Shown: piece by piece, positions 1-64,000 of the stretch
Layout of the letters: each line of letters opens with the position of its first letter
Numbering within the stretch: position 1 is the stretch's first letter
Translations under genes and position numbers: made by a program
Notes under the pieces: generated by a model
What the model was told of the DNA's origin: nothing
Databases searched by the model: none
Seen by the model: only the letters and a program-made list of their open reading frames with translations
NCBI RefSeq assembly: GCF_032854445.1
Contig: NC_088306.1
Span: 3,158,373-3,222,372, forward strand
Direction: 5' to 3'
DNA length: 64,000 bases
Origin: Liolophura sinensis
Lineage: Eukaryota > Mollusca > Polyplacophora > Chitonida > Chitonidae

Positions 1-302
1 TTTCTGCTAATATATTTTAATTTTTAAGAAGCCTTTCTCTTGTTTGTAAAATCGACCAACAGTGGTAACGAACTGTATGGGCGAAAACAAGATATAGCCG
101 GAAGTATAAGCATCTATAACAATAAAAAAACATGTTAATTATAGAAACGAATACCCTATAACCACATGTACAAATTCTTCTACTGGATCAGGATAAGTAT
201 CTGGTTGTATATCTGAGAGCATCCGCCTGGATTTACACTTACCAGCCATGACCTCAACTGTAGCAAATGCCTGATTCAAACTAAAATAGAAAGTTGAACA
301 AA
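1..302. other. unannotated AT-rich DNA
   Basis: No exon, repeat or RNA gene recognised. The short open frames here are not supported by splice sites or composition. Confidence 0.5.
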
Positions 303-446
303 GTTCCCGAGTAATCAACGGATGGCTGTAATAGACTTGTAACGAACAATGTTCCCGAGTAATCAACAGATGGCTGTAATAGACTTGTAACGAACAATGT
401 TCCCGAGTAATCAACGGATGGCGGTAATAGACTTGTAACGAACAAA
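303..446. repeat. 48-bp tandem repeat, 3 copies
   Basis: Three consecutive 48-bp units begin at 303, 351 and 399, each starting gttcccgagtaatcaac and ending in taacgaacaa. They differ at a few bases only. The open frames across them are a by-product: 48 is a multiple of three, so a stop-free unit stays stop-free. Confidence 0.9.
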
Positions 447-2220
447 GTTCCCCTATACTTTAGAGAAAATTCTTGCAAATATACATACTCAGTCACACAT
501 TGTACTAAAGATTAACATTTAGCTATAGCTTTACTTAAAGTGTTTGTGAATATAAGTTTAAGCATCATTTTGAACCAAATGTGAATTCCAGGATAAAAAA
601 GATGTTTGTAGACGTTCCCTGTTTTTGTTATTCTTTCAGGGATTTGCCAGGGAGTCTATTAAGATGCATTTTTCTCCAAATATGTTAATGTTTATCAGTA
701 TATATCTAAATCAAATAAATAACTGGAAGGCATGGGGGTTTGGTTCCCTTCTCTGGACCGTGGGCCATTTTTCTTTCTTATATATAGCCGCATCCGGGTA
801 TTAGTCTGAGATAAATGTATTTGACAAAGTATTTTGACAAAACAGCTGAATAAACGATTAATTGACCACTTATTTATGGACAGAATGAAAAGGGATTTCT
901 ATTGCCCGTTAAATGTACAGTAACCACAAGCATTTCATTTCTCATATTTATTTTCGGTACTGAAATGATATCTTAAGTATTGCAAGCTCAAATGTTTGTT
1001 GATAGTTAGCCGCGGTGTTAGACCCTAGGGCCTTTGAAACGCCTTACACAGCCCCACTTAGAACCCTAATCTTAACTTTGATCATTAATATGGTGTGTTT
1101 ATTGACACGTTTTGGAGACGCGATGTCTAACGTGATTTTGATAACCAGTCTATTTGCTGAACGGCGTGGTACTAACTATGTCGTAAAATGACAATAACAT
1201 CACAACGGTGCTTTTGATTTCGACCAGAATGTTTAATACCGGCTTTTATCTTCCCGGGTTTGGTGCTATTAATATTGTCATTGTACGCTAATGTGTCCAT
1301 TATGTATGCATCCACTAGTGTTCCTCTCTCCACCTATCCCACGCATAACTTTGTTTATCCCAGATTTAAATATTTCAGCACTTCATTGGTATGTCAGTGA
1401 GTTCGTGGTATTTTGTAGATGTAGTCTTTATGCAGTTTACGTTATACACCCTTTGTCAGTTTCATCCACTAACTAATGATCGTCAGTCTATACCCTATTT
1501 CTCTTAATTTTTGGAACACCTGGTCTGTTCATTTTAGCCGATATACATGTAATTGTGGAAGGAACATTTAGTTTCTTTTTTCTTACGTGGTTAGACCATC
1601 TAATGAATAACATACCCATAACTTTGCTTTTCCAAAAGGCTGGTAAAGAAATGTAATATTCTACTTTCATCTGACCCCAAAATTAGAAGAATTAGGGTGG
1701 GCAAAAACGGGTTACACGTTAATTAATTAAATAAATAAAATTGCGCAAAGGCAAGTTTTGAACCGTGTTTTTACCAACCGACTTAATATATATAATCACA
1801 ATATCCTTACAAGGACAAATCACAACTTCATCTTAATTAATCTAAATTTCAACCACTTGAAACTTTTGACCTTCAAAAGGAATGTGTTTTGTAAAAAATC
1901 TCCTTAAGTTTTGCATCGATCAAAAAGGTCATAGATGTAACAATTATTAAAAGGAACAGATATAGTTATTTGAACTGAACTGAACATATCTTAATGCGTT
2001 AAACACAGTAGAATTGGGAACGATTTGGTCTCTTTCCCTAACTAAATGCAGTTTAATCGTTAAACTACAGATGTGAGAAAAGAATGGCAGTAGATTAAGA
2101 TACATAATACAGAAAAAAGAGAGAATGAAAGAATCAGCATTACTAATTATAAGAAGTGCTAGATACAATATGAACGAAATAGTAAAACAAGACTGAAAAG
2201 ACAAGGCAAAACTGAGAGCT
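447..2220. other. no recognised feature
   Basis: About 1.8 kb of AT-rich sequence. I see no exon with matching splice sites, no SINE and no tandem repeat. Confidence 0.5.
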
Positions 2221-2710
2221 GCTACAGTGAATAGTCTGACTTTTGTATGCATGGACGGTATGCTACATTCGCTATGTTACAGTGAATAGACTGACTTTTA
2301 TATGCATGCATAGAATGCTACATTCGCAATGTTACAGTGAATAGTCTGACTTTTGTATGCATGATACATTCGCAATGTTACAGTGAATAGTCTGACTTTT
2401 GTATGCATGGACAGTATGCTACATTCGCAATGTTACAGTGAATAGACTGACTTTTATATGCATGCATAGAATGCTACATTCGCAATGTTACAGTGAATAG
2501 TCTGACTTTTGTATGCATGATACATTCGCAATGTTACAGTGAATAGTCTGACTTTTGTATGCATGGACAGTATGCTACATTCGCAATGTTACAGTGAATA
2601 GACTGACTTTTATATGCATGCATAGAATGCTACATTCGCAATGTTACAGTGAATAGCCTGACTTTTGTATGCATGGGCGGTATGCTACATTCGCAATATT
2701 ACAGTGAATA
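2221..2710. repeat. higher-order tandem repeat (156-bp unit of 55+55+46)
   Basis: Nine monomers read A-B-C-A-B-C-A-B-A. The A monomers (55 bp, with ggacagt or ggacggt) start at 2221, 2377 and 2533. The B monomers (55 bp, with gcatagaa) start at 2276, 2432 and 2588. The C monomers (46 bp, lacking 9 bp) start at 2331 and 2487. The spacing of like monomers is exactly 156 bp, so the array was amplified as trimers. The final 55-bp monomer starts at 2643. Confidence 0.9.
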
Positions 2711-2800
2711 TTTATTTATTTATTTATTTGATTGGTGTTTTACGCCGTACTCAAGAATACTTCACTTATACGAGGGCGGCCAGCATTATAGTGGGAGGAA
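2711..2800 (-). mobile_element. SINE family 1, 3'-end fragment inside the tandem array
   Basis: The tail (TTTA)n, the core motif ggtgttttacgccgtactca and then acgagggcggccagcattat identify family 1 read from its 3' end. Only about 90 bp remain, so the copy is truncated at its 5' (tRNA) end. Repeat monomer sequence continues on the other side, at 2801-2855, so the SINE landed in the array. Confidence 0.85.
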
Positions 2801-2855
2801 TTAGCCTGACTTTTATATGCATGGATAGTATGCTACATTCGCAGTTCTACAGTAT
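2801..2855. repeat. last monomer of the 156-bp array, beyond the SINE
   Basis: It reads agcctgacttttatatgcat and then tatgctacattcgca, which is the same monomer as at 2588-2697, displaced by the SINE. Confidence 0.8.
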
Positions 2856-3972
2856 GAACATGTTGGGACGAGGAAACCAGAAATCTGTGCATATTATTTA
2901 CATAGTACATATAGTCCCTTTTATTGTATTAATCTATAGTCTTTTTACGTGTTAAATAAAATAGAACGTTTATTGCCCAATAAACTGAATTCCTGCAACT
3001 CGCCGCGATTTCGCCCGGCAGCATGACTTTGACGTCACTTTATTGACGTCAAATGTTCCTTTCCCAGCTTATCATTATGATGTCATAATGAAGACCGTGC
3101 GACGTTACCAACTGACACATTGTAACGGTGTAGACGTTAAGCTACAACCCTTTCTTGACATAACAATGACTTGACGTTCTGCTTCTTGGAATTAAAGATA
3201 TATACTGCTTCCTAATACAAATATATTTAATCAAATTTTGCGGGATTGGTGTTATTTTCCTTTATAAACCCAGAGACAATATTTCAGCGGAGTAAGGAAT
3301 GTTCTCTTGATTTCACGCAGAATAACAATGTACAAGTAAGAAGTCATCTGGCGTATTGATTGAGGTTTTTCCCATTTTGGACGTTAGGAACAAAAAGAAT
3401 GCATTTTTAAATGTTAATTTTCCAGATTACGGATGTGTCTATATGTTACTCCATGTCACTTACTCGACGTGGCCTAGACGGACTCGGAAGCACTTGGTCA
3501 ATAACAGGATGTAGCATTATTTTTATAGCAGCTGAGCCTTCCAACTCTTAGAATCTGTTTCGACCACCTGTGATTGTAAACTTTGGTACGAAAGCTATAC
3601 TTTTATATTATATGTATTTTTTAATTAAAGGTTAACAATATTTCAAGAGATGGTTGCTAACAGAGATACAGGTGAACGATGTTTGTTTTGCAATTGAGCA
3701 GTGCCGATAACACTGCATGTCAGCTCTTTAGTCATGGACGCTTTTATCTGATCATCTCATGTCATGAGATCATCAGTGGGTTTCACCTTGGTTTAATGGT
3801 TCTTGAATTCAAAGAGAGCTCAAAAGATGTTTAGTCTTCATTTGATAAACCATTGCCCTTTCTTAAAATAGTATCATTTTTCAAGATTTTTTTAGCCCAA
3901 ATTAATGAAGTCAAGTATTTAATTTGTAAGGTGATCTCACGGGAATATATTGAGAACATTCCACTTATTTTG
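2856..3972. other. no recognised gene; short palindrome near 3,750
   Basis: Mostly unique sequence. Two tgacgtca-like half sites lie near 3,030-3,050 and a small hairpin (atctcatg / catgagat) at about 3,755-3,773. Nothing else can be supported. Confidence 0.4.
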
Positions 3973-5338
3973 GGGCCACCGTCGGAACACCATAACCATG
4001 CTGTTTGGACGACAGTCAGGGCACCATTCCCGTACTGTTTGGACGACAGTCGGAACACCATAACCGTGCTGTTTGGACGACAGTCAGGGCACCATTCCCG
4101 TACTGTTTGGACGACAGTCGGAACACCATAACCGTGCTTTTTGGACGACAGTCGGAACACCATAACTGTGCTGTTTGGACGACAGTCGGGTCTCCATTCT
4201 CGTACTGTTTGGACGACAGTCAGGGCACCATTCCCGTACTGTTTGGACGACAGTCGAAACACCATAACTGTGCTGTTTGGACGACAGTCAGGGCACCATT
4301 CCCGTACTGTTTGGACGACAGTCGGAACACCATAACCGTGCTGTTTGGACGACAGTCGGAACACCATAACTGTGCTGTTTGGACGACAGTCAGGGCACCA
4401 TTCCCGTACTGTTTGGACGACAGTCAGAGTACCATTCCCGTACTGTTTGGACGACAGTCGGAACACCATAACTGTGCTGTTTGGACGACAGTCAGGACGA
4501 CAGTGACAACATCATTCAGTCACTGTTTAGACGACAGTCAGAGGACCATTCCTGCGCCGCTTGGACGACAGTGATAGAAACCTGTCAATACGGTTTGGGC
4601 CACAGCGAGAAGGCCAATCCTTCCTTTTGGGGGCCACAGTGAAAGCATCATTCCAGTGCTGTCTGACCACAGTGAGAGGACCATTCCAGTGCTGTTTGGA
4701 CCACAGTGAGAAGACCAATCTAGTATTGTTTGGGCCACAGTGAAAGCACCATTCCAGTGCTGTCTGAGCACAGTGAGAGGACCATTCCAGTAGTGTATGG
4801 ACCACAGTGAGAAGACCAATCTAGTATTGTTTGGGCCACAGTGAAAACATCATTGCAGTGCTGTCTGACCACAGTGATAGGACCATTCCAGTATTGTTTT
4901 GACCACAGTGAGACGACCATTCCACTATTGTTTGGACCACAGTGAGAAGACCAATCCAGTATTGTCTGGGCCACAGTGAAAGCACCATTCCAGTGCTGCC
5001 TGACCACAGTGAGAGGGCCATTCCACTGTTGTTTGGACCACAGTGAAAGCACCATTCCAGTGCTGTCTGACCACAGTGATAGGACCATTCTAGTATTGTT
5101 TGGACCACAGTAAGGGAACAATTCCAGTATTATTTGGGCCACAGTGAAAGCACCATTCCAGTGCTGTCTGGCCACAGTGAGAGGGCCATTCCACTACTGT
5201 TTGGACCACAGTGAGAAAACTAATCCAGCATTGTTTGGGCCACAGAGAAAGCACCATTCCAGTGCTGTCTGACCACAGTGAGAGGGCCATTTCACTACTG
5301 TTTGGGCCACCGTAAGAGCACCATTCCGGTAGTCTTTT
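3973..5338. repeat. 34-bp minisatellite in two subfamilies, about 40 copies
   Basis: The first block (to about 4,510) has units of the type ggacgacagtcggaacacca followed by taaccgtgctgttt. The second block (from about 4,560) has units of the type ggaccacagtgagaagacca followed by atctagtattgttt. Both are 34 bp and align along their length, so they are two diverged subfamilies of one array. Several frames on both strands stay open for up to 212 codons. Since 34 is not a multiple of three, all frames carry the same 34-residue cycle, so these open frames are not evidence for a gene. Confidence 0.92.
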
Positions 5339-6764
5339 GATTAGAGCTTAAAAACACTTGTTGTTAGAACAGAATACATATTGCACACTGGACACACTTC
5401 TTAATAATGTGGATATCACTAGTCAGATCTTGGCAATGGACTTATCTACATGTTCAACATAGTCTTGGAATACAGAAGTAACAAAAAATCCTAATTAACA
5501 CGTTACCAGTAATAAGTCTTTTCACGCTGGTTTGGCAAATTTTCTTTGCAATAAAATTTACAATCAAGCGTCAGTAAGATGTGTGTGTTAAGCTTCATGA
5601 ACGAGATTTCAGATAGTACGAAACTGCGGCTGAAGAAAACATATTCACTCCATCCCACCAGATATTCTATATGCTTATACCTCGAAGGAAAACTGGCAAA
5701 GCGTAACAAAGCTATGGGGACGACGCCTGGGGTTTGCCAGATAAAACAAAAATAGCATCGTAAAATCCCCAAAATACTGACTGAAGATGTTTGCTCATGC
5801 AGATAATTCGAACAATAAAAGTAAGCCGGGCTTCAAATGGATACCGCAGCTTTGCGAAAAACGTAGATTAATTTCTTCCACATGGTCTAAAGCTGGCCCA
5901 CTCGGGCAAAGACGTATCAGATTAACGCAGCAGAAAGCCTCTTGCAAAGAAAATCTTCTCAGGCCGCGACAATTTTACGATTTTTCCGTCTCAGATCATA
6001 AAGATTGTGCTTCTACTTAAATCTCTAGACAAGTTTTATGTTTTTCCGGCAAAATGTTATGTTTTTCTTCCCTTTTCTTACATAGACCGATAGCCATATT
6101 CTTATCCTTCAGCAGAGTTCTTTAGCACCTGTCTGAAATGCTAGATATGAGGTAAAATATTCGAAATATGAATTTGTCATGACTAAGAGGTACAATAGAC
6201 GTAATGATATAGTAGTGTTTGACAAAGCATGATGGAATTTATCTGTGATTAAATAATACGTGAAAATATTCAAATTTATGTTTGACTAAAAATAAAGGAA
6301 AGACGTAGGAACAATTATGATCATTCTTAAAATTTTAACGTTACTGTATTTCCGTCAAACCTATAACTGCATTCTGCATCACCGGACTGTTGAAAGTCCT
6401 TACTTGTGCTTTTTGTTTCAAGGCTTTGTGACAGACGACCAAGACGGAAAATTACAACTGTAAACGTCACCAGTGTTCATATGGGGTCTGTACATGCGCA
6501 CAAGACAACACTTTACCTTGTTAAACTCCTACATCGATAAATAAACACGAACCTCTTTCACAAATCTTCGTAAATCCGGTGCAGTCGTAGCGTTTTTTCA
6601 AAATTGACATTGTTGAGGTGATATGGGCCTATTACTTTGATGTGCTATACTATTTACATGACCGCTCAAGATCTGCTGTATCAGACTGGACAAAATGTTT
6701 CTCTAGTCTACTTTCCACTGGGGGAAGAATCTTGTTGAGACGCCTCTCCAGCGATCACTATATT
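5339..6764. other. no recognised feature
   Basis: Unique AT-rich DNA. Open frames at 5503-5772 (minus) and 5787-6020 (plus) have no family signature or splice context I can support. Confidence 0.4.
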
Positions 6765-6950
6765 TACGTATTTAATGGATGTCTCACGCCATACTCAAGA
6801 ATGTTTCACTTATACGACGGCGGCCAACATTAAGATGGGAGGAAACCGGGCAGAGCTCGCATGTTGCTGGCTGACGTTTTCCACGCACGACTGTAGAGGA
6901 ATCAGCATGAAATGGACTTGAACTCACGGCGACCGTATTGGCTAACACCC
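6765..6950 (-). mobile_element. SINE family 1, diverged copy
   Basis: From left to right: tacgtatttaatgg, cacgccatactcaagaat, tatacgacggcggcc and ggaaaccgggcagag, then a degraded tRNA-proximal part ending tggacttgaactcacggcga. This order matches the minus strand of the intact copy at 21,072-21,333. Confidence 0.8.
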
Positions 6951-6954
6951 TCCA

Positions 6955-7125
6955 CCTATTTATTTGATTTATTTGATTGGCGTTTTACGCCGTACTCAAG
7001 AATATTTCACTTATACGACGGCGGCCAGCATTATGGCGAGAGGAAACCGGGCAGAACCCGGGGTAAACCCACGACCATCCGCGGGTTGTTGCCAGACCTT
7101 CCCACTCAGGCCTGAGCTAACCAAC
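6955..7125 (-). mobile_element. SINE family 1, second copy in tandem
   Basis: A cleaner copy directly follows the previous one: (TTTA)n tail, gcgttttacgccgtactcaa, the cggcggccagcattatgg core, the cccacgaccatccgcggg block and ttcccactcaggcc. The tRNA head is lost. Confidence 0.85.
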
Positions 7126-7128
7126 GGA

Positions 7129-7155
7129 ACCCCCCCCCCCCCCACACACACACAC
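7129..7155. repeat. poly-C / CA microsatellite
   Basis: A run of C followed by an (AC)n stretch, at the truncated end of the SINE. Confidence 0.8.
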
Positions 7156-8545
7156 GACCTATCCCACTCCATCATTATAGTACACGACTTGTGGATCGCG
7201 GCCTTGGACAAGAAATTTGTTGTGACAATAAGAGGTCTACGTTAAAGACCACTTGTCTTTCATCAATATGTTGTTCTTGTACGTGACACGTAAGAAACCA
7301 TGTCAGCAACTTGCTTAGGTCCGGTAGTTTAACAACGTCAAGCCGGTTTCTCCACAATAGTGAAAAATTCTTCATTCATACGCTGAACCGGAGTCGAGTA
7401 AAATAAGTAAATATATACTTCATGCTGACTAACCCCGGCGTTACGTTAAAAGATTTGTGAATTTCCCTGAAAAGTGCGCGAAATTTCAGTGTGATCTCAG
7501 TGTGGATCGAAGTGACATATACTGAAACATATCCTCTTTTAAAATGATTTATGGCTTTTTTTGTTATCTGTTTGTCATGTTCCTTTTAGGTTTGTTTTTT
7601 TTTCAGTTTTTCAGAAATAATTCCTTAAAAATGCGTCATTTCCAATTTATGGCAGAAAGTTCACCAAGTGATCTGATGCAGGCAAGCAAAACCCAAACAG
7701 TCCCCGATTGAAGAGCCCAGCACTTGATAGCAGCATTAACATTCTTACTCAGTAAAAATAACCCATAGAGATAACGGAGTCAAACCTCGAAGTAATTTCA
7801 CAGTCATTTTATCAGAGGCTGGAGAATCTTAAGTGGCAAGAAACGTGCCGGTTTGCCATTGACAAATATTCGGTTTGCTCTCACATGACCTAACCACGTG
7901 TTCGCACTCACCCGTGTCCGACTGCAACTAAAGGGGCGTAACCTCTGTCTTGCTGTCAAGTCGGGAGCGACAGCGCAAAACACAATACAGTTACGTCCCT
8001 TGAAAGTTGGACTTTGGTAAATTCTACAGGCTGTTTCTTTGCTTCACCTGGGATTAGCGCTGGTTACCAGATTATTTTCGTCATATCACGATGATTTTTC
8101 CTTGTAGAGAACCGGGCCCATCTCGTCCGGACATTAGAAATTTAGATTTACAGTGTTTCGTCACAGGAACACTTTGCAGAAACACCTGACACGACGTCAC
8201 ACTCATCCACATTATATTGACACCGGATGTCCATTCCCCTGTTGCTGAGCGCCAAGCGATGTAATTCTAATATTCCCAGTTAATTAACAGTCAATTATGC
8301 TACCGCAACGTGTACAGAAAAAACCCCAGAACCATTGATCGCCAAATATTTTCCTTGATAAAAATTTTGTTTGCAAGAAGTTGCATACACTATACATTTT
8401 ATTTTGAATGAACATCGAAATAGCGTGACAAGTAATTTATTTGCAGCGAACCGGTGAAAGTGGGAGAAAAACAGCGAAGTTTGGTGGAACATTTTGGCTA
8501 GAGAAAAAACGAAAAATTGATGTGAATCTAAAAGCCAGTTCTACT
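7156..8545. other. no recognised feature
   Basis: Unique sequence with no supported exon. A G/C-richer stretch around 7,860-8,000 could be regulatory, but nothing specific can be named. Confidence 0.4.
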
Positions 8546-8975
8546 CTAATATGAATCAGGCAGGAGGGAAGGCCCTTTTTAGGGTCATACAGAATAAGTA
8601 GGAGACCCTTTTAAGACTCATGCAGAGTAATGGAAATGTATTTTAAGGCTTATACAGGGTTAGAAAGAGGACTATTTAAGGATTATAGATCTCCCTTTCT
8701 AAGTGTCCTACATAAGACTGGAGAGGACTGTAAGGTTTATACAGAATAAAGGAGAGGCCCTTCTAATCGTCATACATAATACTGGAGAGGACTTTGTAAG
8801 GTTTTTTTACAGAAGAAGGGAAAGGCCCTTCTAATGGTCATGCAGAATACTGGAGAGGACTTTGTAAGGTTTTTTACACAAGAAGGGAAAGGTCCTTCTA
8901 ATGGTCATGCAGAATATTGGAGAAAACTTTGTAAGGTTTTTTACAGAATAAGGGAAAGGCCCTTCTAATGGTCAG
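8546..8975. repeat. about 67-bp tandem repeat, degenerate at its left end
   Basis: Units contain ggagaggactttgtaaggtt, then acagaa(g)aagggaaaggcc, then cttctaatggtcatgcagaa. The three right-hand copies are clear; those before about 8,720 are degenerate relatives. Confidence 0.8.
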
Positions 8976-9063
8976 AAGACCATGGGGCAGAGCCCTGGGG
9001 AAGCCCATTACTATCCGCTGGTTGCTAAGAACATGTTATGTCTCTTTGTTACTTTGTGATCAA

Positions 9064-11420
9064 GTGGATGTGATATGTCTATAACTGTCCATAGCTGACA
9101 TCTTATGGATCTGACATGTCTATAACTGTCCATAGCTGTCATCTTATGGACCTGACATGAATATAACCGTCCATAGCTGTCATCTTATGGACCTGACATG
9201 ACCATAACCGTCCATAGCTGTCATCTTATGGATCTGACATGACCATAACCGTCCATAGCTGTCATCTTATGGATCTGACATGAATATAACCGTCCATAGC
9301 TGTCATCTTATGGATCTGACATGAATATAACCGTCCATAGCTGTCATCTTATGGATCTGACATGAATATAACTGTCCATAGCTGTCATCTTATGGATCTG
9401 ACATGAATATAACTGTCCATAGCTGTCATCTTATGGATCTGACATGAATATAACCGTCCATAGCTGTCATCTTATGGATCTGACATGAATATAACTGTCC
9501 ATAGCTGTCATCTTATGGATCTGACATGAATATAACTGTCCATAGCTGTCATCTTATGGATCTGACATGAATATAACTGTCCATAGCTGTCATCTTATGG
9601 ATCTGACATGAATATAACTGTCCATAGCTGACATCTTATGGATCTGACATGTCTATAACTGTCCATAGCTGTCATCTTATGGACCTGACATGAATATAAC
9701 CGTCCATAGCTGTCATCTTATGGACCTGACATGACCATAACCGTCCATAGCTGTCATCTTATGGATCTGACATGACCATAACCGTCCATAGCTGTCATCT
9801 TATGGATCTGACATGAATATAACTGTCCATAGCTGTCATCTTATGGATCTGACATGAATATAACCGTCCATAGCTGTCATCTTATGGATCTGACATGAAT
9901 ATAACCGTCCATAGCTGTCATCTTATGGATCTGACATGAATATAACCGTCCATAGCTGTCATCTTATGGATCTGACATGAATATAACCGTCCATAGCTGT
10001 CATCTTATGGATCTGACATGAAAATAACTGTCCATAGCTGTCATCTTATGGATCTGACATGAATATAACTGTCCATAGCTGTCATCTGGTTGGTGTGACA
10101 TGACTATAACTGTCCATAGCTGTCATCTAGTTGGTGTGACATGACCATAGCTGTCCATAGCTGTCATCTAGTTGGTGTGACATGACCATAGCTGTCCATA
10201 GCTGTCATCTAGTTGGTGTGACATGACCATAGCTGTCCATAGCTGTCATCTAGTGGCTGTGACATGACCATAAGTGTCCATAGCTGTCATCTAGTTGGTG
10301 TGACATGACTATAGCTGTCCATAGCTGTCATCTAGTTGGTGTGACATGACCATAGCTGTCCATAGCTGTCATCTAGTTGGTGTGACATGACTATAACTGT
10401 CCATAGCTGTCATCTAGTGGGTGTGACATGACCATAACTGTCCATAGCTGTCATCTAGTTGGTGTGACATGACTATAACTGTGCATATCCATTGGATGGA
10501 ATTGTAGTATGCTAAATCAAAGTCTCAGTAATCTAGTTGGTGTGACATGACCACAACTGTCCATAGCTGTCATCTAGTGGGTGTGACATGACCACAACTG
10601 TCCATAGCTGTCATCTGGTTGGTGTGACATGACCACAACTGTCCATAGCTGTCATCTAGTTGGTGTGACATGACTATAACTGTGCATATCCATTGGATGG
10701 GATTGTAGTATGCTAAATCAAAGTATCAGTAATCTAGTGGCTGTGACATGACCATAACTGTCCTTAGCTGTCATCTGGTGGATGTGACGTGACCATAACT
10801 GTCCATAGCTGTCATCTAGTGGGTGTGACATGACTATAACTGTACATAGCTGTCATCTGGTTGGTGTGACATGACTATAACTGTCCATAGCTGTCATCTA
10901 GTTGGTGTGACATGGCTATAACTGTCCATAGCTGTCATCTGGTTGGTGTGACATGACTATAGCTGTCCATAGCTGTCATCTGGTTGGTGTGACATGACTA
11001 TAACTGTGCATATCCATTGGATGGGATTGTAGTATGCTAAATCAAAGTATCAGTAATCTAGTGGCTGTGACATGACCATAACTGTCCTTAGCTGTCATCT
11101 GGTGGATGTGACGTGACCATAACTGTCCATAGCTGTCATCTAGTGGGTGTGACATGACTATAACTGTACATAGCTGTCATCTGATTGGTGTGACATGACT
11201 ATAACTGTCCATAGCTGTCATCTAGTTGGTGTGACATGACTATAACTGTCCATAGCTGTCATCTGGTTGGTGTGACATGACTATAGCTGTCCATAGCTGT
11301 CATCTGGTTGGTGTGACATGACTATAGCTGTCCATAGCTGTCATCTAGTTGGTGTGACATGACTATAGCTGTGCATATCCATTGGATGGAATTGTAGTAT
11401 GCTAAATCAAAGCCTCAATA
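9064..11420. repeat. 41-bp minisatellite, about 55 units, 2.35 kb
   Basis: The unit is catagctgtcatcttatgga followed by tctgacatgaatataactgtc (41 bp; consecutive starts at 9090 and 9131). From about 10,085 a second subfamily takes over, with ctagttggtgtgacatgac in place of cttatggatctgacatgaa. A non-unit block, gtgcatatccattggatgg followed by attgtagtatgctaaatcaa, interrupts the array near 10,472, 10,684, 11,006 and 11,371, so the right part was amplified as larger composite units. Confidence 0.93.
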
Positions 11421-11780
11421 ATGTAATTAATCCGTTCCATACAAGATATATTTTATCCAATGGCTGGATACAACTCATATGAAGCCTTGATATCAGAAAT
11501 CAATTAAAAATTAGGTGTCCTGTATACGTGGAAGGTATGTAATTACATTTTCTTGTGGTAAGTTCCGTTTTGAATTCCTCTGCCAAAAAATGTATAACCC
11601 ATTTTGATGCTAAGAATTTCAGATTTGTGTTTTAACAAAACACCCACTCGTTTCCTAAATTGTAACTGGTGGTGTCCAGAAAGCAGCATTACATTCCATT
11701 CTGGCGATACATTACATATACTTACAAACTGAAAAAAGTTTTGCCTATATGTTCCGTTTCCATGTGTGTTTTTATTGCAG
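11421..11780. other. unique sequence upstream of a candidate exon
   Basis: No repeat is seen. It ends in a pyrimidine-rich tract and tttattgcag, a good splice acceptor for the next entry. Confidence 0.4.
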
Positions 11781-11921
11781 GAAGAGGAAATGATTCTGGC
11801 AGATACAGCTGTAAACCTAAGCAAGTCCACAACAATGGCTGCTGGTCACAACCCATACCTGAACATGTTTAAGGTGGGGTGTGCCGTCGTAAAACTTAAC
11901 AACTTTTTCACTGACCACTAA
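11781..11921 (+). CDS. candidate terminal exon, unknown protein
   Basis: I do not recognise this protein. Just after the acceptor tttattgcag (ending at 11,780) one frame is open for 46 codons to TAA at 11,919-11,921. It reads EEEMILADTAVNLSKSTTMA and then AGHNPYLNMFK, which has a more protein-like composition than its surroundings. A possible donor (aag|gtgggg) follows base 11,873, so it could instead be an internal exon of 93 bp in phase 0-0. No upstream partner exon was found: the 2.3 kb to the left is minisatellite. It may be the end of a gene with distant exons, a remnant, or chance. Confidence 0.3.
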   Translation, partial: EEEMILADTAVNLSKSTTMAAGHNPYLNMFKVGCAVVKLNNFFTDH

Positions 11922-13580
11922 TGGATCTGCTGGAAACTTTTCCTATTTACCTCCACCAAATGTATAATGTACTGTTAGACTTCCGTAGATTAGACGTAAG
12001 CTTCAATCCGTTCGGATTTACTTTCCCGCATAACTAATCATAGACCGAGTCACCGAATGCACTCCTAGTCACTAAGAACTCTAACGCTGTTGCATTAAAA
12101 TTTCATGTAACATTGTCACGAAAGACCAACCATGCTACTTATTATATTTCACCATGCAAATAATGCGGCTCAGCCGGCACGAAAGAGCATTCATCCACGC
12201 TGATTGTGATGTAACGTTTTTTTTTTATTATTTGCTTGAAATGACACTGTACGATTCTTGAAAAAGAGGCGATAGTTGTTATGTTACTACAAACACGTTT
12301 AATTGGAGAAACAACACGCAACAGTTGATTCTTAAAAAAAGAATCGACGCGGATTTCAAGAATCAAATGTTGCTCGTCGTTTCTCAACTACATAACCCAA
12401 CAAAGGGAGAAAACCTACAGACGTCGTCTGCAATATATCTGTACCCTACTTGACCATTGTTGTCCAATGAAAATCGGTGTATTTTCCCTGCTGCGAGATA
12501 AACTTTAATATGGGCTCACATTACCGTCCACGTGTTCACTCCCTTGATTCGACTCATCATTCTCCCTCCCCTCAGCACCCATCCCTCTCCCCCACCCCTG
12601 TGAGATTTTTCTTCCTCTAATTTGATTGATCTAATAATTACAATATCAACGTGTATATTTAATAACCTGCAAACATCGGAACCTTACAACTGTGCTAACT
12701 AACTATAAAGTTTGGAAGATAACTGAGAAAATGATGTGGTGAGTTTCACCACTGTTCCCACTATTTTGACAGCGGTCTAAAGTCGGTGGAGGGGGGGGGG
12801 GGGTGCTGTCAGGTGCCCGTTTCAAGGTGATGGCTCACCGTAGTCTTGTCCAGCAACAAATCTCACCCAGGGCGTACAGGTGAAAGGTGAAACTTCCATG
12901 GCGTTCATAAATAAATCAATACAGAAATGTTAAAGTGGAAATGTGCATTACTTGACAATGTTTTATTATGATGTTATTTTATTTCTCTTTTTTGTTTGCT
13001 GGTTTAACATTTGAAATGACTATCAATCAATAATTTTCAATGAATGAATGATTATGGATTAACGCGACATCGGCAAAATTTTCGCAATATCGCCGCGAGA
13101 ACAAGTTGAAAACAGGAGGCGGTAAATGGTTCTCGATATGATAATGAGAATATCAAAGATGAAATAAACATGAGCGTAACATGTTTAAAACCAGATAAAA
13201 CAACAATTTTGACGTTGTTTTGCAGTCTGATTCCACTTCGGACGTGTTTGTAATGTGTCCTTTCTGGAACAAAGTGTCGAGGACACAAGACTTGAACCCA
13301 GACCAAGTTACATCTGTCACCCGGGTGTCTTAGTTCGTTCTTAATCAAGGCGGTCACTATCTTGTGGAGGATACCAGAGATGGCACCACACATGTCACTC
13401 ACAGTAAGGTGTAGGTTTTTTTCACCAGTTTTTATTCCGTTCGTCCGTGCCATAATGACCATGGACACACGGAAGCACAAATTACTACGAGGTATTGCGT
13501 TTCAAGTTATTTCTTAAGTTTTACAATGAGTATAATTCCCTTGTATATATGGGCAGAGCGTGCAGAATCTCTGGCACCCC
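11922..13580. other. no recognised gene; G run at 12,790
   Basis: Contains a run of about 13 G at 12,790-12,802 and a 142-codon minus-strand frame (13,052-13,480) with no recognisable domain. Nothing else can be supported. Confidence 0.4.
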
Positions 13581-13980
13581 GATTCGTGATTGTGTCTATT
13601 CCCGCTCAACCCGGGGCTAGAGGCTGTATATTCATCCTGTTGAGTTGATCGCCCTTTTGGATTTATTAACAGAAGCAATCAAATTGAAACTGAGATATAA
13701 GTATAAGTATAAGTATAAGTATAAGTATGAGTATAAGTATAAGTATAAGTATAAGTACACTTTATTATCGACAACTTATATTCTAGCATAGTACACGGTT
13801 TGAATGCTGATTTTACTCCGTTGACTCCGTTCTATTTTTGTACTTTATATGCTGTCATAGCACTTTCGTGGTTTGTGTTAAACGTCGTTTTTGAGAATTG
13901 GCCTTGCGATTATTGACGCGGAACGTCATTACTGGCTGACGGCTGGTATATGAATGTCTGTTTTGAGGCATAGATTACAA
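13581..13980. repeat. dispersed repeat R400, copy 1
   Basis: About 400 bp that recurs, diverged, at 39,931-40,312 and in part at 38,608-38,722. Shared landmarks in order: gattgtgtct, ggctgtatattcatc, gatcgcc, gaactgagat, cgacaactgatattctagca, cgttctatttcgtacttta, tacgtcgtttt, ggccttg, ttattgac and gctggtatacgaatgtct. The two full copies differ by the microsatellite listed next. I do not know the family. Confidence 0.75.
13697..13757. repeat. (ATAAGT)n hexanucleotide microsatellite
   Basis: About ten tandem ataagt units with one G variant, expanded inside R400 where the other full copy has only a short equivalent. Confidence 0.9.
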
Positions 13981-14699
13981 GTGTAGTGATTACAGCATGC
14001 TTGACCACGATAAACAACATCCTGCTGATAGGGTGACGATAACTGCTAAACCCACACATAGTATTATTTAACTCAGCTTTGCCGTTATATTTTTTTGTTC
14101 CATGGGAAGAATGAAAAACAAATTCTTCTTTCTGAAGAAGAGATTGCCCTTATTGGTGGGTTAAGAGAGGCCATATTACCACGATCATTACGGGTATCAT
14201 CAGTCAATCTTTGAATGAGGTATTCGATTTAATAAGATTTGTTTTCATGCCAGGTCTGTTACGCTCGTTTCGGGAGTGTATCAACTTCCAACTTATTTGA
14301 TTGTTGTTCAAAACCATGTTCCTTTCACTTATTCGACTGCTTTCAGGTTAAAGGGTGACACATAGGAATTGGAAACAAATGACCTGTTCTGCAGACAAAT
14401 AAGTGAAGACACTAATTCGCAAAGATTCATTCTCAGAAAAGGTAATCTATATGGCTACGTATCAAATAAAGATCTCTCAATAAAACGTGAAGAGTGAATG
14501 TGCTTGAAGGTCGACTTCATTGAGGGCAGGATTTCAGCATAGTACAAGCATAGCGCGTGTCGGCTAGACAGTAGAAATATGGTGTATATATGCAAAAGAT
14601 TTCATCAGTTATTAAATAATTATAACAAACATCATTATTCGCTACCATGGCAACTGTCGCTACCAGCTCTACTCTCGCTACTACCATCACCGTTGTCGC
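13981..14699. other. no recognised feature
   Basis: Unique sequence; no splice-bounded open frame that I trust. Confidence 0.4.
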
Positions 14700-15952
14700 A
14701 ACCGCAAGACCCATTAATCCCACCATTCGCATCGGTAACCTCAGCCCCATCATTCTCATCAGTCCCATCAGTCCCACCAGTCGCATCGGTCTTATCAGTC
14801 CCATCGATTCCATCGATTCCATCAGTTCCGTCAGCCCCTAAAGTCGCATCAGTCCCGTCAGTCACGTCTATTGATTCCATCAGTCCCGTCAGTCCCGTCT
14901 ATTGATTCCATCAGTCCCGTCAGTCACGTCTATTGGTTCCATCAGCCCCGTCAGTCCCGTCAGTCCCGTCTATTGATTCCATCAGTCCCGTCAGTCACGT
15001 CTATTGGTTCCATCAGTCCCGTCAGTCCCGTCTATTGATTCCATCAGTCCCGTCAGTCCCGTCTATTGATTCCATCAGTCCCGTCAGTCCCGTCTATTGA
15101 TTCCATCAGTCCCGTCAGTCCCGTCTATTGGTTCCATCAGTCCCGTCAGTCCCGTCTATTGGTTCCATCAGTGCAGTTAGTCCCTTCAGCCCCATTGGTT
15201 CCATCAGTGCAGTTAGTCCCTTCAGCCCCATTGGTTCCATCAGTGCAGTTAGTCCCTTCAGCCCCATCGGTTCCATCAGTCCCTTGAGTCTCACCGATTC
15301 CAACAGTCCCTTCAGTCCCATTCTTTCCATCAGTCCAGTCAGTGCCTTCAGTCCCTTCAGTCCTTTCAGCCCCTTCAATCCCATCGGCTCCATCAGTGCC
15401 GTCAGTCCCATCAGTCCCATCGGTTCCATCAGTGCCGTCAGTCCCTTCAGCCCCATTGGTTCCATCAGTGCAGTTAGTCCCTTCAGCCCCATCGGTTCCA
15501 TCAGTCCCTTGAGTCTCACCGATTCCAACAGTCCCTTCAGTCCCATTCTTTCCATCAGTCCAGTCAGTGCCTTCAGTCCCTTCAGTCCTTTCAGCCCCTT
15601 CAGTCCCATCGGCTCCATCAGTGCCGTCAGTCCCATCAGTCCCATCGGTTCCATCAGTCCTGTCAATCTCTTCAGTCTCTTCAGTCCCGCAGGTCCCATC
15701 CTTTCCATCAGTCCCATCTGTCTCATCCGTTCCATAAGGCCCGTCAGTCTCTTCAGTCTCATCAGTTCCATCGGTTCCATCAGTCCCATCAGTCCTTTCA
15801 GTTCCATCAGTGCAATCGCTTTCATCAGTGCCGTCAGTGCCGTCAGTCCCTTCAGTCGCATCAGTCCCACCAGTAGCATCGGTTTCATCGGTTTCATCAG
15901 TCCCATCGATTCCATCAGTCCCACCAGTCTCATCGATTCTATCTCTAGCGGC
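14700..15952. repeat. 9-bp based minisatellite with higher-order units
   Basis: It is built on a 9-bp motif (ccatcagtc and relatives) amplified into units of about 36 bp and larger blocks: the block around 15,180-15,400 recurs at about 15,430-15,640. Because 9 is a multiple of three, plus- and minus-strand frames stay open for up to 312 and 279 codons with S/P/V/I or M/G/L/K periodic peptides. The open frame therefore follows from the repeat. A real repetitive protein cannot be excluded, but no splice or start context supports one. Confidence 0.88.
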
Positions 15953-17092
15953 AATGATTCAGCAGTATTCCAACACCTTTGTGAATCTGGTCACACCTTC
16001 CCTAAATGTCAGTCCTTAAAAAATAGCCCAGGTGATTTGAACGACTGGTTAAAGAGGCTATTTTAGTCCGTGCTTCAAACCCCTCTCTAATTCGCAAAGG
16101 TGATTCAAGATGTAACTTAACGCACACTTGGGACCCTGCACTGAAAAAAATAAGAAGACTTTAGTGTAAGCTTTTGGAGATTTTTGTATATTCCATGTTC
16201 CTTTTACAACTGAGCGCAACCTGTTTAGAAAAAAAAACATACTTACCTTTGTACTATAGTCTATATCTTTTAGATATATGTTGCACGTCCACATTATTAT
16301 AAGAAATTGCAGTTAGAATAATTTTTTTAATACATAATGTTAAACTCCTTAAGCTTAGTTTTAAAACCAAGAACTCATTGTCTCGGGTGACGTCCTAATT
16401 ATCCAAAAGCAAGTTGCAGGCTGCACAATGGGCGTGGGGTATGATTTGTTTTTACTGATTACAGGCAATTTTGATTGTGAGCATGAATGATTTTACAGAC
16501 AGCTGAATATATGCAACTATAAAAGAAAGAGACGATGAAAATGTTTATTTGGAGATGTTCAGTTACACACGTGCAAGCCACTGTACTCCTAATGATTTTT
16601 GTGAACAATTAACTGAAATGGACAGGCTTCTTGCAGATGCACATACTCTTGTAGAATTTCGTCTTCTTCGGGATACTAGACACTAAAGGTCGGTTAGTTT
16701 GTTGTTTTCTACCAGTCAGTTTGTCAGTAGTTTCTACGGGCTTGTTTGTCAGTGTTTTTCTACGGGTTTGTTTGTCAATAGTTTTGTACAATCTGTTTAT
16801 AGTGGTATTTATGGGTGGCACAATATCTTAGGGTCAGGGCTACTTTACCTGTGAACAGATACCATATATAGATAATACAACCCAGTATACTAAAAAAAGT
16901 ACAGTTAACCAGGTTGCTCAGAATTGCGGAAGCACTATATGCTTGTTACTTTTTGCTACTTGTTTTTGTTTATGTAACGCCATACTCATAGATGCTCTAT
17001 TGAATAATGGCTGTCTAATTTTATAGGTAGATCAAACTGAAGTGCTCGGGGGTAAACTACCGATCTTAGAGGAATTCAAGGTTTGACTACTG
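15953..17092. other. no recognised feature
   Basis: Mostly unique. A weak repeat of the type ctacgggtttgtttgtca is visible at about 16,690-16,800 (2-3 copies). Around 16,975-17,070 there is a very diverged stretch resembling SINE family 1. Confidence 0.4.
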
Positions 17093-18570
17093 TGGTTTGT
17101 CGACGTGGTTTGTCTGCGGCTGTGGTTTGTCAGCTGTGGTATATCAGCTGTGGTTTGACAGCGTGGTTTGTAAGCTATGGTTTGACAGCACCATTTGTAA
17201 TGTTGTCTGTCAGCTAAGGCCTGTCAGCTATGGTTTGTCAGCTAATGTTTGTTAGCTGTGGTTTGTCAGCTAATGTTTGTTAGCTATGGTTTGTTAGCTA
17301 TGGTTTGTCAGCTAATGTTTGTTAGCTATGGTTTGTCAGCAAATGTTTGTTAGCTAAGGTCTGTCAGCTATGGTTTGTCAGCAAATGTTTGTTAGCTATG
17401 GTTTGACAGCACCATTTGTATGGTGTGGTTTGTCAGCTAAGGTCTGTCTGCTAAGGTTTGTCAGCTAATGTTTGCTAGCTATGGTTTGACAGCACCATTT
17501 GTATGGTGTTGTGTGTCAGCTCAGGTCTGTCAGCTAAGGTTTGTCAGCTAATGTTTGTCAGCTATGGTTTGACAGCACCATTTGTATGGTGTTGTCTGTC
17601 AGCTAAGGTCTGTCAGCTATGGTTTGTCAGCTAATGTTTGTTAGCTATGGTTTGTCAGCTAATGTTTGTTAGCCATGGTTTGTCAGCTAATGTTTGTTAG
17701 CTATGGTTTGACAGCTATGGTTTGTCAGCTAATGTTTGTCAGCTATTGTTTGTCAGTTTATGTTTGTTGGCTAATGTTTGTTAGCTATGGTTTGACAGCG
17801 CGGTTTGTAAGGTGTGGCCTGTCAGCTATGGTTTGTCAGCTAATGTTTGTTAGCTATGGTTTGTCAGCTAATGTTTGTTACCTATGGTTTGTCAGCTAAG
17901 GTTTGTTAGCTATGGTTTGACAGCTATGGTTTGTCAGCTAATGTTTGTCAGCTTATGTTTGTCAGCTAAGGTTTGTCAGCTGATGTTTGTTAGCTATGGT
18001 TTGACACCACCATTTGTAAGGTGTGATTTGTCAGCTAAGGTTTGTCAGCTTATCTTTGTCAGTTAAGGTTTGTCAGCTCATGTTTGTTAGCTATGGTTTG
18101 ACAGCGCGGTTTGTAAGCTATGGTTTGACAGCACCATTTGTATGGTGTGGTCTGTCAGCTAAGGTTTGTCAGCTAATGTTTGTTAGCTATGGTTTGACAG
18201 CGCGGTCTGTAAGCTATGGTTTGACAGCACCATTTGTAAGGTGTGGTCTGTCAGCTAAGGTTTGTTAGCTAAGGTTTGTCAGCTAATGTTTGTTAGCTAT
18301 GGTTTGTCAGCTAATGTTTGTCAGCTAATGTTTGTCAGCTTATGTTTGTTAGCTATGGTTTGTCAGCTTATGTTTGTTAGCTATGGTTTGTCAGCTAATG
18401 TTTGTTAGCTATGGTTTGTCAGCTAATGTTTGTTAGCTATGGTTTGTCAGCTAATGTTTGTTAGCTATGGTTTGACAGCACCAGTTGTATGGTGTGGTCT
18501 GTCAGCTAATTTATGTCAGCTATGGTTTGTCAGCTAATGTTTGTTAGCTATGATCTGACAGCGCAGTTTG
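17093..18570. repeat. 14/28-bp minisatellite, about 1.5 kb
   Basis: Alternating 14-bp half units gctatggtttgtca and gctaatgtttgtta, with variant blocks (acagcaccatttgtatggtg) spaced irregularly. Cysteine/valine-rich open frames across it are repeat artefacts. Confidence 0.92.
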
Positions 18571-18940
18571 CGATTCAGGACATTTTGTTTTGTATAATAA
18601 GTCTAGATGTGACCCAGAATCGCATTCATTTTAAATCGCTGTAGCTTTGATGAGCCACAAAATCCGTAAGGGAAATTTTTCCTTAAATCAGTAGTCCAGC
18701 AACAGTTAGCACTACTGAGTTAAAGGCTTAAGCTGGTGGCTGAACGTCAGCAATTAGTTAAATAAATAGCAAAAAAAAGAAATCGAGTTGATTTGAGTTA
18801 TCGTAATTGTTCTGTTGTATAGATTAGTGACTAATTAAAAAATTAACTTTATTTTCTAATCAGATTATTTTGTTCATCGTTCGCGTCGAAGAACAGAGTC
18901 ACTTTCAAATAGTATGATTACACTGAGGCATTTCCATGTA
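18571..18940. other. no recognised feature
   Basis: 370 bp of unique AT-rich sequence. Confidence 0.4.
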
Positions 18941-19142
18941 TTTATGTATTTATTTAATTGGTGTTTTACGCCGTGCACTGGAATATTTCACTTATACGAC
19001 GCCGACCAGCATTATGTTGGGAGGAAACAGGGCTGAGCCTGGAACAAACCCACGACCATTCGCAGGTTACTGCCAGGCCTAATCACATGCAGCCGGAGAG
19101 GAAACCAGCATGAGTTCCCACTGGAAACCCAAGGAGGCCCCC
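18941..19142 (-). mobile_element. SINE family 1 copy, internally deleted head
   Basis: The tail, the gtgttttacgccgtgcac core, the gaggaaacagggctgagcct and cacgaccattcgcaggtt blocks and ggagaggaaaccagcatgag are all present. Most of the tRNA region is missing, but the last bases (ggaggcccccta) match the 5' end of intact copies. Confidence 0.85.
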
Positions 19143-20066
19143 TACATTTACATGTAGTTAAGCTATAGCTCTACAGCAGATCAAACTGGTGTAAATATCA
19201 GAAAGCTCCAATCCCGAGAAGCGAGGCCGCTTAGTGTGATAGATTGTAGAGGGTAAAGAATACTTATAGTTCGGATTATCCACGTGCTTTTCAATTTCAT
19301 GAGGAAGTGTTCCCGAAGTGGATAACCGGTCTGATTTAAACTTTTATAAAAATTGTCACCCTGGCAATAAACTACAATTGAATAAATATTTAAAGATAAA
19401 ATAAAACTTCCTGATATTTAACAGTTCTTGAAATGTTGAAACTCGTTTTGCGTCCCTTTACTCATTCCTTGTCCAGTGCGTTATATTTAGCCAAAATATT
19501 TTTCACGTAGTATTTATTTGTTTTGATCTTTACGACGATATTATATTACGGAACAGGGAAGAGGTCGGAAGGAGGATTGACGCCTGTCTAAAGTACCATT
19601 TGCCTAGATACCTGCCCATATTCACTGACGTGAAAACCCACACGAACTTTATTTGTGAATGGCTTTTAGAGTGACGTCATAGAATGAATGAATGATGGTT
19701 TATAGACGACGTGCATTCTTTATATCACTGGAAATAATGAACCGTATAAACGGATGAAACGTTCAAAATTTGTATAGCTCATCGTACTTAAAGTTGTGTG
19801 TAGTTATCTTCGAATTTCACTGAGAAAATATCTTTATATCCAGGAAACTTAGGCTGAGAAGGATATGAAAGTCATCATAAGGGCATTTCAACTGGAAGAG
19901 CAAATGCGACCTTCTGTTCTTGTAATATTGGGAAGTAATGGGAGTACGGTGCCTTGACCTTATAGACATGATAGACGTCCTGCTGTGGTCGTTTTGAATT
20001 TTGTGATCTATGAATCAATAAAATTTGATTACAATAAAACTTGTTTAAATATAATTAATGACATAG
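19143..20066. other. no recognised feature
   Basis: Unique sequence with a short gaatgaatgaatg run near 19,683. No exon supported. Confidence 0.4.
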
Positions 20067-20345
20067 GCCTGCAGCATAGAGGGTAAAACCAGAGCAGCGG
20101 CGACGGTGTGATAGCTGGTGAATGGTCAAGCGTACCTAGTGAAATACGGTCTCTTTGTCGGTTTACCTCAGTTAGGGTTTAAAACTAACTGTTCATGTAA
20201 ATGTTTAAATAGTAACAAATAGCACCATGGCATAAGCAGATAGTAGTTGTAAAAAATGCAGTGATGTTAGTTGCAGTATATTAGACGTCATTGATCAAGA
20301 ATTACTCAAAATGCTGAGTTTTCACAACATTTAACATACAGCAGT
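20067..20345 (+). repeat. dispersed repeat R270, copy 1
   Basis: Diagnostic order: gtaaaaccagagcagcg(g/a)cgac, gtgtgat..ctgg..aatggtca, ctcttgtc..tttacctc, gttcatgtaaatg, gcagtgatgtta, attagacgtcattg and ctcaaaatgctg..gttttcacaacatt. The same order recurs at 20,445, 32,392, 51,905 and elsewhere. Strand is arbitrary. The family is unknown to me. Confidence 0.75.
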
Positions 20346-20444
20346 ATTAAAGCAATGCGAAGGGACCTGGCCTCGGGGATGCTTAGCCCACCAGCAGAAT
20401 CCTGGTTTATGCAGGAATACAGTATAGGCCTAAGTAAGACGCAC

Positions 20445-20712
20445 AGAATAGAGAGAAAAACCAGAGCAGCGACGACAGTGTGATGGCTAGCAAATGGTCA
20501 CTTGTAACCTTTGAAATACAGCCTCTTGTCAATTTACCTCTGTAAGGGTTTTGCTGTCAGTGTTCATGTAAATGCAGTCGCTCATTACACTCAATGCAAT
20601 AAGTACAGTGTAAATACAAAAAAAAAAGCCCCAAAACGCAGTGATGTTAATTCTAATTTATTAGACGTCACTAGTCTAGAATGACTCAAAATGCTCTGTT
20701 GTCATCACATAA
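20445..20712 (+). repeat. dispersed repeat R270, copy 2
   Basis: Second full copy with all R270 landmarks, ending attagacgtcactagtctag then aatgctctgttgtcatcaca. Confidence 0.75.
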
Positions 20713-20721
20713 TACAATTAA

Positions 20722-20870
20722 AGACGCACAGCGTACTGAGTAATACCAGAAGAGCGACGATAGTGTGATAACTGGCAAATTGCCACACGTAACCCGAGAA
20801 ATGCGGCGTCTTGTCAATTTTAAGGCAAGCAGTAGATGATGAGCTATCAGTGCATAGCTTCAGCGTGTCG
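20722..20870 (+). repeat. dispersed repeat R270, copy 3 (left half)
   Basis: The left half only: ataccagaagagcgacga, agtgtgataactggcaaa, gtcttgtcaattt. Three adjacent copies suggest local tandem duplication of the element. Confidence 0.65.
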
Positions 20871-21057
20871 TGTGATCTTATGTTGAGCATTTGAAGAGAT
20901 ATGGCGATCCCAAGAAGATCTCTACCACTTCAGAAAAAAATATATAAACTCTTAAATTTAGTTGTACATAAAACTCAATACATGTATCATCTCAACGGGG
21001 TTGGTCGAATTTTGCTCTCAGAAATGAGAAGCAGTCCAGAATATTCATTCTGATATT

Positions 21058-21347
21058 CTCTGATATGTTTGTATTTATTTATTTTACTGGTGTTTTACGC
21101 CGTACTCAAGAATATTTCACTTATACGACGGCGGCCAGCATTATGGTGGGAGGAAACCAGGCAGAGCCTGGGGAAACCCACGACCATCCGCAGGTTGCTG
21201 ACAGACCTTCCCACTCAGGCCGGAGAGGAAGCCAGCATGAGCTGGACTTGAACTCACAGCGACCGCACAGGTGAGAGACTCATGGGTCATTTCGCTGCGC
21301 TGGCGCGTTAACCGACTGAGCCACGGAGGCCCCCTCTGATATGTTTG
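21058..21347 (-). mobile_element. full-length SINE family 1 with perfect target-site duplication
   Basis: A complete tRNA-derived SINE between 14-bp direct repeats ctctgatatgtttg (21,058-21,071 and 21,334-21,347). On the minus strand it starts ggggcctccg, has a polymerase III A box TGGCTCAGTCGG and a B box GTTCAAGTC, then the conserved body and core, and ends in a TAAA-type tail. This is the reference copy for the family in the window. The duplication and retained boxes indicate a fairly recent LINE-mediated insertion. Confidence 0.95.
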
Positions 21348-21784
21348 ATGTCACCTAGATGTACGTGCTCCAGTTTTGGTACAAAAAGTCTGCTGTGATT
21401 TGGAAAATTCAAACAACTGATAGAAGTTGTTATAATGTTTTTTATGTGATGTATCTGCACTCTTAGTGAAATCCTGCTTAATAACACATAACGTATAGTG
21501 TATCTGAGTTGGTTGTTGTTCAAAGCCAAGCTCATGAATTTTTCACTTAGGCGGTCAGTATTAGGGGTGGTGGGAACGCAAGTGCCAGAATGGAAAGTTA
21601 CTGACGAAACTTCCAACGTCTGGCTTACAACTATGCACACCATAATGGTGGAAGATAAACCGTCTTATTTGAACGATAGCGCAAAACGGCCTCCGATCAG
21701 CTTCATTGCACCTACGACCCAACTCACGGTGAGAGCAAAGGCGGTGTACAAAGTCATACGATGACATATACTGTGTCGTACTTG

Positions 21785-22030
21785 TGACAGGGCGAGTTCA
21801 TCCTGCCAATGTGCAGCCGCCACTGAAGTATCATACCGAAAACATCAGACATGACACCCCACCACTAAACGCCTAGCGAGGCAGCAACAAATGACATTCT
21901 TAAAGTCTTTGGGGTGACCTGACCTTGGTTTGACCCCAGGTCTCCAGACTGCGTGATAATCTGGGATCGCACTGGTGAGAGGCTACTGGGTTATTGCGAC
22001 GCGATAGTAGGTGCACCACCTGGGCCACGG
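21785..22030 (-). mobile_element. SINE family 2 copy
   Basis: It contains acttgtgacagggcgagttc, the cactgaagtatcataccgaa block, ctagcgaggcagcaac, cattcttaaagtctttgggg and a tRNA-like right end with tgggccacgg. The order matches the family-2 copies at 29,388 and 58,867. Confidence 0.75.
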
Positions 22031-22348
22031 TCTAGATTTACAAGCCGTATGTTGTTCTCGTAACTCAAATTCACGTTAGTAAGCCTGAAAGTACACTTAA
22101 CATGTACATAGTGGAGCAGTCAATTGTCAGTTTTAATTCCTGTTCTATAGTGAGAAGGAACCGCCTGATTAGGATGACACCTTATGGTGGAAATGATACT
22201 CTACGACTAGTCGCCCACAGGGTACAAAGAAGGATATTTATCTCGGAGTTCAATCATAACCGGATATTACATAGGTCACTTCTTCGTAATCTTTGTCAGT
22301 GGGACATGATCTAGCCTATTGTCCCTTTGCACTGTTTTAGTGTGATTG
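22031..22348. other. no recognised feature
   Basis: A 70-codon frame at 22,102-22,314 has no recognisable signature. Confidence 0.35.
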
Positions 22349-22425
22349 TATGTGAAATGTGATGACAACACAGCATGTTGAGCAATTCTGGACCAGTGAC
22401 GTCTAATTAACTGCAATTAATACCA
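22349..22425 (-). repeat. dispersed repeat R270, inverted right-end fragment
   Basis: It reads gtgatgacaacacagcatg, then accagtgacgtctaatt and ctgcaattaa. This is the reverse complement of the R270 right end. Confidence 0.7.
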
Positions 22426-22567
22426 CTGCCACTTAATCTGTTTAATCAGTATTCAGCAATAACATTGTTTCGGGTGTTGGTTAGAATAATATTGTGCATG
22501 CTTTGAATGTGTGTAAAGTAAAGTATTATTAGTATGGAGTTGTTGTATTTTCTGACATCATTTCCAG

Positions 22568-22883
22568 CCTCATGACCGTGACCCAATTGAAGTCGTCGTT
22601 GTTCAAGATTTGTGTACAAATTTTGCTGGTGGTGGCAGTGATGTATTGCAAAGTAGAGAGAGGCACATGCGCTGTAAGGAGTGTGTTGAACGTTCTGTTC
22701 TCGCTCGACTGCCCAAGCTCAGTCAGAATGTCCTCCGTATCTCAAGGTTGGGATACAGATTGTCACCGTTGTATCGGTGAATACCTGACGCAGCATTGCA
22801 GCCGCGTTAATCACGCTCACGTGCAGTTTAGACACGAATTATCAGCAGAATTCCAGCAAGTGATTGCGTCTTTACTCTCGTGA
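22568..22883 (+). CDS. candidate terminal exon, unknown; frame ambiguous
   Basis: A good acceptor (gacatcatttccag) ends at 22,567. Two frames are open. One starts at an ATG (22,572) and runs 103 codons to 22,883, with a hydrophobic start (CVQILLVVAVMYC) and several cysteines. The other is entered directly from the acceptor, starts PHDRDPIEVVVVQDLC and stops near 22,777. I recognise neither. The stop of the longer frame lies inside the first unit of the 43-bp array that follows. The evidence is a splice signal plus open frame only, so this may be a gene end, a remnant or chance. Confidence 0.25.
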
Positions 22884-23297
22884 CCTGAATGGTACAAATC
22901 ACACTGCTGCGTCTTTACTTTCGTGACGTGAATGGTACAAATCACACTGCAGCGTCTTTACTTTCGTGACCTGAATGGTACAAATCACACGGCTGCGTCT
23001 TTACTCTCGTGACGTGAATGGTACAAATCACACTGCAGCGTCTTTACTTTCGTGACGTGAATGGTACAAATCACACTGCAGCGTCTTTACTTTCGTGACG
23101 TGAATGGTACAAATCACACTGCAGCGTCTTTACTTTCGTGACGTGAATGGTACAAATCACACTGCAGCGTCTTTACTTTCGTGACGTGAATGGTACAAAT
23201 CACACTGCAGCGTCTTTACTTTCGTGACGTGAATGGTACAAATCACACTGCAGCGTCTTTACTTTCGTGACGTGAATGGTACAAATCACACTGCAGC
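22867..23297. repeat. 43-bp tandem repeat, about 10 copies
   Basis: Unit gcgtctttactttcgtgacg followed by tgaatggtacaaatcacactgca. Neighbouring units are nearly identical, so the array is young. Confidence 0.93.
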
Positions 23298-23450
23298 TTA
23301 TTGGGTTCATATTGTAATAATGCGACTATTATACTAGGAAATAAAATGTGTATACAAAAACGATATGAAAAAGCAACAATTGGCTTCTTATATGTCTTGG
23401 GTGAATTTATTGTTCTTTGATTGGCGTTACGTATGATGCGTTTCGATTAC

Positions 23451-23862
23451 AGACGGAACGACGGAAGACAGACAGAACGAATGACAGGCGGAATGACAGT
23501 AGGAACGACAGACAGACGGAACGACAGACGGAACGACAGACGGAACGTCAGACGGAACGTCAGAAGACAGACGGAAGGAATGACAGGCGGAAGGACAGAC
23601 GGAACGACAGACAGGCGGAACGACAGACAGAACAACAGACGTTACGACGCATGATGTGTTTTGATTACAGACGGAACGGCGGAACGACAGACGGAACGTC
23701 AGAAGACAGACGGAGCGAATGACAGGCGGAATGACAGTCGGAACGACAGACAGATGAAACGAAAGACAGAACGACTGACACACGGAACGACAGATGGACG
23801 GAACGACGGGTAGAGGGAACGACAGACGGACCGACAGACCTACTGACAGACAGACACAAGTT
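23451..23862. repeat. 12-bp minisatellite (ggaacgacagac)n
   Basis: Tandem ggaacgacagac units with variants. A longer block beginning gattacagacggaacg occurs at 23,446 and again near 23,663, showing block duplication. Long open frames on both strands follow from the 12-bp period. Confidence 0.92.
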
Positions 23863-24289
23863 CGACTTATAGAGCCGCTCAAAAGACAACTTCCTTGAGT
23901 GCATCCACAGTCTTAACTCATCGTTTAGCATCTAGCGTCTGCAGGGGACAGCCTGGTTCAGTGTTCGAAAGTGTCGTTCTCCCTCACAAAATACAGGCAC
24001 ACGACAATCAGGTGGAGAGTTCGACACCACCTCGTGTGGTTTTCACAGACAGAAAGACAGAGCTTTTTGTCGCTGCTATAAGACATAGATAATGGGACCA
24101 GTTTTCGGGTCTGTACATTTAACGTGGAATTGAGATTGGTGCACATCTCGCTGTCTCACATTCTTCTCAACATTTGCTAATATTCGGATGCTTTCATATC
24201 TCCACTTGAAAAGATTTTTAGCAACGTATCAAGAAATACATCACACTATGATTTATATTACAACAACCAACACTTAATGTAACGCCAAG
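23863..24289. other. no recognised feature
   Basis: Unique sequence without a supported exon. Confidence 0.4.
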
Positions 24290-24378
24290 CTTTCCACCCA
24301 CGGTTATGCTAGCCGCCGTAGTGTGAGTGAAATATGCTTCAGTATGGCGTAAAACACAAGTTAAAAAAAAAAAAATAA
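24290..24378 (+). mobile_element. SINE family 1, 3' end fragment
   Basis: In plus orientation: gctagccgccgtagtgtgag, tgaaatatgcttcagtatgg, cgtaaaacac and then an A-rich tail. Only the last 90 bp of the element are kept. Confidence 0.75.
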
Positions 24379-24537
24379 ATGACTTAACTTCAGAGACAAA
24401 ACCTACTTAAATACCATTCAGAAAAAAAGCGTAACGCTTATATTAGCATGCGAATATAAAGTATATTTAAGCTTTTCTAATCACAAATTTAAGTATGAAA
24501 GCGAATGCTTTTACCACATATAATTGGAACTTTTCGG

Positions 24538-24625
24538 AGAGTTCCAGCTCCAGCATTTCAGCATTCCAGCTCCTGCATTCCATCTATCCAGCTCCAGCTT
24601 TCCAGTTCCAGTATTCCTGCTGTAC
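24538..24625. repeat. degenerate ttccagctccagc repeat
   Basis: Imperfect repeats of about 13-15 bp (ttccagctccagca / ttccagctcctgca). Confidence 0.6.
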
Positions 24626-25756
24626 ACTTAAGGCCATAGTAAAGTGCACATATTTTCCAGCACACACACTCTCAGAGGTGTCTGAGAGAAAATAACAAAG
24701 ACCCAGTGCCCATTTACCACTATGTACTCACCCAGCTGCCTTATCCACTATGAACATGGCATGTATCCTTTGAGTGCGGGCCAGCCACCACACACCAAAT
24801 CTCTCAACACCTAATGATTAAAAAGTCCATGTGAAAATTTCTTTGAATGCTAATCTGTGCGAGCTACTATCTTTTAAATGTAGAATTCTTGTAATAGAGC
24901 AATAAAGTTTCATTTTGTTACAAAATACCATGACAGTCAAAAGCACAGTCTTACACTTGTCAAAAGGACTGTACAGTATATATTATCTAATTTACCTGAA
25001 AACGGAACCCTGTAATCACAGAGTCGATGTACGTGGTACTATTTATTCCGAACTGTCACGACTATACCTGAAGAAACTTTCTTGTGCGGCCTTACAAAAA
25101 TCTAGCGGCGTTTAGACTACACTCAGTACTCTTGTCAGATGTGTTCACATCGTTGGCAAATTTGACTATACCTATTCATTTCGTCTAATTATTCATGTTA
25201 CTTTTGATAAAGCCGTTCATACATTTGTGAGAGTAATAGGATGTAAATTTAGTGAAACGAACATTTCGGTCCGCAACTGTACTATAAGCATAATTGGACT
25301 AAGAAAAACTAATGTGGGTAAATGTCAGCCACACTCTGCATTTTGACGTGAGTTCGTGAGAAATCTGTGCTTTATGAAGACATTCTTCGATTATGAAAGC
25401 AAGTTTCATTTATCATCATCATTTATCATCACATCATTGCATCATTTATCACTAACAATACAGAAAATGAGTCTTGAGTAAATAAGTACAGAATAATTTT
25501 GTAGTTCTGGATTCACTGAAAGTTCAAGATGAATGATGCCTGCTAATGGGTCGTACTAAAAGTAGAGCTATCTCCATACTCGGAAGTCTTACTATCTAAT
25601 ACGAATCAGCTAATGTGATACAGTTTAAAGGAAAAGACCTCTAAAACTCGAAGTAGGAACCAATAAATAGACCACTTAAAACTATTCATATTTTTTCATT
25701 TATATTTTTAAATGTTTGTGAAAGGAGCTAAAGGCGTTCTAACAGCTAAATTCTAA
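24626..25756. other. no recognised feature
   Basis: Unique AT-rich DNA with a short atcatcattt cluster near 25,412-25,450. No exon supported. Confidence 0.4.
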
Positions 25757-25988
25757 GGTGGGCTATATGGACCATGCTATCAGAGTTTAGGAACTCTGAC
25801 GTCACAGGTAGTTTTTCCAACTGTAATCCCCACGCTGAATGTTGGAATAATTATTTTTACCCATGAGTAACATATTACTGAAATAATGTTCCTACAAATT
25901 CCTTCCTTCTGTTCAGGAACATTACGAAAAAAAGTTGATGTGATGTCAGAGTTCCTAGATACTGTCATTATGGCTCATAAAGCCCACC
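25757..25988. mobile_element. MITE-like element with about 60-bp terminal inverted repeats
   Basis: The left end starts ggtgggctatatgg and contains taggaactctgacgtcac. The reverse complement of the right end starts ggtgggctttatga and contains taggaactctgacatcac. The arms match over roughly 60 bp and enclose about 110 bp, giving a 232-bp element with no coding capacity. Flanking TA dinucleotides may be the target duplication, but the exact ends are uncertain. Confidence 0.75.
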
Positions 25989-26236
25989 ATAGTATTCAAA
26001 TATTTAGTTAAGGATATAACAACATCATCCTGCTCAACGGGGGTACGTAAATTCGAGAAATCTGACCTCCCAACTATGAACCTAAAATAAATGGTTTGTG
26101 TACTCGTGGACTTCCCTGTTTTTATAACAGTAGTTTCCAGTTACATGTGCAAATTTCCTGTATTCCGGACCAGTACTTCTATACTGTTTCAAGCTTTTGT
26201 TTTTAGCAGAGAAAAATTCCCTCAACAATGGTAAAA

Positions 26237-26335
26237 TTCAACGTTCAAAAATTTATTTATTTATTTATTTTATTGGTGTTTACGCCGTACTCAAGTATAT
26301 TTCACTTATACGACTGCGACTTCAACGTTCAAAAA
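26237..26335 (-). mobile_element. SINE family 1, severely 5'-truncated copy with target-site duplication
   Basis: Only 69 bp of element (26,252-26,320: TTTA tail, tattggtgtttacgccgtac, ttcacttatacgactgcgac) lie between perfect 15-bp direct repeats ttcaacgttcaaaaa (26,237-26,251 and 26,321-26,335). This is a classic abortive reverse-transcription insertion. Confidence 0.9.
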
Positions 26336-26587
26336 GTTGTCCATATATAACCCCGATATGACGTATTCTCCAACGCCGCGCCATAATGCTGACCGCTGTA
26401 ACAGTCGTATATGTAATTATTCTTGAGTAGACGTGCTGAGTAAAACTCAAATCAGGTAAATACATAAATAAATCAATAAAGAAAGCAATGGATAAATCAA
26501 TAAATAATTTGAAAGCGTCCTGATAAGCATAGCGGTCGTGTGGTAACACTTTTATTTCCATGAGAATAAAAACTTATCCGCCTTGGA

Positions 26588-27008
26588 AGTAGTTGTGGTA
26601 ATAGCGATCGCGGTGGTAATAGCAGTGGTGGTGGTAATAGCAGCAGTGGTGGTAATAGCAGAAGTGGTAGTAATAGCAGTAGTGATGGTGGTAGTAGTAG
26701 TTTTGTTAATAGCAGTAGTGATGGTAATGGCCATCGTGGTGGTAAAAATAGCAGTAGTGGTAAAAATAGCAAGAGTGGTGGTAATGGCAGTAGTGGTGAA
26801 AATACCAGTAGTAGTGATAATAGCGGTAGTGTTGGGAATAGCAGCAGTGGTGGTAATCACACTAGTGGTGGTAATTGTAGTAGTTGCGGTAATAGCAGCA
26901 GTGGTGGTAATAGCTGTAGTGATGGTAATAGCAGTAGTGGTGCTAATCACACTAGTGGTGGTAATAGTAGTAGTGGTGGTGATAGCAGTTGTGGTGGTAA
27001 TGGCAGAA
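26588..27008. repeat. GTA-rich compound microsatellite (ggtaatagcagtagtg)n
   Basis: Irregular ggtggtaatagcagtagt units over 420 bp. The valine-rich and threonine/isoleucine-rich open frames on the two strands are composition artefacts. Confidence 0.9.
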
Positions 27009-27409
27009 GAAATGGTTGAATGTTAGGTAGGTAGTGTAACACTTATATGACGGCGGTTTGTGGGTGTTGGAAAGTATCGCATAACCATACGTTGTGACAT
27101 TGAAGAAGGGCTCGTACAGTTTTCTTCCATAATATAGATAGATAGATCCTTTATTTACCCAGGGTTACATAATTAGTTATAGAACTAGTTTACATTATGG
27201 CCCTGTATTCAAACCTATATACATTATTAGTATGAGTAGACGAACATTATATATACAATAATATAAGATAGATAAATGTGTGAAGATTTTAAATCATCAG
27301 CAAATTTGTAAATCGGTTGGAGTCGAGTAGGAATAGGATCTTTTATTATTGTATACATAATATTTAGAGTTTATACATTTATACATAATTTTAGAGTTTT
27401 CTCACAAAT
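27009..27409. other. no gene; short GATA run
   Basis: A short gatagatagat run at about 27,137-27,147 is followed by cctttatttacccagggtta, which may be the end of a dispersed repeat. Otherwise AT-rich and unique. Confidence 0.4.
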
Positions 27410-28465
27410 ATCGTTTAATCAGACGTTACGACATTAGAGGAAAGCTCTGCTCTACAATTTTTTTCCATAATATCGTTTAATGATACATTGCGACATTATA
27501 GAAGAGCTCTGTTGTGCAGTTTTTTCCCATAATGTCGCTTAATCAAACATTGTAACATTAGAGGAGAGTTCTGTTGTACAGTTTTCTCCCAAAACATGGC
27601 TTAATCATACGTTGCGACATTAGAGGAGAGCTCTGTTGTACAGTTGTCTCCTATGATATCGGTTGATCAAACCTGGCAACATTAGAGGAGAGCTCTGTTG
27701 TGCTGTTGTCTCGTATAATATCGGTTGATCAAACATGGCAACATTAGAGGAGAGCTCTGTTGTGCTGTTGTCTCGTATAATATCGGTTGATCAAACATGG
27801 CAACATTAGAGGAGAGCTCTGTTGTACTGTTGTCTCGTATAATATCGGTTGATCAAACATGGCAACTGTTGTACTGTTGTCTCCCATAATATCGTTTAAT
27901 CGTACGTTGCGATATTACAGGAGAGCTCTGCTGTTCTAGCATACTTAGCGACGTTAACAGAGAGCTCTGTTGTTCAGCCCTCTCATATAACATCCCATAA
28001 TCATACACTATAACCTTACTGAAGAGATCTATGTTGTGTAGTCCTCTCTTCTACTATGGTATAGTCATACATTGCGGCATTAGGGGAAAGCTATGTTGAT
28101 CAGTTCTCTCCCCTAATATCACACAATCATACATTCTGACCTTAGGGGAGACCTCTGTCGTTCAGCCCCCTCTTTTCTAATATCGTACTATCATACATAG
28201 CGACATTCGGGTAGAGCTCTGTTGGACAGTCCTCTCCCGTAATGTCGCACAATCATACATTGCGACATTAGGGTAGAACTCTGTTGGTCAGTCCTCTCCC
28301 ATAATGTCGCACAATCATGCACTGCGACATTAGAGGGAAAACTCTGCTGGTCAGTATTCTCCCGTGATGTCGAACAATCATACACTGCGACATTAGGGGG
28401 AAAACTCTGCTGGTCAGTATTCTCCCGTGATGTCGAACAATCATACACTGCGATATTAGGGGAGA
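27410..28465. repeat. about 62-bp tandem repeat, about 17 copies
   Basis: Units have tctcccataatgtcgcacaa, tcatacattgcgacattagg and ggagagctctgttg(g/t)tcagt. Clear starts at 28,231 and 28,293 give 62 bp. A nested sub-block with ggttgatcaaacatggcaac is amplified three to four times at 27,650-27,870. Confidence 0.88.
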
Positions 28466-29387
28466 ATGCTGTACAATTTAAATGTCACACAAGTTCGAGG
28501 AAATAACATACTTTCTTCGTAATGGCGTAATTGCGTAATTTGAACAAGTAATTACGATTTATTCCCTGGTATAAGTGAAATGTACACTGCGTCAATGTCG
28601 GCAGAAAACGCATTTTATATCTAGCACAGATGTCAAGTTACGTCCGTATACTTTAGACCTATTTTTTTTTTTTGTTTGGTTTTTGGTTTTTAAAAAATTT
28701 CCAGGCTACCCAAATATTTCTTCGGCGAAATGTACCCGGATATTTACATAGTAATAGTAATTTAGTATAGTTATTATATACCGATGTAGCGTAATACTTC
28801 CGGATCGCAGTAATAAGTCACACAAAATAGCATCACATCTTTGAATACTTTTATCACTCAAACCAAATGGCATGGCTCTAAATGTGTTTGACTTAATACT
28901 TTATATTAAAACACCTTGAGTATACAGGGTTGAACATCAGTCAGTCAATCAATCAACCAAACATGTCAACACCTGATGAGAAGACTTTTTCTACAGAGAT
29001 TTACGTTTTATATTTCCACGTGTTTTCTCCACGAGGTAGCCCCGTGCAGAGAATGAGTATAAGCATTGAACAACTTGCTCCATTTTTGATTATGTGCTGT
29101 ATAACCCTTGATTCAGTGAGGAGTATTTACGGCAATGTTTGTAGGTCAGGCAACACACAAGCTTAAGTGCGGTCTGCCCTGACAAACACGGACATAACAT
29201 ACATAACTTCGAGGGTAACCCACATAGCCCAATTGGATGAAGATCCGTGTGTGTGTGGTTATACGCCAATGTAATACGTGGAATTCACCCGTGATCAACT
29301 CATATGCTGTGTTTGTAACTCATAAATCATATCAGGTAAAAACAAAATTTTCAGACATTACATGTGTGTACATATACTGTCTTCTTG
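28466..29387. other. no recognised feature
   Basis: Unique AT-rich sequence; the 78-codon frame at 28,930-29,166 has no recognisable domain. Confidence 0.4.
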
Positions 29388-29609
29388 TGGCAGGGCGAGT
29401 CCTAAAACGCAGTCACCACTGAAGTATCGTACCGTAGACACCGGACATGTCGCCCCACCCAGTTACATTATACTGACCTCGGGCCAGCCTGCCCTGTTTT
29501 TCGTGCTGTACTCTCAAGATGCTGAGTGCCAAGCGAGACAGCAACAAGTTCCATTTTTAAAGTCTTTGGTATCCCAAGGTTTGATCCCTGGTCTCCCGAT
29601 TTCGACTGA
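29388..29609 (-). mobile_element. SINE family 2 copy, tail missing
   Basis: Landmarks: tcttgtggcagggcgagtcc, gtcaccactgaagtatcgta, gccaagcgagacagcaacaa, taaagtctttggtatcccaa and a tRNA-like end with tgatccctggtctcc. It abuts the next copy directly. Confidence 0.8.
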
Positions 29610-29970
29610 GAGAGTGAGTGCTTGGGGTTTAACGTCGTACTCAACAATTTTTCAGTCATAGGACGACGAAGGAATCATTAGGGTGCATATACGTCTAATG
29701 TGCCTCCTTGTTGCACGACGGATTTCCACCGCTCTTTTACTTAGTGCTGCTTCAACTGAGACGACTTACCGAAGGCAAGTAAGCCGCCCCACCCGAGCCA
29801 TTATACTGATACGGGTCAACCAGTCGTTGCACTATCCCCTTCATGCTGAAGGCCAAGCGAGGAAGTTACAATTTCCTCTTTTAAAGTCTTAGGTGTGACT
29901 CGATCAAGGATTGATCCTGGATCTACCGGTCCCAAAGTGGACGCTCTACCCGATTTCGAGGGGGACGCTC
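29610..29970 (-). mobile_element. SINE family 2 copy, near full length
   Basis: Starts with the family-2 tail (gagtgagtgcttggggttta, then acgtcgtactcaacaatttt, tcagtcat). It continues through gcctccttgttgcacgacgg, cgaaggcaagtaagccgccc, gccaagcgaggaagttacaa, taaagtcttaggtgtgactc and a tRNA-like head. The best example of this long form in the window. Confidence 0.85.
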
Positions 29971-30009
29971 TAATCATTATGCCACCGAAGTGATCTTCAA
30001 TATTGATAT

Positions 30010-30290
30010 TCATTTGAGACTTATCTGATCGATACATCATTCATCGACATCGATAATTCTTTTGTCGATATTGCTAAGTGATGTATCCATATTGATAAAT
30101 GATTTATCGTTATGCCTAAACAATCTTATTTATTGACAGGGTAAATGAATCATCGATATCAATAAATGAATTATTGATATTATTTATTGATATAGACGAA
30201 TCATCTATCGATAGCGAAAAATGAATTGTGACAAATAGTTATCGATATCTATAATCCATTCAGCAATATCGATAATTCTGTGTAATTTAG
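30010..30290. repeat. degenerate ATCGAT-rich repeat tract
   Basis: Many imperfect variants of tatcgataatt / tcatcgatatc / aatgaattattgat over 280 bp. Probably a decayed short-period array; the period is not regular enough to state. Confidence 0.55.
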
Positions 30291-31112
30291 GGGACCTTGG
30301 ACCCTGGATTTGAGAGATTGTTTGTGATGGATGTCGATGAGGACTTGGTGATGGATGTCGAAAATCATATAAATAAATGAACTCAGAAAACGATTGGTAA
30401 TAAGTATTGTTGACACTGGCTGCGACTTTCAGTCGGAACCGTCACAAGACTTTCGCAGAGAAAAGGACAAATGGTTTAAATCGCCCACTCAAACAAGTAG
30501 CGGTATATTCCAGTGCGTGTTGACAATTCTCGAACATACGATTTTGTAAATGTGAATGAATAAGGGGTACAATATATATTTCCGTATTTACTTAAGGATT
30601 TATGCCATTCAGGCCATATTGGATTTTATACCAAACCAAAAAGTTCATTTTTTGCTAATAATTTCTACACTCTTGCGGATGATGTCAGGTAAATAGTCCT
30701 ATCTGATGCATTTTTGAGAATTTTGGGCAATTTTTGTAAAACCGGTAGTGACAACCTCCAAACCGGAAGTGGGTATATCTCCTTAATCGATGAAGCCAGA
30801 GGTGTATTCTTACATCATGTCATTCACGTCAGCAAACCGAGAGTAGTAAATGCCAGTAAAAATGACCATTTTTTATATTTTCAAAATTGAAAATGTTGTA
30901 TAGCTAAAAGTGTTCAAACAGAATTCCGCAAAACTTAGTTCTGTCGTAGTCCTCTTGATGAACATTGGCGAGTAAAAATTTGTGTGACCTGAGACATGTG
31001 ATCTGTTGGCCATTTTGAGTTATTATTATTATAATTACTTTTGTCTGATCCACAAGTTCGATCGATTTGAAATGGCATCATTTACGTTGTCATTTTCACA
31101 TACTTCTCACTG
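30291..31112. other. no recognised feature, upstream flank of gene A
   Basis: Unique sequence that ends where homology with the gene B upstream region begins (31,113 pairs with 50,765). Confidence 0.45.
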
Positions 31113-31340
31113 GTTGAACTTTGTCATATACTCCACAACGTGTCTCTTCATAGCTTCCTGTTGTTCTTCGACCGACAAAACTAGGACGATGCACTGTTTA
31201 GGGAGATGTCACGTGACTCGATTAGCCTATTTATATTGTCATGTCATCCGGTCTTGCCTCCAGTCCCGGAACAAGCATTATCTAGGCTAAAATACCCAGA
31301 TATATATGTGTATATAAGACATACGAGCGGCCCACATACT
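31113..31340 (+). promoter_or_regulatory. gene A promoter with GTCACGTGAC palindrome and TATA box
   Basis: A perfect E-box palindrome, GTCACGTGAC, lies at 31,208-31,217. A TATA box, TATATAAG, lies at 31,311-31,318, about 30 bp before the inferred start of the leader. The whole stretch aligns with the gene B promoter (50,765-51,030), including ttcttcgaccgacaaaacta, ccagtcccggaaca and aatacccaga. In vertebrates the 10-bp palindrome is the preferred site of TFEB/MITF/USF-type bHLH-zip factors; its use here is inference. Confidence 0.75.
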
Positions 31341-31425
31341 CCACATCGGTTTGTTCTCTCGAAACAGATACTACAATACGAACGTCTCATTGTGACAGAC
31401 CATTGACACCATCGCAGTAATCCAG
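31341..31425 (+). other. gene A non-coding exon 1 (5' UTR)
   Basis: Contains tcggtttgttctctcgaaac and ends ccatcgcagtaatccag before the donor gtaagaagg. It has no ATG, so translation must start in exon 2. The last 80 bases are identical in gene B. The 5' boundary is inferred from the TATA box. Confidence 0.75.
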
Positions 31426-32133
31426 GTAAGAAGGTATGACTTTAACGTGATCATGTCACGCGTGACTGGGTGATGTTCACTCAGTGAAAGTAATGCTGAA
31501 CAATTCAGAATATACTGCTGTTAACCTTTGTTCCTGTAATTCAACTTTCTCGTAAATTTACAGGATGTTTATGAAAGCATATTCTGAGGGCACTTTTCTG
31601 TTTAAATTGATTAGATTATACCTTTTGTGTACACCTGAAATTGGTCAACCTAACCAATATTGTTTAATCTCAAACGTTAAATTATATAAGTGCACAAAAC
31701 GCCCTGAAATTGTCTCTTAACATATCTGAACTTTCTGTTCACAAGAGGCAGTAACAAGTTCATGATCACAAATGCACAGGGGACGTTAAGATCCAATGTT
31801 ATTTAGTACAGCCCCATAAAGTAGACTAAGTGAATATGGGATTTGTGATATTTTTTAAGGGCTCATAAAATAAACTAGACTAAGTGAATATGGGATTTGT
31901 AATATTTATTAAGGGCTCGTAAAATAAACTAGATTAAGTGAATATGGTATTTGAGATATTTATTTCACTTTTTATTATAAGGTTTTATATTCACAGTGTT
32001 CTGCCTTTATTACTGGTTCTTGTCCTTAAGACAATGTATGTGTCCGTTTCCATGGTTACATCCAGGGTATGTCCAGATATGATTTTCATTTGCGTTGTAC
32101 ATACAATTTCCGTTGTACATATATTTCCGTTGT

Positions 32134-32248
<115 letters not shown>

Positions 32249-32391
32249 TACATATTTTGCTGCAAATGTGCGTAGACAAAAAAAAACAGTGATGTGCCAC
32301 TTTGTTGATACTGTTGTGAGTAGAACGGAAAGTTGTGGAAAGCAGCTGAATCGTTTTGAATTGTAGCTATACTAACTCGGTATATTAAATG

Positions 32392-32670
32392 CAATACAAA
32401 TATAAAGGGCAAGAGCATAACAAGTAAAACCAGGGCAGCGACGATAATGTAATACAACTGGAAAACGGCCATAAGTAACAGGTAAAACCTGGCCTCTTGT
32501 CAAGTTACCTCAGGTAGGGTTATATTCTAATTGTTCATTTGATAGCCTCAGAGTATCAACGTAAACACTCCCTGACACAGTGGAGAATTAGTTTACAACA
32601 ATATACAGAAAAAAATGCACTGATGTTTATAACTGCATGCTGAGCTACGGTGTTCTGTGAGTTTTACACA
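32392..32670 (+). repeat. dispersed repeat R270, copy in gene A intron 1
   Basis: Reads gtaaaaccagggcagcgacg, ctcttgtcaagttacctcag, aaatgcactgatgtttataa. The counterpart in gene B is at 51,905-52,225, so this insertion predates the duplication. Confidence 0.75.
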
Positions 32671-33385
32671 GCCTGGGGCATCATCTCCCGTGCTGGGCTG
32701 TACGCACTGCCAGCTCCACCCGGCTTTAAGCGTTTGTCTGACGTGAGCCCGCAGGCTGTCATGGAAGAGCATATCAGAACTTCACTGAAGAAAAGAGCTT
32801 TACTCATTCTCTTTGTATTATATATGATTTGAGGTGCTCTGAGAAAAAAATAGATGTTTAACATTATAATCGCGTGATTAGCATCTGTATCCAACAGATA
32901 ATAAATGTGCTTAATTTTGAATTGTGACACATTTAAACATGTTTATCCCGCAACTGATAATAAGGCCGCTTTATAATGTTGATGATGTAAAATTAAAACT
33001 TGAAACCACTCTGTTTAAGAAATAAGTTCATCCAAGTTAGAAGATAAATGATTTCATTTATATTGCATTCTAAATGTAGACATGAAAGAAATCCATGTAT
33101 TTATGAAGCAAAGGATTTTTTTTTTTCAGAAATAAGAATACTTTGAACATGTTAAACGGTAGCAATTATTTGAGTGTAGTGACGTGACTCTGAAGTATAT
33201 AATCTTGTATACATTACGGTACACGGTACATAAATACGTGTAACTGCCCAAACTACCACCACAACCTATACGCGTCCCTATTATTGCAAATTAAATATTT
33301 TTTTCTAACTGATAATGTTAAACTTGATAAACGGTATAAACCTGTTGGGAAAGCTTGTTATTTAAAAAAATGACAAGAAAAAGAG

Positions 33386-33521
33386 TTTGTTAGAAGATGC
33401 AGTAGTGTAATCTTTTGTTACTGTTGGCAGATACAGTAGTGTAACCTTTTGTTACTGTCGGCAGATACAATGGTGTAACCTTTTGTTACTGTCGGCAGAT
33501 ACAATGGTGTAACCTTTTGTT
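33386..33521. repeat. 34-bp tandem repeat, about 4 copies
   Basis: Unit ttgttactgtcggcagatac followed by aatggtgtaacctt, in gene A intron 1. Not related by eye to the 34-bp array at 4-5 kb. Confidence 0.9.
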
Positions 33522-34169
33522 ACTGAGCTGGTTTTAACCGATTGGGGTGTTCTTCATTTCCACTGTTCACGAAAGCACTTCTATTCTGGAATGTTTATGG
33601 CGTCACCCGATGCAACAGGCCTTCTTCATACCTTGGCTAGACTGTAAGGTGGCCTCTATCTGGGCGTCTCGGTGGATGGGTAAGGTAAACCACCTAGACC
33701 CAGTTGTTCGAAAGTGTGTTAGCTAATACCTATATTAAGTCAAAGTGTAACATCAGTGGTTTTAGTACATATGTAATATAATAATACACAGTTTTTTGGG
33801 GGGACAAACTTAAAGACCTTGCTTAAAGTTAAATCTGGTACTAAGTCTTAAACCAAGTTTTGGACAACCGGGCCCAAGGATTATGTCCTTTTTTTTTACA
33901 ACCACGTGATGTGGAATGTGATCACGTGACACGCTGCAGACATGTGAATGTTCACTGACAAATACCGTGATAATCAGGTGATGCGTTGTTAAACCTTAGG
34001 CATTTATGATTGCATATACTTACTCGGGCAAATAACTTTCAATCACAGGTATATATACAGCTACTGGCTGGGGAAGAAAGATGCGCATGGCATGTAATGC
34101 CGGGTATTAGGTCTGACAATTGCATTATCAAACAGATGGAGACAGTACAAGACAAACCGGATGGCTCCA

Positions 34170-34345
34170 TAGATTCGGTACTCTTATTTATTTATTTATC
34201 TAACTTTTAATTGATTTAATATAATATATTCATTTGATTCCTGTTTAACGCCATGCTCAAGAATATTCACTTATATAATGTCAGTCAGCTTTACTGACGG
34301 AGGAAAGCGGAGTATCTGGAGTAAACCACCGACCTTAGACAGGTA
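34170..34345 (-). mobile_element. old SINE family 1 copy shared by both gene copies
   Basis: Diverged tail and core (tttgattcctgtttaacgcc, atgctcaagaatattcactt, gagtaaaccaccgaccttag). The matching remnant lies at 52,930-53,080 in gene B, so it was present before duplication. Confidence 0.75.
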
Positions 34346-34691
34346 TTTAACAATTAAACCCGCTGATCAACGACAACATCGAAGCAGTGACATCTGGATT
34401 CTGTCACATGACCTTATTGGTCAAGGATCTAACAGTCGAAACGAGTCACACCTGATCCTCGATAGGCCTGCTGTGTTATTCCAAGTAATTGTTTGACGTT
34501 TAACAATGTACTCATGACTTTTTCACCTACGCTTTACGGCAGTTATTTTTATGGATGGAAGAAATCGGAGTGCTAGGAGTTAATTACAGCCATTTATTTA
34601 TTTATATTGTTACTCGGTAGATAAACAGTGACCCACGGTAAATCCGTTTAAATAAAACAGGAAATATCTAAACTTTCAGAACTCAGCACAG

Positions 34692-37600
34692 ATGATAGGC
34701 CAGGACGCAGTTCATCAATATAGTCAATCAGTTCAAAATGAACTGTTGTGTCAAAGAAGCCAAAACTCTCTGCCACTGGACGACACTGAGGCGGAACAGC
34801 CACCTACTCTCAGGCGCCAGCGTAAACTGGAGACACCGGCTGACTTGGACACCAACAGCCCAAGGCACGTTTGCACGTGCCACGTTGAGCGTGGGCAGCA
34901 AGGTCATTGTTCCCGAGAGAGCATTGAATATCAATTGTTTCGGCAGGATTCGAGATTTGATCTAAACCCGCAACTCGGTGATCACCCCCTCCTTAGGTGC
35001 CACCCTGACCCGTCCCTAGATGGTTCACCTTCCACGGATTCGACAGACACCATCACTGGCCTTGTCCAGAAGTTGAAGGATATGTTGTTTACGAAAGATG
35101 TAAGTATACAACAGAGTGAATTTTTCCAGCGACATGGCGATTCGGCCCAGACTCAAATGTCGATTGTCCTCCAGCACTGTGTTAATAATGCGCTATCAGT
35201 TTGCTCACTGAACGTCATCACAGAGGAGGGACAGATCAACAGATTGAACAGCTAATCACATCAAAGAGAAGGCAACAAAAAATTGTCCTGCTAATTTTAA
35301 ACGTAATCTATATGAAGTTAAGACTTCCAAATGTCTACTGACATGGGTCTACCTTTGAGTGGATATTCGAATGTTCAATTTTATCCGGAGTTTCTCTACG
35401 ACCAACCACTCACTGCAGCCCCGGTATTTAGTATCATGGCCGAAGGTTGACTTTTTGACTGGGCTACCTCCCCTTAGTAGTATTAACGACGGTAAAATTC
35501 AAATATCAGACCTCAACCGCCCTTCCCAACCACAACCGGCAATTTTTCCAAACATATAAGCCTAAGGTGTGTAGTTAAGAGTCAGTGCAACCCATTTTGT
35601 ATTTACCTGAACCAACTCAAAAAATATCCATTTCCTTCGGCAATATGTCACTTTGCGAGTTTTTTTTTTCAGAATGACCTCAGATCACTTGAAAAGTGTG
35701 ACTCCGTCAGACTCGGTGTGCAGAAGTCCACTGGATATGAACCCTTCGGGTGCGACCTCCACAGCTACAAGGACCCCAACAGGAACAGGTGGTTCCATTT
35801 ACTTAAATACCCTGGCATAAACCAAGACAACACAGTGGCAAGAGAACTCGGAATCGAGTAAGTCCATAATAATAAGTCCAGTTACGGTGTTAGAAAAGAC
35901 AGCAGATGGCGTTGTTTCCGTATCCGGACTCTCGTCACTTTGACCTTCTACATGCTGGAGTTCTCTCCCTTTGTCTAGGTCACCCGCTTGGGATTCTGTA
36001 TCTTCAGCTATAAACCATCCGCCCATCCGTTCACACGATTGTTTGTTCCTCTATCCCTCCGTTCATCCATCATCTTTTCCTCTCATCTGTCTTTTCTTCC
36101 GTACCACTAGCTTTCCGTTAATCCATCTGTCTTTCCTTCCATACCACTACCTTTCCGTTCATCCATCTGTCTTTCCTTCCTTACCATTACCTTTCCATTA
36201 ATCCATCCATCTTTTCTTCCGTTCCTCTATCTCTCCTTTCATCCATCCATCTTTTGTTCTGTTTCACTATCTGTCCTTTCATCCATTCATGTTTCCTTCC
36301 GTTCCACTATCTATCCGTTCATCCATCCATCTTTCCTCTCGTTCCACTATCTATCCGTTCATCCACCCATCTTATCTTCAGCTCACCCATCTGCCCTTTA
36401 ATCCATCCATCTTTCCTTCCATTCACCCATCGGTCCTATTATTCCCCCTTCCACCCTGTTCCACATCATTCCATCCATCTACATACTCTTTTCAATTCAT
36501 TTATTCATACATCGACCCGTTCATAGCACATTTATTTATCCATCCGCCTATTTATTCAGTTCTTTATTGTATCGTTAAATTATGCTGTCAATGTGTTAAT
36601 CAGGAAAGGATTGTGTTCACAGAGAGAATGACGAAATCCTGATGATTAACAAGGAGGTTGTCACGCGGGTGAATCAGCAACAGGTGAAAATGAAGATATC
36701 TCGTACGCTGAAGAGCGGCAATGTCACGTTGGTGAGAGAATTTCGTCAGTAAAAACACATTTGTGATGTTTACCAAGAGATATGGCAAATAAAAATGTGC
36801 TTTAAGGAAAATGAGGTGAAATAATAGAAATTAAAATTATCGTAATGACATAAAAACAAGAAAAGTTACATCACATTAAACATTCAAATGTCTTAGAAAG
36901 TGCCGTTGTTCTTGTCTTCTTACGTGTCAGTCAATAATCCGTCGGTTAACTCCTAAGCTTATGTTAAATCAACGAAACATAACATCAATCATTTACCCAT
37001 CGGTTAATCAGTTTTAAACCTCGCAATCTTTTACTTAATCAGGGACTCGTCTTTTATTTTAGTTGCTTCGTCGACTTGTAGAGGGCGAAATGTTCGAATA
37101 CCTAGAGATCCAAGCTAAAGTAGAAGTCATAGGTAAGGTTTTTAGGTTTGCAGAATTCCGTTTTTTAGTCACAGGAAAGAGGAGTGAGCTTTGACCTTTA
37201 CTATCGAACTTTCAGAGGTGTAGAGATAGGCGCGCCATATTGGTGGAATGCAAGCCCTCTTAAACAAATAGCCGATGGAGAGATAACGGCCACATGAGCA
37301 TGGCAAACCGCTTATTGTGAAACATCAATATGTATCCACCTGAATTGTTTAGAAATTAAAACAGTGTTAACTTGTCCTTCGGTATTACCACCAACAACAC
37401 CACACTGCTGGGGCTATACCATAACGCCGCTACTGAAACTGAGAGCTGAGTGGTTGAAAGGGCCATAAGCGTGTAGCGCTATCAACCACTCCATGAACAC
37501 CCTTTTCCGTTGCCTAAGTACACTAATCAGCTTAGTGCGTTTATTATTCAAAGAAGCCAATGCTAACATTTTGAAAATTAATAGTACCGCTTCCATTTAC

Positions 37601-40600
37601 ATGCAGGCCTATGCAGCTTTTAAAATTTACCTTTTATTTTCGTTGTTGTTACAGAGGGGACGATCCGTGCGTCGCGGACAAGTATTGTATATTCAACCGC
37701 TAAAGGAAGCTACCTTGTGTTGCGTAAGGAAGAGGTGGAATCTAAACAGATAAACATCTTCCACAGAGACAATGTTGTTTGCTGGAGTGGAGATGAATTA
37801 GTTACTGAGGTGCGGCCACCCGAAGAATGTGAGTAGGCCTATGTAGAAATCCTTGACACCAATACACGTAAGTAGGGAACCGTAAATGAGACATTATGAA
37901 ACAAATTTTTTTGGAAAAGAAAATAACTGAGATGGTGGGAGAAATGTTTTTTGAAAAAGAAAATCTTTTCTCTGCATGTAACGATTTGTAAAGTTGGGGA
38001 CTTTGACTTAACTGGCCAATCATAAATGAAATAGCGGCACCAGCGGATAGGCTATAAACCCGTCTATGTGTGGAGAGCTACACTCCTGATCGTCATTGCC
38101 GTTATTACTATTTGATTGAAGAATCAAGAATACTCAAGAATATTTCACTTATACGACGGGAGCCAGCATTATAGTGGATGGAAACCGGACAGAGCCCGGG
38201 GGACCATCCGCAACATTTGGGCCTTTGAGCCTTTGGTCCTGACGCACGTATAGCCCGCTTTAGTTCTACTGTGGCTGGATCAAGCACATTTGTATTCGAA
38301 TAATGTCTCACATTTAACTGGTGCAGTTGACACTTACAGAAGTCAAATATTTAAGGCCGGCGCTGCATGCTGTATTCTTTATTTTCTTTTCATTTTGTAC
38401 ATATATGCCTGTTTGAAATCTGTTTATTCAAAACCTGTCTCGATAATGAGCAATGAATTACGCCTAAACAAGTCGGTCTATAGCGGTGTACTATTTTGTT
38501 CTTTTCGCACGGCATTGTTTCTGTATAGACCTAGTTATGCTCGTCAAGCAAAGACGTACAAGTACATGTAGCTCATAATCACTGTAGCGTGGCACCTGAG
38601 AATGTTAGTTCGTTTGTGTTGTACGTCGTTTTTGGAAATTGGCCTTGCCATTATTGACCTGGATCGTCTTTATTGGTTGACGGCTGGTATACGAATGTCT
38701 GTTTTGACACATAGATTTAAACATATTGGAATTGATCTGGGTAGACGATCAGGTCCATTGTAGTCCTTGTCCTTGGTTTGAAATACAAGTTATTTATCTC
38801 ATGGTAAGACCCTAGTCAAATTATGTAGCTAATAGTGAGGGACACTGGCCTATGGCTGCCATACTGGGGTTGTGATGGCAATAGCCTGTGATTTGTTGAT
38901 ACTCTTGGGGCCCTGACTTTCAAAGCTCTTTTTTTCACCATGTAATCTTTTCTCTTCTGAAAAAAAAAATGTTTTTGTCTTCCAAAAAATTGGTTTTCAC
39001 TTGTATGGCTCAACAGTAACAGAAATTCACCTAATATATAGAAAGTGAATAGAAGTCACCCTAATACAGAATTTGAATCAAAAGAAATCAGTATTAAAAT
39101 ATAAAATGTCAATGACTAGAAATCAACCAAATATAGAATGTGAATCAGTAAAAATCAGGCAAGTATAAAAAAGAGAATAAGTAGATATCAGGCAAATATA
39201 GAATGTAACGAACAGAAATCAGCAAAAATATACAATGTGAATTAATAGAAATCAGGCAAATATAAAGAAGAAATCAGCCATATATATGATATCAATCAAT
39301 AAATATCAGCTAAATATAGAATTTGAATCAATAAAAATTGACCAAATGTTGAATTTGAATTAAAAGACATCAGCCATATATAGAATGTGAATCTTGATTA
39401 AAATCAGCTGAATGTAGAATGTGAATAAATAGAAATTAGCTAAATGTAGAATGTGACTAAATAGAAATTAGCTAAATGTAGAATGTGAATAAATAGAAAT
39501 CAGCCAAACATATACAGTGTCTTTCAAGATAGATCATCCTCACATAGAACACCATGAAAATTAGTCCAGTATAAAATGGGATTCAATAAAAATCAGCCAA
39601 ATATGAAATATCAGTAAATAAGAATTTGTCTAATATAAGATGTAAATGAAAAGAAATCCGCCCATCATAAAATGCCATTTAAGAGAGACCAGCCTAACAC
39701 AGAAGACCAATGAATGAAAATAAGCAGTATGTTAGCAGATTGTTGGCCAAGAGAAATCACCCTGATACAGAAGGTCTGTCAATAAAAATCAGCCTAATAT
39801 AAATGTGAATCAACTAACACCAGCCTAATATTGAAGTCTGCCAACAGAGATCTGCACTTATATATCAAATCAGTTTAATCAATTTGTGATTAAAGAAAGT
39901 GCCTTTTCTGTGCCGTTACTCGTTACACATGATTGTGTCTCTATGCGCTTAACCCCGGCTAGGAGCTGTATATTCATCGTATTAAATTAGATCGCCACTC
40001 TGGAGATACGAACAATTGCAATTAAAGCGGAACTGAGATACATATTTTGTTAGCGACAACTGATATTCTAGCATGGTACACTATTTGAATACTGATTCAC
40101 TCAGTCGCCTAGAACATAACTTGCGTGTTTCCAACATCTTTGAAAACTGTAGACTTCTTTTGTTTGCATGATTCCGTTCTATTTCGTACTTTATATACTT
40201 TCTTAGTTCTTTGAGGGTTTGTATTATACGTCGTTTTGGGAATGGGCCTTTGTGATTATTGACCTGTAGCGTCCGTATTGGTTGACAGCTGGTATACGAA
40301 TGTCTCTTTCAACAGGTGGATTAATACTACACAATTTTACGGAGAAATCCTCCACAAAATCAGTAACAAAATAAATAAATAAATGACATATAGTTTAGTT
40401 TTATAAATTTTGTTACAAAAACTTAAAAGCTGCATGATATGTTTTTTAGATACCTTTGAGCGGTTTATAGTGGAAGCATATCACTTGAGCACTGGCCATA
40501 TTCACTTTTTCTATGTTTTGAAATGTGGAGACAGATACGCGGAATCTGGGGAAAACGGTGTAAAGCTGAAGGTGAGAATTTTCTGTTTATTCATTTATTT

Positions 40601-41503
40601 ATGTGACTGAAACAAAGTTCCAAAAGTTTCACTTTCATTTTAACATTTGTTTTATGGTGAGTGAGTATAACTTTTCCATTTCCTGTAATGACGAAATTTG
40701 TACTTTGTACACATTGTCTAATTAAAGTGTGGCTACTTGTGATGGACACAATTCTCCACGAGACCATTAGATCACTATACGCGTATTGTTTCTTCAGTTA
40801 TTAAGGTTGAGACGCGCTTTCTGTTTGAGACCATGCCGGTTTCCGTACATGCGCCTTTTAACATTTTTATCATTTTCTTGTTTTCAGCCTGCCGGAAGTG
40901 GATGGTCTCCGAGAAATGTGGACTCTCGCTTCTTTCGAGTTCATGTAATAGAAACTGGTTCCCCCAGAAAGATTGTACTGGAATGTGCAGAAAAACAAAG
41001 TGAATGACTTGGGTTTATTGTTATTTTTTATTGTAACAACCTATCAGGATTTTGTCTGTCATCCTGAGGCCACAGACCGGTGGTTTTCTCTGGCTCTCTG
41101 ATTTTTTGTCCTTGGTCGCCCTCCTATATGTGAAGCATTCCAGGGTTAAACATCAGGGTATTTGCTGACGTCGTGTTTATCAAAAAAATGTTCGTAAAAG
41201 ACTTCGGCCATTCTTTTTTCTTAATTAGATGGCAATAATAGACAAGTCGTTTCTTCTTCCGTATGCTTAATTGTTTAAACGTCATTTCGGTCTTACTTTC
41301 ACAAGAACCGGTTATTGTCCACTTTATTCCACGATATTATACCATTTTTGGCCTTTCACATTTGCTTATGAATTTTGTTTGTTTTACTTACAGATTATTA
41401 TCTTGCCTGCAAAAACGGAAGGGTAGAATTTATACAGGCCAATCACCCCGCTGACGCGCGTGACTTCACCGTATTGAAAGAGGTTGAAAGAGGTTCACTT
41501 TAA
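34692..41503 (+). CDS. gene A: PDZ domain plus interleukin-1-like beta-trefoil protein, 429 aa
   Basis: Eight coding exons: 34,692-35,099, 35,673-35,857, 36,623-36,731, 37,063-37,132, 37,655-37,828, 40,450-40,571, 40,888-40,999 and 41,394-41,503 (TAA at 41,501). All use GT/AG and stay in frame (1,287 nt). The start is the first ATG of exon 2 (exon begins 34,680); the leader exon has none. Residues 1-136: serine/proline-rich, no signal peptide or membrane segment. Residues about 154-241: PDZ-like, with binding-loop motif GYEPFGCDL and ENDEILMIN, then VTLLLRRL. Residues about 258-429: predicted beta-strand-rich trefoil with FFYVLKCGDRYAESG, SRFFRVH, IVLECA and YYLACKNGRVEFI, then DFTVLKE. The last stretch resembles the C-terminal strands of IL-18/IL-1. 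FGF-type trefoil signatures are absent. A secreted leaderless cytokine or an intracellular adaptor are both possible. The gene structure is strongly supported; the family call is inference. Confidence 0.85.
35990..36560. repeat. pyrimidine-rich (ccatccatctttccttccgtt)n tract in gene A intron 3
   Basis: Imperfect units of about 40 bp made of catccatc and ctttccttccgttccacta, ending 60 bp before exon 4. A shorter relative is at 56,330-56,565 in gene B. The proline/serine-like open frames are artefacts. Confidence 0.85.
38128..38215 (-). mobile_element. SINE family 1 fragment in gene A intron 6
   Basis: Reads actcaagaatatttcactta, tacgacgggagccagcatta, gaaaccggacagagcccggg. No counterpart is seen in gene B intron 6. 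Confidence 0.75.
38608..38722. repeat. dispersed repeat R400, right-end fragment
   Basis: Reads gtacgtcgtttttggaaatt, ggccttgccattattgacct and ggctggtatacgaatgtctg, matching the right end of R400. Confidence 0.7.
39015..39890. repeat. degenerate about 30-bp repeat (aatagaaatcagccaaatat..)n in gene A intron 6
   Basis: Imperfect units of aatagaaatcagccaaatat and agaatgtgaat over 880 bp. A shorter form lies at 58,020-58,390 in gene B intron 6, so the array predates the duplication and changed length afterwards. Confidence 0.8.
39931..40312. repeat. dispersed repeat R400, near-full copy in gene A intron 6
   Basis: Same order of landmarks as copy 1 at 13,581 (gattgtgtct, gagctgtatattcatcg, cgacaactgatattctagca, tccgttctatttcgtacttt, gctggtatacgaatgtct). 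Absent from gene B. Confidence 0.75.
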
Positions 41504-42197
41504 TCGTGTCGTTGCGTGGGAATGTCATTCAGTTTGGTATTAAGCGAATCAGAATGCATAGTTTTCAACTTCGATGGTATTATCACCGTCAGCAGGGCAA
41601 GGGAGACAACCGTTTGATCCACTTACTGGTGCTACTTTATAGAGGAAGTGACCAAAGTGACTGTTAGACTTTCACGCTTTTTGAGACTGTGCATTTACAT
41701 AAATTTGTTGTGTTCTTTATTGTTTTGTTTTGTTTTTAGGGGTGGGTCACTCTTCCTATGAGTACATGTATAGTTTTACACTTTTTGGCATCGAATTCTT
41801 TTCGATAAACGTTTATGAGGAATGTGTCAAACTTCTTGGGAATATATGCTTGCTTTTCTTCGGACTGTGTTCCGGATGAAGGATGGTGTGCCCCCTAAGT
41901 GGTAGAACAAGCAGGACGTACTTTTTGCATAGCTTCGGTGATTCCCTTATTCCAATGCCAACAATTATCCCGAGGACATCACCCAGGAACACGTTTTATT
42001 ACGACTGAAGCGGTACTTACAGGCGTATTTCAGTCAGGAGGACATTACCCAGAAACACGTTTTATTATGACTGAAGCGGTACTTACAGGCGTATTTCCCA
42101 CCCAGAAGTGTTTATTCTTGACTTGGGCATTTCGTCCAGTTGTTGCCCTTTATAGTCATATGGATCACATATAAAAGACTCCAACATGGAGAATAAA
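41504..42197 (+). other. gene A 3' flank / possible 3' UTR with AATAAA
   Basis: No coding feature. A pair of about 55-bp direct repeats (gaggacatyacccagraacac and acgactgaagcggtacttac) occurs at 41,970-42,095. The first AATAAA after the stop is at 42,192-42,197, inside the left end of an R270 copy; gene B has the same at 60,926-60,931. It is a candidate poly(A) signal only. Confidence 0.4.
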
Positions 42198-42208
42198 ACT
42201 AGAGCACC

Positions 42209-42364
42209 GACCACAGTTCGATAGTGGCCAAATGGTCATGCACATGCGACCACAGTTCGATAGTGGCCAAATGGTCATGCACATGCGACCACAGTTCGAT
42301 AGTGGCCAAATGGTCATGCACATGCGACCACAGTTTGATAGTGACCAAATGGTCATGCACATGT
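42209..42364. repeat. 39-bp minisatellite, 4 copies, inside an R270 copy
   Basis: Unit gaccacagttcgatagtggc followed by caaatggtcatgcacatgc. The left flank (aaaactagagcaccgacc) and right flank (ggccacttgtctatttttct .. catgtaaatg) are R270 sequence (element about 42,190-42,435), so the array is an internal amplification of R270. Gene B has nine copies at 60,943. Confidence 0.85.
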
Positions 42365-42510
42365 TACAGTAACAGAAATACGGCCACTTGTCTATTTTTC
42401 TTATTTAGGGTATTGCCTTAACTGTGCATGTAAATGATCTTCGGCAATTATCTGCCCTTCGGTCAAGCATTTGTCACTTTGTCCATTTAAATAACGAATC
42501 TTCTTTTCAG

Positions 42511-42608
42511 CTTTAGAAGGTACTCACTATAGAAACCAAAGCAATGTTTTTATTATGAATTACTATTTATTCTGTGCTAATATATTGCCTTGGCTTACCT
42601 GTACATGA
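42511..42608 (+). other. possible alternative last exon of gene A
   Basis: After acceptor ttcttttcag (ending 42,510) a frame compatible with exon 8 (phase 1) encodes LEGTHYRNQSNVFIMNYYLF and about ten more residues before TGA at 42,606-42,608. The same acceptor and frame are kept at 61,437 in gene B. The peptide is hydrophobic and unlike the normal trefoil end. It could equally be plain 3' flank. Confidence 0.25.
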
Positions 42609-43063
42609 GCATTTTCTTATTTTTATACACATATTTGGAGCAGCTAACGTTCTGTTTGCTTTTTTTGTAATTGTTGTGACTTTGTTACATTTTTTGTCGA
42701 TGTTTTTAATGATGGAGATACTTAATAGTTTGCATCTTAGAAAAAGTATTTACAAATAATATCTGTAAATACTTTTGTCGTTCGTTAAGATAATTGCTCA
42801 TGAGTTAATAATATATTCAAGACCAGGGTCCTCATTGAACCTGGAAGTGTAACATGTCACATACTCAGACGAGAAAACAAACAATGGCTTCAGAAAAAAA
42901 AGGACGCGCATGCCAGATTACAAATGTTATTTTCGCAACAGAATAAAAATCTTGCTTTTTACACAACATCTAGTTGGTTGCGTACGAGGTACAAGTGCTA
43001 AAACAGTCGTACATCGGAAAATGGGATGGGTGTATTTTAAATGCTGGGATGGTGAGGTTGAGC
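42609..43063. other. downstream flank shared with the right end of the window
   Basis: Bases 42,825-43,060 align with 63,762-63,960 (cctggaagtgtaayatgtca, ctttttacacaacatcta, gtgtattttaa), marking the right part of the duplicated segment. No gene seen. Confidence 0.65.
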
Positions 43064-43320
43064 TCCGTGGCCTAGCGGTTAGCGCCTGAGCGCAGACCAG
43101 TGCCACAGGCGCCTTCATCAATGCGGTCGTTGTGAGTTCAAGCCCAGCTTATGCTTCCTCTCGGTCACAAGTGGGAAATCTGGCAGCAACCCGCGGATGA
43201 TCGTGGGTTTTTCCGTGACAGAAAGCCCGATTTTCTCCTTCCATAATAATGATCGCCGTAGTAAAAGTGAAATGTCCTTGAGCATGGCGTAAAATTCCCA
43301 AGTTAGGGCAAATCCCTATT
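43064..43320 (+). mobile_element. SINE family 1-related copy with a diverged tRNA head
   Basis: In plus orientation: A-box-like TGGCCTAGCGG, B box GAGTTCAAGCC, gcaacccgcggatgatcgtg, ataatgatcgccgtagtaaa and agcatggcgtaaaattccca. A diverged match to its head is visible at the extreme right of the window (63,965-64,000), so the insertion may predate the duplication. Confidence 0.8.
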
Positions 43321-43859
43321 TTTGGCGATTATCCTGCCCGCACTGGTTGGGGACGTTGCTGACACACGAGATGCGGGTTCAAAGCCCCAACCGACTGGGA
43401 CCAGCTCAGTATGACCAACGCCGTGTCTTGTACTGGTCACTTTCACTATAGTGTATTTCTTTTACCGGGTCGCCTATATTCAGCTCTCTACAAAATCAGT
43501 CATACTCGCTACCAAAATTGCCTTCAGTCAGTTTACAGACAGCTGAATGTAGGAAACTATCTAAAAGACGATAAATACATAGATGCCAGTTGTTAGATCA
43601 AAGGGTTGTCAGCCTTTGGCCCATGCACCCGCATGCATTCTACTGTCAAAGATGTTTCCTTGAAGAAAGGGGTCTCATCAGTAGGGCGTTTATACGTGGA
43701 GACTCACGAGCCTTCTTTATATAACCGACATATTAAGCTCAGCCTTCAATATGCTACAAAGCTCTATAAATGCTAAAAAGCTCATGCTACAAATCTTGCC
43801 TAAGACTGTCTTTTCTATCCATCATATGTAGATAAAATTAACAAATGTTCTAACAAGAT
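43321..43859. other. probable upstream part of a decayed retrotransposon
   Basis: Open stretches such as QNCLQSVYRQLNVGNYLK near 43,510 look retrotransposon-like but are too broken to assign. A tRNA-like ggttcaaagcccc lies near 43,376. Confidence 0.35.
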
Positions 43860-44480
43860 CCTTCCGTTTCGTCTTCGTATACGGGACCATATTGTGGAGG
43901 CTTACATCAAGTTACTGATTCGAAAGTCAAAAGATTCGGCGAGGGTTGCGGGTGCTGCTGTTAAAACAGAGAGTCTCTTCTCTTCGTCTTCCTTCCTCAT
44001 CTTCAATCTTCTCAGCCCGAAGCCAGAGCTATACTCCTGGCCTTATCATATGTTTCTTCTGGGCGTGCCCAGAAGGCAATGATATGCAGTGACTCGCCCT
44101 CCTGTCTTTTGGCAATACAGCATAATAAGTTTAAAAATCCTTTTATACTTGAAATATTAACCTTACACAGAAAACTAAAAAATAAATGTTTTCGTCGCCT
44201 TTGGCAGGGTGAATGGGACCTTCAGGTCCATAATAAATTGCACAGTGTTCACCCTGTGATTGGCTTTAGTTTGTATACTCAGGGTATGTCTGGTAGAGAT
44301 CAAGTAGTTTAACGAAGGGTATTGAGCATTCTCTTCTAACTCACATTTTTGTTCTTGATGGGGGTTCTGCCCCAGAGTGTACTGGATGTGGTGCTCTATA
44401 CGTCATCATACATATCCTAGTTGATTGTGTAGACTTTGCCCATGTTCGGCAAAGATTCTACACACTCATATCCTATATCA
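43860..44480 (+). mobile_element. non-LTR retrotransposon (LINE) remnant: RNase H and terminal Cys/His motif
   Basis: Fragments in several frames add up to the end of a LINE ORF2. PELYSWPYHMFLLGVPRRQ is followed, after a frame break near 44,080, by CSDSPSCLLAI, which is the RNase H strand with its Asp-Ser. Further on, EHSLLTHIF and then ECTGCGALYVIIHILVDC give the CxxC..HxxxxC motif found after RNase H in I/Jockey-type elements. Stops at 44,080 and about 44,311 and frame changes show it is dead. The clade cannot be fixed by eye. Confidence 0.75.
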
Positions 44481-44689
44481 TAAAATATAAATTTTAATTG
44501 TCATAAATTCTTATCAATAAAAAGTTATATACACATAGATTTCATGATATACTATTTTCAAAGTATGCTGGTTTTCGAGTTTTAACTGTTTTACTTTTTT
44601 ATTATCTGATTTAAACATGTCCGAACATTTTTGTTTCCTTTTTGATGTTCTCACTACCATATCGAAAACCTCAATCGCCTCGTTCGAAA

Positions 44690-44785
44690 ATCTCTTTCAC
44701 CTTGTTCTTGTCACGATATGGCTGAAATATTGCCGATGTGATGTTAAGCCAAAATCATTCATTCACTCATTCAACAAAGGCGTAT
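44690..44785 (+). mobile_element. probable 3' tail of the LINE remnant
   Basis: Reads cacgatatggctgaaatatt, gccgatgtgatgttaagcca and then (attc/cattca)n. It has the same layout as the tails of SINE families 1 and 2 (tgaaatattcttgagtacgg; tgaaaaattgttaagtacga; then an (a)cgttaaac-type motif and a short simple repeat). Confidence 0.6.
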
Positions 44786-45967
44786 TAAATCCAAGTGTTC
44801 GTTAAAGTGAAAATAAAGTCTGCCACTGTATATATAAACAAAGACGAAAGAAGCTAAGCCACAAGTATCGCTGACAAATAATTTTTAAGTCATTGGAGGT
44901 ATGAAAGCTGTGAAGAGGGAAATCAGCATTGAGGATTTGGCACTGATGGAAAATTATCTTCCACTAGCCATGCTGTAGAAGCCCTCATGGGCCAGTAACT
45001 GGCCTTGAAAGCATCATGTACGTAATTACTGGCTTCGACGTCAAAACTTTATCAGTTCTTGATTGTTATTGTGGCTTCTTATGGTGGAGAGATATGTGCA
45101 GTACATAGAGATGATGTATCAACATCGAGTTGTCTGAGGTCGGGCTGTGGCATCAGCCGAGCCGGAAGAGGTCTTTGTCATATACCTTTTTATTCAACGA
45201 AATCAACGAGAATGATCTGGGCAAACTTGCAAGTTCAACTATGACGCCGAAGTGCCTGATGACGTCACTCTTAAAACCGCAAACAAACATAGTTCGTAAT
45301 AAATATTAAATTACGCAACGGAAAGTGAACACAGATATTAAAACTAATTGAAACTTATTAAAAAATAACCCAAAATTTTCTTCTTGATGATGTTAATGAC
45401 AAATAACCATAGTTTTCAACGATATCACCACGTTTTCACCACGAGGGTTACGTCAAAATATCACTACTGTGTGATTCACAGCAACAGCACAAACAAGTCA
45501 TATGTCAAAATGGAACATAAACGGAACATAAGTTGAATAAAAAAAATTACTGCAGTTTTCTACAACGCTGAATTTCTGCGTGGAATGAACTCGCAGGATC
45601 ACCCGTGAAATTTTATTGCTCGTACGTTAGTGAGCGTTGTACATCTCAAACTAGTTCAGGAGGATGCAGGCAAGGTATGAGAGTCCAAAATAGTCCGAGA
45701 AAGATTGCTGACGCCATCATTAGATGCAAAACCTTGTATCTGATGGCTCGTATCGGATACCGTACACAGATAGGTATGTGATATAATCGGATTTTTGTGG
45801 TTATTTTAAAAGAAAAGAGAACAATAAAATTTAGCCAAATATCAGAAGAAAGATCGTGAAAAGTTATTTACGGCCTTTAACATTTGTTTAATGAAAGGAT
45901 ATTTAAAAATATTGTGGTATGGTGGGTATCTGGAACCATTTCTTGATGGTATGTATTGTCGTGGCAG
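44786..45967. other. no recognised gene
   Basis: A 25-codon frame at about 44,899-44,977 (starts MKAVKREISIEDLALMENYL) reads like protein but has no supported splice partner. Otherwise unique AT-rich DNA. Confidence 0.35.
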
Positions 45968-46062
45968 TATAATGTATTGTTTTATTTACTTATTTAATTG
46001 ATATTTCACGCCGTACTCAAGAATATTTCACTGATACGATGGCGGCCAGCCACTATAATGTA
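45968..46062 (-). mobile_element. SINE family 1, truncated copy with short target-site duplication
   Basis: The tail and core (atatttcacgccgtactcaa, gaatatttcactgatacgat, ggcggccagc) lie between 9-bp repeats tataatgta (45,968-45,976 and 46,054-46,062). Confidence 0.8.
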
Positions 46063-46362
46063 AATTTATTTCAATGTAAGTTTGCACAGTAAAAATGGCC
46101 GACAAATGGTACCGAGGTATAGCCTACATGTAGGTATTGTGGACTTCGTTTACCGGAATCAGCCGAAAGCGATGTAACTGCCATCACTACACACAGCGAC
46201 ACCTGTGCATGCGCGGACGCTTAAGTATGTCTCGGGCAAATTTTCACACTTGCGTGTAGTTTACAGCTTACCTGTGAACATACCTGTTAATTACTAAGAT
46301 AAGAACTGTCTTGCGATCTCCAGCAGGTGACTCTGCGCTGACGGGAGTCTGACAGCTCAGTC

Positions 46363-46440
46363 ATGACAGTTAAGTCTTTGAAAATGTACCTGCTGAAAGC
46401 GGCACCTCTGATATCTCTAGCCTTTGCTGTCCAGGCAGGT
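46363..46440 (+). CDS. candidate first exon encoding a signal peptide
   Basis: From ATG at 46,363 the frame encodes a short basic start (MTVKSLKMYLLK) and a hydrophobic core (APLISLAFAVQA) with a plausible cleavage site after AVQA. It ends in phase 1 at the donor gcag|gtaagc. The next phase-compatible exon I can find is 49,700-49,754. A second methionine (MYLL) could also serve. I do not recognise the protein. Confidence 0.45.
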
Positions 46441-47415
46441 AAGCTGTTTTTTTTTAATTATAAAACATATTTACTTGTGTAATTTCAAAATAGAAATTCA
46501 AACTTGACATTTTGGTTCAAGAATTTTTCATATGGGTCATGCTGGTAAAACTAAAATCACACTCGTAAAGCTGTCTTTTTGTTTTGATATTGATCACATA
46601 CCGATGATTGATTTATCTGGTGGAACTAATCTAGACGCGTGAAACCTGAACCTTATAAACGCCATATACGATCATCCTTAAGCATTCTAAGTAAGGAAGG
46701 CGTATCGTTATTTTGACAGTATTACTGCCTTATCATGGCGAAAAGACTTTCAAACATTCACTTACGTATGTTTGAAGCACAGATTGTCACGAGCAAATAT
46801 TTGATCAAAAACTTAAATATTATCTACATATACATGGCTCAATGGGCTAGTTACTGACCTGTTTTGATGATGAGTATCAAGATACACAGGGCCGAGCCCG
46901 CCTGAATCAGATGTGTTTAATGTCATCGATTTTAGACATTTTTCATCGGGAGAGACTCACAACTAAGGTACTGTAACGTACCATGGTCTCAGATAAAGTT
47001 TTAGAAAATTCTCTCGGCCTCATATCATATCGTAAATTATATCTCTTTTCATCGGATGCCTTTTGAAACTGAAGTTGTGTTGCTTTTGTCAACCTGTCTA
47101 TAACTTTGTTATAAACTACATATTAGAAGATTGTCACCGTTTTATGATTCTTATCTTTATAGCCTTGGAAAAAGAACAAAAAGAGGGAGAATAAAAAATC
47201 TATTCTGTAAACGCAGAGAAAAGTACTTTCCCCGACTTAACCAACCAATGAAATGCTGATATCTGAAACAATAGTTTCTCACTGGCCACTAAGTCTGGGG
47301 AAAAGTACTGTGCCCCGAGTAAGCTGATTTAAATTCTTCTGTCTTTTCTGACGGCCATAAAAAGAGAATTTATGTACTGAAATTTCTTTTATGGGTGTTA
47401 GTGCTCCAATCAAAA
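46441..47415. other. no recognised gene
   Basis: Unique, except for a diverged direct relative of the inverted-repeat arm at about 47,215-47,330 (aaaagtactttccccgactt and ccaaccaatgaaatgctgat). Confidence 0.4.
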
Positions 47416-47782
47416 ATGCCGTTATTTAAAATGCAGCATGCCCTTTGGTTCACTAAGTCAAGGGGAAGTACTTAGTTCGAAGACTTATCCCCTTGATAGT
47501 CAGCCAGTGGCATCAGCGCTTGCTTTAGGGCGGAGAGAAGCTTTTATATTGCACCATTGTTAATATACGTCCTTGTAAGATCGATTCTACTTACAGAGAT
47601 CAGCTTATTTGAATGTATTGTGACTCAAATCTAACGAAAATAAAACGACAAGGTCAGCTGGATAGGCCCGTAAATAGTAGGCCCAAGGAAGTAGATACGC
47701 TCGGGAGAATATGAGAGGCGTAAATGTATAATTAAGGAAATAGATCACATATAGCATATTCAGAACGAATATGTAATATTTG

Positions 47783-48290
47783 TGGGTTGTCAGACCAAGG
47801 CGGTTATCTCTATGATTGGACGCTGTGTTCTGATTATCTGGGGAACACATACACAACTGCGTGGTGGCGAGTCTCTCAGTCAATGGGAAATCATCGTTGC
47901 ACGGATATCACAGACAAATAAATATGAATAACAAGATTATGACAGTTGATCAGACCATGGAGGTTATCTCTATGATTGGACGCTGTGTTCTGATTATCTG
48001 GGGAACACATACACAACTGCGTGGTGGCGAGTCTCTCTGTCAATGGCAAATCATCGTTGCACGGATATTACAGACAAATAAATATGAATAACAAGATTAT
48101 GACAGTTGATCAGACCATGGAGGTTATCTCTATGATTGGACGCTGTGTTCTGATTATCTGGGGAACACATACACAACTGCGTGGTGGCGAGTCTCTCTGT
48201 CAATGCCAAATCATCGTTGCACGGGTAGTACTGATAAATAAATATGAATAACAAGATTATGGAAGCTGATCGAGACATGGAGGTAGAATA
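47783..48290. repeat. 160-bp tandem repeat, about 3 copies
   Basis: The landmark gttatctctatgattggacg starts at 47,803, 47,963 and 48,123. Units are nearly identical. A diverged partial unit (gtggcgagtctctcggttaa) follows the SINE at 48,509-48,560. Confidence 0.93.
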
Positions 48291-48299
48291 GAATATTCT

Positions 48300-48487
48300 G
48301 AGCCACCGTGGCTCAGTCGGTTAGCGCGCTAGCGCAGCGTAATGACCCAGGAGCCTCTGACCAATGCGGCCACTGTGAGTTCAATTCCAGCTTATGCTGG
48401 CTTCCTCTCCAGCCGTACGTGGGAAGGTCTGACAGCAACCTGCGGATGGTCGTGGGTTTCCCCCACCATAATGCTGGCCGCCGTCGC
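48300..48487 (+). mobile_element. SINE family 1 copy, head preserved, tail lost
   Basis: In plus orientation: gccaccgtggctcagtcggt (A box TGGCTCAGTCGG), B box GAGTTCAATTCC, tgctggcttcctctccagcc, gacagcaacctgcggatggt, accataatgctggccgccgt. The sequence then switches to the 160-bp repeat unit. Confidence 0.9.
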
Positions 48488-49103
48488 ATGAGGCACACAC
48501 CCACAGCTGGTGGCGAGTCTCTCGGTTAAGGGGAGATAATCGTTACACGGATATTAAGCAGGCTTGTCAGCTTATGTTTAAAAGAACATTGTGATTGGCT
48601 TGTTAATTAGGGGATAAGTCTCCTAGCTCGGGATAAAGTACTTTGCACCGACTTAGTGAACCAACAGGCATGCTGCATTCTAAATAATGCCAATTCTGAA
48701 TTGATCTGTAACACGAGCAAAGTATTGTGAAATATATTTTTTTCAGTTTTAAGTTTTCTTTTCTTGGCCATTGAAAAAACAGATTTATAGAACTATGTCC
48801 ACGGTTCCGTACTTTACTTTCTAGGGTTCACTCGTTTTATAAACTCACATTGGATGATATTTTGTGCACTAACAGCGTCTATAACATGCCATTTGTCAAT
48901 GTCGCATATTGAGGCAATGCGCATGTACCTCGTTAATATTCATTAGTCCTAAGTATAAATGGTGACATATTCCTAGAATCGATAAGGAGACGTCCGTGTT
49001 TGTCCTCTCAAGATGGCAGCCGCGAAATTGGGCGCAATACCTAAGTACAGAGTCAAAGCGCTACTGCACTGTCGTTCCTTTCAACGTCGGAAAGGTGCCT
49101 GTT

Positions 49104-50000
49104 ATGCTGTTTTTAGTCTCAGATACACGCACTGTATATGAGACATACACAAAGTTCCGTGAACTTTTACTTCAAAGATTTCCTGAGAAACACACAGACA
49201 GATCTGGAAGTGCACAGAAAATAAAAACACACGCGTTGTCGTCATCAAAAAGAACAGCAATCTCTAAAATGCCTTCGATGCTTTCAGGGTATGAAGGCAT
49301 TGGACAGATTGGTCCTGGTATATTCTTAGACTGGAACGTTTATGTTGAAGAGAAAATTTTTCTAGGTAATCCATGTAATTGTTCATTTATTTCATTTACT
49401 TATATCTACGTGGTTTCGTAACGAGCTCAGTTTTAGGGTTAGGGGAAAACGAATAGCCGGATTACACCACCGGTCATGCACAGGCAAGTAATTGCAGAAT
49501 TATCTCCCTTGATAGAAGTACAGTAAAGTCACTTTAAAATTCCATATAACACTCGTGCATGCTTATATCAAAGCAAATTTTCAACCAGGCCACGTACGGT
49601 TTAATCATGTACTCTTGAAAGCCATTTTTATATACAAATATCTGCCATGACGTCACAAATCAGTTGATAAAATTCTTCCTGGTTGGGCTGCTGTTTTAGG
49701 TCATCAGGTCTACACTCCGAGTTCCTCCGTCTACAAATCTGATAGCCCTTCTGTGTAAGTGAAAGATTCTTCAATACGTTTTTCTTTTGAAAATGTTCGT
49801 ACCATAAATTAGCCTACTAAACGTTTGAGTTTATTAAATTACGTGTTAATGTTAGAAGTGCTTAGAATGAGACGCTTACACTTTCATATAGGCTCGCCAG
49901 CTCTAATAATCCACTAAACTTGTGTTGCACATTCAATGATTCTTTATAAAAATATGTTTTAACAGATTACCTTCGATACTATCAACGTATGAAAATTCTT
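49104..50000 (+). CDS. gene C candidate: small spliced gene, unknown product, 3' end not found
   Basis: Exons 49,104-49,365, 49,700-49,754 and 49,966-50,000 have good splice sites (ctag|gtaatc; gctgctgttttag; tctgt|gtaagt; tatgttttaacag; ctt|gtatgt) and join in phases 1, 2 and 1. The first exon's frame is open back to 48,966 but its first in-frame ATG is 49,104; a TATA-like agtataaatgg lies at 48,952. The peptide includes MLFLVSDTRTVYETYTKF, KMPSMLSGYEGI, HQVYTPSSSVYKSDSPSV and LPSILSTYENS. PSMLSGYE and PSILSTYE look like two versions of one motif. No domain is recognised. The signal-peptide exon at 46,363 also joins exon 49,700 in frame, so it may be an alternative first exon. The terminal exon is unclear. 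Confidence 0.4.
49437..49610. repeat. dispersed repeat, copy 1 of a pair
   Basis: Reads gccggattacaccaccggtc, atgcacaggcaagtaattgc, agaattatctcccttgatag and aaattttcaaccaggccacg. A related copy follows at 50,045. It is probably a diverged SINE body (compare ggggtaaaaccaccgccatt at 53,552). Confidence 0.55.
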
Positions 50001-50044
50001 GTATGTACTAAGGCTAGCAGATTTACCACAAAGAGAAAGGTTTC

Positions 50045-50215
50045 CTAGTTTAGTGCCCAAAACGGATGGTCCTGAGAAAACCACACACCACGGGCAAGTA
50101 AATGAAGAACTATTTACCTTGACAAAACACCTTTAAATGTTTAAAATTCCAGTATGTTTAAAACATACGTGGATGCTCAAGTCAAAACAAACTTTCAATT
50201 AACCAGATGTACATC
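50045..50215. repeat. dispersed repeat, copy 2 of a pair
   Basis: Matching order: gatggtcctgagaaaaccac, cacgggcaagtaaatgaaga, ctatttaccttgacaa and aaactttcaattaaccagat. A C-rich run follows at 50,230-50,247. Confidence 0.55.
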
Positions 50216-50764
50216 ATGCCAATACATGCCCCCCACCCCCCCACCCCCAATGACCGGGCGCACGAGGCCCGGGATAAAACCCGGCTGTGGACAGGGTATT
50301 TGCAGATTCCCGACTCTCTCAGACAATCACTCTGCACAGTCTCACGTTTACTGAAACAGCGCGTGACTCCCGCCAATTTGATGTGCCTATCTGTACGTCA
50401 CATGCACGTGGGAAAGCTGTTCACTATCTTGCACAAAGTCGGTTGTTTTCCACCGCGCTTGAAAAAAGGAAAAACCTTATAAGTAAGTATGTCATTTTCC
50501 CTGCAGGAAGTACTGTTAGTGAAGAATTCCTTTGACATGTTTGACGTTAACTAGCAATCAAGAAAATACAAAATTAAATCGGTTAACATATGTCACCACA
50601 ACAGTTTTTCCTCAGCACACAAGCACGGTAATTTTGTGGACAAGAATAAAAATATACTGGCGAAATTTTGAAAGTATATTCAACTGTGCGAACATAAGCA
50701 GTAATAGTAGCCATATATACGTTGTTATTTTTCACACCGGGAAGTCAGAGATACGTGTCATTAG
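50216..50764. other. no recognised gene
   Basis: A possible acceptor at about 50,500 (cattttccctgcag) is followed only by a few codons or a stop in every phase I can connect. Confidence 0.4.
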
Positions 50765-51030
50765 TTGAACTTGTCATATACTCCACAACGTCTCTCGTCA
50801 TAGGCCAATGAACTTCCGGCTGTTCTTCGACCGACAAAACTAGGACGATGCATTGAGTTTGGGGAGATGTCACGTGACTCGGTTAGCTTGTCACTTTACC
50901 ATATATGGTCATGTCTTCCGGTCGTCTCTCCAGTCCCGGAACAATCGTTTTCTAGGCTGAAATACCCAGATTTATATACATATATATATTTATATATATA
51001 AGCGAGAGACGAGCGGCCCACACACTCCAT
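50765..51030 (+). promoter_or_regulatory. gene B promoter with GTCACGTGAC palindrome and TATA box
   Basis: Aligns with the gene A promoter. The palindrome GTCACGTGAC is at 50,869-50,878 and the TATA box TATATAAG at 50,995-51,002. Upstream, cttccgg (an ETS-type core) occurs here where gene A has cttcctg. Confidence 0.75.
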
Positions 51031-51111
51031 ATCGGTTTGTTCTCTCGAAACAGATACTACAATACGAACGTCTCATTGTGACAGACCATTGACACCATCG
51101 CAGTAATCCAG
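51031..51111 (+). other. gene B non-coding exon 1 (5' UTR)
   Basis: The last 80 bases equal those of gene A, ending cagtaatccag before donor gtaagaagg. No ATG. Confidence 0.75.
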
Positions 51112-51904
51112 GTAAGAAGGTATGACTTTAACGTGATCATGTCACGCGTGACTGGGTGATGTTCACTCAGTGAAAGTAATGCTGAACAATTCAGAATATA
51201 CTGCTGTTAACCTTTGTTACTGTAATTCAACTTTCTCGTAAATTCACAGGATCTTTATGAAAGCATATTCTGAGGGCACTTTTCTGTTTATGTTGATCAG
51301 ATCATGCTTTTTGTGAAGACCTGAAATTGGCCAATCCAACCAATATTGTTTAATTTCAAAAAATAAATTATACAAATGCATAAATCGCCCTGAGAGTTAC
51401 TCTTTCATATAGTCAGCAATTCTTTGATAAAATGCGCGTCTATCTAAAACGAATTTAAGCTTACTGTTGGTAAGAAAACCTCTTTTAGTGATTTTTGATA
51501 AGTGTAGTGGAAGTCAAGACTCAGTGTTACTTAATACATGCTCGTGAAACCGAGTAGACCAGGTCAACACAGGATTTGTAACATGTTTGTTACAAGAGTA
51601 ACAATAACGACCGTAACAGTGTATACTTAGGCACTCCTATCGCTTAGTTGTACGTGACATCCCTAGCAGTTTTGTGCCTTTATTACTGGTAATGGTTCAC
51701 AAAGGGAATGCACATGCACGCTTCTATAGATATATCCAGGATGTGGCAATTAATATTTTAATTTGCACTGTTCATATTTTGCTCTAAATATAGACATACA
51801 ATTTGAAGGTGTGGCGCTCTGGTGTAGTGAGTAAACGTGTAGAACAGAAAGATGCCGAAAGTAGTCGAATCGTTTTCAATTGTAGCACTACTAACCATGT
51901 ATAA

Positions 51905-52225
51905 AATAGAAGGGCTAGAGGATAGAAAGTAAAGCCAAAGTAACAACGACAGTATGATAAGTGGCAAATGATATCACGTAACTGGTGAAATACCGCCACT
52001 TGTCAATTGACCTCAGTTAAGGTCATACTCTGTTCACATTAGTGCCTGAAAAAAAGCAACGTAAACACCCCCCCCCCCCCCCGCTTCCCACCATCCCCGC
52101 TCTAGCCCCTTGGAGAGTTATTTTAAAAAAAAAAATACAAAAAAAAAATGCAGTGATATTTATAATTGCAATAAATTAGACGTCACTGGTCGAGAATTAC
52201 TCAGTGTCGTCACATTTAATAAACA
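51905..52225 (+). repeat. dispersed repeat R270, copy in gene B intron 1
   Basis: Carries gtaaagccaaagtaacaacg, acttgtcaattgacctcagt, tgcagtgatatttataattg and attagacgtcactggtcgag. It is interrupted by the poly-C run at about 52,068-52,082. Confidence 0.75.
52068..52082. repeat. poly-C run
   Basis: About 14 C in a row inside R270. Confidence 0.9.
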
Positions 52226-52286
52226 ATCACATGAAGAGCTCTACTGTTCTGTGAGTTCTACACAGCACGGGACATCAACTTTCGTT

Positions 52287-52375
52287 CTGGCCTGTACGAG
52301 TGAGTGAGTGAGTGCTTAGCGCTTTGACGTCGTACTTAATTATTCAGTCATATCGGGGACGATCTGACCTGTACG
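52287..52375 (-). mobile_element. SINE family 2, truncated insertion specific to gene B
   Basis: The tail gagtgagtgagtgagtgctt, then tgacgtcgtacttaattatt and cagtcatatcg, sits between 12-bp repeats ctggcctgtacg (52,287-52,298) and ctgacctgtacg (52,364-52,375). Gene A has a single uninterrupted ctgtacgcactgccagc at this place (about 32,698), so the insertion came after the duplication. Confidence 0.85.
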
Positions 52376-52929
52376 CAATGCCAGCTTCACGCTTGTCTGT
52401 AGTGACCCGCCGTCTGCATCCCTATTGCATATCAGTGCTTCACTGGCGAGAGAACTTTACTCGTTGAGTCAGAAGAATTATGTTCAGTGTATATGGTACA
52501 GACAGTGTAATATAGTTTATGCAGTGTTAGGGCTAAAGTGGTGCAATGGTTGGATTTTTTTATGTATTTACTTCCTTATATACAGCGCCCAACAGGGGGA
52601 AAATGACATACTTACTGATAGGGTTTTTTCCTTTTTTACAACCATGTGATATGGTATGTTATCACGAGGCGCAAACAGCCATATAGCCAGCGGGAAATAC
52701 CGGGACAACCACGTGGCGTATTGTCAAATCGTAGGCGTTCATATTCGCGTATACTCTCTGGGGCAACTGAGTACCTCTCAGTCGCATACATACAGGGAGT
52801 GGCTGGGGAAGAAAGATGTGCATAGCGTGTAATGCCGGGTATTAGGCCTAACAACGGCGTTATCAAGTAGATGGAGACAGTACAAGACAAATTGGATGGT
52901 TCCATAGATTCGGTACTCTCACTTTTTTA

Positions 52930-53080
52930 TCTCTGCATTTATCTCTCTATTTATTTATTTATTGATTTTTTTAATTATTTGATTCCTGTTTAACGCCATG
53001 CTCAAGAATATTCACTTATATAATGTGACTTAGATAATGGTTTACCTGGAGTAAACCACGGACCTTAGACAGGAATTTAA
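52930..53080 (-). mobile_element. old SINE family 1 copy, counterpart of 34,170-34,345
   Basis: Same diverged bases (tttgattcctgtttaacgcc, atgctcaagaatattcactt, gagtaaaccacggaccttag). Confidence 0.75.
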
Positions 53081-53827
53081 CAATTAAACTCGTTGATCTA
53101 CAACAGCATCGAAGCAGCTACATCTGGATTCTGTTACATGACCCTATTGGTCAAGGATCTAACAGTCGAAACGAGTCACACCTGATCCTCGGTAGGCCTG
53201 CTGTGTTAGTGCCACTATTTGGCTGGTGTTTAACTCTGTACTCCGCACCTTTTCACCTACTCTCCTCTGTATTCCGGACCTTTTCAACTACTCTGAAAAA
53301 GTGAATCAGTTAATTTTACCAGAAAGCCTGTTGTCTGAGTGATACCAGAATGCATTGTGTTATAATAACACAGTATTCTGACATATTTAATATAATATCT
53401 TGTTAGTTTAATACAATTATTATGTTGAATTAATAGAATATCTGTGTTGCATTTAAAAGAATAATCTGCTGCAATGACGGAATATACTCTCACATCACTC
53501 AGACAACAGACTTTGACAGATGTATCATTTGGTTTGATTCACGGAATGCCCGGGGTAAAACCACCGCCATTTGTCATGTACCTGTCCCGAGTTAGGACCG
53601 CAGTGGTTGCAAAAATACAACAGAAATGCAAATAAGTTGAACAGTTTCTTTATCAGCAAGGGAGGGATTCTCCGCAGGGTAAGAAATGGATTTTGGAGCT
53701 TGCCTGGTAATTTGCCGTAAACAGGAAATGATGTGACTCGTACCCAATCTTATTTTATTACCACCTGCAGGGAGATGTCAGTTAAATGAAAGTCACCATG
53801 CCACTGTGTTTTGAACATTTCACAAGA

Positions 53828-54125
53828 GTGAGTTTGTGTTTGGGTTTAACGGCGTACTTAACAATTTTTCAATCATATCACAACGAAGGATTCATTAGTG
53901 TGTAGGTAATGTGCCTCCTTGTTGCAGGACGGATTTCCACCGCTCTTTTATCTAGAGCTGTTCACTGAGGCGATTTACCAAAGGCAAGTAAGCGGCCTAT
54001 ACTAATACCGATCAACCAGTCGCTGCACTATCCCCTTAATGCTGAAGTTACAACTTCCTCTTTTTTAAGGTCTTACGCGTGATCTCCACCGAAGCGGACG
54101 CTCTACCAACTGTACTATTGGGGCC
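53828..54125 (-). mobile_element. SINE family 2 copy in gene B intron 1
   Basis: Carries gagtttgtgtttgggtttaa, cggcgtacttaacaattttt, gcctccttgttgcaggacgg, tttaccaaaggcaagtaagc and a tRNA-like end. Not seen in gene A. Confidence 0.8.
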
Positions 54126-54784
54126 GGTACTATTTACACACGAGATTTTTACGCATACTGAACAGGCCTTTATCAGACCTATGATTAATTTTCCCGTATC
54201 AATCCCATACATAGGTGAAGATCTTTCGTACATGTGTAGAAATACATTGTAACCATGAAAACGTATTTTTATTTGCACCTATATATAAAAGAATTCCACA
54301 TACGTATGTAAAAATATTTTTTCGCACGGTTTAGTAATTGAGACGTAATTGGAGCATTTTAATCCAATTACCGTTCACACAACACAGTTAAATCGGCTCA
54401 AGACCTGAAACTGGCTTCAAGCCACCCCGCTAGCATTGGCAAGTAAACCGGATTAACTGCCACCGCTTTTCCTTCACACGAGCGACATCAAACTGGCCAC
54501 TTTCGGATTTAAACCAGTTTAACTTTGCCCGTATGACCGGGATAATTCGATGATGAAAACTCATTGTGCTGGACACATGTATAGCTGTCACTGCTTTGGT
54601 ACAGGAGATATGCTTTTGGTATTTGGTATATTGCGTAGGTGTGAACATGTTCGTGTATTATGGCATATTTTTAACCCATTTATTTATTTACTTATATTAT
54701 TATTGGACAGATAAAGAGTGACCCGTGATCAATCCATTAATTTAATAAGACCTAAAATATTCAAACTTTCAGAACTCAGCAGCC

Positions 54785-57700
54785 ATGATAGGGATCCAGC
54801 GTCCAACGCCTTACGACATGAACAAAGTGGAGGCGCCGGATCACCGACTCAGCCTAAACATGGCCGCAGTGCACAGGCGTCAGAGAATGTTGAGGAGGAT
54901 AAGCAGCTGTCCTGAAGAAATGCAGTGTCAAAGGAAAATGGATTTCCAGACCTGCGCCAGCACATTCCTGCACAACCATTACGTAGTTCAACGATTTAAA
55001 AGTAAATCACTCCAAAATGCACTGCTGTATCACAGCGCCCTGTCCAGGGAGCAAAGCTCTCTGCCACGTGACCACGCGGAAACGGAGCAGCCAGCAACTC
55101 TCATGCGCCAACCTATACTGGAGACAACGACTGACTTTGACGACACCGACGGCTCAGTGCACGTTCGCAGGCGCCGCGTTGAGCGTCAGATAGGTTGTTG
55201 TCCCCGAAAGAGCATTGAATGGCGATTGTTTCGGCAGGATTCGGGGTTTGATTTAAACCCGGATCTCGACGGTCACCCCCTCCTCAGGTGCCGCTCCGAC
55301 CCGTCCCTAGATTGTTCCCCTTCCGCGGAACCGATAGACTGCATTACCATTGGCCTTGTCCAGAAGTTGAAGGCCATGTTTTTTGGAAAGGACGTAAGTA
55401 TCTTATAGCGTGAATTTTCCCAGCGCAATGGCGATTCGGGTCCAGGCTCAACTGACCAAAGCAAAAAAAGTATACCGCTGTTTTAAACGTCATATACATT
55501 ATTCATTTATTTATTTATTTGATTGGGGTTTTACGCCATACTCAAGAATATTTCACTTATATACACACTGATATCAAAGATGGCTATCAAAACAACTTCG
55601 TCCGGGAGAGTCCGAATTGGAGGCGCTAAGCTGGTCCGCGTTCCCAGTATGTCCATCGATGACGTCATTTCCGAATATCCCCAACCAGTGATGGGAAATA
55701 TGCATAAAATAATGAAGTTCTTAAGAAATCTAAAATATGATATTCAAACCTGTTAAAGATATGTATAGCCATCGTATATAACCTACACTCAGCGTAGGTG
55801 ATAACTCTGATGAGAAGGTTCTACAATATCAAAGATTTAGATCCGACATTTAAATGTCCATTTGTCTTGCAAACTTCAGACATTTACATTGGGCCAGTTG
55901 AACATTTTATCTATACTCATCTATGTTAAGTAAACTGCGTTTTGTCTTTCAGGATGACCTCAGATCACTTGAAAAGTGTAACCCCATCAGATTGCATATG
56001 CAGAACTTCACCGGTTATGAACCCTTCGGGTGCGACCTCCACAGTTATCATCATCCCGACAAAAACAGATGGTTCCACTTCCTTAGATACAATGTCATCA
56101 ACCCAGACGACACAGCGGCAAGGCAACTCGGAATTGAGTAAGTCCTTGATAGTAGTCAAAGCAAACAACGATTGAAAATGTTATGCAAGTCCGAAGGCGG
56201 TATTAGACAAGATAGCAGATAGCGCTGTTGTCGGATATGGACAGCCATCACTTGGACCGTCTAGATGCTGGAGTTGTCTCCTTTCCTTCAGGCCATCTGC
56301 ACAGGCTTCTGTAACGTTACCAATAAACCATCCGCCCATACGTTTGTACGTTCCTCCATTCACCCCTTCCTCTGTTCATCCACCAACACTATATGTATGT
56401 CCATCCTTCATTCCTTCCGTTCAACTATCTGCTTGTCTATCCATCCATCTTTCTGTTCAACGGCCCACAATTTCATCGTCCCACTTTTAAATTCCTTTCA
56501 TTGCAAACTTATTTATCCATCCGTTTTCTTAGTCAGTCTTCCATCCGATTGTCTGATAACCTATCGTTATACGATGCGTTAATCAGGAAAGAATTGTGTT
56601 CACAGAGAGAATGACGAAATCCTGATGATTAACAACGAGGCTGTCACGCGGGTGAACCAACGACAGGTGGAAATGAAGATATCTCGTACGCTGAACAGCG
56701 GCAATGTCACGTTGGTAGGAGAATTTCGTCATTAAAAACACAATTGTGACTCATACCAATAAAAATAACAAATAGAAATCCTTGTGATTATTTATAAGGA
56801 CCATGGAATGGATTGGAACAACTAATATTGTCCACGTAACTGAAAAAACAAGAAACGTTATTTCATTTTAACTACAATATCCAGCTGTTCTTGTCTCTTT
56901 ACAGGTAACTTTCAATCTGTCCGGCAGTAACTCGTCTGTCAACCAATGACGTTGTTTTAAATTAACGAAACACAACATCCCTCATGTATCCACTAATTAA
57001 TGAACCAATCAGCTTTTAAAATTTACAATGTTTTACTTCATCACTGAATCCTTGTCTTTTACTTTAGTTACTTCGTCGACTTGTACAGGATGACAAGTTC
57101 GAATACCTAGAGATCCAAGCTGAAGTAGAAGTTACAGGTAAAGTACGGTTAGGTTTCGGAGAATGCTCATTTATTTATTCAGTTTTTGACTTATGTGATG
57201 GTGGTCAATATTTTGAGGCCAAGAAAGAAACCGAAGTCACCTTTGGCAAGTTACTAACGGACTTTCAGACGTGCACAGATGTGCACCCCATAGAGGAGGG
57301 ACGCAATCCTTCTTATAGACTATTGAAAATGAACATGGTCAGCCGCTTGTTGTCACACTTAAATAAGAATTCACCTGTGTATAGCTTTGGAAGTTTGAAT
57401 GTGTTAACTGTTCCTACCGTATTACCACCCAAAACAACATGTAGGGTTATAGCTTAAACGCGCTTCGGAACGGATGCAAGTGCCATAAACGCCTAGCGCT
57501 TCCTACCACTAAACACATTTATCGTTGCCCAAGTACACTAATCAATTCAGTACGTTTATTATTTGAAGAACGAAATGTGAATACTTTGTAATTTTAGCGT
57601 TATCGCTTCCATCTGCATGTATAGATCTTTTTAATGTTACCTTGTATTTTGATTGTTGTTGTTGCAGAGGAGTTGATCCGTGTGTCTCGGACACGAAGTA

Positions 57701-60276
57701 TTGTATATGCCCAAGCCAGAGGGCGCTACATTGTTTTGCCTGACCAAACCGTGCAATGTAAACGGGTAAACATCTTCCACAGAGATGATGTTGTTTGCTG
57801 CAGTGGGGAAAGATTAGTTACTGAGGCGCGGCCACACGGAGAACGTGAGTATATAGAAATCCTTAATTCCAACACAGAAATGTCAGTGAGTCTAACGTTA
57901 AGCATAACGTGGAACAAAATATATCTCCCTAACCGAGTATGTGGAAGAAACGACATCAATGAAACACTACTTGTCATTCAATGTACCGTGTAGTTCGATA
58001 CAAAGCATTGCAATTTAGCGGGCAAGATCAGCCTAATATGTACACAATGTCAGACCAAAAAAATCAGTTTGACACAATCGATGTTAACTTTGAATCGATA
58101 TAAATCAACCTTATATAGAATATGAAAAAAAATCGGCTTAGTATAGACTGTCAGCCAATAGAAATCAGCCTAATATAGACTGTCAGCCGATAGAAATCAG
58201 CCTAATATAGACTGTCAGCCAATAGAAATCAGTCTAATATCGAATGTCAGCAAATAGAAGTCACTTTAATATAGAATGTGAATTGACACGTATCGGCTTA
58301 ATATACGTCAGCCCACAGGAGTCAGCCTAATGTACAGTATCAACAAATAGAAATTAGTACAAGAGAAATCAGCCATTTGTAATGATGCCAGAAATCACCT
58401 TTCCTGTGCCGATGCACATAAATATCCTAGTGACATTAATACAACACAATATTACGGGACACTAAAATGTAACAGTCTTCCACATAATCAGTGACAACGT
58501 AAGTAAATAAATGACATATATTCCAGTTTTATACATATTGCTATAAAACTTTGAAAGCTACCTTGAAACGGTTTTCAGGCACTTTTGAGCGGTTTACCGT
58601 GAGTGCATGGGACACGATAGAAAACAAGGTTGCCTTCTTCTATGTTTTGAAATGTGGAGACAAATACGCGGAAGCTGGAAACAACTGTGTAATATTGAAG
58701 GTAAGAACTTTTTTTTTTATTTATTTATGTATTTTAATTTATACTTCGTGTCCTTTGGTCTCGTCGTCTGCACCACGGCTCGCGCTTTTTATGCCACCGA
58801 AAGAACGTTCACTTTTCATTTTCATGGTTGTTTTATTTTAATGATTATGCCTCAGCAGTTTCCTGACCGCTTCCGTGGCCTATTGGTTACAGCGTTGCCC
58901 TTGAAGTCGGGGGAACCGGGATCAAAGCAAATTCGGTCATAGCAAAGACCTTAAAAATGCTTCGTGTTGCTACCTCGCTTGGCGCTCAACACTGAGAGGT
59001 TAGAGCACGGAAACATGACTGGTCGACCCGCTGTCAGTATAATGTGACTGGGTGTGGTATAAGGTGTCGTATTTCCGGCCCGATACTTCAGTGGCGGCAG
59101 CACTTTGGTGACATGGACTCACCCTGCCACAAGAAGATACAGTATATGTACACACATCTAATGACTCCTCGTCGTCATATCACTGATGAATTGTTAAGTA
59201 CGACGTTAAACCCCAGGTATTCATTCATTCGTTCATTCGTAAGGACGAATTTGTGATCGACATTATTCTCCTTCAGACCATTAAATCAACGTATGTGTGT
59301 TGTTTCGTCGGTTATTAAGATGTAGACACGATTTTCTGTTTGTAACCATGCCGGTTGCTGTATACATTTTGATCATTTTCTTGCTCACAGCCTGCAGGAA
59401 ATGGCTGGACTCCTGAGCGTCGCCTTCCAAAACAATTCAACTCTCGCTTCTTTCGAGTTCATTCAACAGGAATTGGTCCCTCAAGAAAGATTTTCTTGGA
59501 ATGTGCAGACACAGACCGACAAAGTAAATGATTTGGGTTTTGTATTATTGTAAGAATATCTCTCTGGTCGTTCTATGGAAAGGATTTTGTCTGCCACACG
59601 CATGTAAATGTTCGTGAGGAATTTGTCACAGACCGGTGGTTTTCTTCCGACTTCCCGGTTCCCTCTCGTCGTATATGTGAAGCATTCCTCAGAACAGCGC
59701 TAAACACCATGAAGGCCAAAAAAATAAATCATATCTAACAGTACGACGGCTTATCAGTGTCTTTGTGTAAGTTGTATATGTGTCGTTTTATAAAAAAAAA
59801 TATTCGGAAAAGAATTCTTAAAAGATTTCGGCCAGTCTTTTTTTTAATTAGATGATAATATTAGAAATGTAATTTCATGTGTTTAATTGTTCGACTGTGA
59901 TTTAGTTTTTGCTTAAATATAGTTCGGTGATCTAAGGACAATGTTTACATATTACCGGAACTGTCGACCTATTCAAAGTGCTGCATCACTAAAACATTAT
60001 TTTGGTCATCTGACGACGATGCCATCTTATTAGCGGACCGGTTGACATTTTCAAAGTGCTGCATGCCAGTTCTGAAGTGCATATGGAGTGGTTCTTGTCC
60101 ACTTAGTGCCACTAACTCATATTATTTTGGGTATTTTACGTATTTAATGAATTTTATTTGTTTGACTTACAGATTATTATGTTGCCTGCAAAAATGGAAA
60201 AGTGGAATTGATACAAACCGAGAACCCCATGACAATTCGTCAGTGGACAGCGTTGAAAGAAGAGACTGTCCGTTAA
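54785..60276 (+). CDS. gene B: PDZ domain plus interleukin-1-like beta-trefoil protein, 502 aa
   Basis: Eight coding exons: 54,785-55,393, 55,953-56,137, 56,606-56,714, 57,068-57,137, 57,668-57,844, 58,579-58,700, 59,391-59,523 and 60,173-60,276 (TAA at 60,274). Intron phases equal those of gene A and the frame holds for 1,506 nt. Exon 2 is 201 nt longer than in gene A: residues about 10-80 are extra or lost in A. No signal peptide. PDZ-like domain at residues about 220-308 (GYEPFGCDL, AARQLGIE, ENDEILMINNEAV, SGNVTLLLRRL). C-terminal trefoil-like part at residues 325-502 with VNIFHRDDVVC, FFYVLKCGDKYAEAG, SRFFRVH, IFLECA and YYVACKNGKVELI. Identity to gene A by eye: exon 3 about 68%, exon 4 about 86%, exon 7 about 59%. 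Exon 8 has 7 extra residues. The IL-1/IL-18 assignment rests on the last two exons; exons 6-7 are only compatible with it. Confidence 0.85.
55505..55570 (-). mobile_element. SINE family 1, short 3' fragment in gene B intron 2
   Basis: The tail and core ttgattggggttttacgcca, tactcaagaatatttcactt. No counterpart is seen in gene A intron 2. Confidence 0.8.
56330..56565. repeat. pyrimidine-rich tract in gene B intron 3
   Basis: A shorter relative of the catccatctttccttcc tract of gene A, in the same position before exon 4. Confidence 0.7.
58020..58390. repeat. degenerate about 30-bp repeat in gene B intron 6
   Basis: Units of aatagaaatcagcctaatat and agactgtcagcc, matching the gene A intron 6 array but shorter and with a different dominant variant. 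Confidence 0.8.
58867..59240 (+). mobile_element. SINE family 2, full-length insertion in gene B intron 7
   Basis: In plus orientation: a tRNA-like head (ccgcttccgtggcctattgg), cttggcgctcaacactgaga, cagtataatgtgactgggtg, atacttcagtggcggcagca, cctcgtcgtcatatcactga, attgttaagtacgacgttaa and an (attc)n tail. Gene B intron 7 is 690 bp against 316 bp in gene A, a difference of about one element, so it is post-duplication. Confidence 0.88.
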
Positions 60277-60931
60277 CACTGGTCGCGTCTTGGCGTTTGG
60301 ATGTCAGTTCGGTATAAGCAAATGCAAAGTTTACACCTACAGTGGTATTATCACTATCATTGCAAAGGAAACAACCGTTTGATGCCCTTTCCGGCGCCCT
60401 GTGTATGTAAGGGAAGTGACCTTTACAAGACACAGACATTGGAACATGGCAAATACACCGTTATGCGACTTGTTCGCTCTGGACTTCAGAATGCCATGAA
60501 CATTGTTTATGTGTACCCATAAGACACGTGCATTGCAGTGCCTTATTAGTCTCTTTTTAAGACTCTGCATTTACACATATTTGTTGTGATATTTTTTATA
60601 GTTTTGTTTTGATTTATTTTGTTGTTTGTTTTTTTTTTGTTTTTTTGGTGTTTTTTTGTTCACTCTTGTTATGAGTACATGCTTTACACTCCCTAGGATC
60701 GACTTTTTTTTACACTTTTAGGAACAATGTTTCAAACTTCTTGGGTATATTTTCTCCTCTTCGGACTGTGTTCCGGATAAAGGATGGTGTGCCCCCTAAC
60801 TGGTAGGACAAGCGCGACGTACTTTTTGTATAGTGACGGAAGTGTTTATTCTTGATTCAGTCATTTCCTCCGTTGATTGGCCTTCGTAGTCATATGTATA
60901 ACATATAAAAGACTCCAACATGGAGAATAAA
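60277..60931 (+). other. gene B 3' flank / possible 3' UTR with AATAAA
   Basis: Aligns in parts with the gene A flank (ttcggactgtgttccggat, aaggatggtgtgccccctaa). T-rich stretch at 60,600-60,660. A candidate poly(A) signal AATAAA is at 60,926-60,931. A frame at 60,301-60,522 is probably chance. Confidence 0.4.
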
Positions 60932-60942
60932 ACTACAGCACC

Positions 60943-61292
60943 GACCACAGTTCGATAGTGGCCAAATGGTCATGCACATGCGACCACTGTTTGATAGTGG
61001 CCAAATGGTCATGCACATGCGACCACAGTTTGATAGTGGCCAAATGGTCATGCACATGCGACCACAGTTTGAAAGTGGCCAAATGGTCATGCACATGCGA
61101 CCACAGTTTGATAGTGACCAAATGGTCATGCACACGCGACCACAGTTTGATAGTGGCCAAATGGTCATGCACATGCGACCACAGTTTGAAAGTGGCCAAA
61201 TGGTCATGCACATGCGACCACAGTTTGATAGTGGCCAAATGGTCATGCACATGCGACCACAGTTTGATAGTGACCAAATGGTCATGCACATA
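60943..61292. repeat. 39-bp minisatellite, 9 copies, inside an R270 copy
   Basis: Same unit as 42,209-42,364 (starts at 60,943 and 60,982), expanded from four to nine copies. R270 right-half sequence follows (ggccacttgtctatttttct). Open frames of up to 146 codons on both strands follow from 39 being a multiple of three. Confidence 0.92.
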
Positions 61293-61436
61293 TAACAGAT
61301 GAAATCCGGCCACTTGTCTATTTTTCTCATTTAGGGTATTGCCTGAACTGTTCATGTAAATGATCTTCGGCAATTATCTGCCCTTCGGTCAAGCATTTGT
61401 CACTTTGTCCATTTAAATAACGAATCTTCTTTTCAG

Positions 61437-61988
61437 CTTTAGAGGGTACTCACTATAGAAACCAAAGCAATGTTTTTATTATGAATTACTATTTATTCTG
61501 TGCTAATATACTGCCTTGGCTTACCTGTACATAAGCATTTTCTTATTTTTATACACATATTTTGTCTATGTAAATAATGAATGTCAGACTTCGTGTATTT
61601 TAGCTTTTGAAGGTACTCACTATAGAAACCAATGCAATGTTTTTATTATAAATTATTGTTTATTCTATGCTAACATATTGCCTTGACTTACCTGTACATA
61701 AGCATTTTCTTATTTGTATACACGTATTTTGTCTATGTAAATAATGAATGTCAGACTTCGTCTATTTTAGCTTTTGAAGGTACTCACTATAGAAACCAAA
61801 GCAATGTTTTTATTATAAATTATTGTTTATTCTATGCTAACATATTGCCTTGGCTGACCTGTACATTAGCATCGTCCTATTTTTACAGAGATTTTGAGCA
61901 GCTAACTTTCTGTTTGATTTTTTGTAAATGTTGTGAATTTGTTGCATTTTTCAACTGCCGATGTTTTAGAAAATGCAGATTTTAAATA
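61437..61988 (+). repeat. 167-bp tandem repeat carrying a possible alternative last exon, about 2.7 copies
   Basis: The landmark ggtactcactatagaaacca starts at 61,445, 61,612 and 61,779 (167-bp period); gene A has a single copy at 42,519. Each copy is preceded by an AG acceptor (ttttcag or attttag). The reading frame (T)(L/F)EGTHYRNQ.N is kept in all three, and the last copy stays open to 61,985. Regulatory or coding use is unproven. Confidence 0.75.
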
Positions 61989-62884
61989 GCTGGTATCATA
62001 TGAAAAGTACTTACAAATAATATCTGCAAACACTTTTGTCGTTTCCCTTTCGTTGAGATAATTAGTCATGAGTTAAAGGACAAGACAGCACTTTGCTAAA
62101 ACACATTTCAATCGAAAGCAGGATTCTCAAGCTTTCTAAAAAGTATCATACTTTATTATTTTAATGAGATTTTCTCGAATAACATGTAGAACAAAATGAC
62201 AATGCTGCACAAATGGCTGGGGTGAATCGAGGCAGATATCTTGAGAATTTTATCCAGTCAAAAACCTTGTTATCGGATTGCGCGGCCTAAGCTATGACGT
62301 AGCCTTTACCCATTCACTCCATAAAGTGACATATTATTACACAGAAATACTGCATAAGACATCATTTTGAGATCGTTTACAACGATTTAGTCATGTATAG
62401 CCGAGGGGCCATTTCATAAAGTGTTGTGGGAGAGGTCTGTATCATTTACGGACAACCACAGACGTAAAATTAGTTGATTGACAATCCATGTAATATTCAA
62501 CGACGATATTACAAAATTATGACAGCAGAATACCCTCTCGGCACAAACCAAATTCATCCCGCTAGTAGACATTATGCCTACTAAGATGCGCTGTTCCAAT
62601 TATACAAACAAATTTTTGTCGTTCATTTTACCGTTTAGTCACCAGATTCTAAATAGCAAATATCAGAGGCAGTGAAAAATTCAATGGGGACGCCGAAGGT
62701 TGGTGTAATATTTTTTAATATTTTTTTTTCTCTAAGTAATGAGAATTGAAGAATTTAAATTTTACTCCTTGGTCTTTCTTGTATACAAGAGGAGATTTTT
62801 TTTCTGTTTTCTTTCATCAAATACTGTAATATTATTTCGAAACGCCGTGTTCAAGCCGAGTGCTTTCTCCGAGGCCCGGACAAC
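61989..62884. other. no recognised feature
   Basis: Unique AT-rich DNA with no counterpart noticed in the gene A segment beyond the first 100 bp. No exon supported. Confidence 0.4.
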
Positions 62885-63098
62885 TAACTCGACCGCCCCC
62901 CATTAGCACACTTGCGGAAAGCGTGCGCTTCGGGAGCGGTAAATCCAGGGTCAGTCCTCGGTCGACTCACACCTAAGACCTTAAAAGAGGTCCTGCAACA
63001 AAGGACGCACATTAGATGCACTATAATGATTCCTTCGTCGTCATATGACTGAAAGTTTGTTAAGTACGACGTTAAACACCAAGCACTCAATCACTCAC
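62885..63098 (+). mobile_element. SINE family 2, 3' part
   Basis: Carries gactcacacctaagacctta, gtcctgcaacaaaggacgca, attccttcgtcgtcatatga, ctgaaagtttgttaagtacg, acgttaaacaccaagcactc and an (actc)n tail. Confidence 0.85.
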
Positions 63099-63760
63099 TC
63101 CGCGATAACTAGGTCAACATTGCTCTCATCTTAAAAGCCACCACCACAAAACTGAAGCATACAATTCAGCGACAGTCGAAAGTCTAGGTCAGCCTCAGAG
63201 GTACTTAGATTTATTCCCAATGGTTTCAGAATTTAGCATGAATCTAGTTATATAGCAATCCTATTGCAATTTTGTAAATATTTAATAAGTATCAAAATGA
63301 CCCTCCCTTTGGAAGCTACGAGCTGAACCCGGAATACCCCGACCGTGCATTTGAAGGCTACTTAAAGTGTAAATGATATAGGGGGCTTCCTGTATCAACA
63401 GTTCAAGCAGTGGAGGAAATATCCTTACAGTATGTCCAATTTCCGGGAAAGCTATTTATTACTTGGACCTTCATTGCCCAAATCCACAACTTCTATCTGT
63501 CATAAAAGGCTATTATCCTAACTAAAGTACGGGCAATAGCTTCGACGTTAGAGAGCTAGCGTAAACGTGACGTCACCATGCTGTCGATAATGGAGACGCG
63601 CTGAAGCTGTGTCAAGAAATTTCAGTAAACTTTACTGGGTTGAAACAAATCTAAAACAAATGTTTAGTGCAGGTGTAAGATACTTTGAATGGTAGTCTTT
63701 CAGTGGACATAAACATTAGGCAGGTACTGTCTTTCCCATTAATCATGTGTTCAAAACTAT
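63099..63760. other. no recognised feature
   Basis: Unique sequence; a tgacgtcac motif lies near 63,570. Confidence 0.4.
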
Positions 63761-64000
63761 GGGCCTTAGTGAACCTGGAAGTGTAATATGTCACGTGCTA
63801 AGATGATAAAACAAGCAATGGCTGAAAAAAACTGTTTTGTAACAGAATAAAGATGTTGCTTTTTACACAACATCTAATTGGTTGCATACGAAGTACTAGT
63901 GTTTGGAAAACAGTCGCACACCCGGCATTGGGATGCGTGTATTTTAATTGCTGGGGTATGGGGTGGAGAGCTCAGTGACCCTTTGATTAACTTGCTGGTG
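63761..64000. other. downstream flank paralogous to 42,825-43,090
   Basis: It aligns with the region after gene A, up to the start of the SINE at 43,064, a diverged form of whose head is visible before the window ends. The duplicated segment therefore continues past the window. Confidence 0.65.

Follow-up and report, generated by a model that had tools for sequence, protein, structure and literature searches.

Invertebrates are said, in three papers, to be without interleukin-1 (IL-1). A 64,000-nucleotide stretch of contig NC_088306.1 from the chiton Liolophura sinensis, a marine mollusc, raises the question of whether two neighbouring genes, A and B, both on the (+) strand of this window, encode IL-1-type beta-trefoils joined to PDZ domains. 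This had been proposed from the letters alone for an invertebrate, an origin with which the host agrees.

Both genes were reconstructed by three-frame reading and scripted splicing, and the splicing rests on the sequence and on the comparison of A with B. Gene A (34692-41503) was read as eight coding exons encoding 429 aa and gene B (54785-60276) as eight coding exons encoding 502 aa, with identical intron phases (0,II,0,I,I,0,I). Internal acceptors were AG in 14/14 cases and internal donors GT in 14/14. These models reproduced the original prediction in exon number, exon lengths, end points and equal phases, and the motifs quoted there (PDZ hallmarks, FFYVLKCGD, SRFFRVH, LECA and YY(L/V)ACKNG(R/K)VE) were all present. 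Seven of the eight exons were run in self-tblastn, where each paired with its counterpart in the other gene; the pairing of exon 8 was seen by reading and in a genome search (E 0.025). When protein B was compared with the genome, the 16 matches were the known 8 + 8 exons of A and B, and no further paralogue was found by this search. Judged on their sequence, A and B are real genes.

The N-terminal region is encoded by coding exon 1; it is charged and spans 136 aa in A (34692..35099), and spans 203 aa in B (54785..55393). The maximum 11-residue Kyte-Doolittle mean over the first 60 aa was -0.24 for A and 0.19 for B; by this crude test neither protein has a hydrophobic N-terminal stretch. Both thus look leaderless, as had been claimed, and share the absence of a signal peptide that characterizes most of the IL-1 superfamily.

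The middle region was assigned to exons 2 to 4. In gene A the first half of the PDZ domain, with an EPFG loop, lies in exon 2 (35673..35857), the second half, with ENDEILMIN, in exon 3 (36623..36731), and the final strand plus a linker in exon 4 (37063..37132); the corresponding exons of gene B are 55953..56137, 56606..56714 and 57068..57137. The Pfam PDZ model (PF00595) scored 20.7 bits against B (E 5.6e-4) and 15.5 bits against A, both under the curated cut-off of 23.2. Profile-profile comparison using hhalign matched the region to seven chiton PDZ domains plus PSD-95 PDZ3 with P = 1e-5; the alignment covers 38 columns in the domain's second half, and 0/300 permutations reached its score. 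In a PDB search the top rows were zinc fingers, through a short chance stretch, and PDZ proteins appeared only at E 0.5-1.2. The sub-cut-off Pfam match and the profile comparison together support the earlier reading of a PDZ domain, here a divergent one.

The C-terminal region is carried by exons 5 to 8. In gene A these are exon 5 (37655..37828; phase 1 to 1), which holds the first part of the IL-1-like region, exon 6 (40450..40571; FIVEAY...FFYVLKCGD; phase 1 to 0), exon 7 (40888..40999; SRFFRVH...IVLECA; phase 0 to 1) and exon 8 (41394..41503; YYLACKNGRVE...DFTVLK, then stop). The gene B equivalents are exon 5 (57668..57844), exon 6 (58579..58700; FFYVLKCGD; phase 1 to 0), exon 7 (59391..59523; SRFFRVH...IFLECA) and exon 8 (60173..60276; YYVACKNGKVE, then stop). 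A profile of the two trefoil regions was compared by hhalign with 12 target profiles. Against nine human IL-1-superfamily sequences it gave P = 0.0031 over 117 columns (1/500 column permutations as good), against 13 sequences (nine human and four mouse) P = 0.0012 over 122 columns (0/300 permutations), and against IL-18 and IL-33 combined P = 1.7e-4 over 44 columns (0/300 permutations). Reversed-sequence controls for these three profiles returned 0.64, 0.3 and 0.15, respectively. Single IL-1 subfamilies matched weakly, as did IL-18 alone and IL-33 alone.

The Pfam IL1 model (PF00340), the first check suggested for the prediction, matched neither protein and neither trefoil region up to E 10; it was likewise silent in the chiton genome and in 14 control genomes. 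Such silence was rejected as grounds for excluding IL-1, because human IL-33, an accepted superfamily member with a Pfam model of its own, is not listed for PF00340 either. The PROSITE IL-1 signature (in the form with P) was failed by A and B and also by seven of 13 IL-1-superfamily sequences (human IL-18, IL-33, IL-36gamma, IL-37 and IL-38, and mouse IL-18 and IL-33). The IL-1 pattern as printed in PMC7144542 matched 0/21 sequences. A PDB search using the trefoil profile returned no match up to E 10, and none of 77 pattern matches in viral contigs or 116 in prokaryote genomes was confirmed as a relative. The proposal of an IL-1/IL-18-type trefoil was thus supported, short of proof: combined profiles with their permutations, and intron phases, speak for it, whereas the curated IL-1 models are silent and the single subfamilies weak.

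The strongest competing reading, which we consider unlikely, places the C-terminal region among the beta-trefoils of the broader FGF/IL-1 group without IL-1 specificity, as part of an intracellular PDZ-trefoil adaptor or of an old side branch that is not a cytokine. FGF is itself a beta-trefoil whose introns have phases I and 0, and it is not known to carry a PDZ domain. The Pfam FGF model (PF00167) had no match in the window and none for A or B, although it does detect FGF exons elsewhere in the chiton genome (8 matches, 5 over cut-off). The FGF profile gave P = 0.75 against the chiton trefoils, worse than most permutations (283/300 as good), and soybean trypsin inhibitor gave P = 0.22 (31/100 as good). 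Similarity to the superfamily therefore exceeded chance and the other trefoils by a modest degree, and those other trefoils comprised two families only, which leaves the competing reading some room. Leader absence together with a PDZ domain would also fit an intracellular adaptor. When the IL-1beta cluster alone was used as target, the chiton pair (P = 0.37) lay further from it than IL-33 (0.031) and even FGF (0.0088); the idea that the chiton genes are about as distant from IL-1beta as IL-33 is was rejected on these values.

Intron phases bear on the same choice. The middle exons of chiton FGF genes likewise begin in phase 1 and end in phase 0, so the phase of exon 6 does not discriminate between IL-1 and FGF, and the proposition that phases inside the trefoil demonstrate IL-1 descent by themselves was dropped. 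The phases of IL-1beta, as given in PMC4880838, are II,0,I,I,0, and its final three exons encode the strands; this run of phases is contained in the chiton phases, and its last I,0 is the portion found in FGF too. The upstream run II,0,I published for IL-1beta (PMC4880838) and the PDZ and IL-1 pairing already published in fish (PMC7144542) argue against a general trefoil.

A second alternative, that the fold is unrelated or lineage-specific and that its likeness to IL-18 and IL-33 is chance in short beta-rich motifs, is quite improbable. It is favoured by the lack of matches among curated models and PDB sequences, by single-pair scores that were mostly random, by a best P that is inflated because 12 target profiles were tried, and by weak matches of human IL-18 and IL-33 themselves to bacterial RsgI5. 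Against this, the two best IL-1 profiles were equalled by 0/300 permutations, the alignment to the whole superfamily was collinear over 117-122 columns, and the intron phases and the PDZ pairing are independent evidence in the same direction.

Selection between the two copies was estimated using the NG86 method. The same residue was found at 273/426 aligned codons. Over all of these dN/dS was 0.236/0.340, with 0.133/0.266 for the PDZ exons and 0.315/0.369 for the trefoil exons. Neutral simulation at half the A/B dS (2000 runs for each gene) added a mean of 7-8 stops per gene and left 0/2000 frames open for A and 0/2000 for B; therefore chance persistence of the frames is excluded and, on this codon evidence, they are kept open by selection. 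That A and B are decaying pseudogenes whose function can no longer be read is accordingly the least credible alternative: the high trefoil dN/dS would suit it, but immune ligands usually change fast, and all 16/16 exons are open with intact splice sites despite the stops that drift predicts.

We therefore favour, with a probability of about 0.68, the reading that A and B are mollusc homologues of the nIL-1F/IL-1 lineage. Within this explanation, the two genes are tandem duplicates and their layout is nearest to that of the fish ligand nIL-1F. In PMC7144542, nIL-1F is described as an IL-1 ligand that contains a PDZ domain and is encoded by seven coding exons, and nIL-1F or nIL-1Fm is recorded from lumpfish (MN689249), teleosts, coelacanth and elephant shark. 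The architecture had been put forward as new, and given that description it is not. The published fish ligand joins PDZ and IL-1 domains in one protein, as A and B join PDZ to an IL-1-like region, and the two systems differ in exon number (seven versus eight) and in length (352 aa in lumpfish versus 429 and 502 aa).

Among other relatives, IL-18 and IL-33 together gave the best profile match to the chiton trefoils, and the block LECAEKQNYYLAC of A equals IL-18 FESSSYEGYFLAC and IL-33 FECKTDPGVFIGV in length, with B two residues longer. IL-18 and IL-33 are leaderless like A and B, but neither is known to carry a PDZ domain. IL-1beta carries a propeptide in the place where A and B have the PDZ domain; two of its human exons measure 171 and 131 nt, compared with 174/177 and 122 nt in A/B.

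Under the favoured reading, each gene would yield a leaderless precursor in which a charged N-terminal region is followed by the PDZ domain and then by a putative beta-trefoil, the presumed active part, at the C-terminus. The precursor would be retained in the cytoplasm, tethered to a partner by its PDZ domain, until damage or a protease released the trefoil, which could then be exported along a non-classical pathway and bind an Ig-type receptor signalling via a TIR domain. The odds of a cytokine function are about even. In the chiton genome, 103 TIR domain matches were found. Twelve loci were fetched and Ig was present in 0/6 TIR frames scanned, these frames being cut at the locus ends. Ig_6 (PF18452), a model linked to IL-1 receptors, gave four sub-threshold matches.

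If the likeness reflects descent, then cytokines regarded as exclusive to vertebrates belong to a much older family. A mollusc PDZ-IL-1 gene would place the origin of the family before the protostome-deuterostome split and would offer a candidate for the missing ligand. Somewhat against the odds, and as a tentative extension, such a gene may have been present in the protostome/deuterostome ancestor as the form from which the whole IL-1 superfamily descends, kept by nIL-1F and the chiton pair, with the IL-1beta propeptide exons (phases II,0) as remnants of PDZ exons. In that case IL-1, IL-18 and IL-33 would go back to a single origin, whereas the literature has IL-18 and IL-33 arising separately from IL-1beta (PMC5861070), and the mollusc gene would make this denied shared ancestry testable. 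The chiton pair would also give a handle on the role of the odd PDZ domain in fish nIL-1F.

Elsewhere in the window, Pfam searches of nine other open frames returned only two sub-threshold matches, HROB and FAM216B. Upstream of the gene A start codon (34673..34691, + strand), CTTTCAG is followed by AACTCAGCACAG, which may mark the acceptor of a non-coding first exon; a near-identical copy of this motif precedes gene B.

Two genes, designated A (34692-41503, 429 aa) and B (54785-60276, 502 aa), were modelled by three-frame reading of exons and borders followed by scripted splicing, which reproduced the coordinates and lengths originally predicted for both. Each has eight coding exons, with GT/AG at all internal exon borders and the same intron phases (0,II,0,I,I,0,I). 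They form a co-oriented tandem pair, identical at 273 of 426 aligned residues (dN 0.236, dS 0.340). Gapped similarity between the two duplicated blocks starts at ~33.9 kb in one and ~52.6 kb in the other, and continues to at least 42.8 and 62.1 kb, respectively. The chiton species was first published as Liolophura japonica and later corrected to L. sinensis (PMC12441733), and its assembly GCA_032854445.1 is described as 609,495,693 bases in 632 scaffolds, the longest measuring 96,433,062 bases, with 13 pseudomolecules (PMC11068029). The window occupies 3158373-3222372 on contig C12. Searching the whole genome (609,464,459 bases, 632 contigs) with protein B returned 16 matches, the eight exons of B and the eight of A, and no further copy.

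None of the 2000 neutral simulation runs made for each gene left its reading frame open; selection keeps both frames open. Constraint was tighter on the PDZ exons (dN/dS 0.50) than on those of the putative trefoil (0.85), and the rapid change of the trefoil is consistent with an immune ligand but also with weak constraint.

The PDZ domain of the original prediction was borne out in divergent form. Both proteins scored under the curated Pfam cut-off for PF00595 of 23.2 bits (B 20.7 bits, E 5.6e-4; A 15.5 bits), and a PDB search with the region gave PDZ proteins at no better than E 0.5. A combined A and B profile compared with eight PDZ domains (seven from the chiton genome, out of 70 matches, plus PSD-95 PDZ3) yielded P = 1e-5 over 38 columns, equalled by 0 of 300 column permutations, in an alignment that extends over the second half of the domain and leaves the first half outside. 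The motif EPFG sits in what we take to be the carboxylate-binding loop of the chiton domain. We take the middle region as a genuine but divergent PDZ domain.

The probable assignment of the C-terminal region to the IL-1 family rests on the agreement of three separate lines: profile comparison, intron phases and PDZ partnership. For the first, twelve profiles were tried, inflating the best P-value accordingly. For the second, published descriptions of IL-1beta genes place all twelve strands in the last three exons and assign the coding introns to phases II,0,I,I,0 (PMC4880838). The chiton phases contain this run, 0,[II,0,I,I,0],I, an agreement expected by chance ~1 in 243 times if phases are random thirds. 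Exons 5 and 6 of human IL1B, taken as 171 and 131 nt, sizes that agree with the published phases, have chiton counterparts of 174/177 and 122 nt; the RF-strand F follows the last shared intron by 15 residues in A and by 20 in B, against 14 in IL-1beta.

Part of this phase pattern also occurs in FGF genes. Two chiton FGF genes (L023 on contig C6 and L024 on contig C8) have middle exons of 104 and 107 nt that run, by eye, from phase 1 to 0, as does exon 6 of A and B. Given that I,0 within the trefoil is common to FGF, intron evidence specific to IL-1 comes only from the upstream II,0,I (~1 in 27). The trefoil phases I,0 favour the combined IL-1/FGF group, and these introns may be of common descent in IL-1 and FGF. 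At the trefoil level there is perhaps a wider resemblance: human IL-18 and IL-33 both weakly match the bacterial anti-sigma factor RsgI5 in the PDB (E 0.034 and 0.0021), and IL-33 matches Pfam AbfB (E 0.0077).

The proposal that the architecture itself is new was rejected because the PDZ and IL-1 pairing is already published for the fish ligand nIL-1F; the novelty lies in the animal, a mollusc. Three papers assert the absence of IL-1 from invertebrates (PMC9020223, PMC9382457, PMC11508797), one of them noting long-standing descriptions of IL-1-like activities in these animals (PMC9020223), and lamprey is stated to have IL-1 family members (PMC13337447). Among the open-licence literature matches listed, none reported an invertebrate IL-1 or nIL-1F gene, and a report elsewhere is possible.

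Neither protein has a hydrophobic leader, and PDZ and IL-1-like regions lie in the same chain. In the most likely mode of action, the precursor would be cytoplasmic and held by its PDZ domain; damage or proteolysis would release the trefoil, active or antagonistic, which would then bind a TIR-tailed Ig receptor. The chiton genome is rich in TIR domains (at least 103 matches, L029-L040 among them), probably through a large expansion of Toll-like receptors. Many of the matches lie in frames of 800-900 aa. In six TIR frames scanned from 12 fetched loci, cut at locus ends, LRRs were seen in four (E of 0.01 or lower, one of them above a cut-off) and Ig domains in none. The Ig_6 model gave four matches in the genome, all sub-threshold, and no receptor was identified.

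A ~650-base element lies upstream of both genes (33892-34533 and 52632-53263, 77% identity), separated from the next similar stretch by ~0.1 kb at A and 1.4 kb at B, which implies insertion or loss there. Downstream, 42105-42636 and 60839-61562 contain a tandemly repeated 39-base unit (4 copies at A, 9 at B) and are 93-97% identical, against ~68-83% for most of the remaining block, which suggests recent gene conversion or spread. Elsewhere in the window are tandem arrays of a 41-base unit (9065-11377, ~57 copies) and a 14-base unit (17119-18552, ~103 copies), and a 149-aa minus-strand open frame (13055-13501) whose weak likeness to HROB in the Pfam search (PF15072, 18.9 bits, E 0.0015) is under the cut-off of 30.8. 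Peptides that closely resemble one another (TQEYFTY...) are encoded in open frames at 2662-2952, 6946-7242, 20972-21271 and 55456-55629, pointing to a dispersed repeat.
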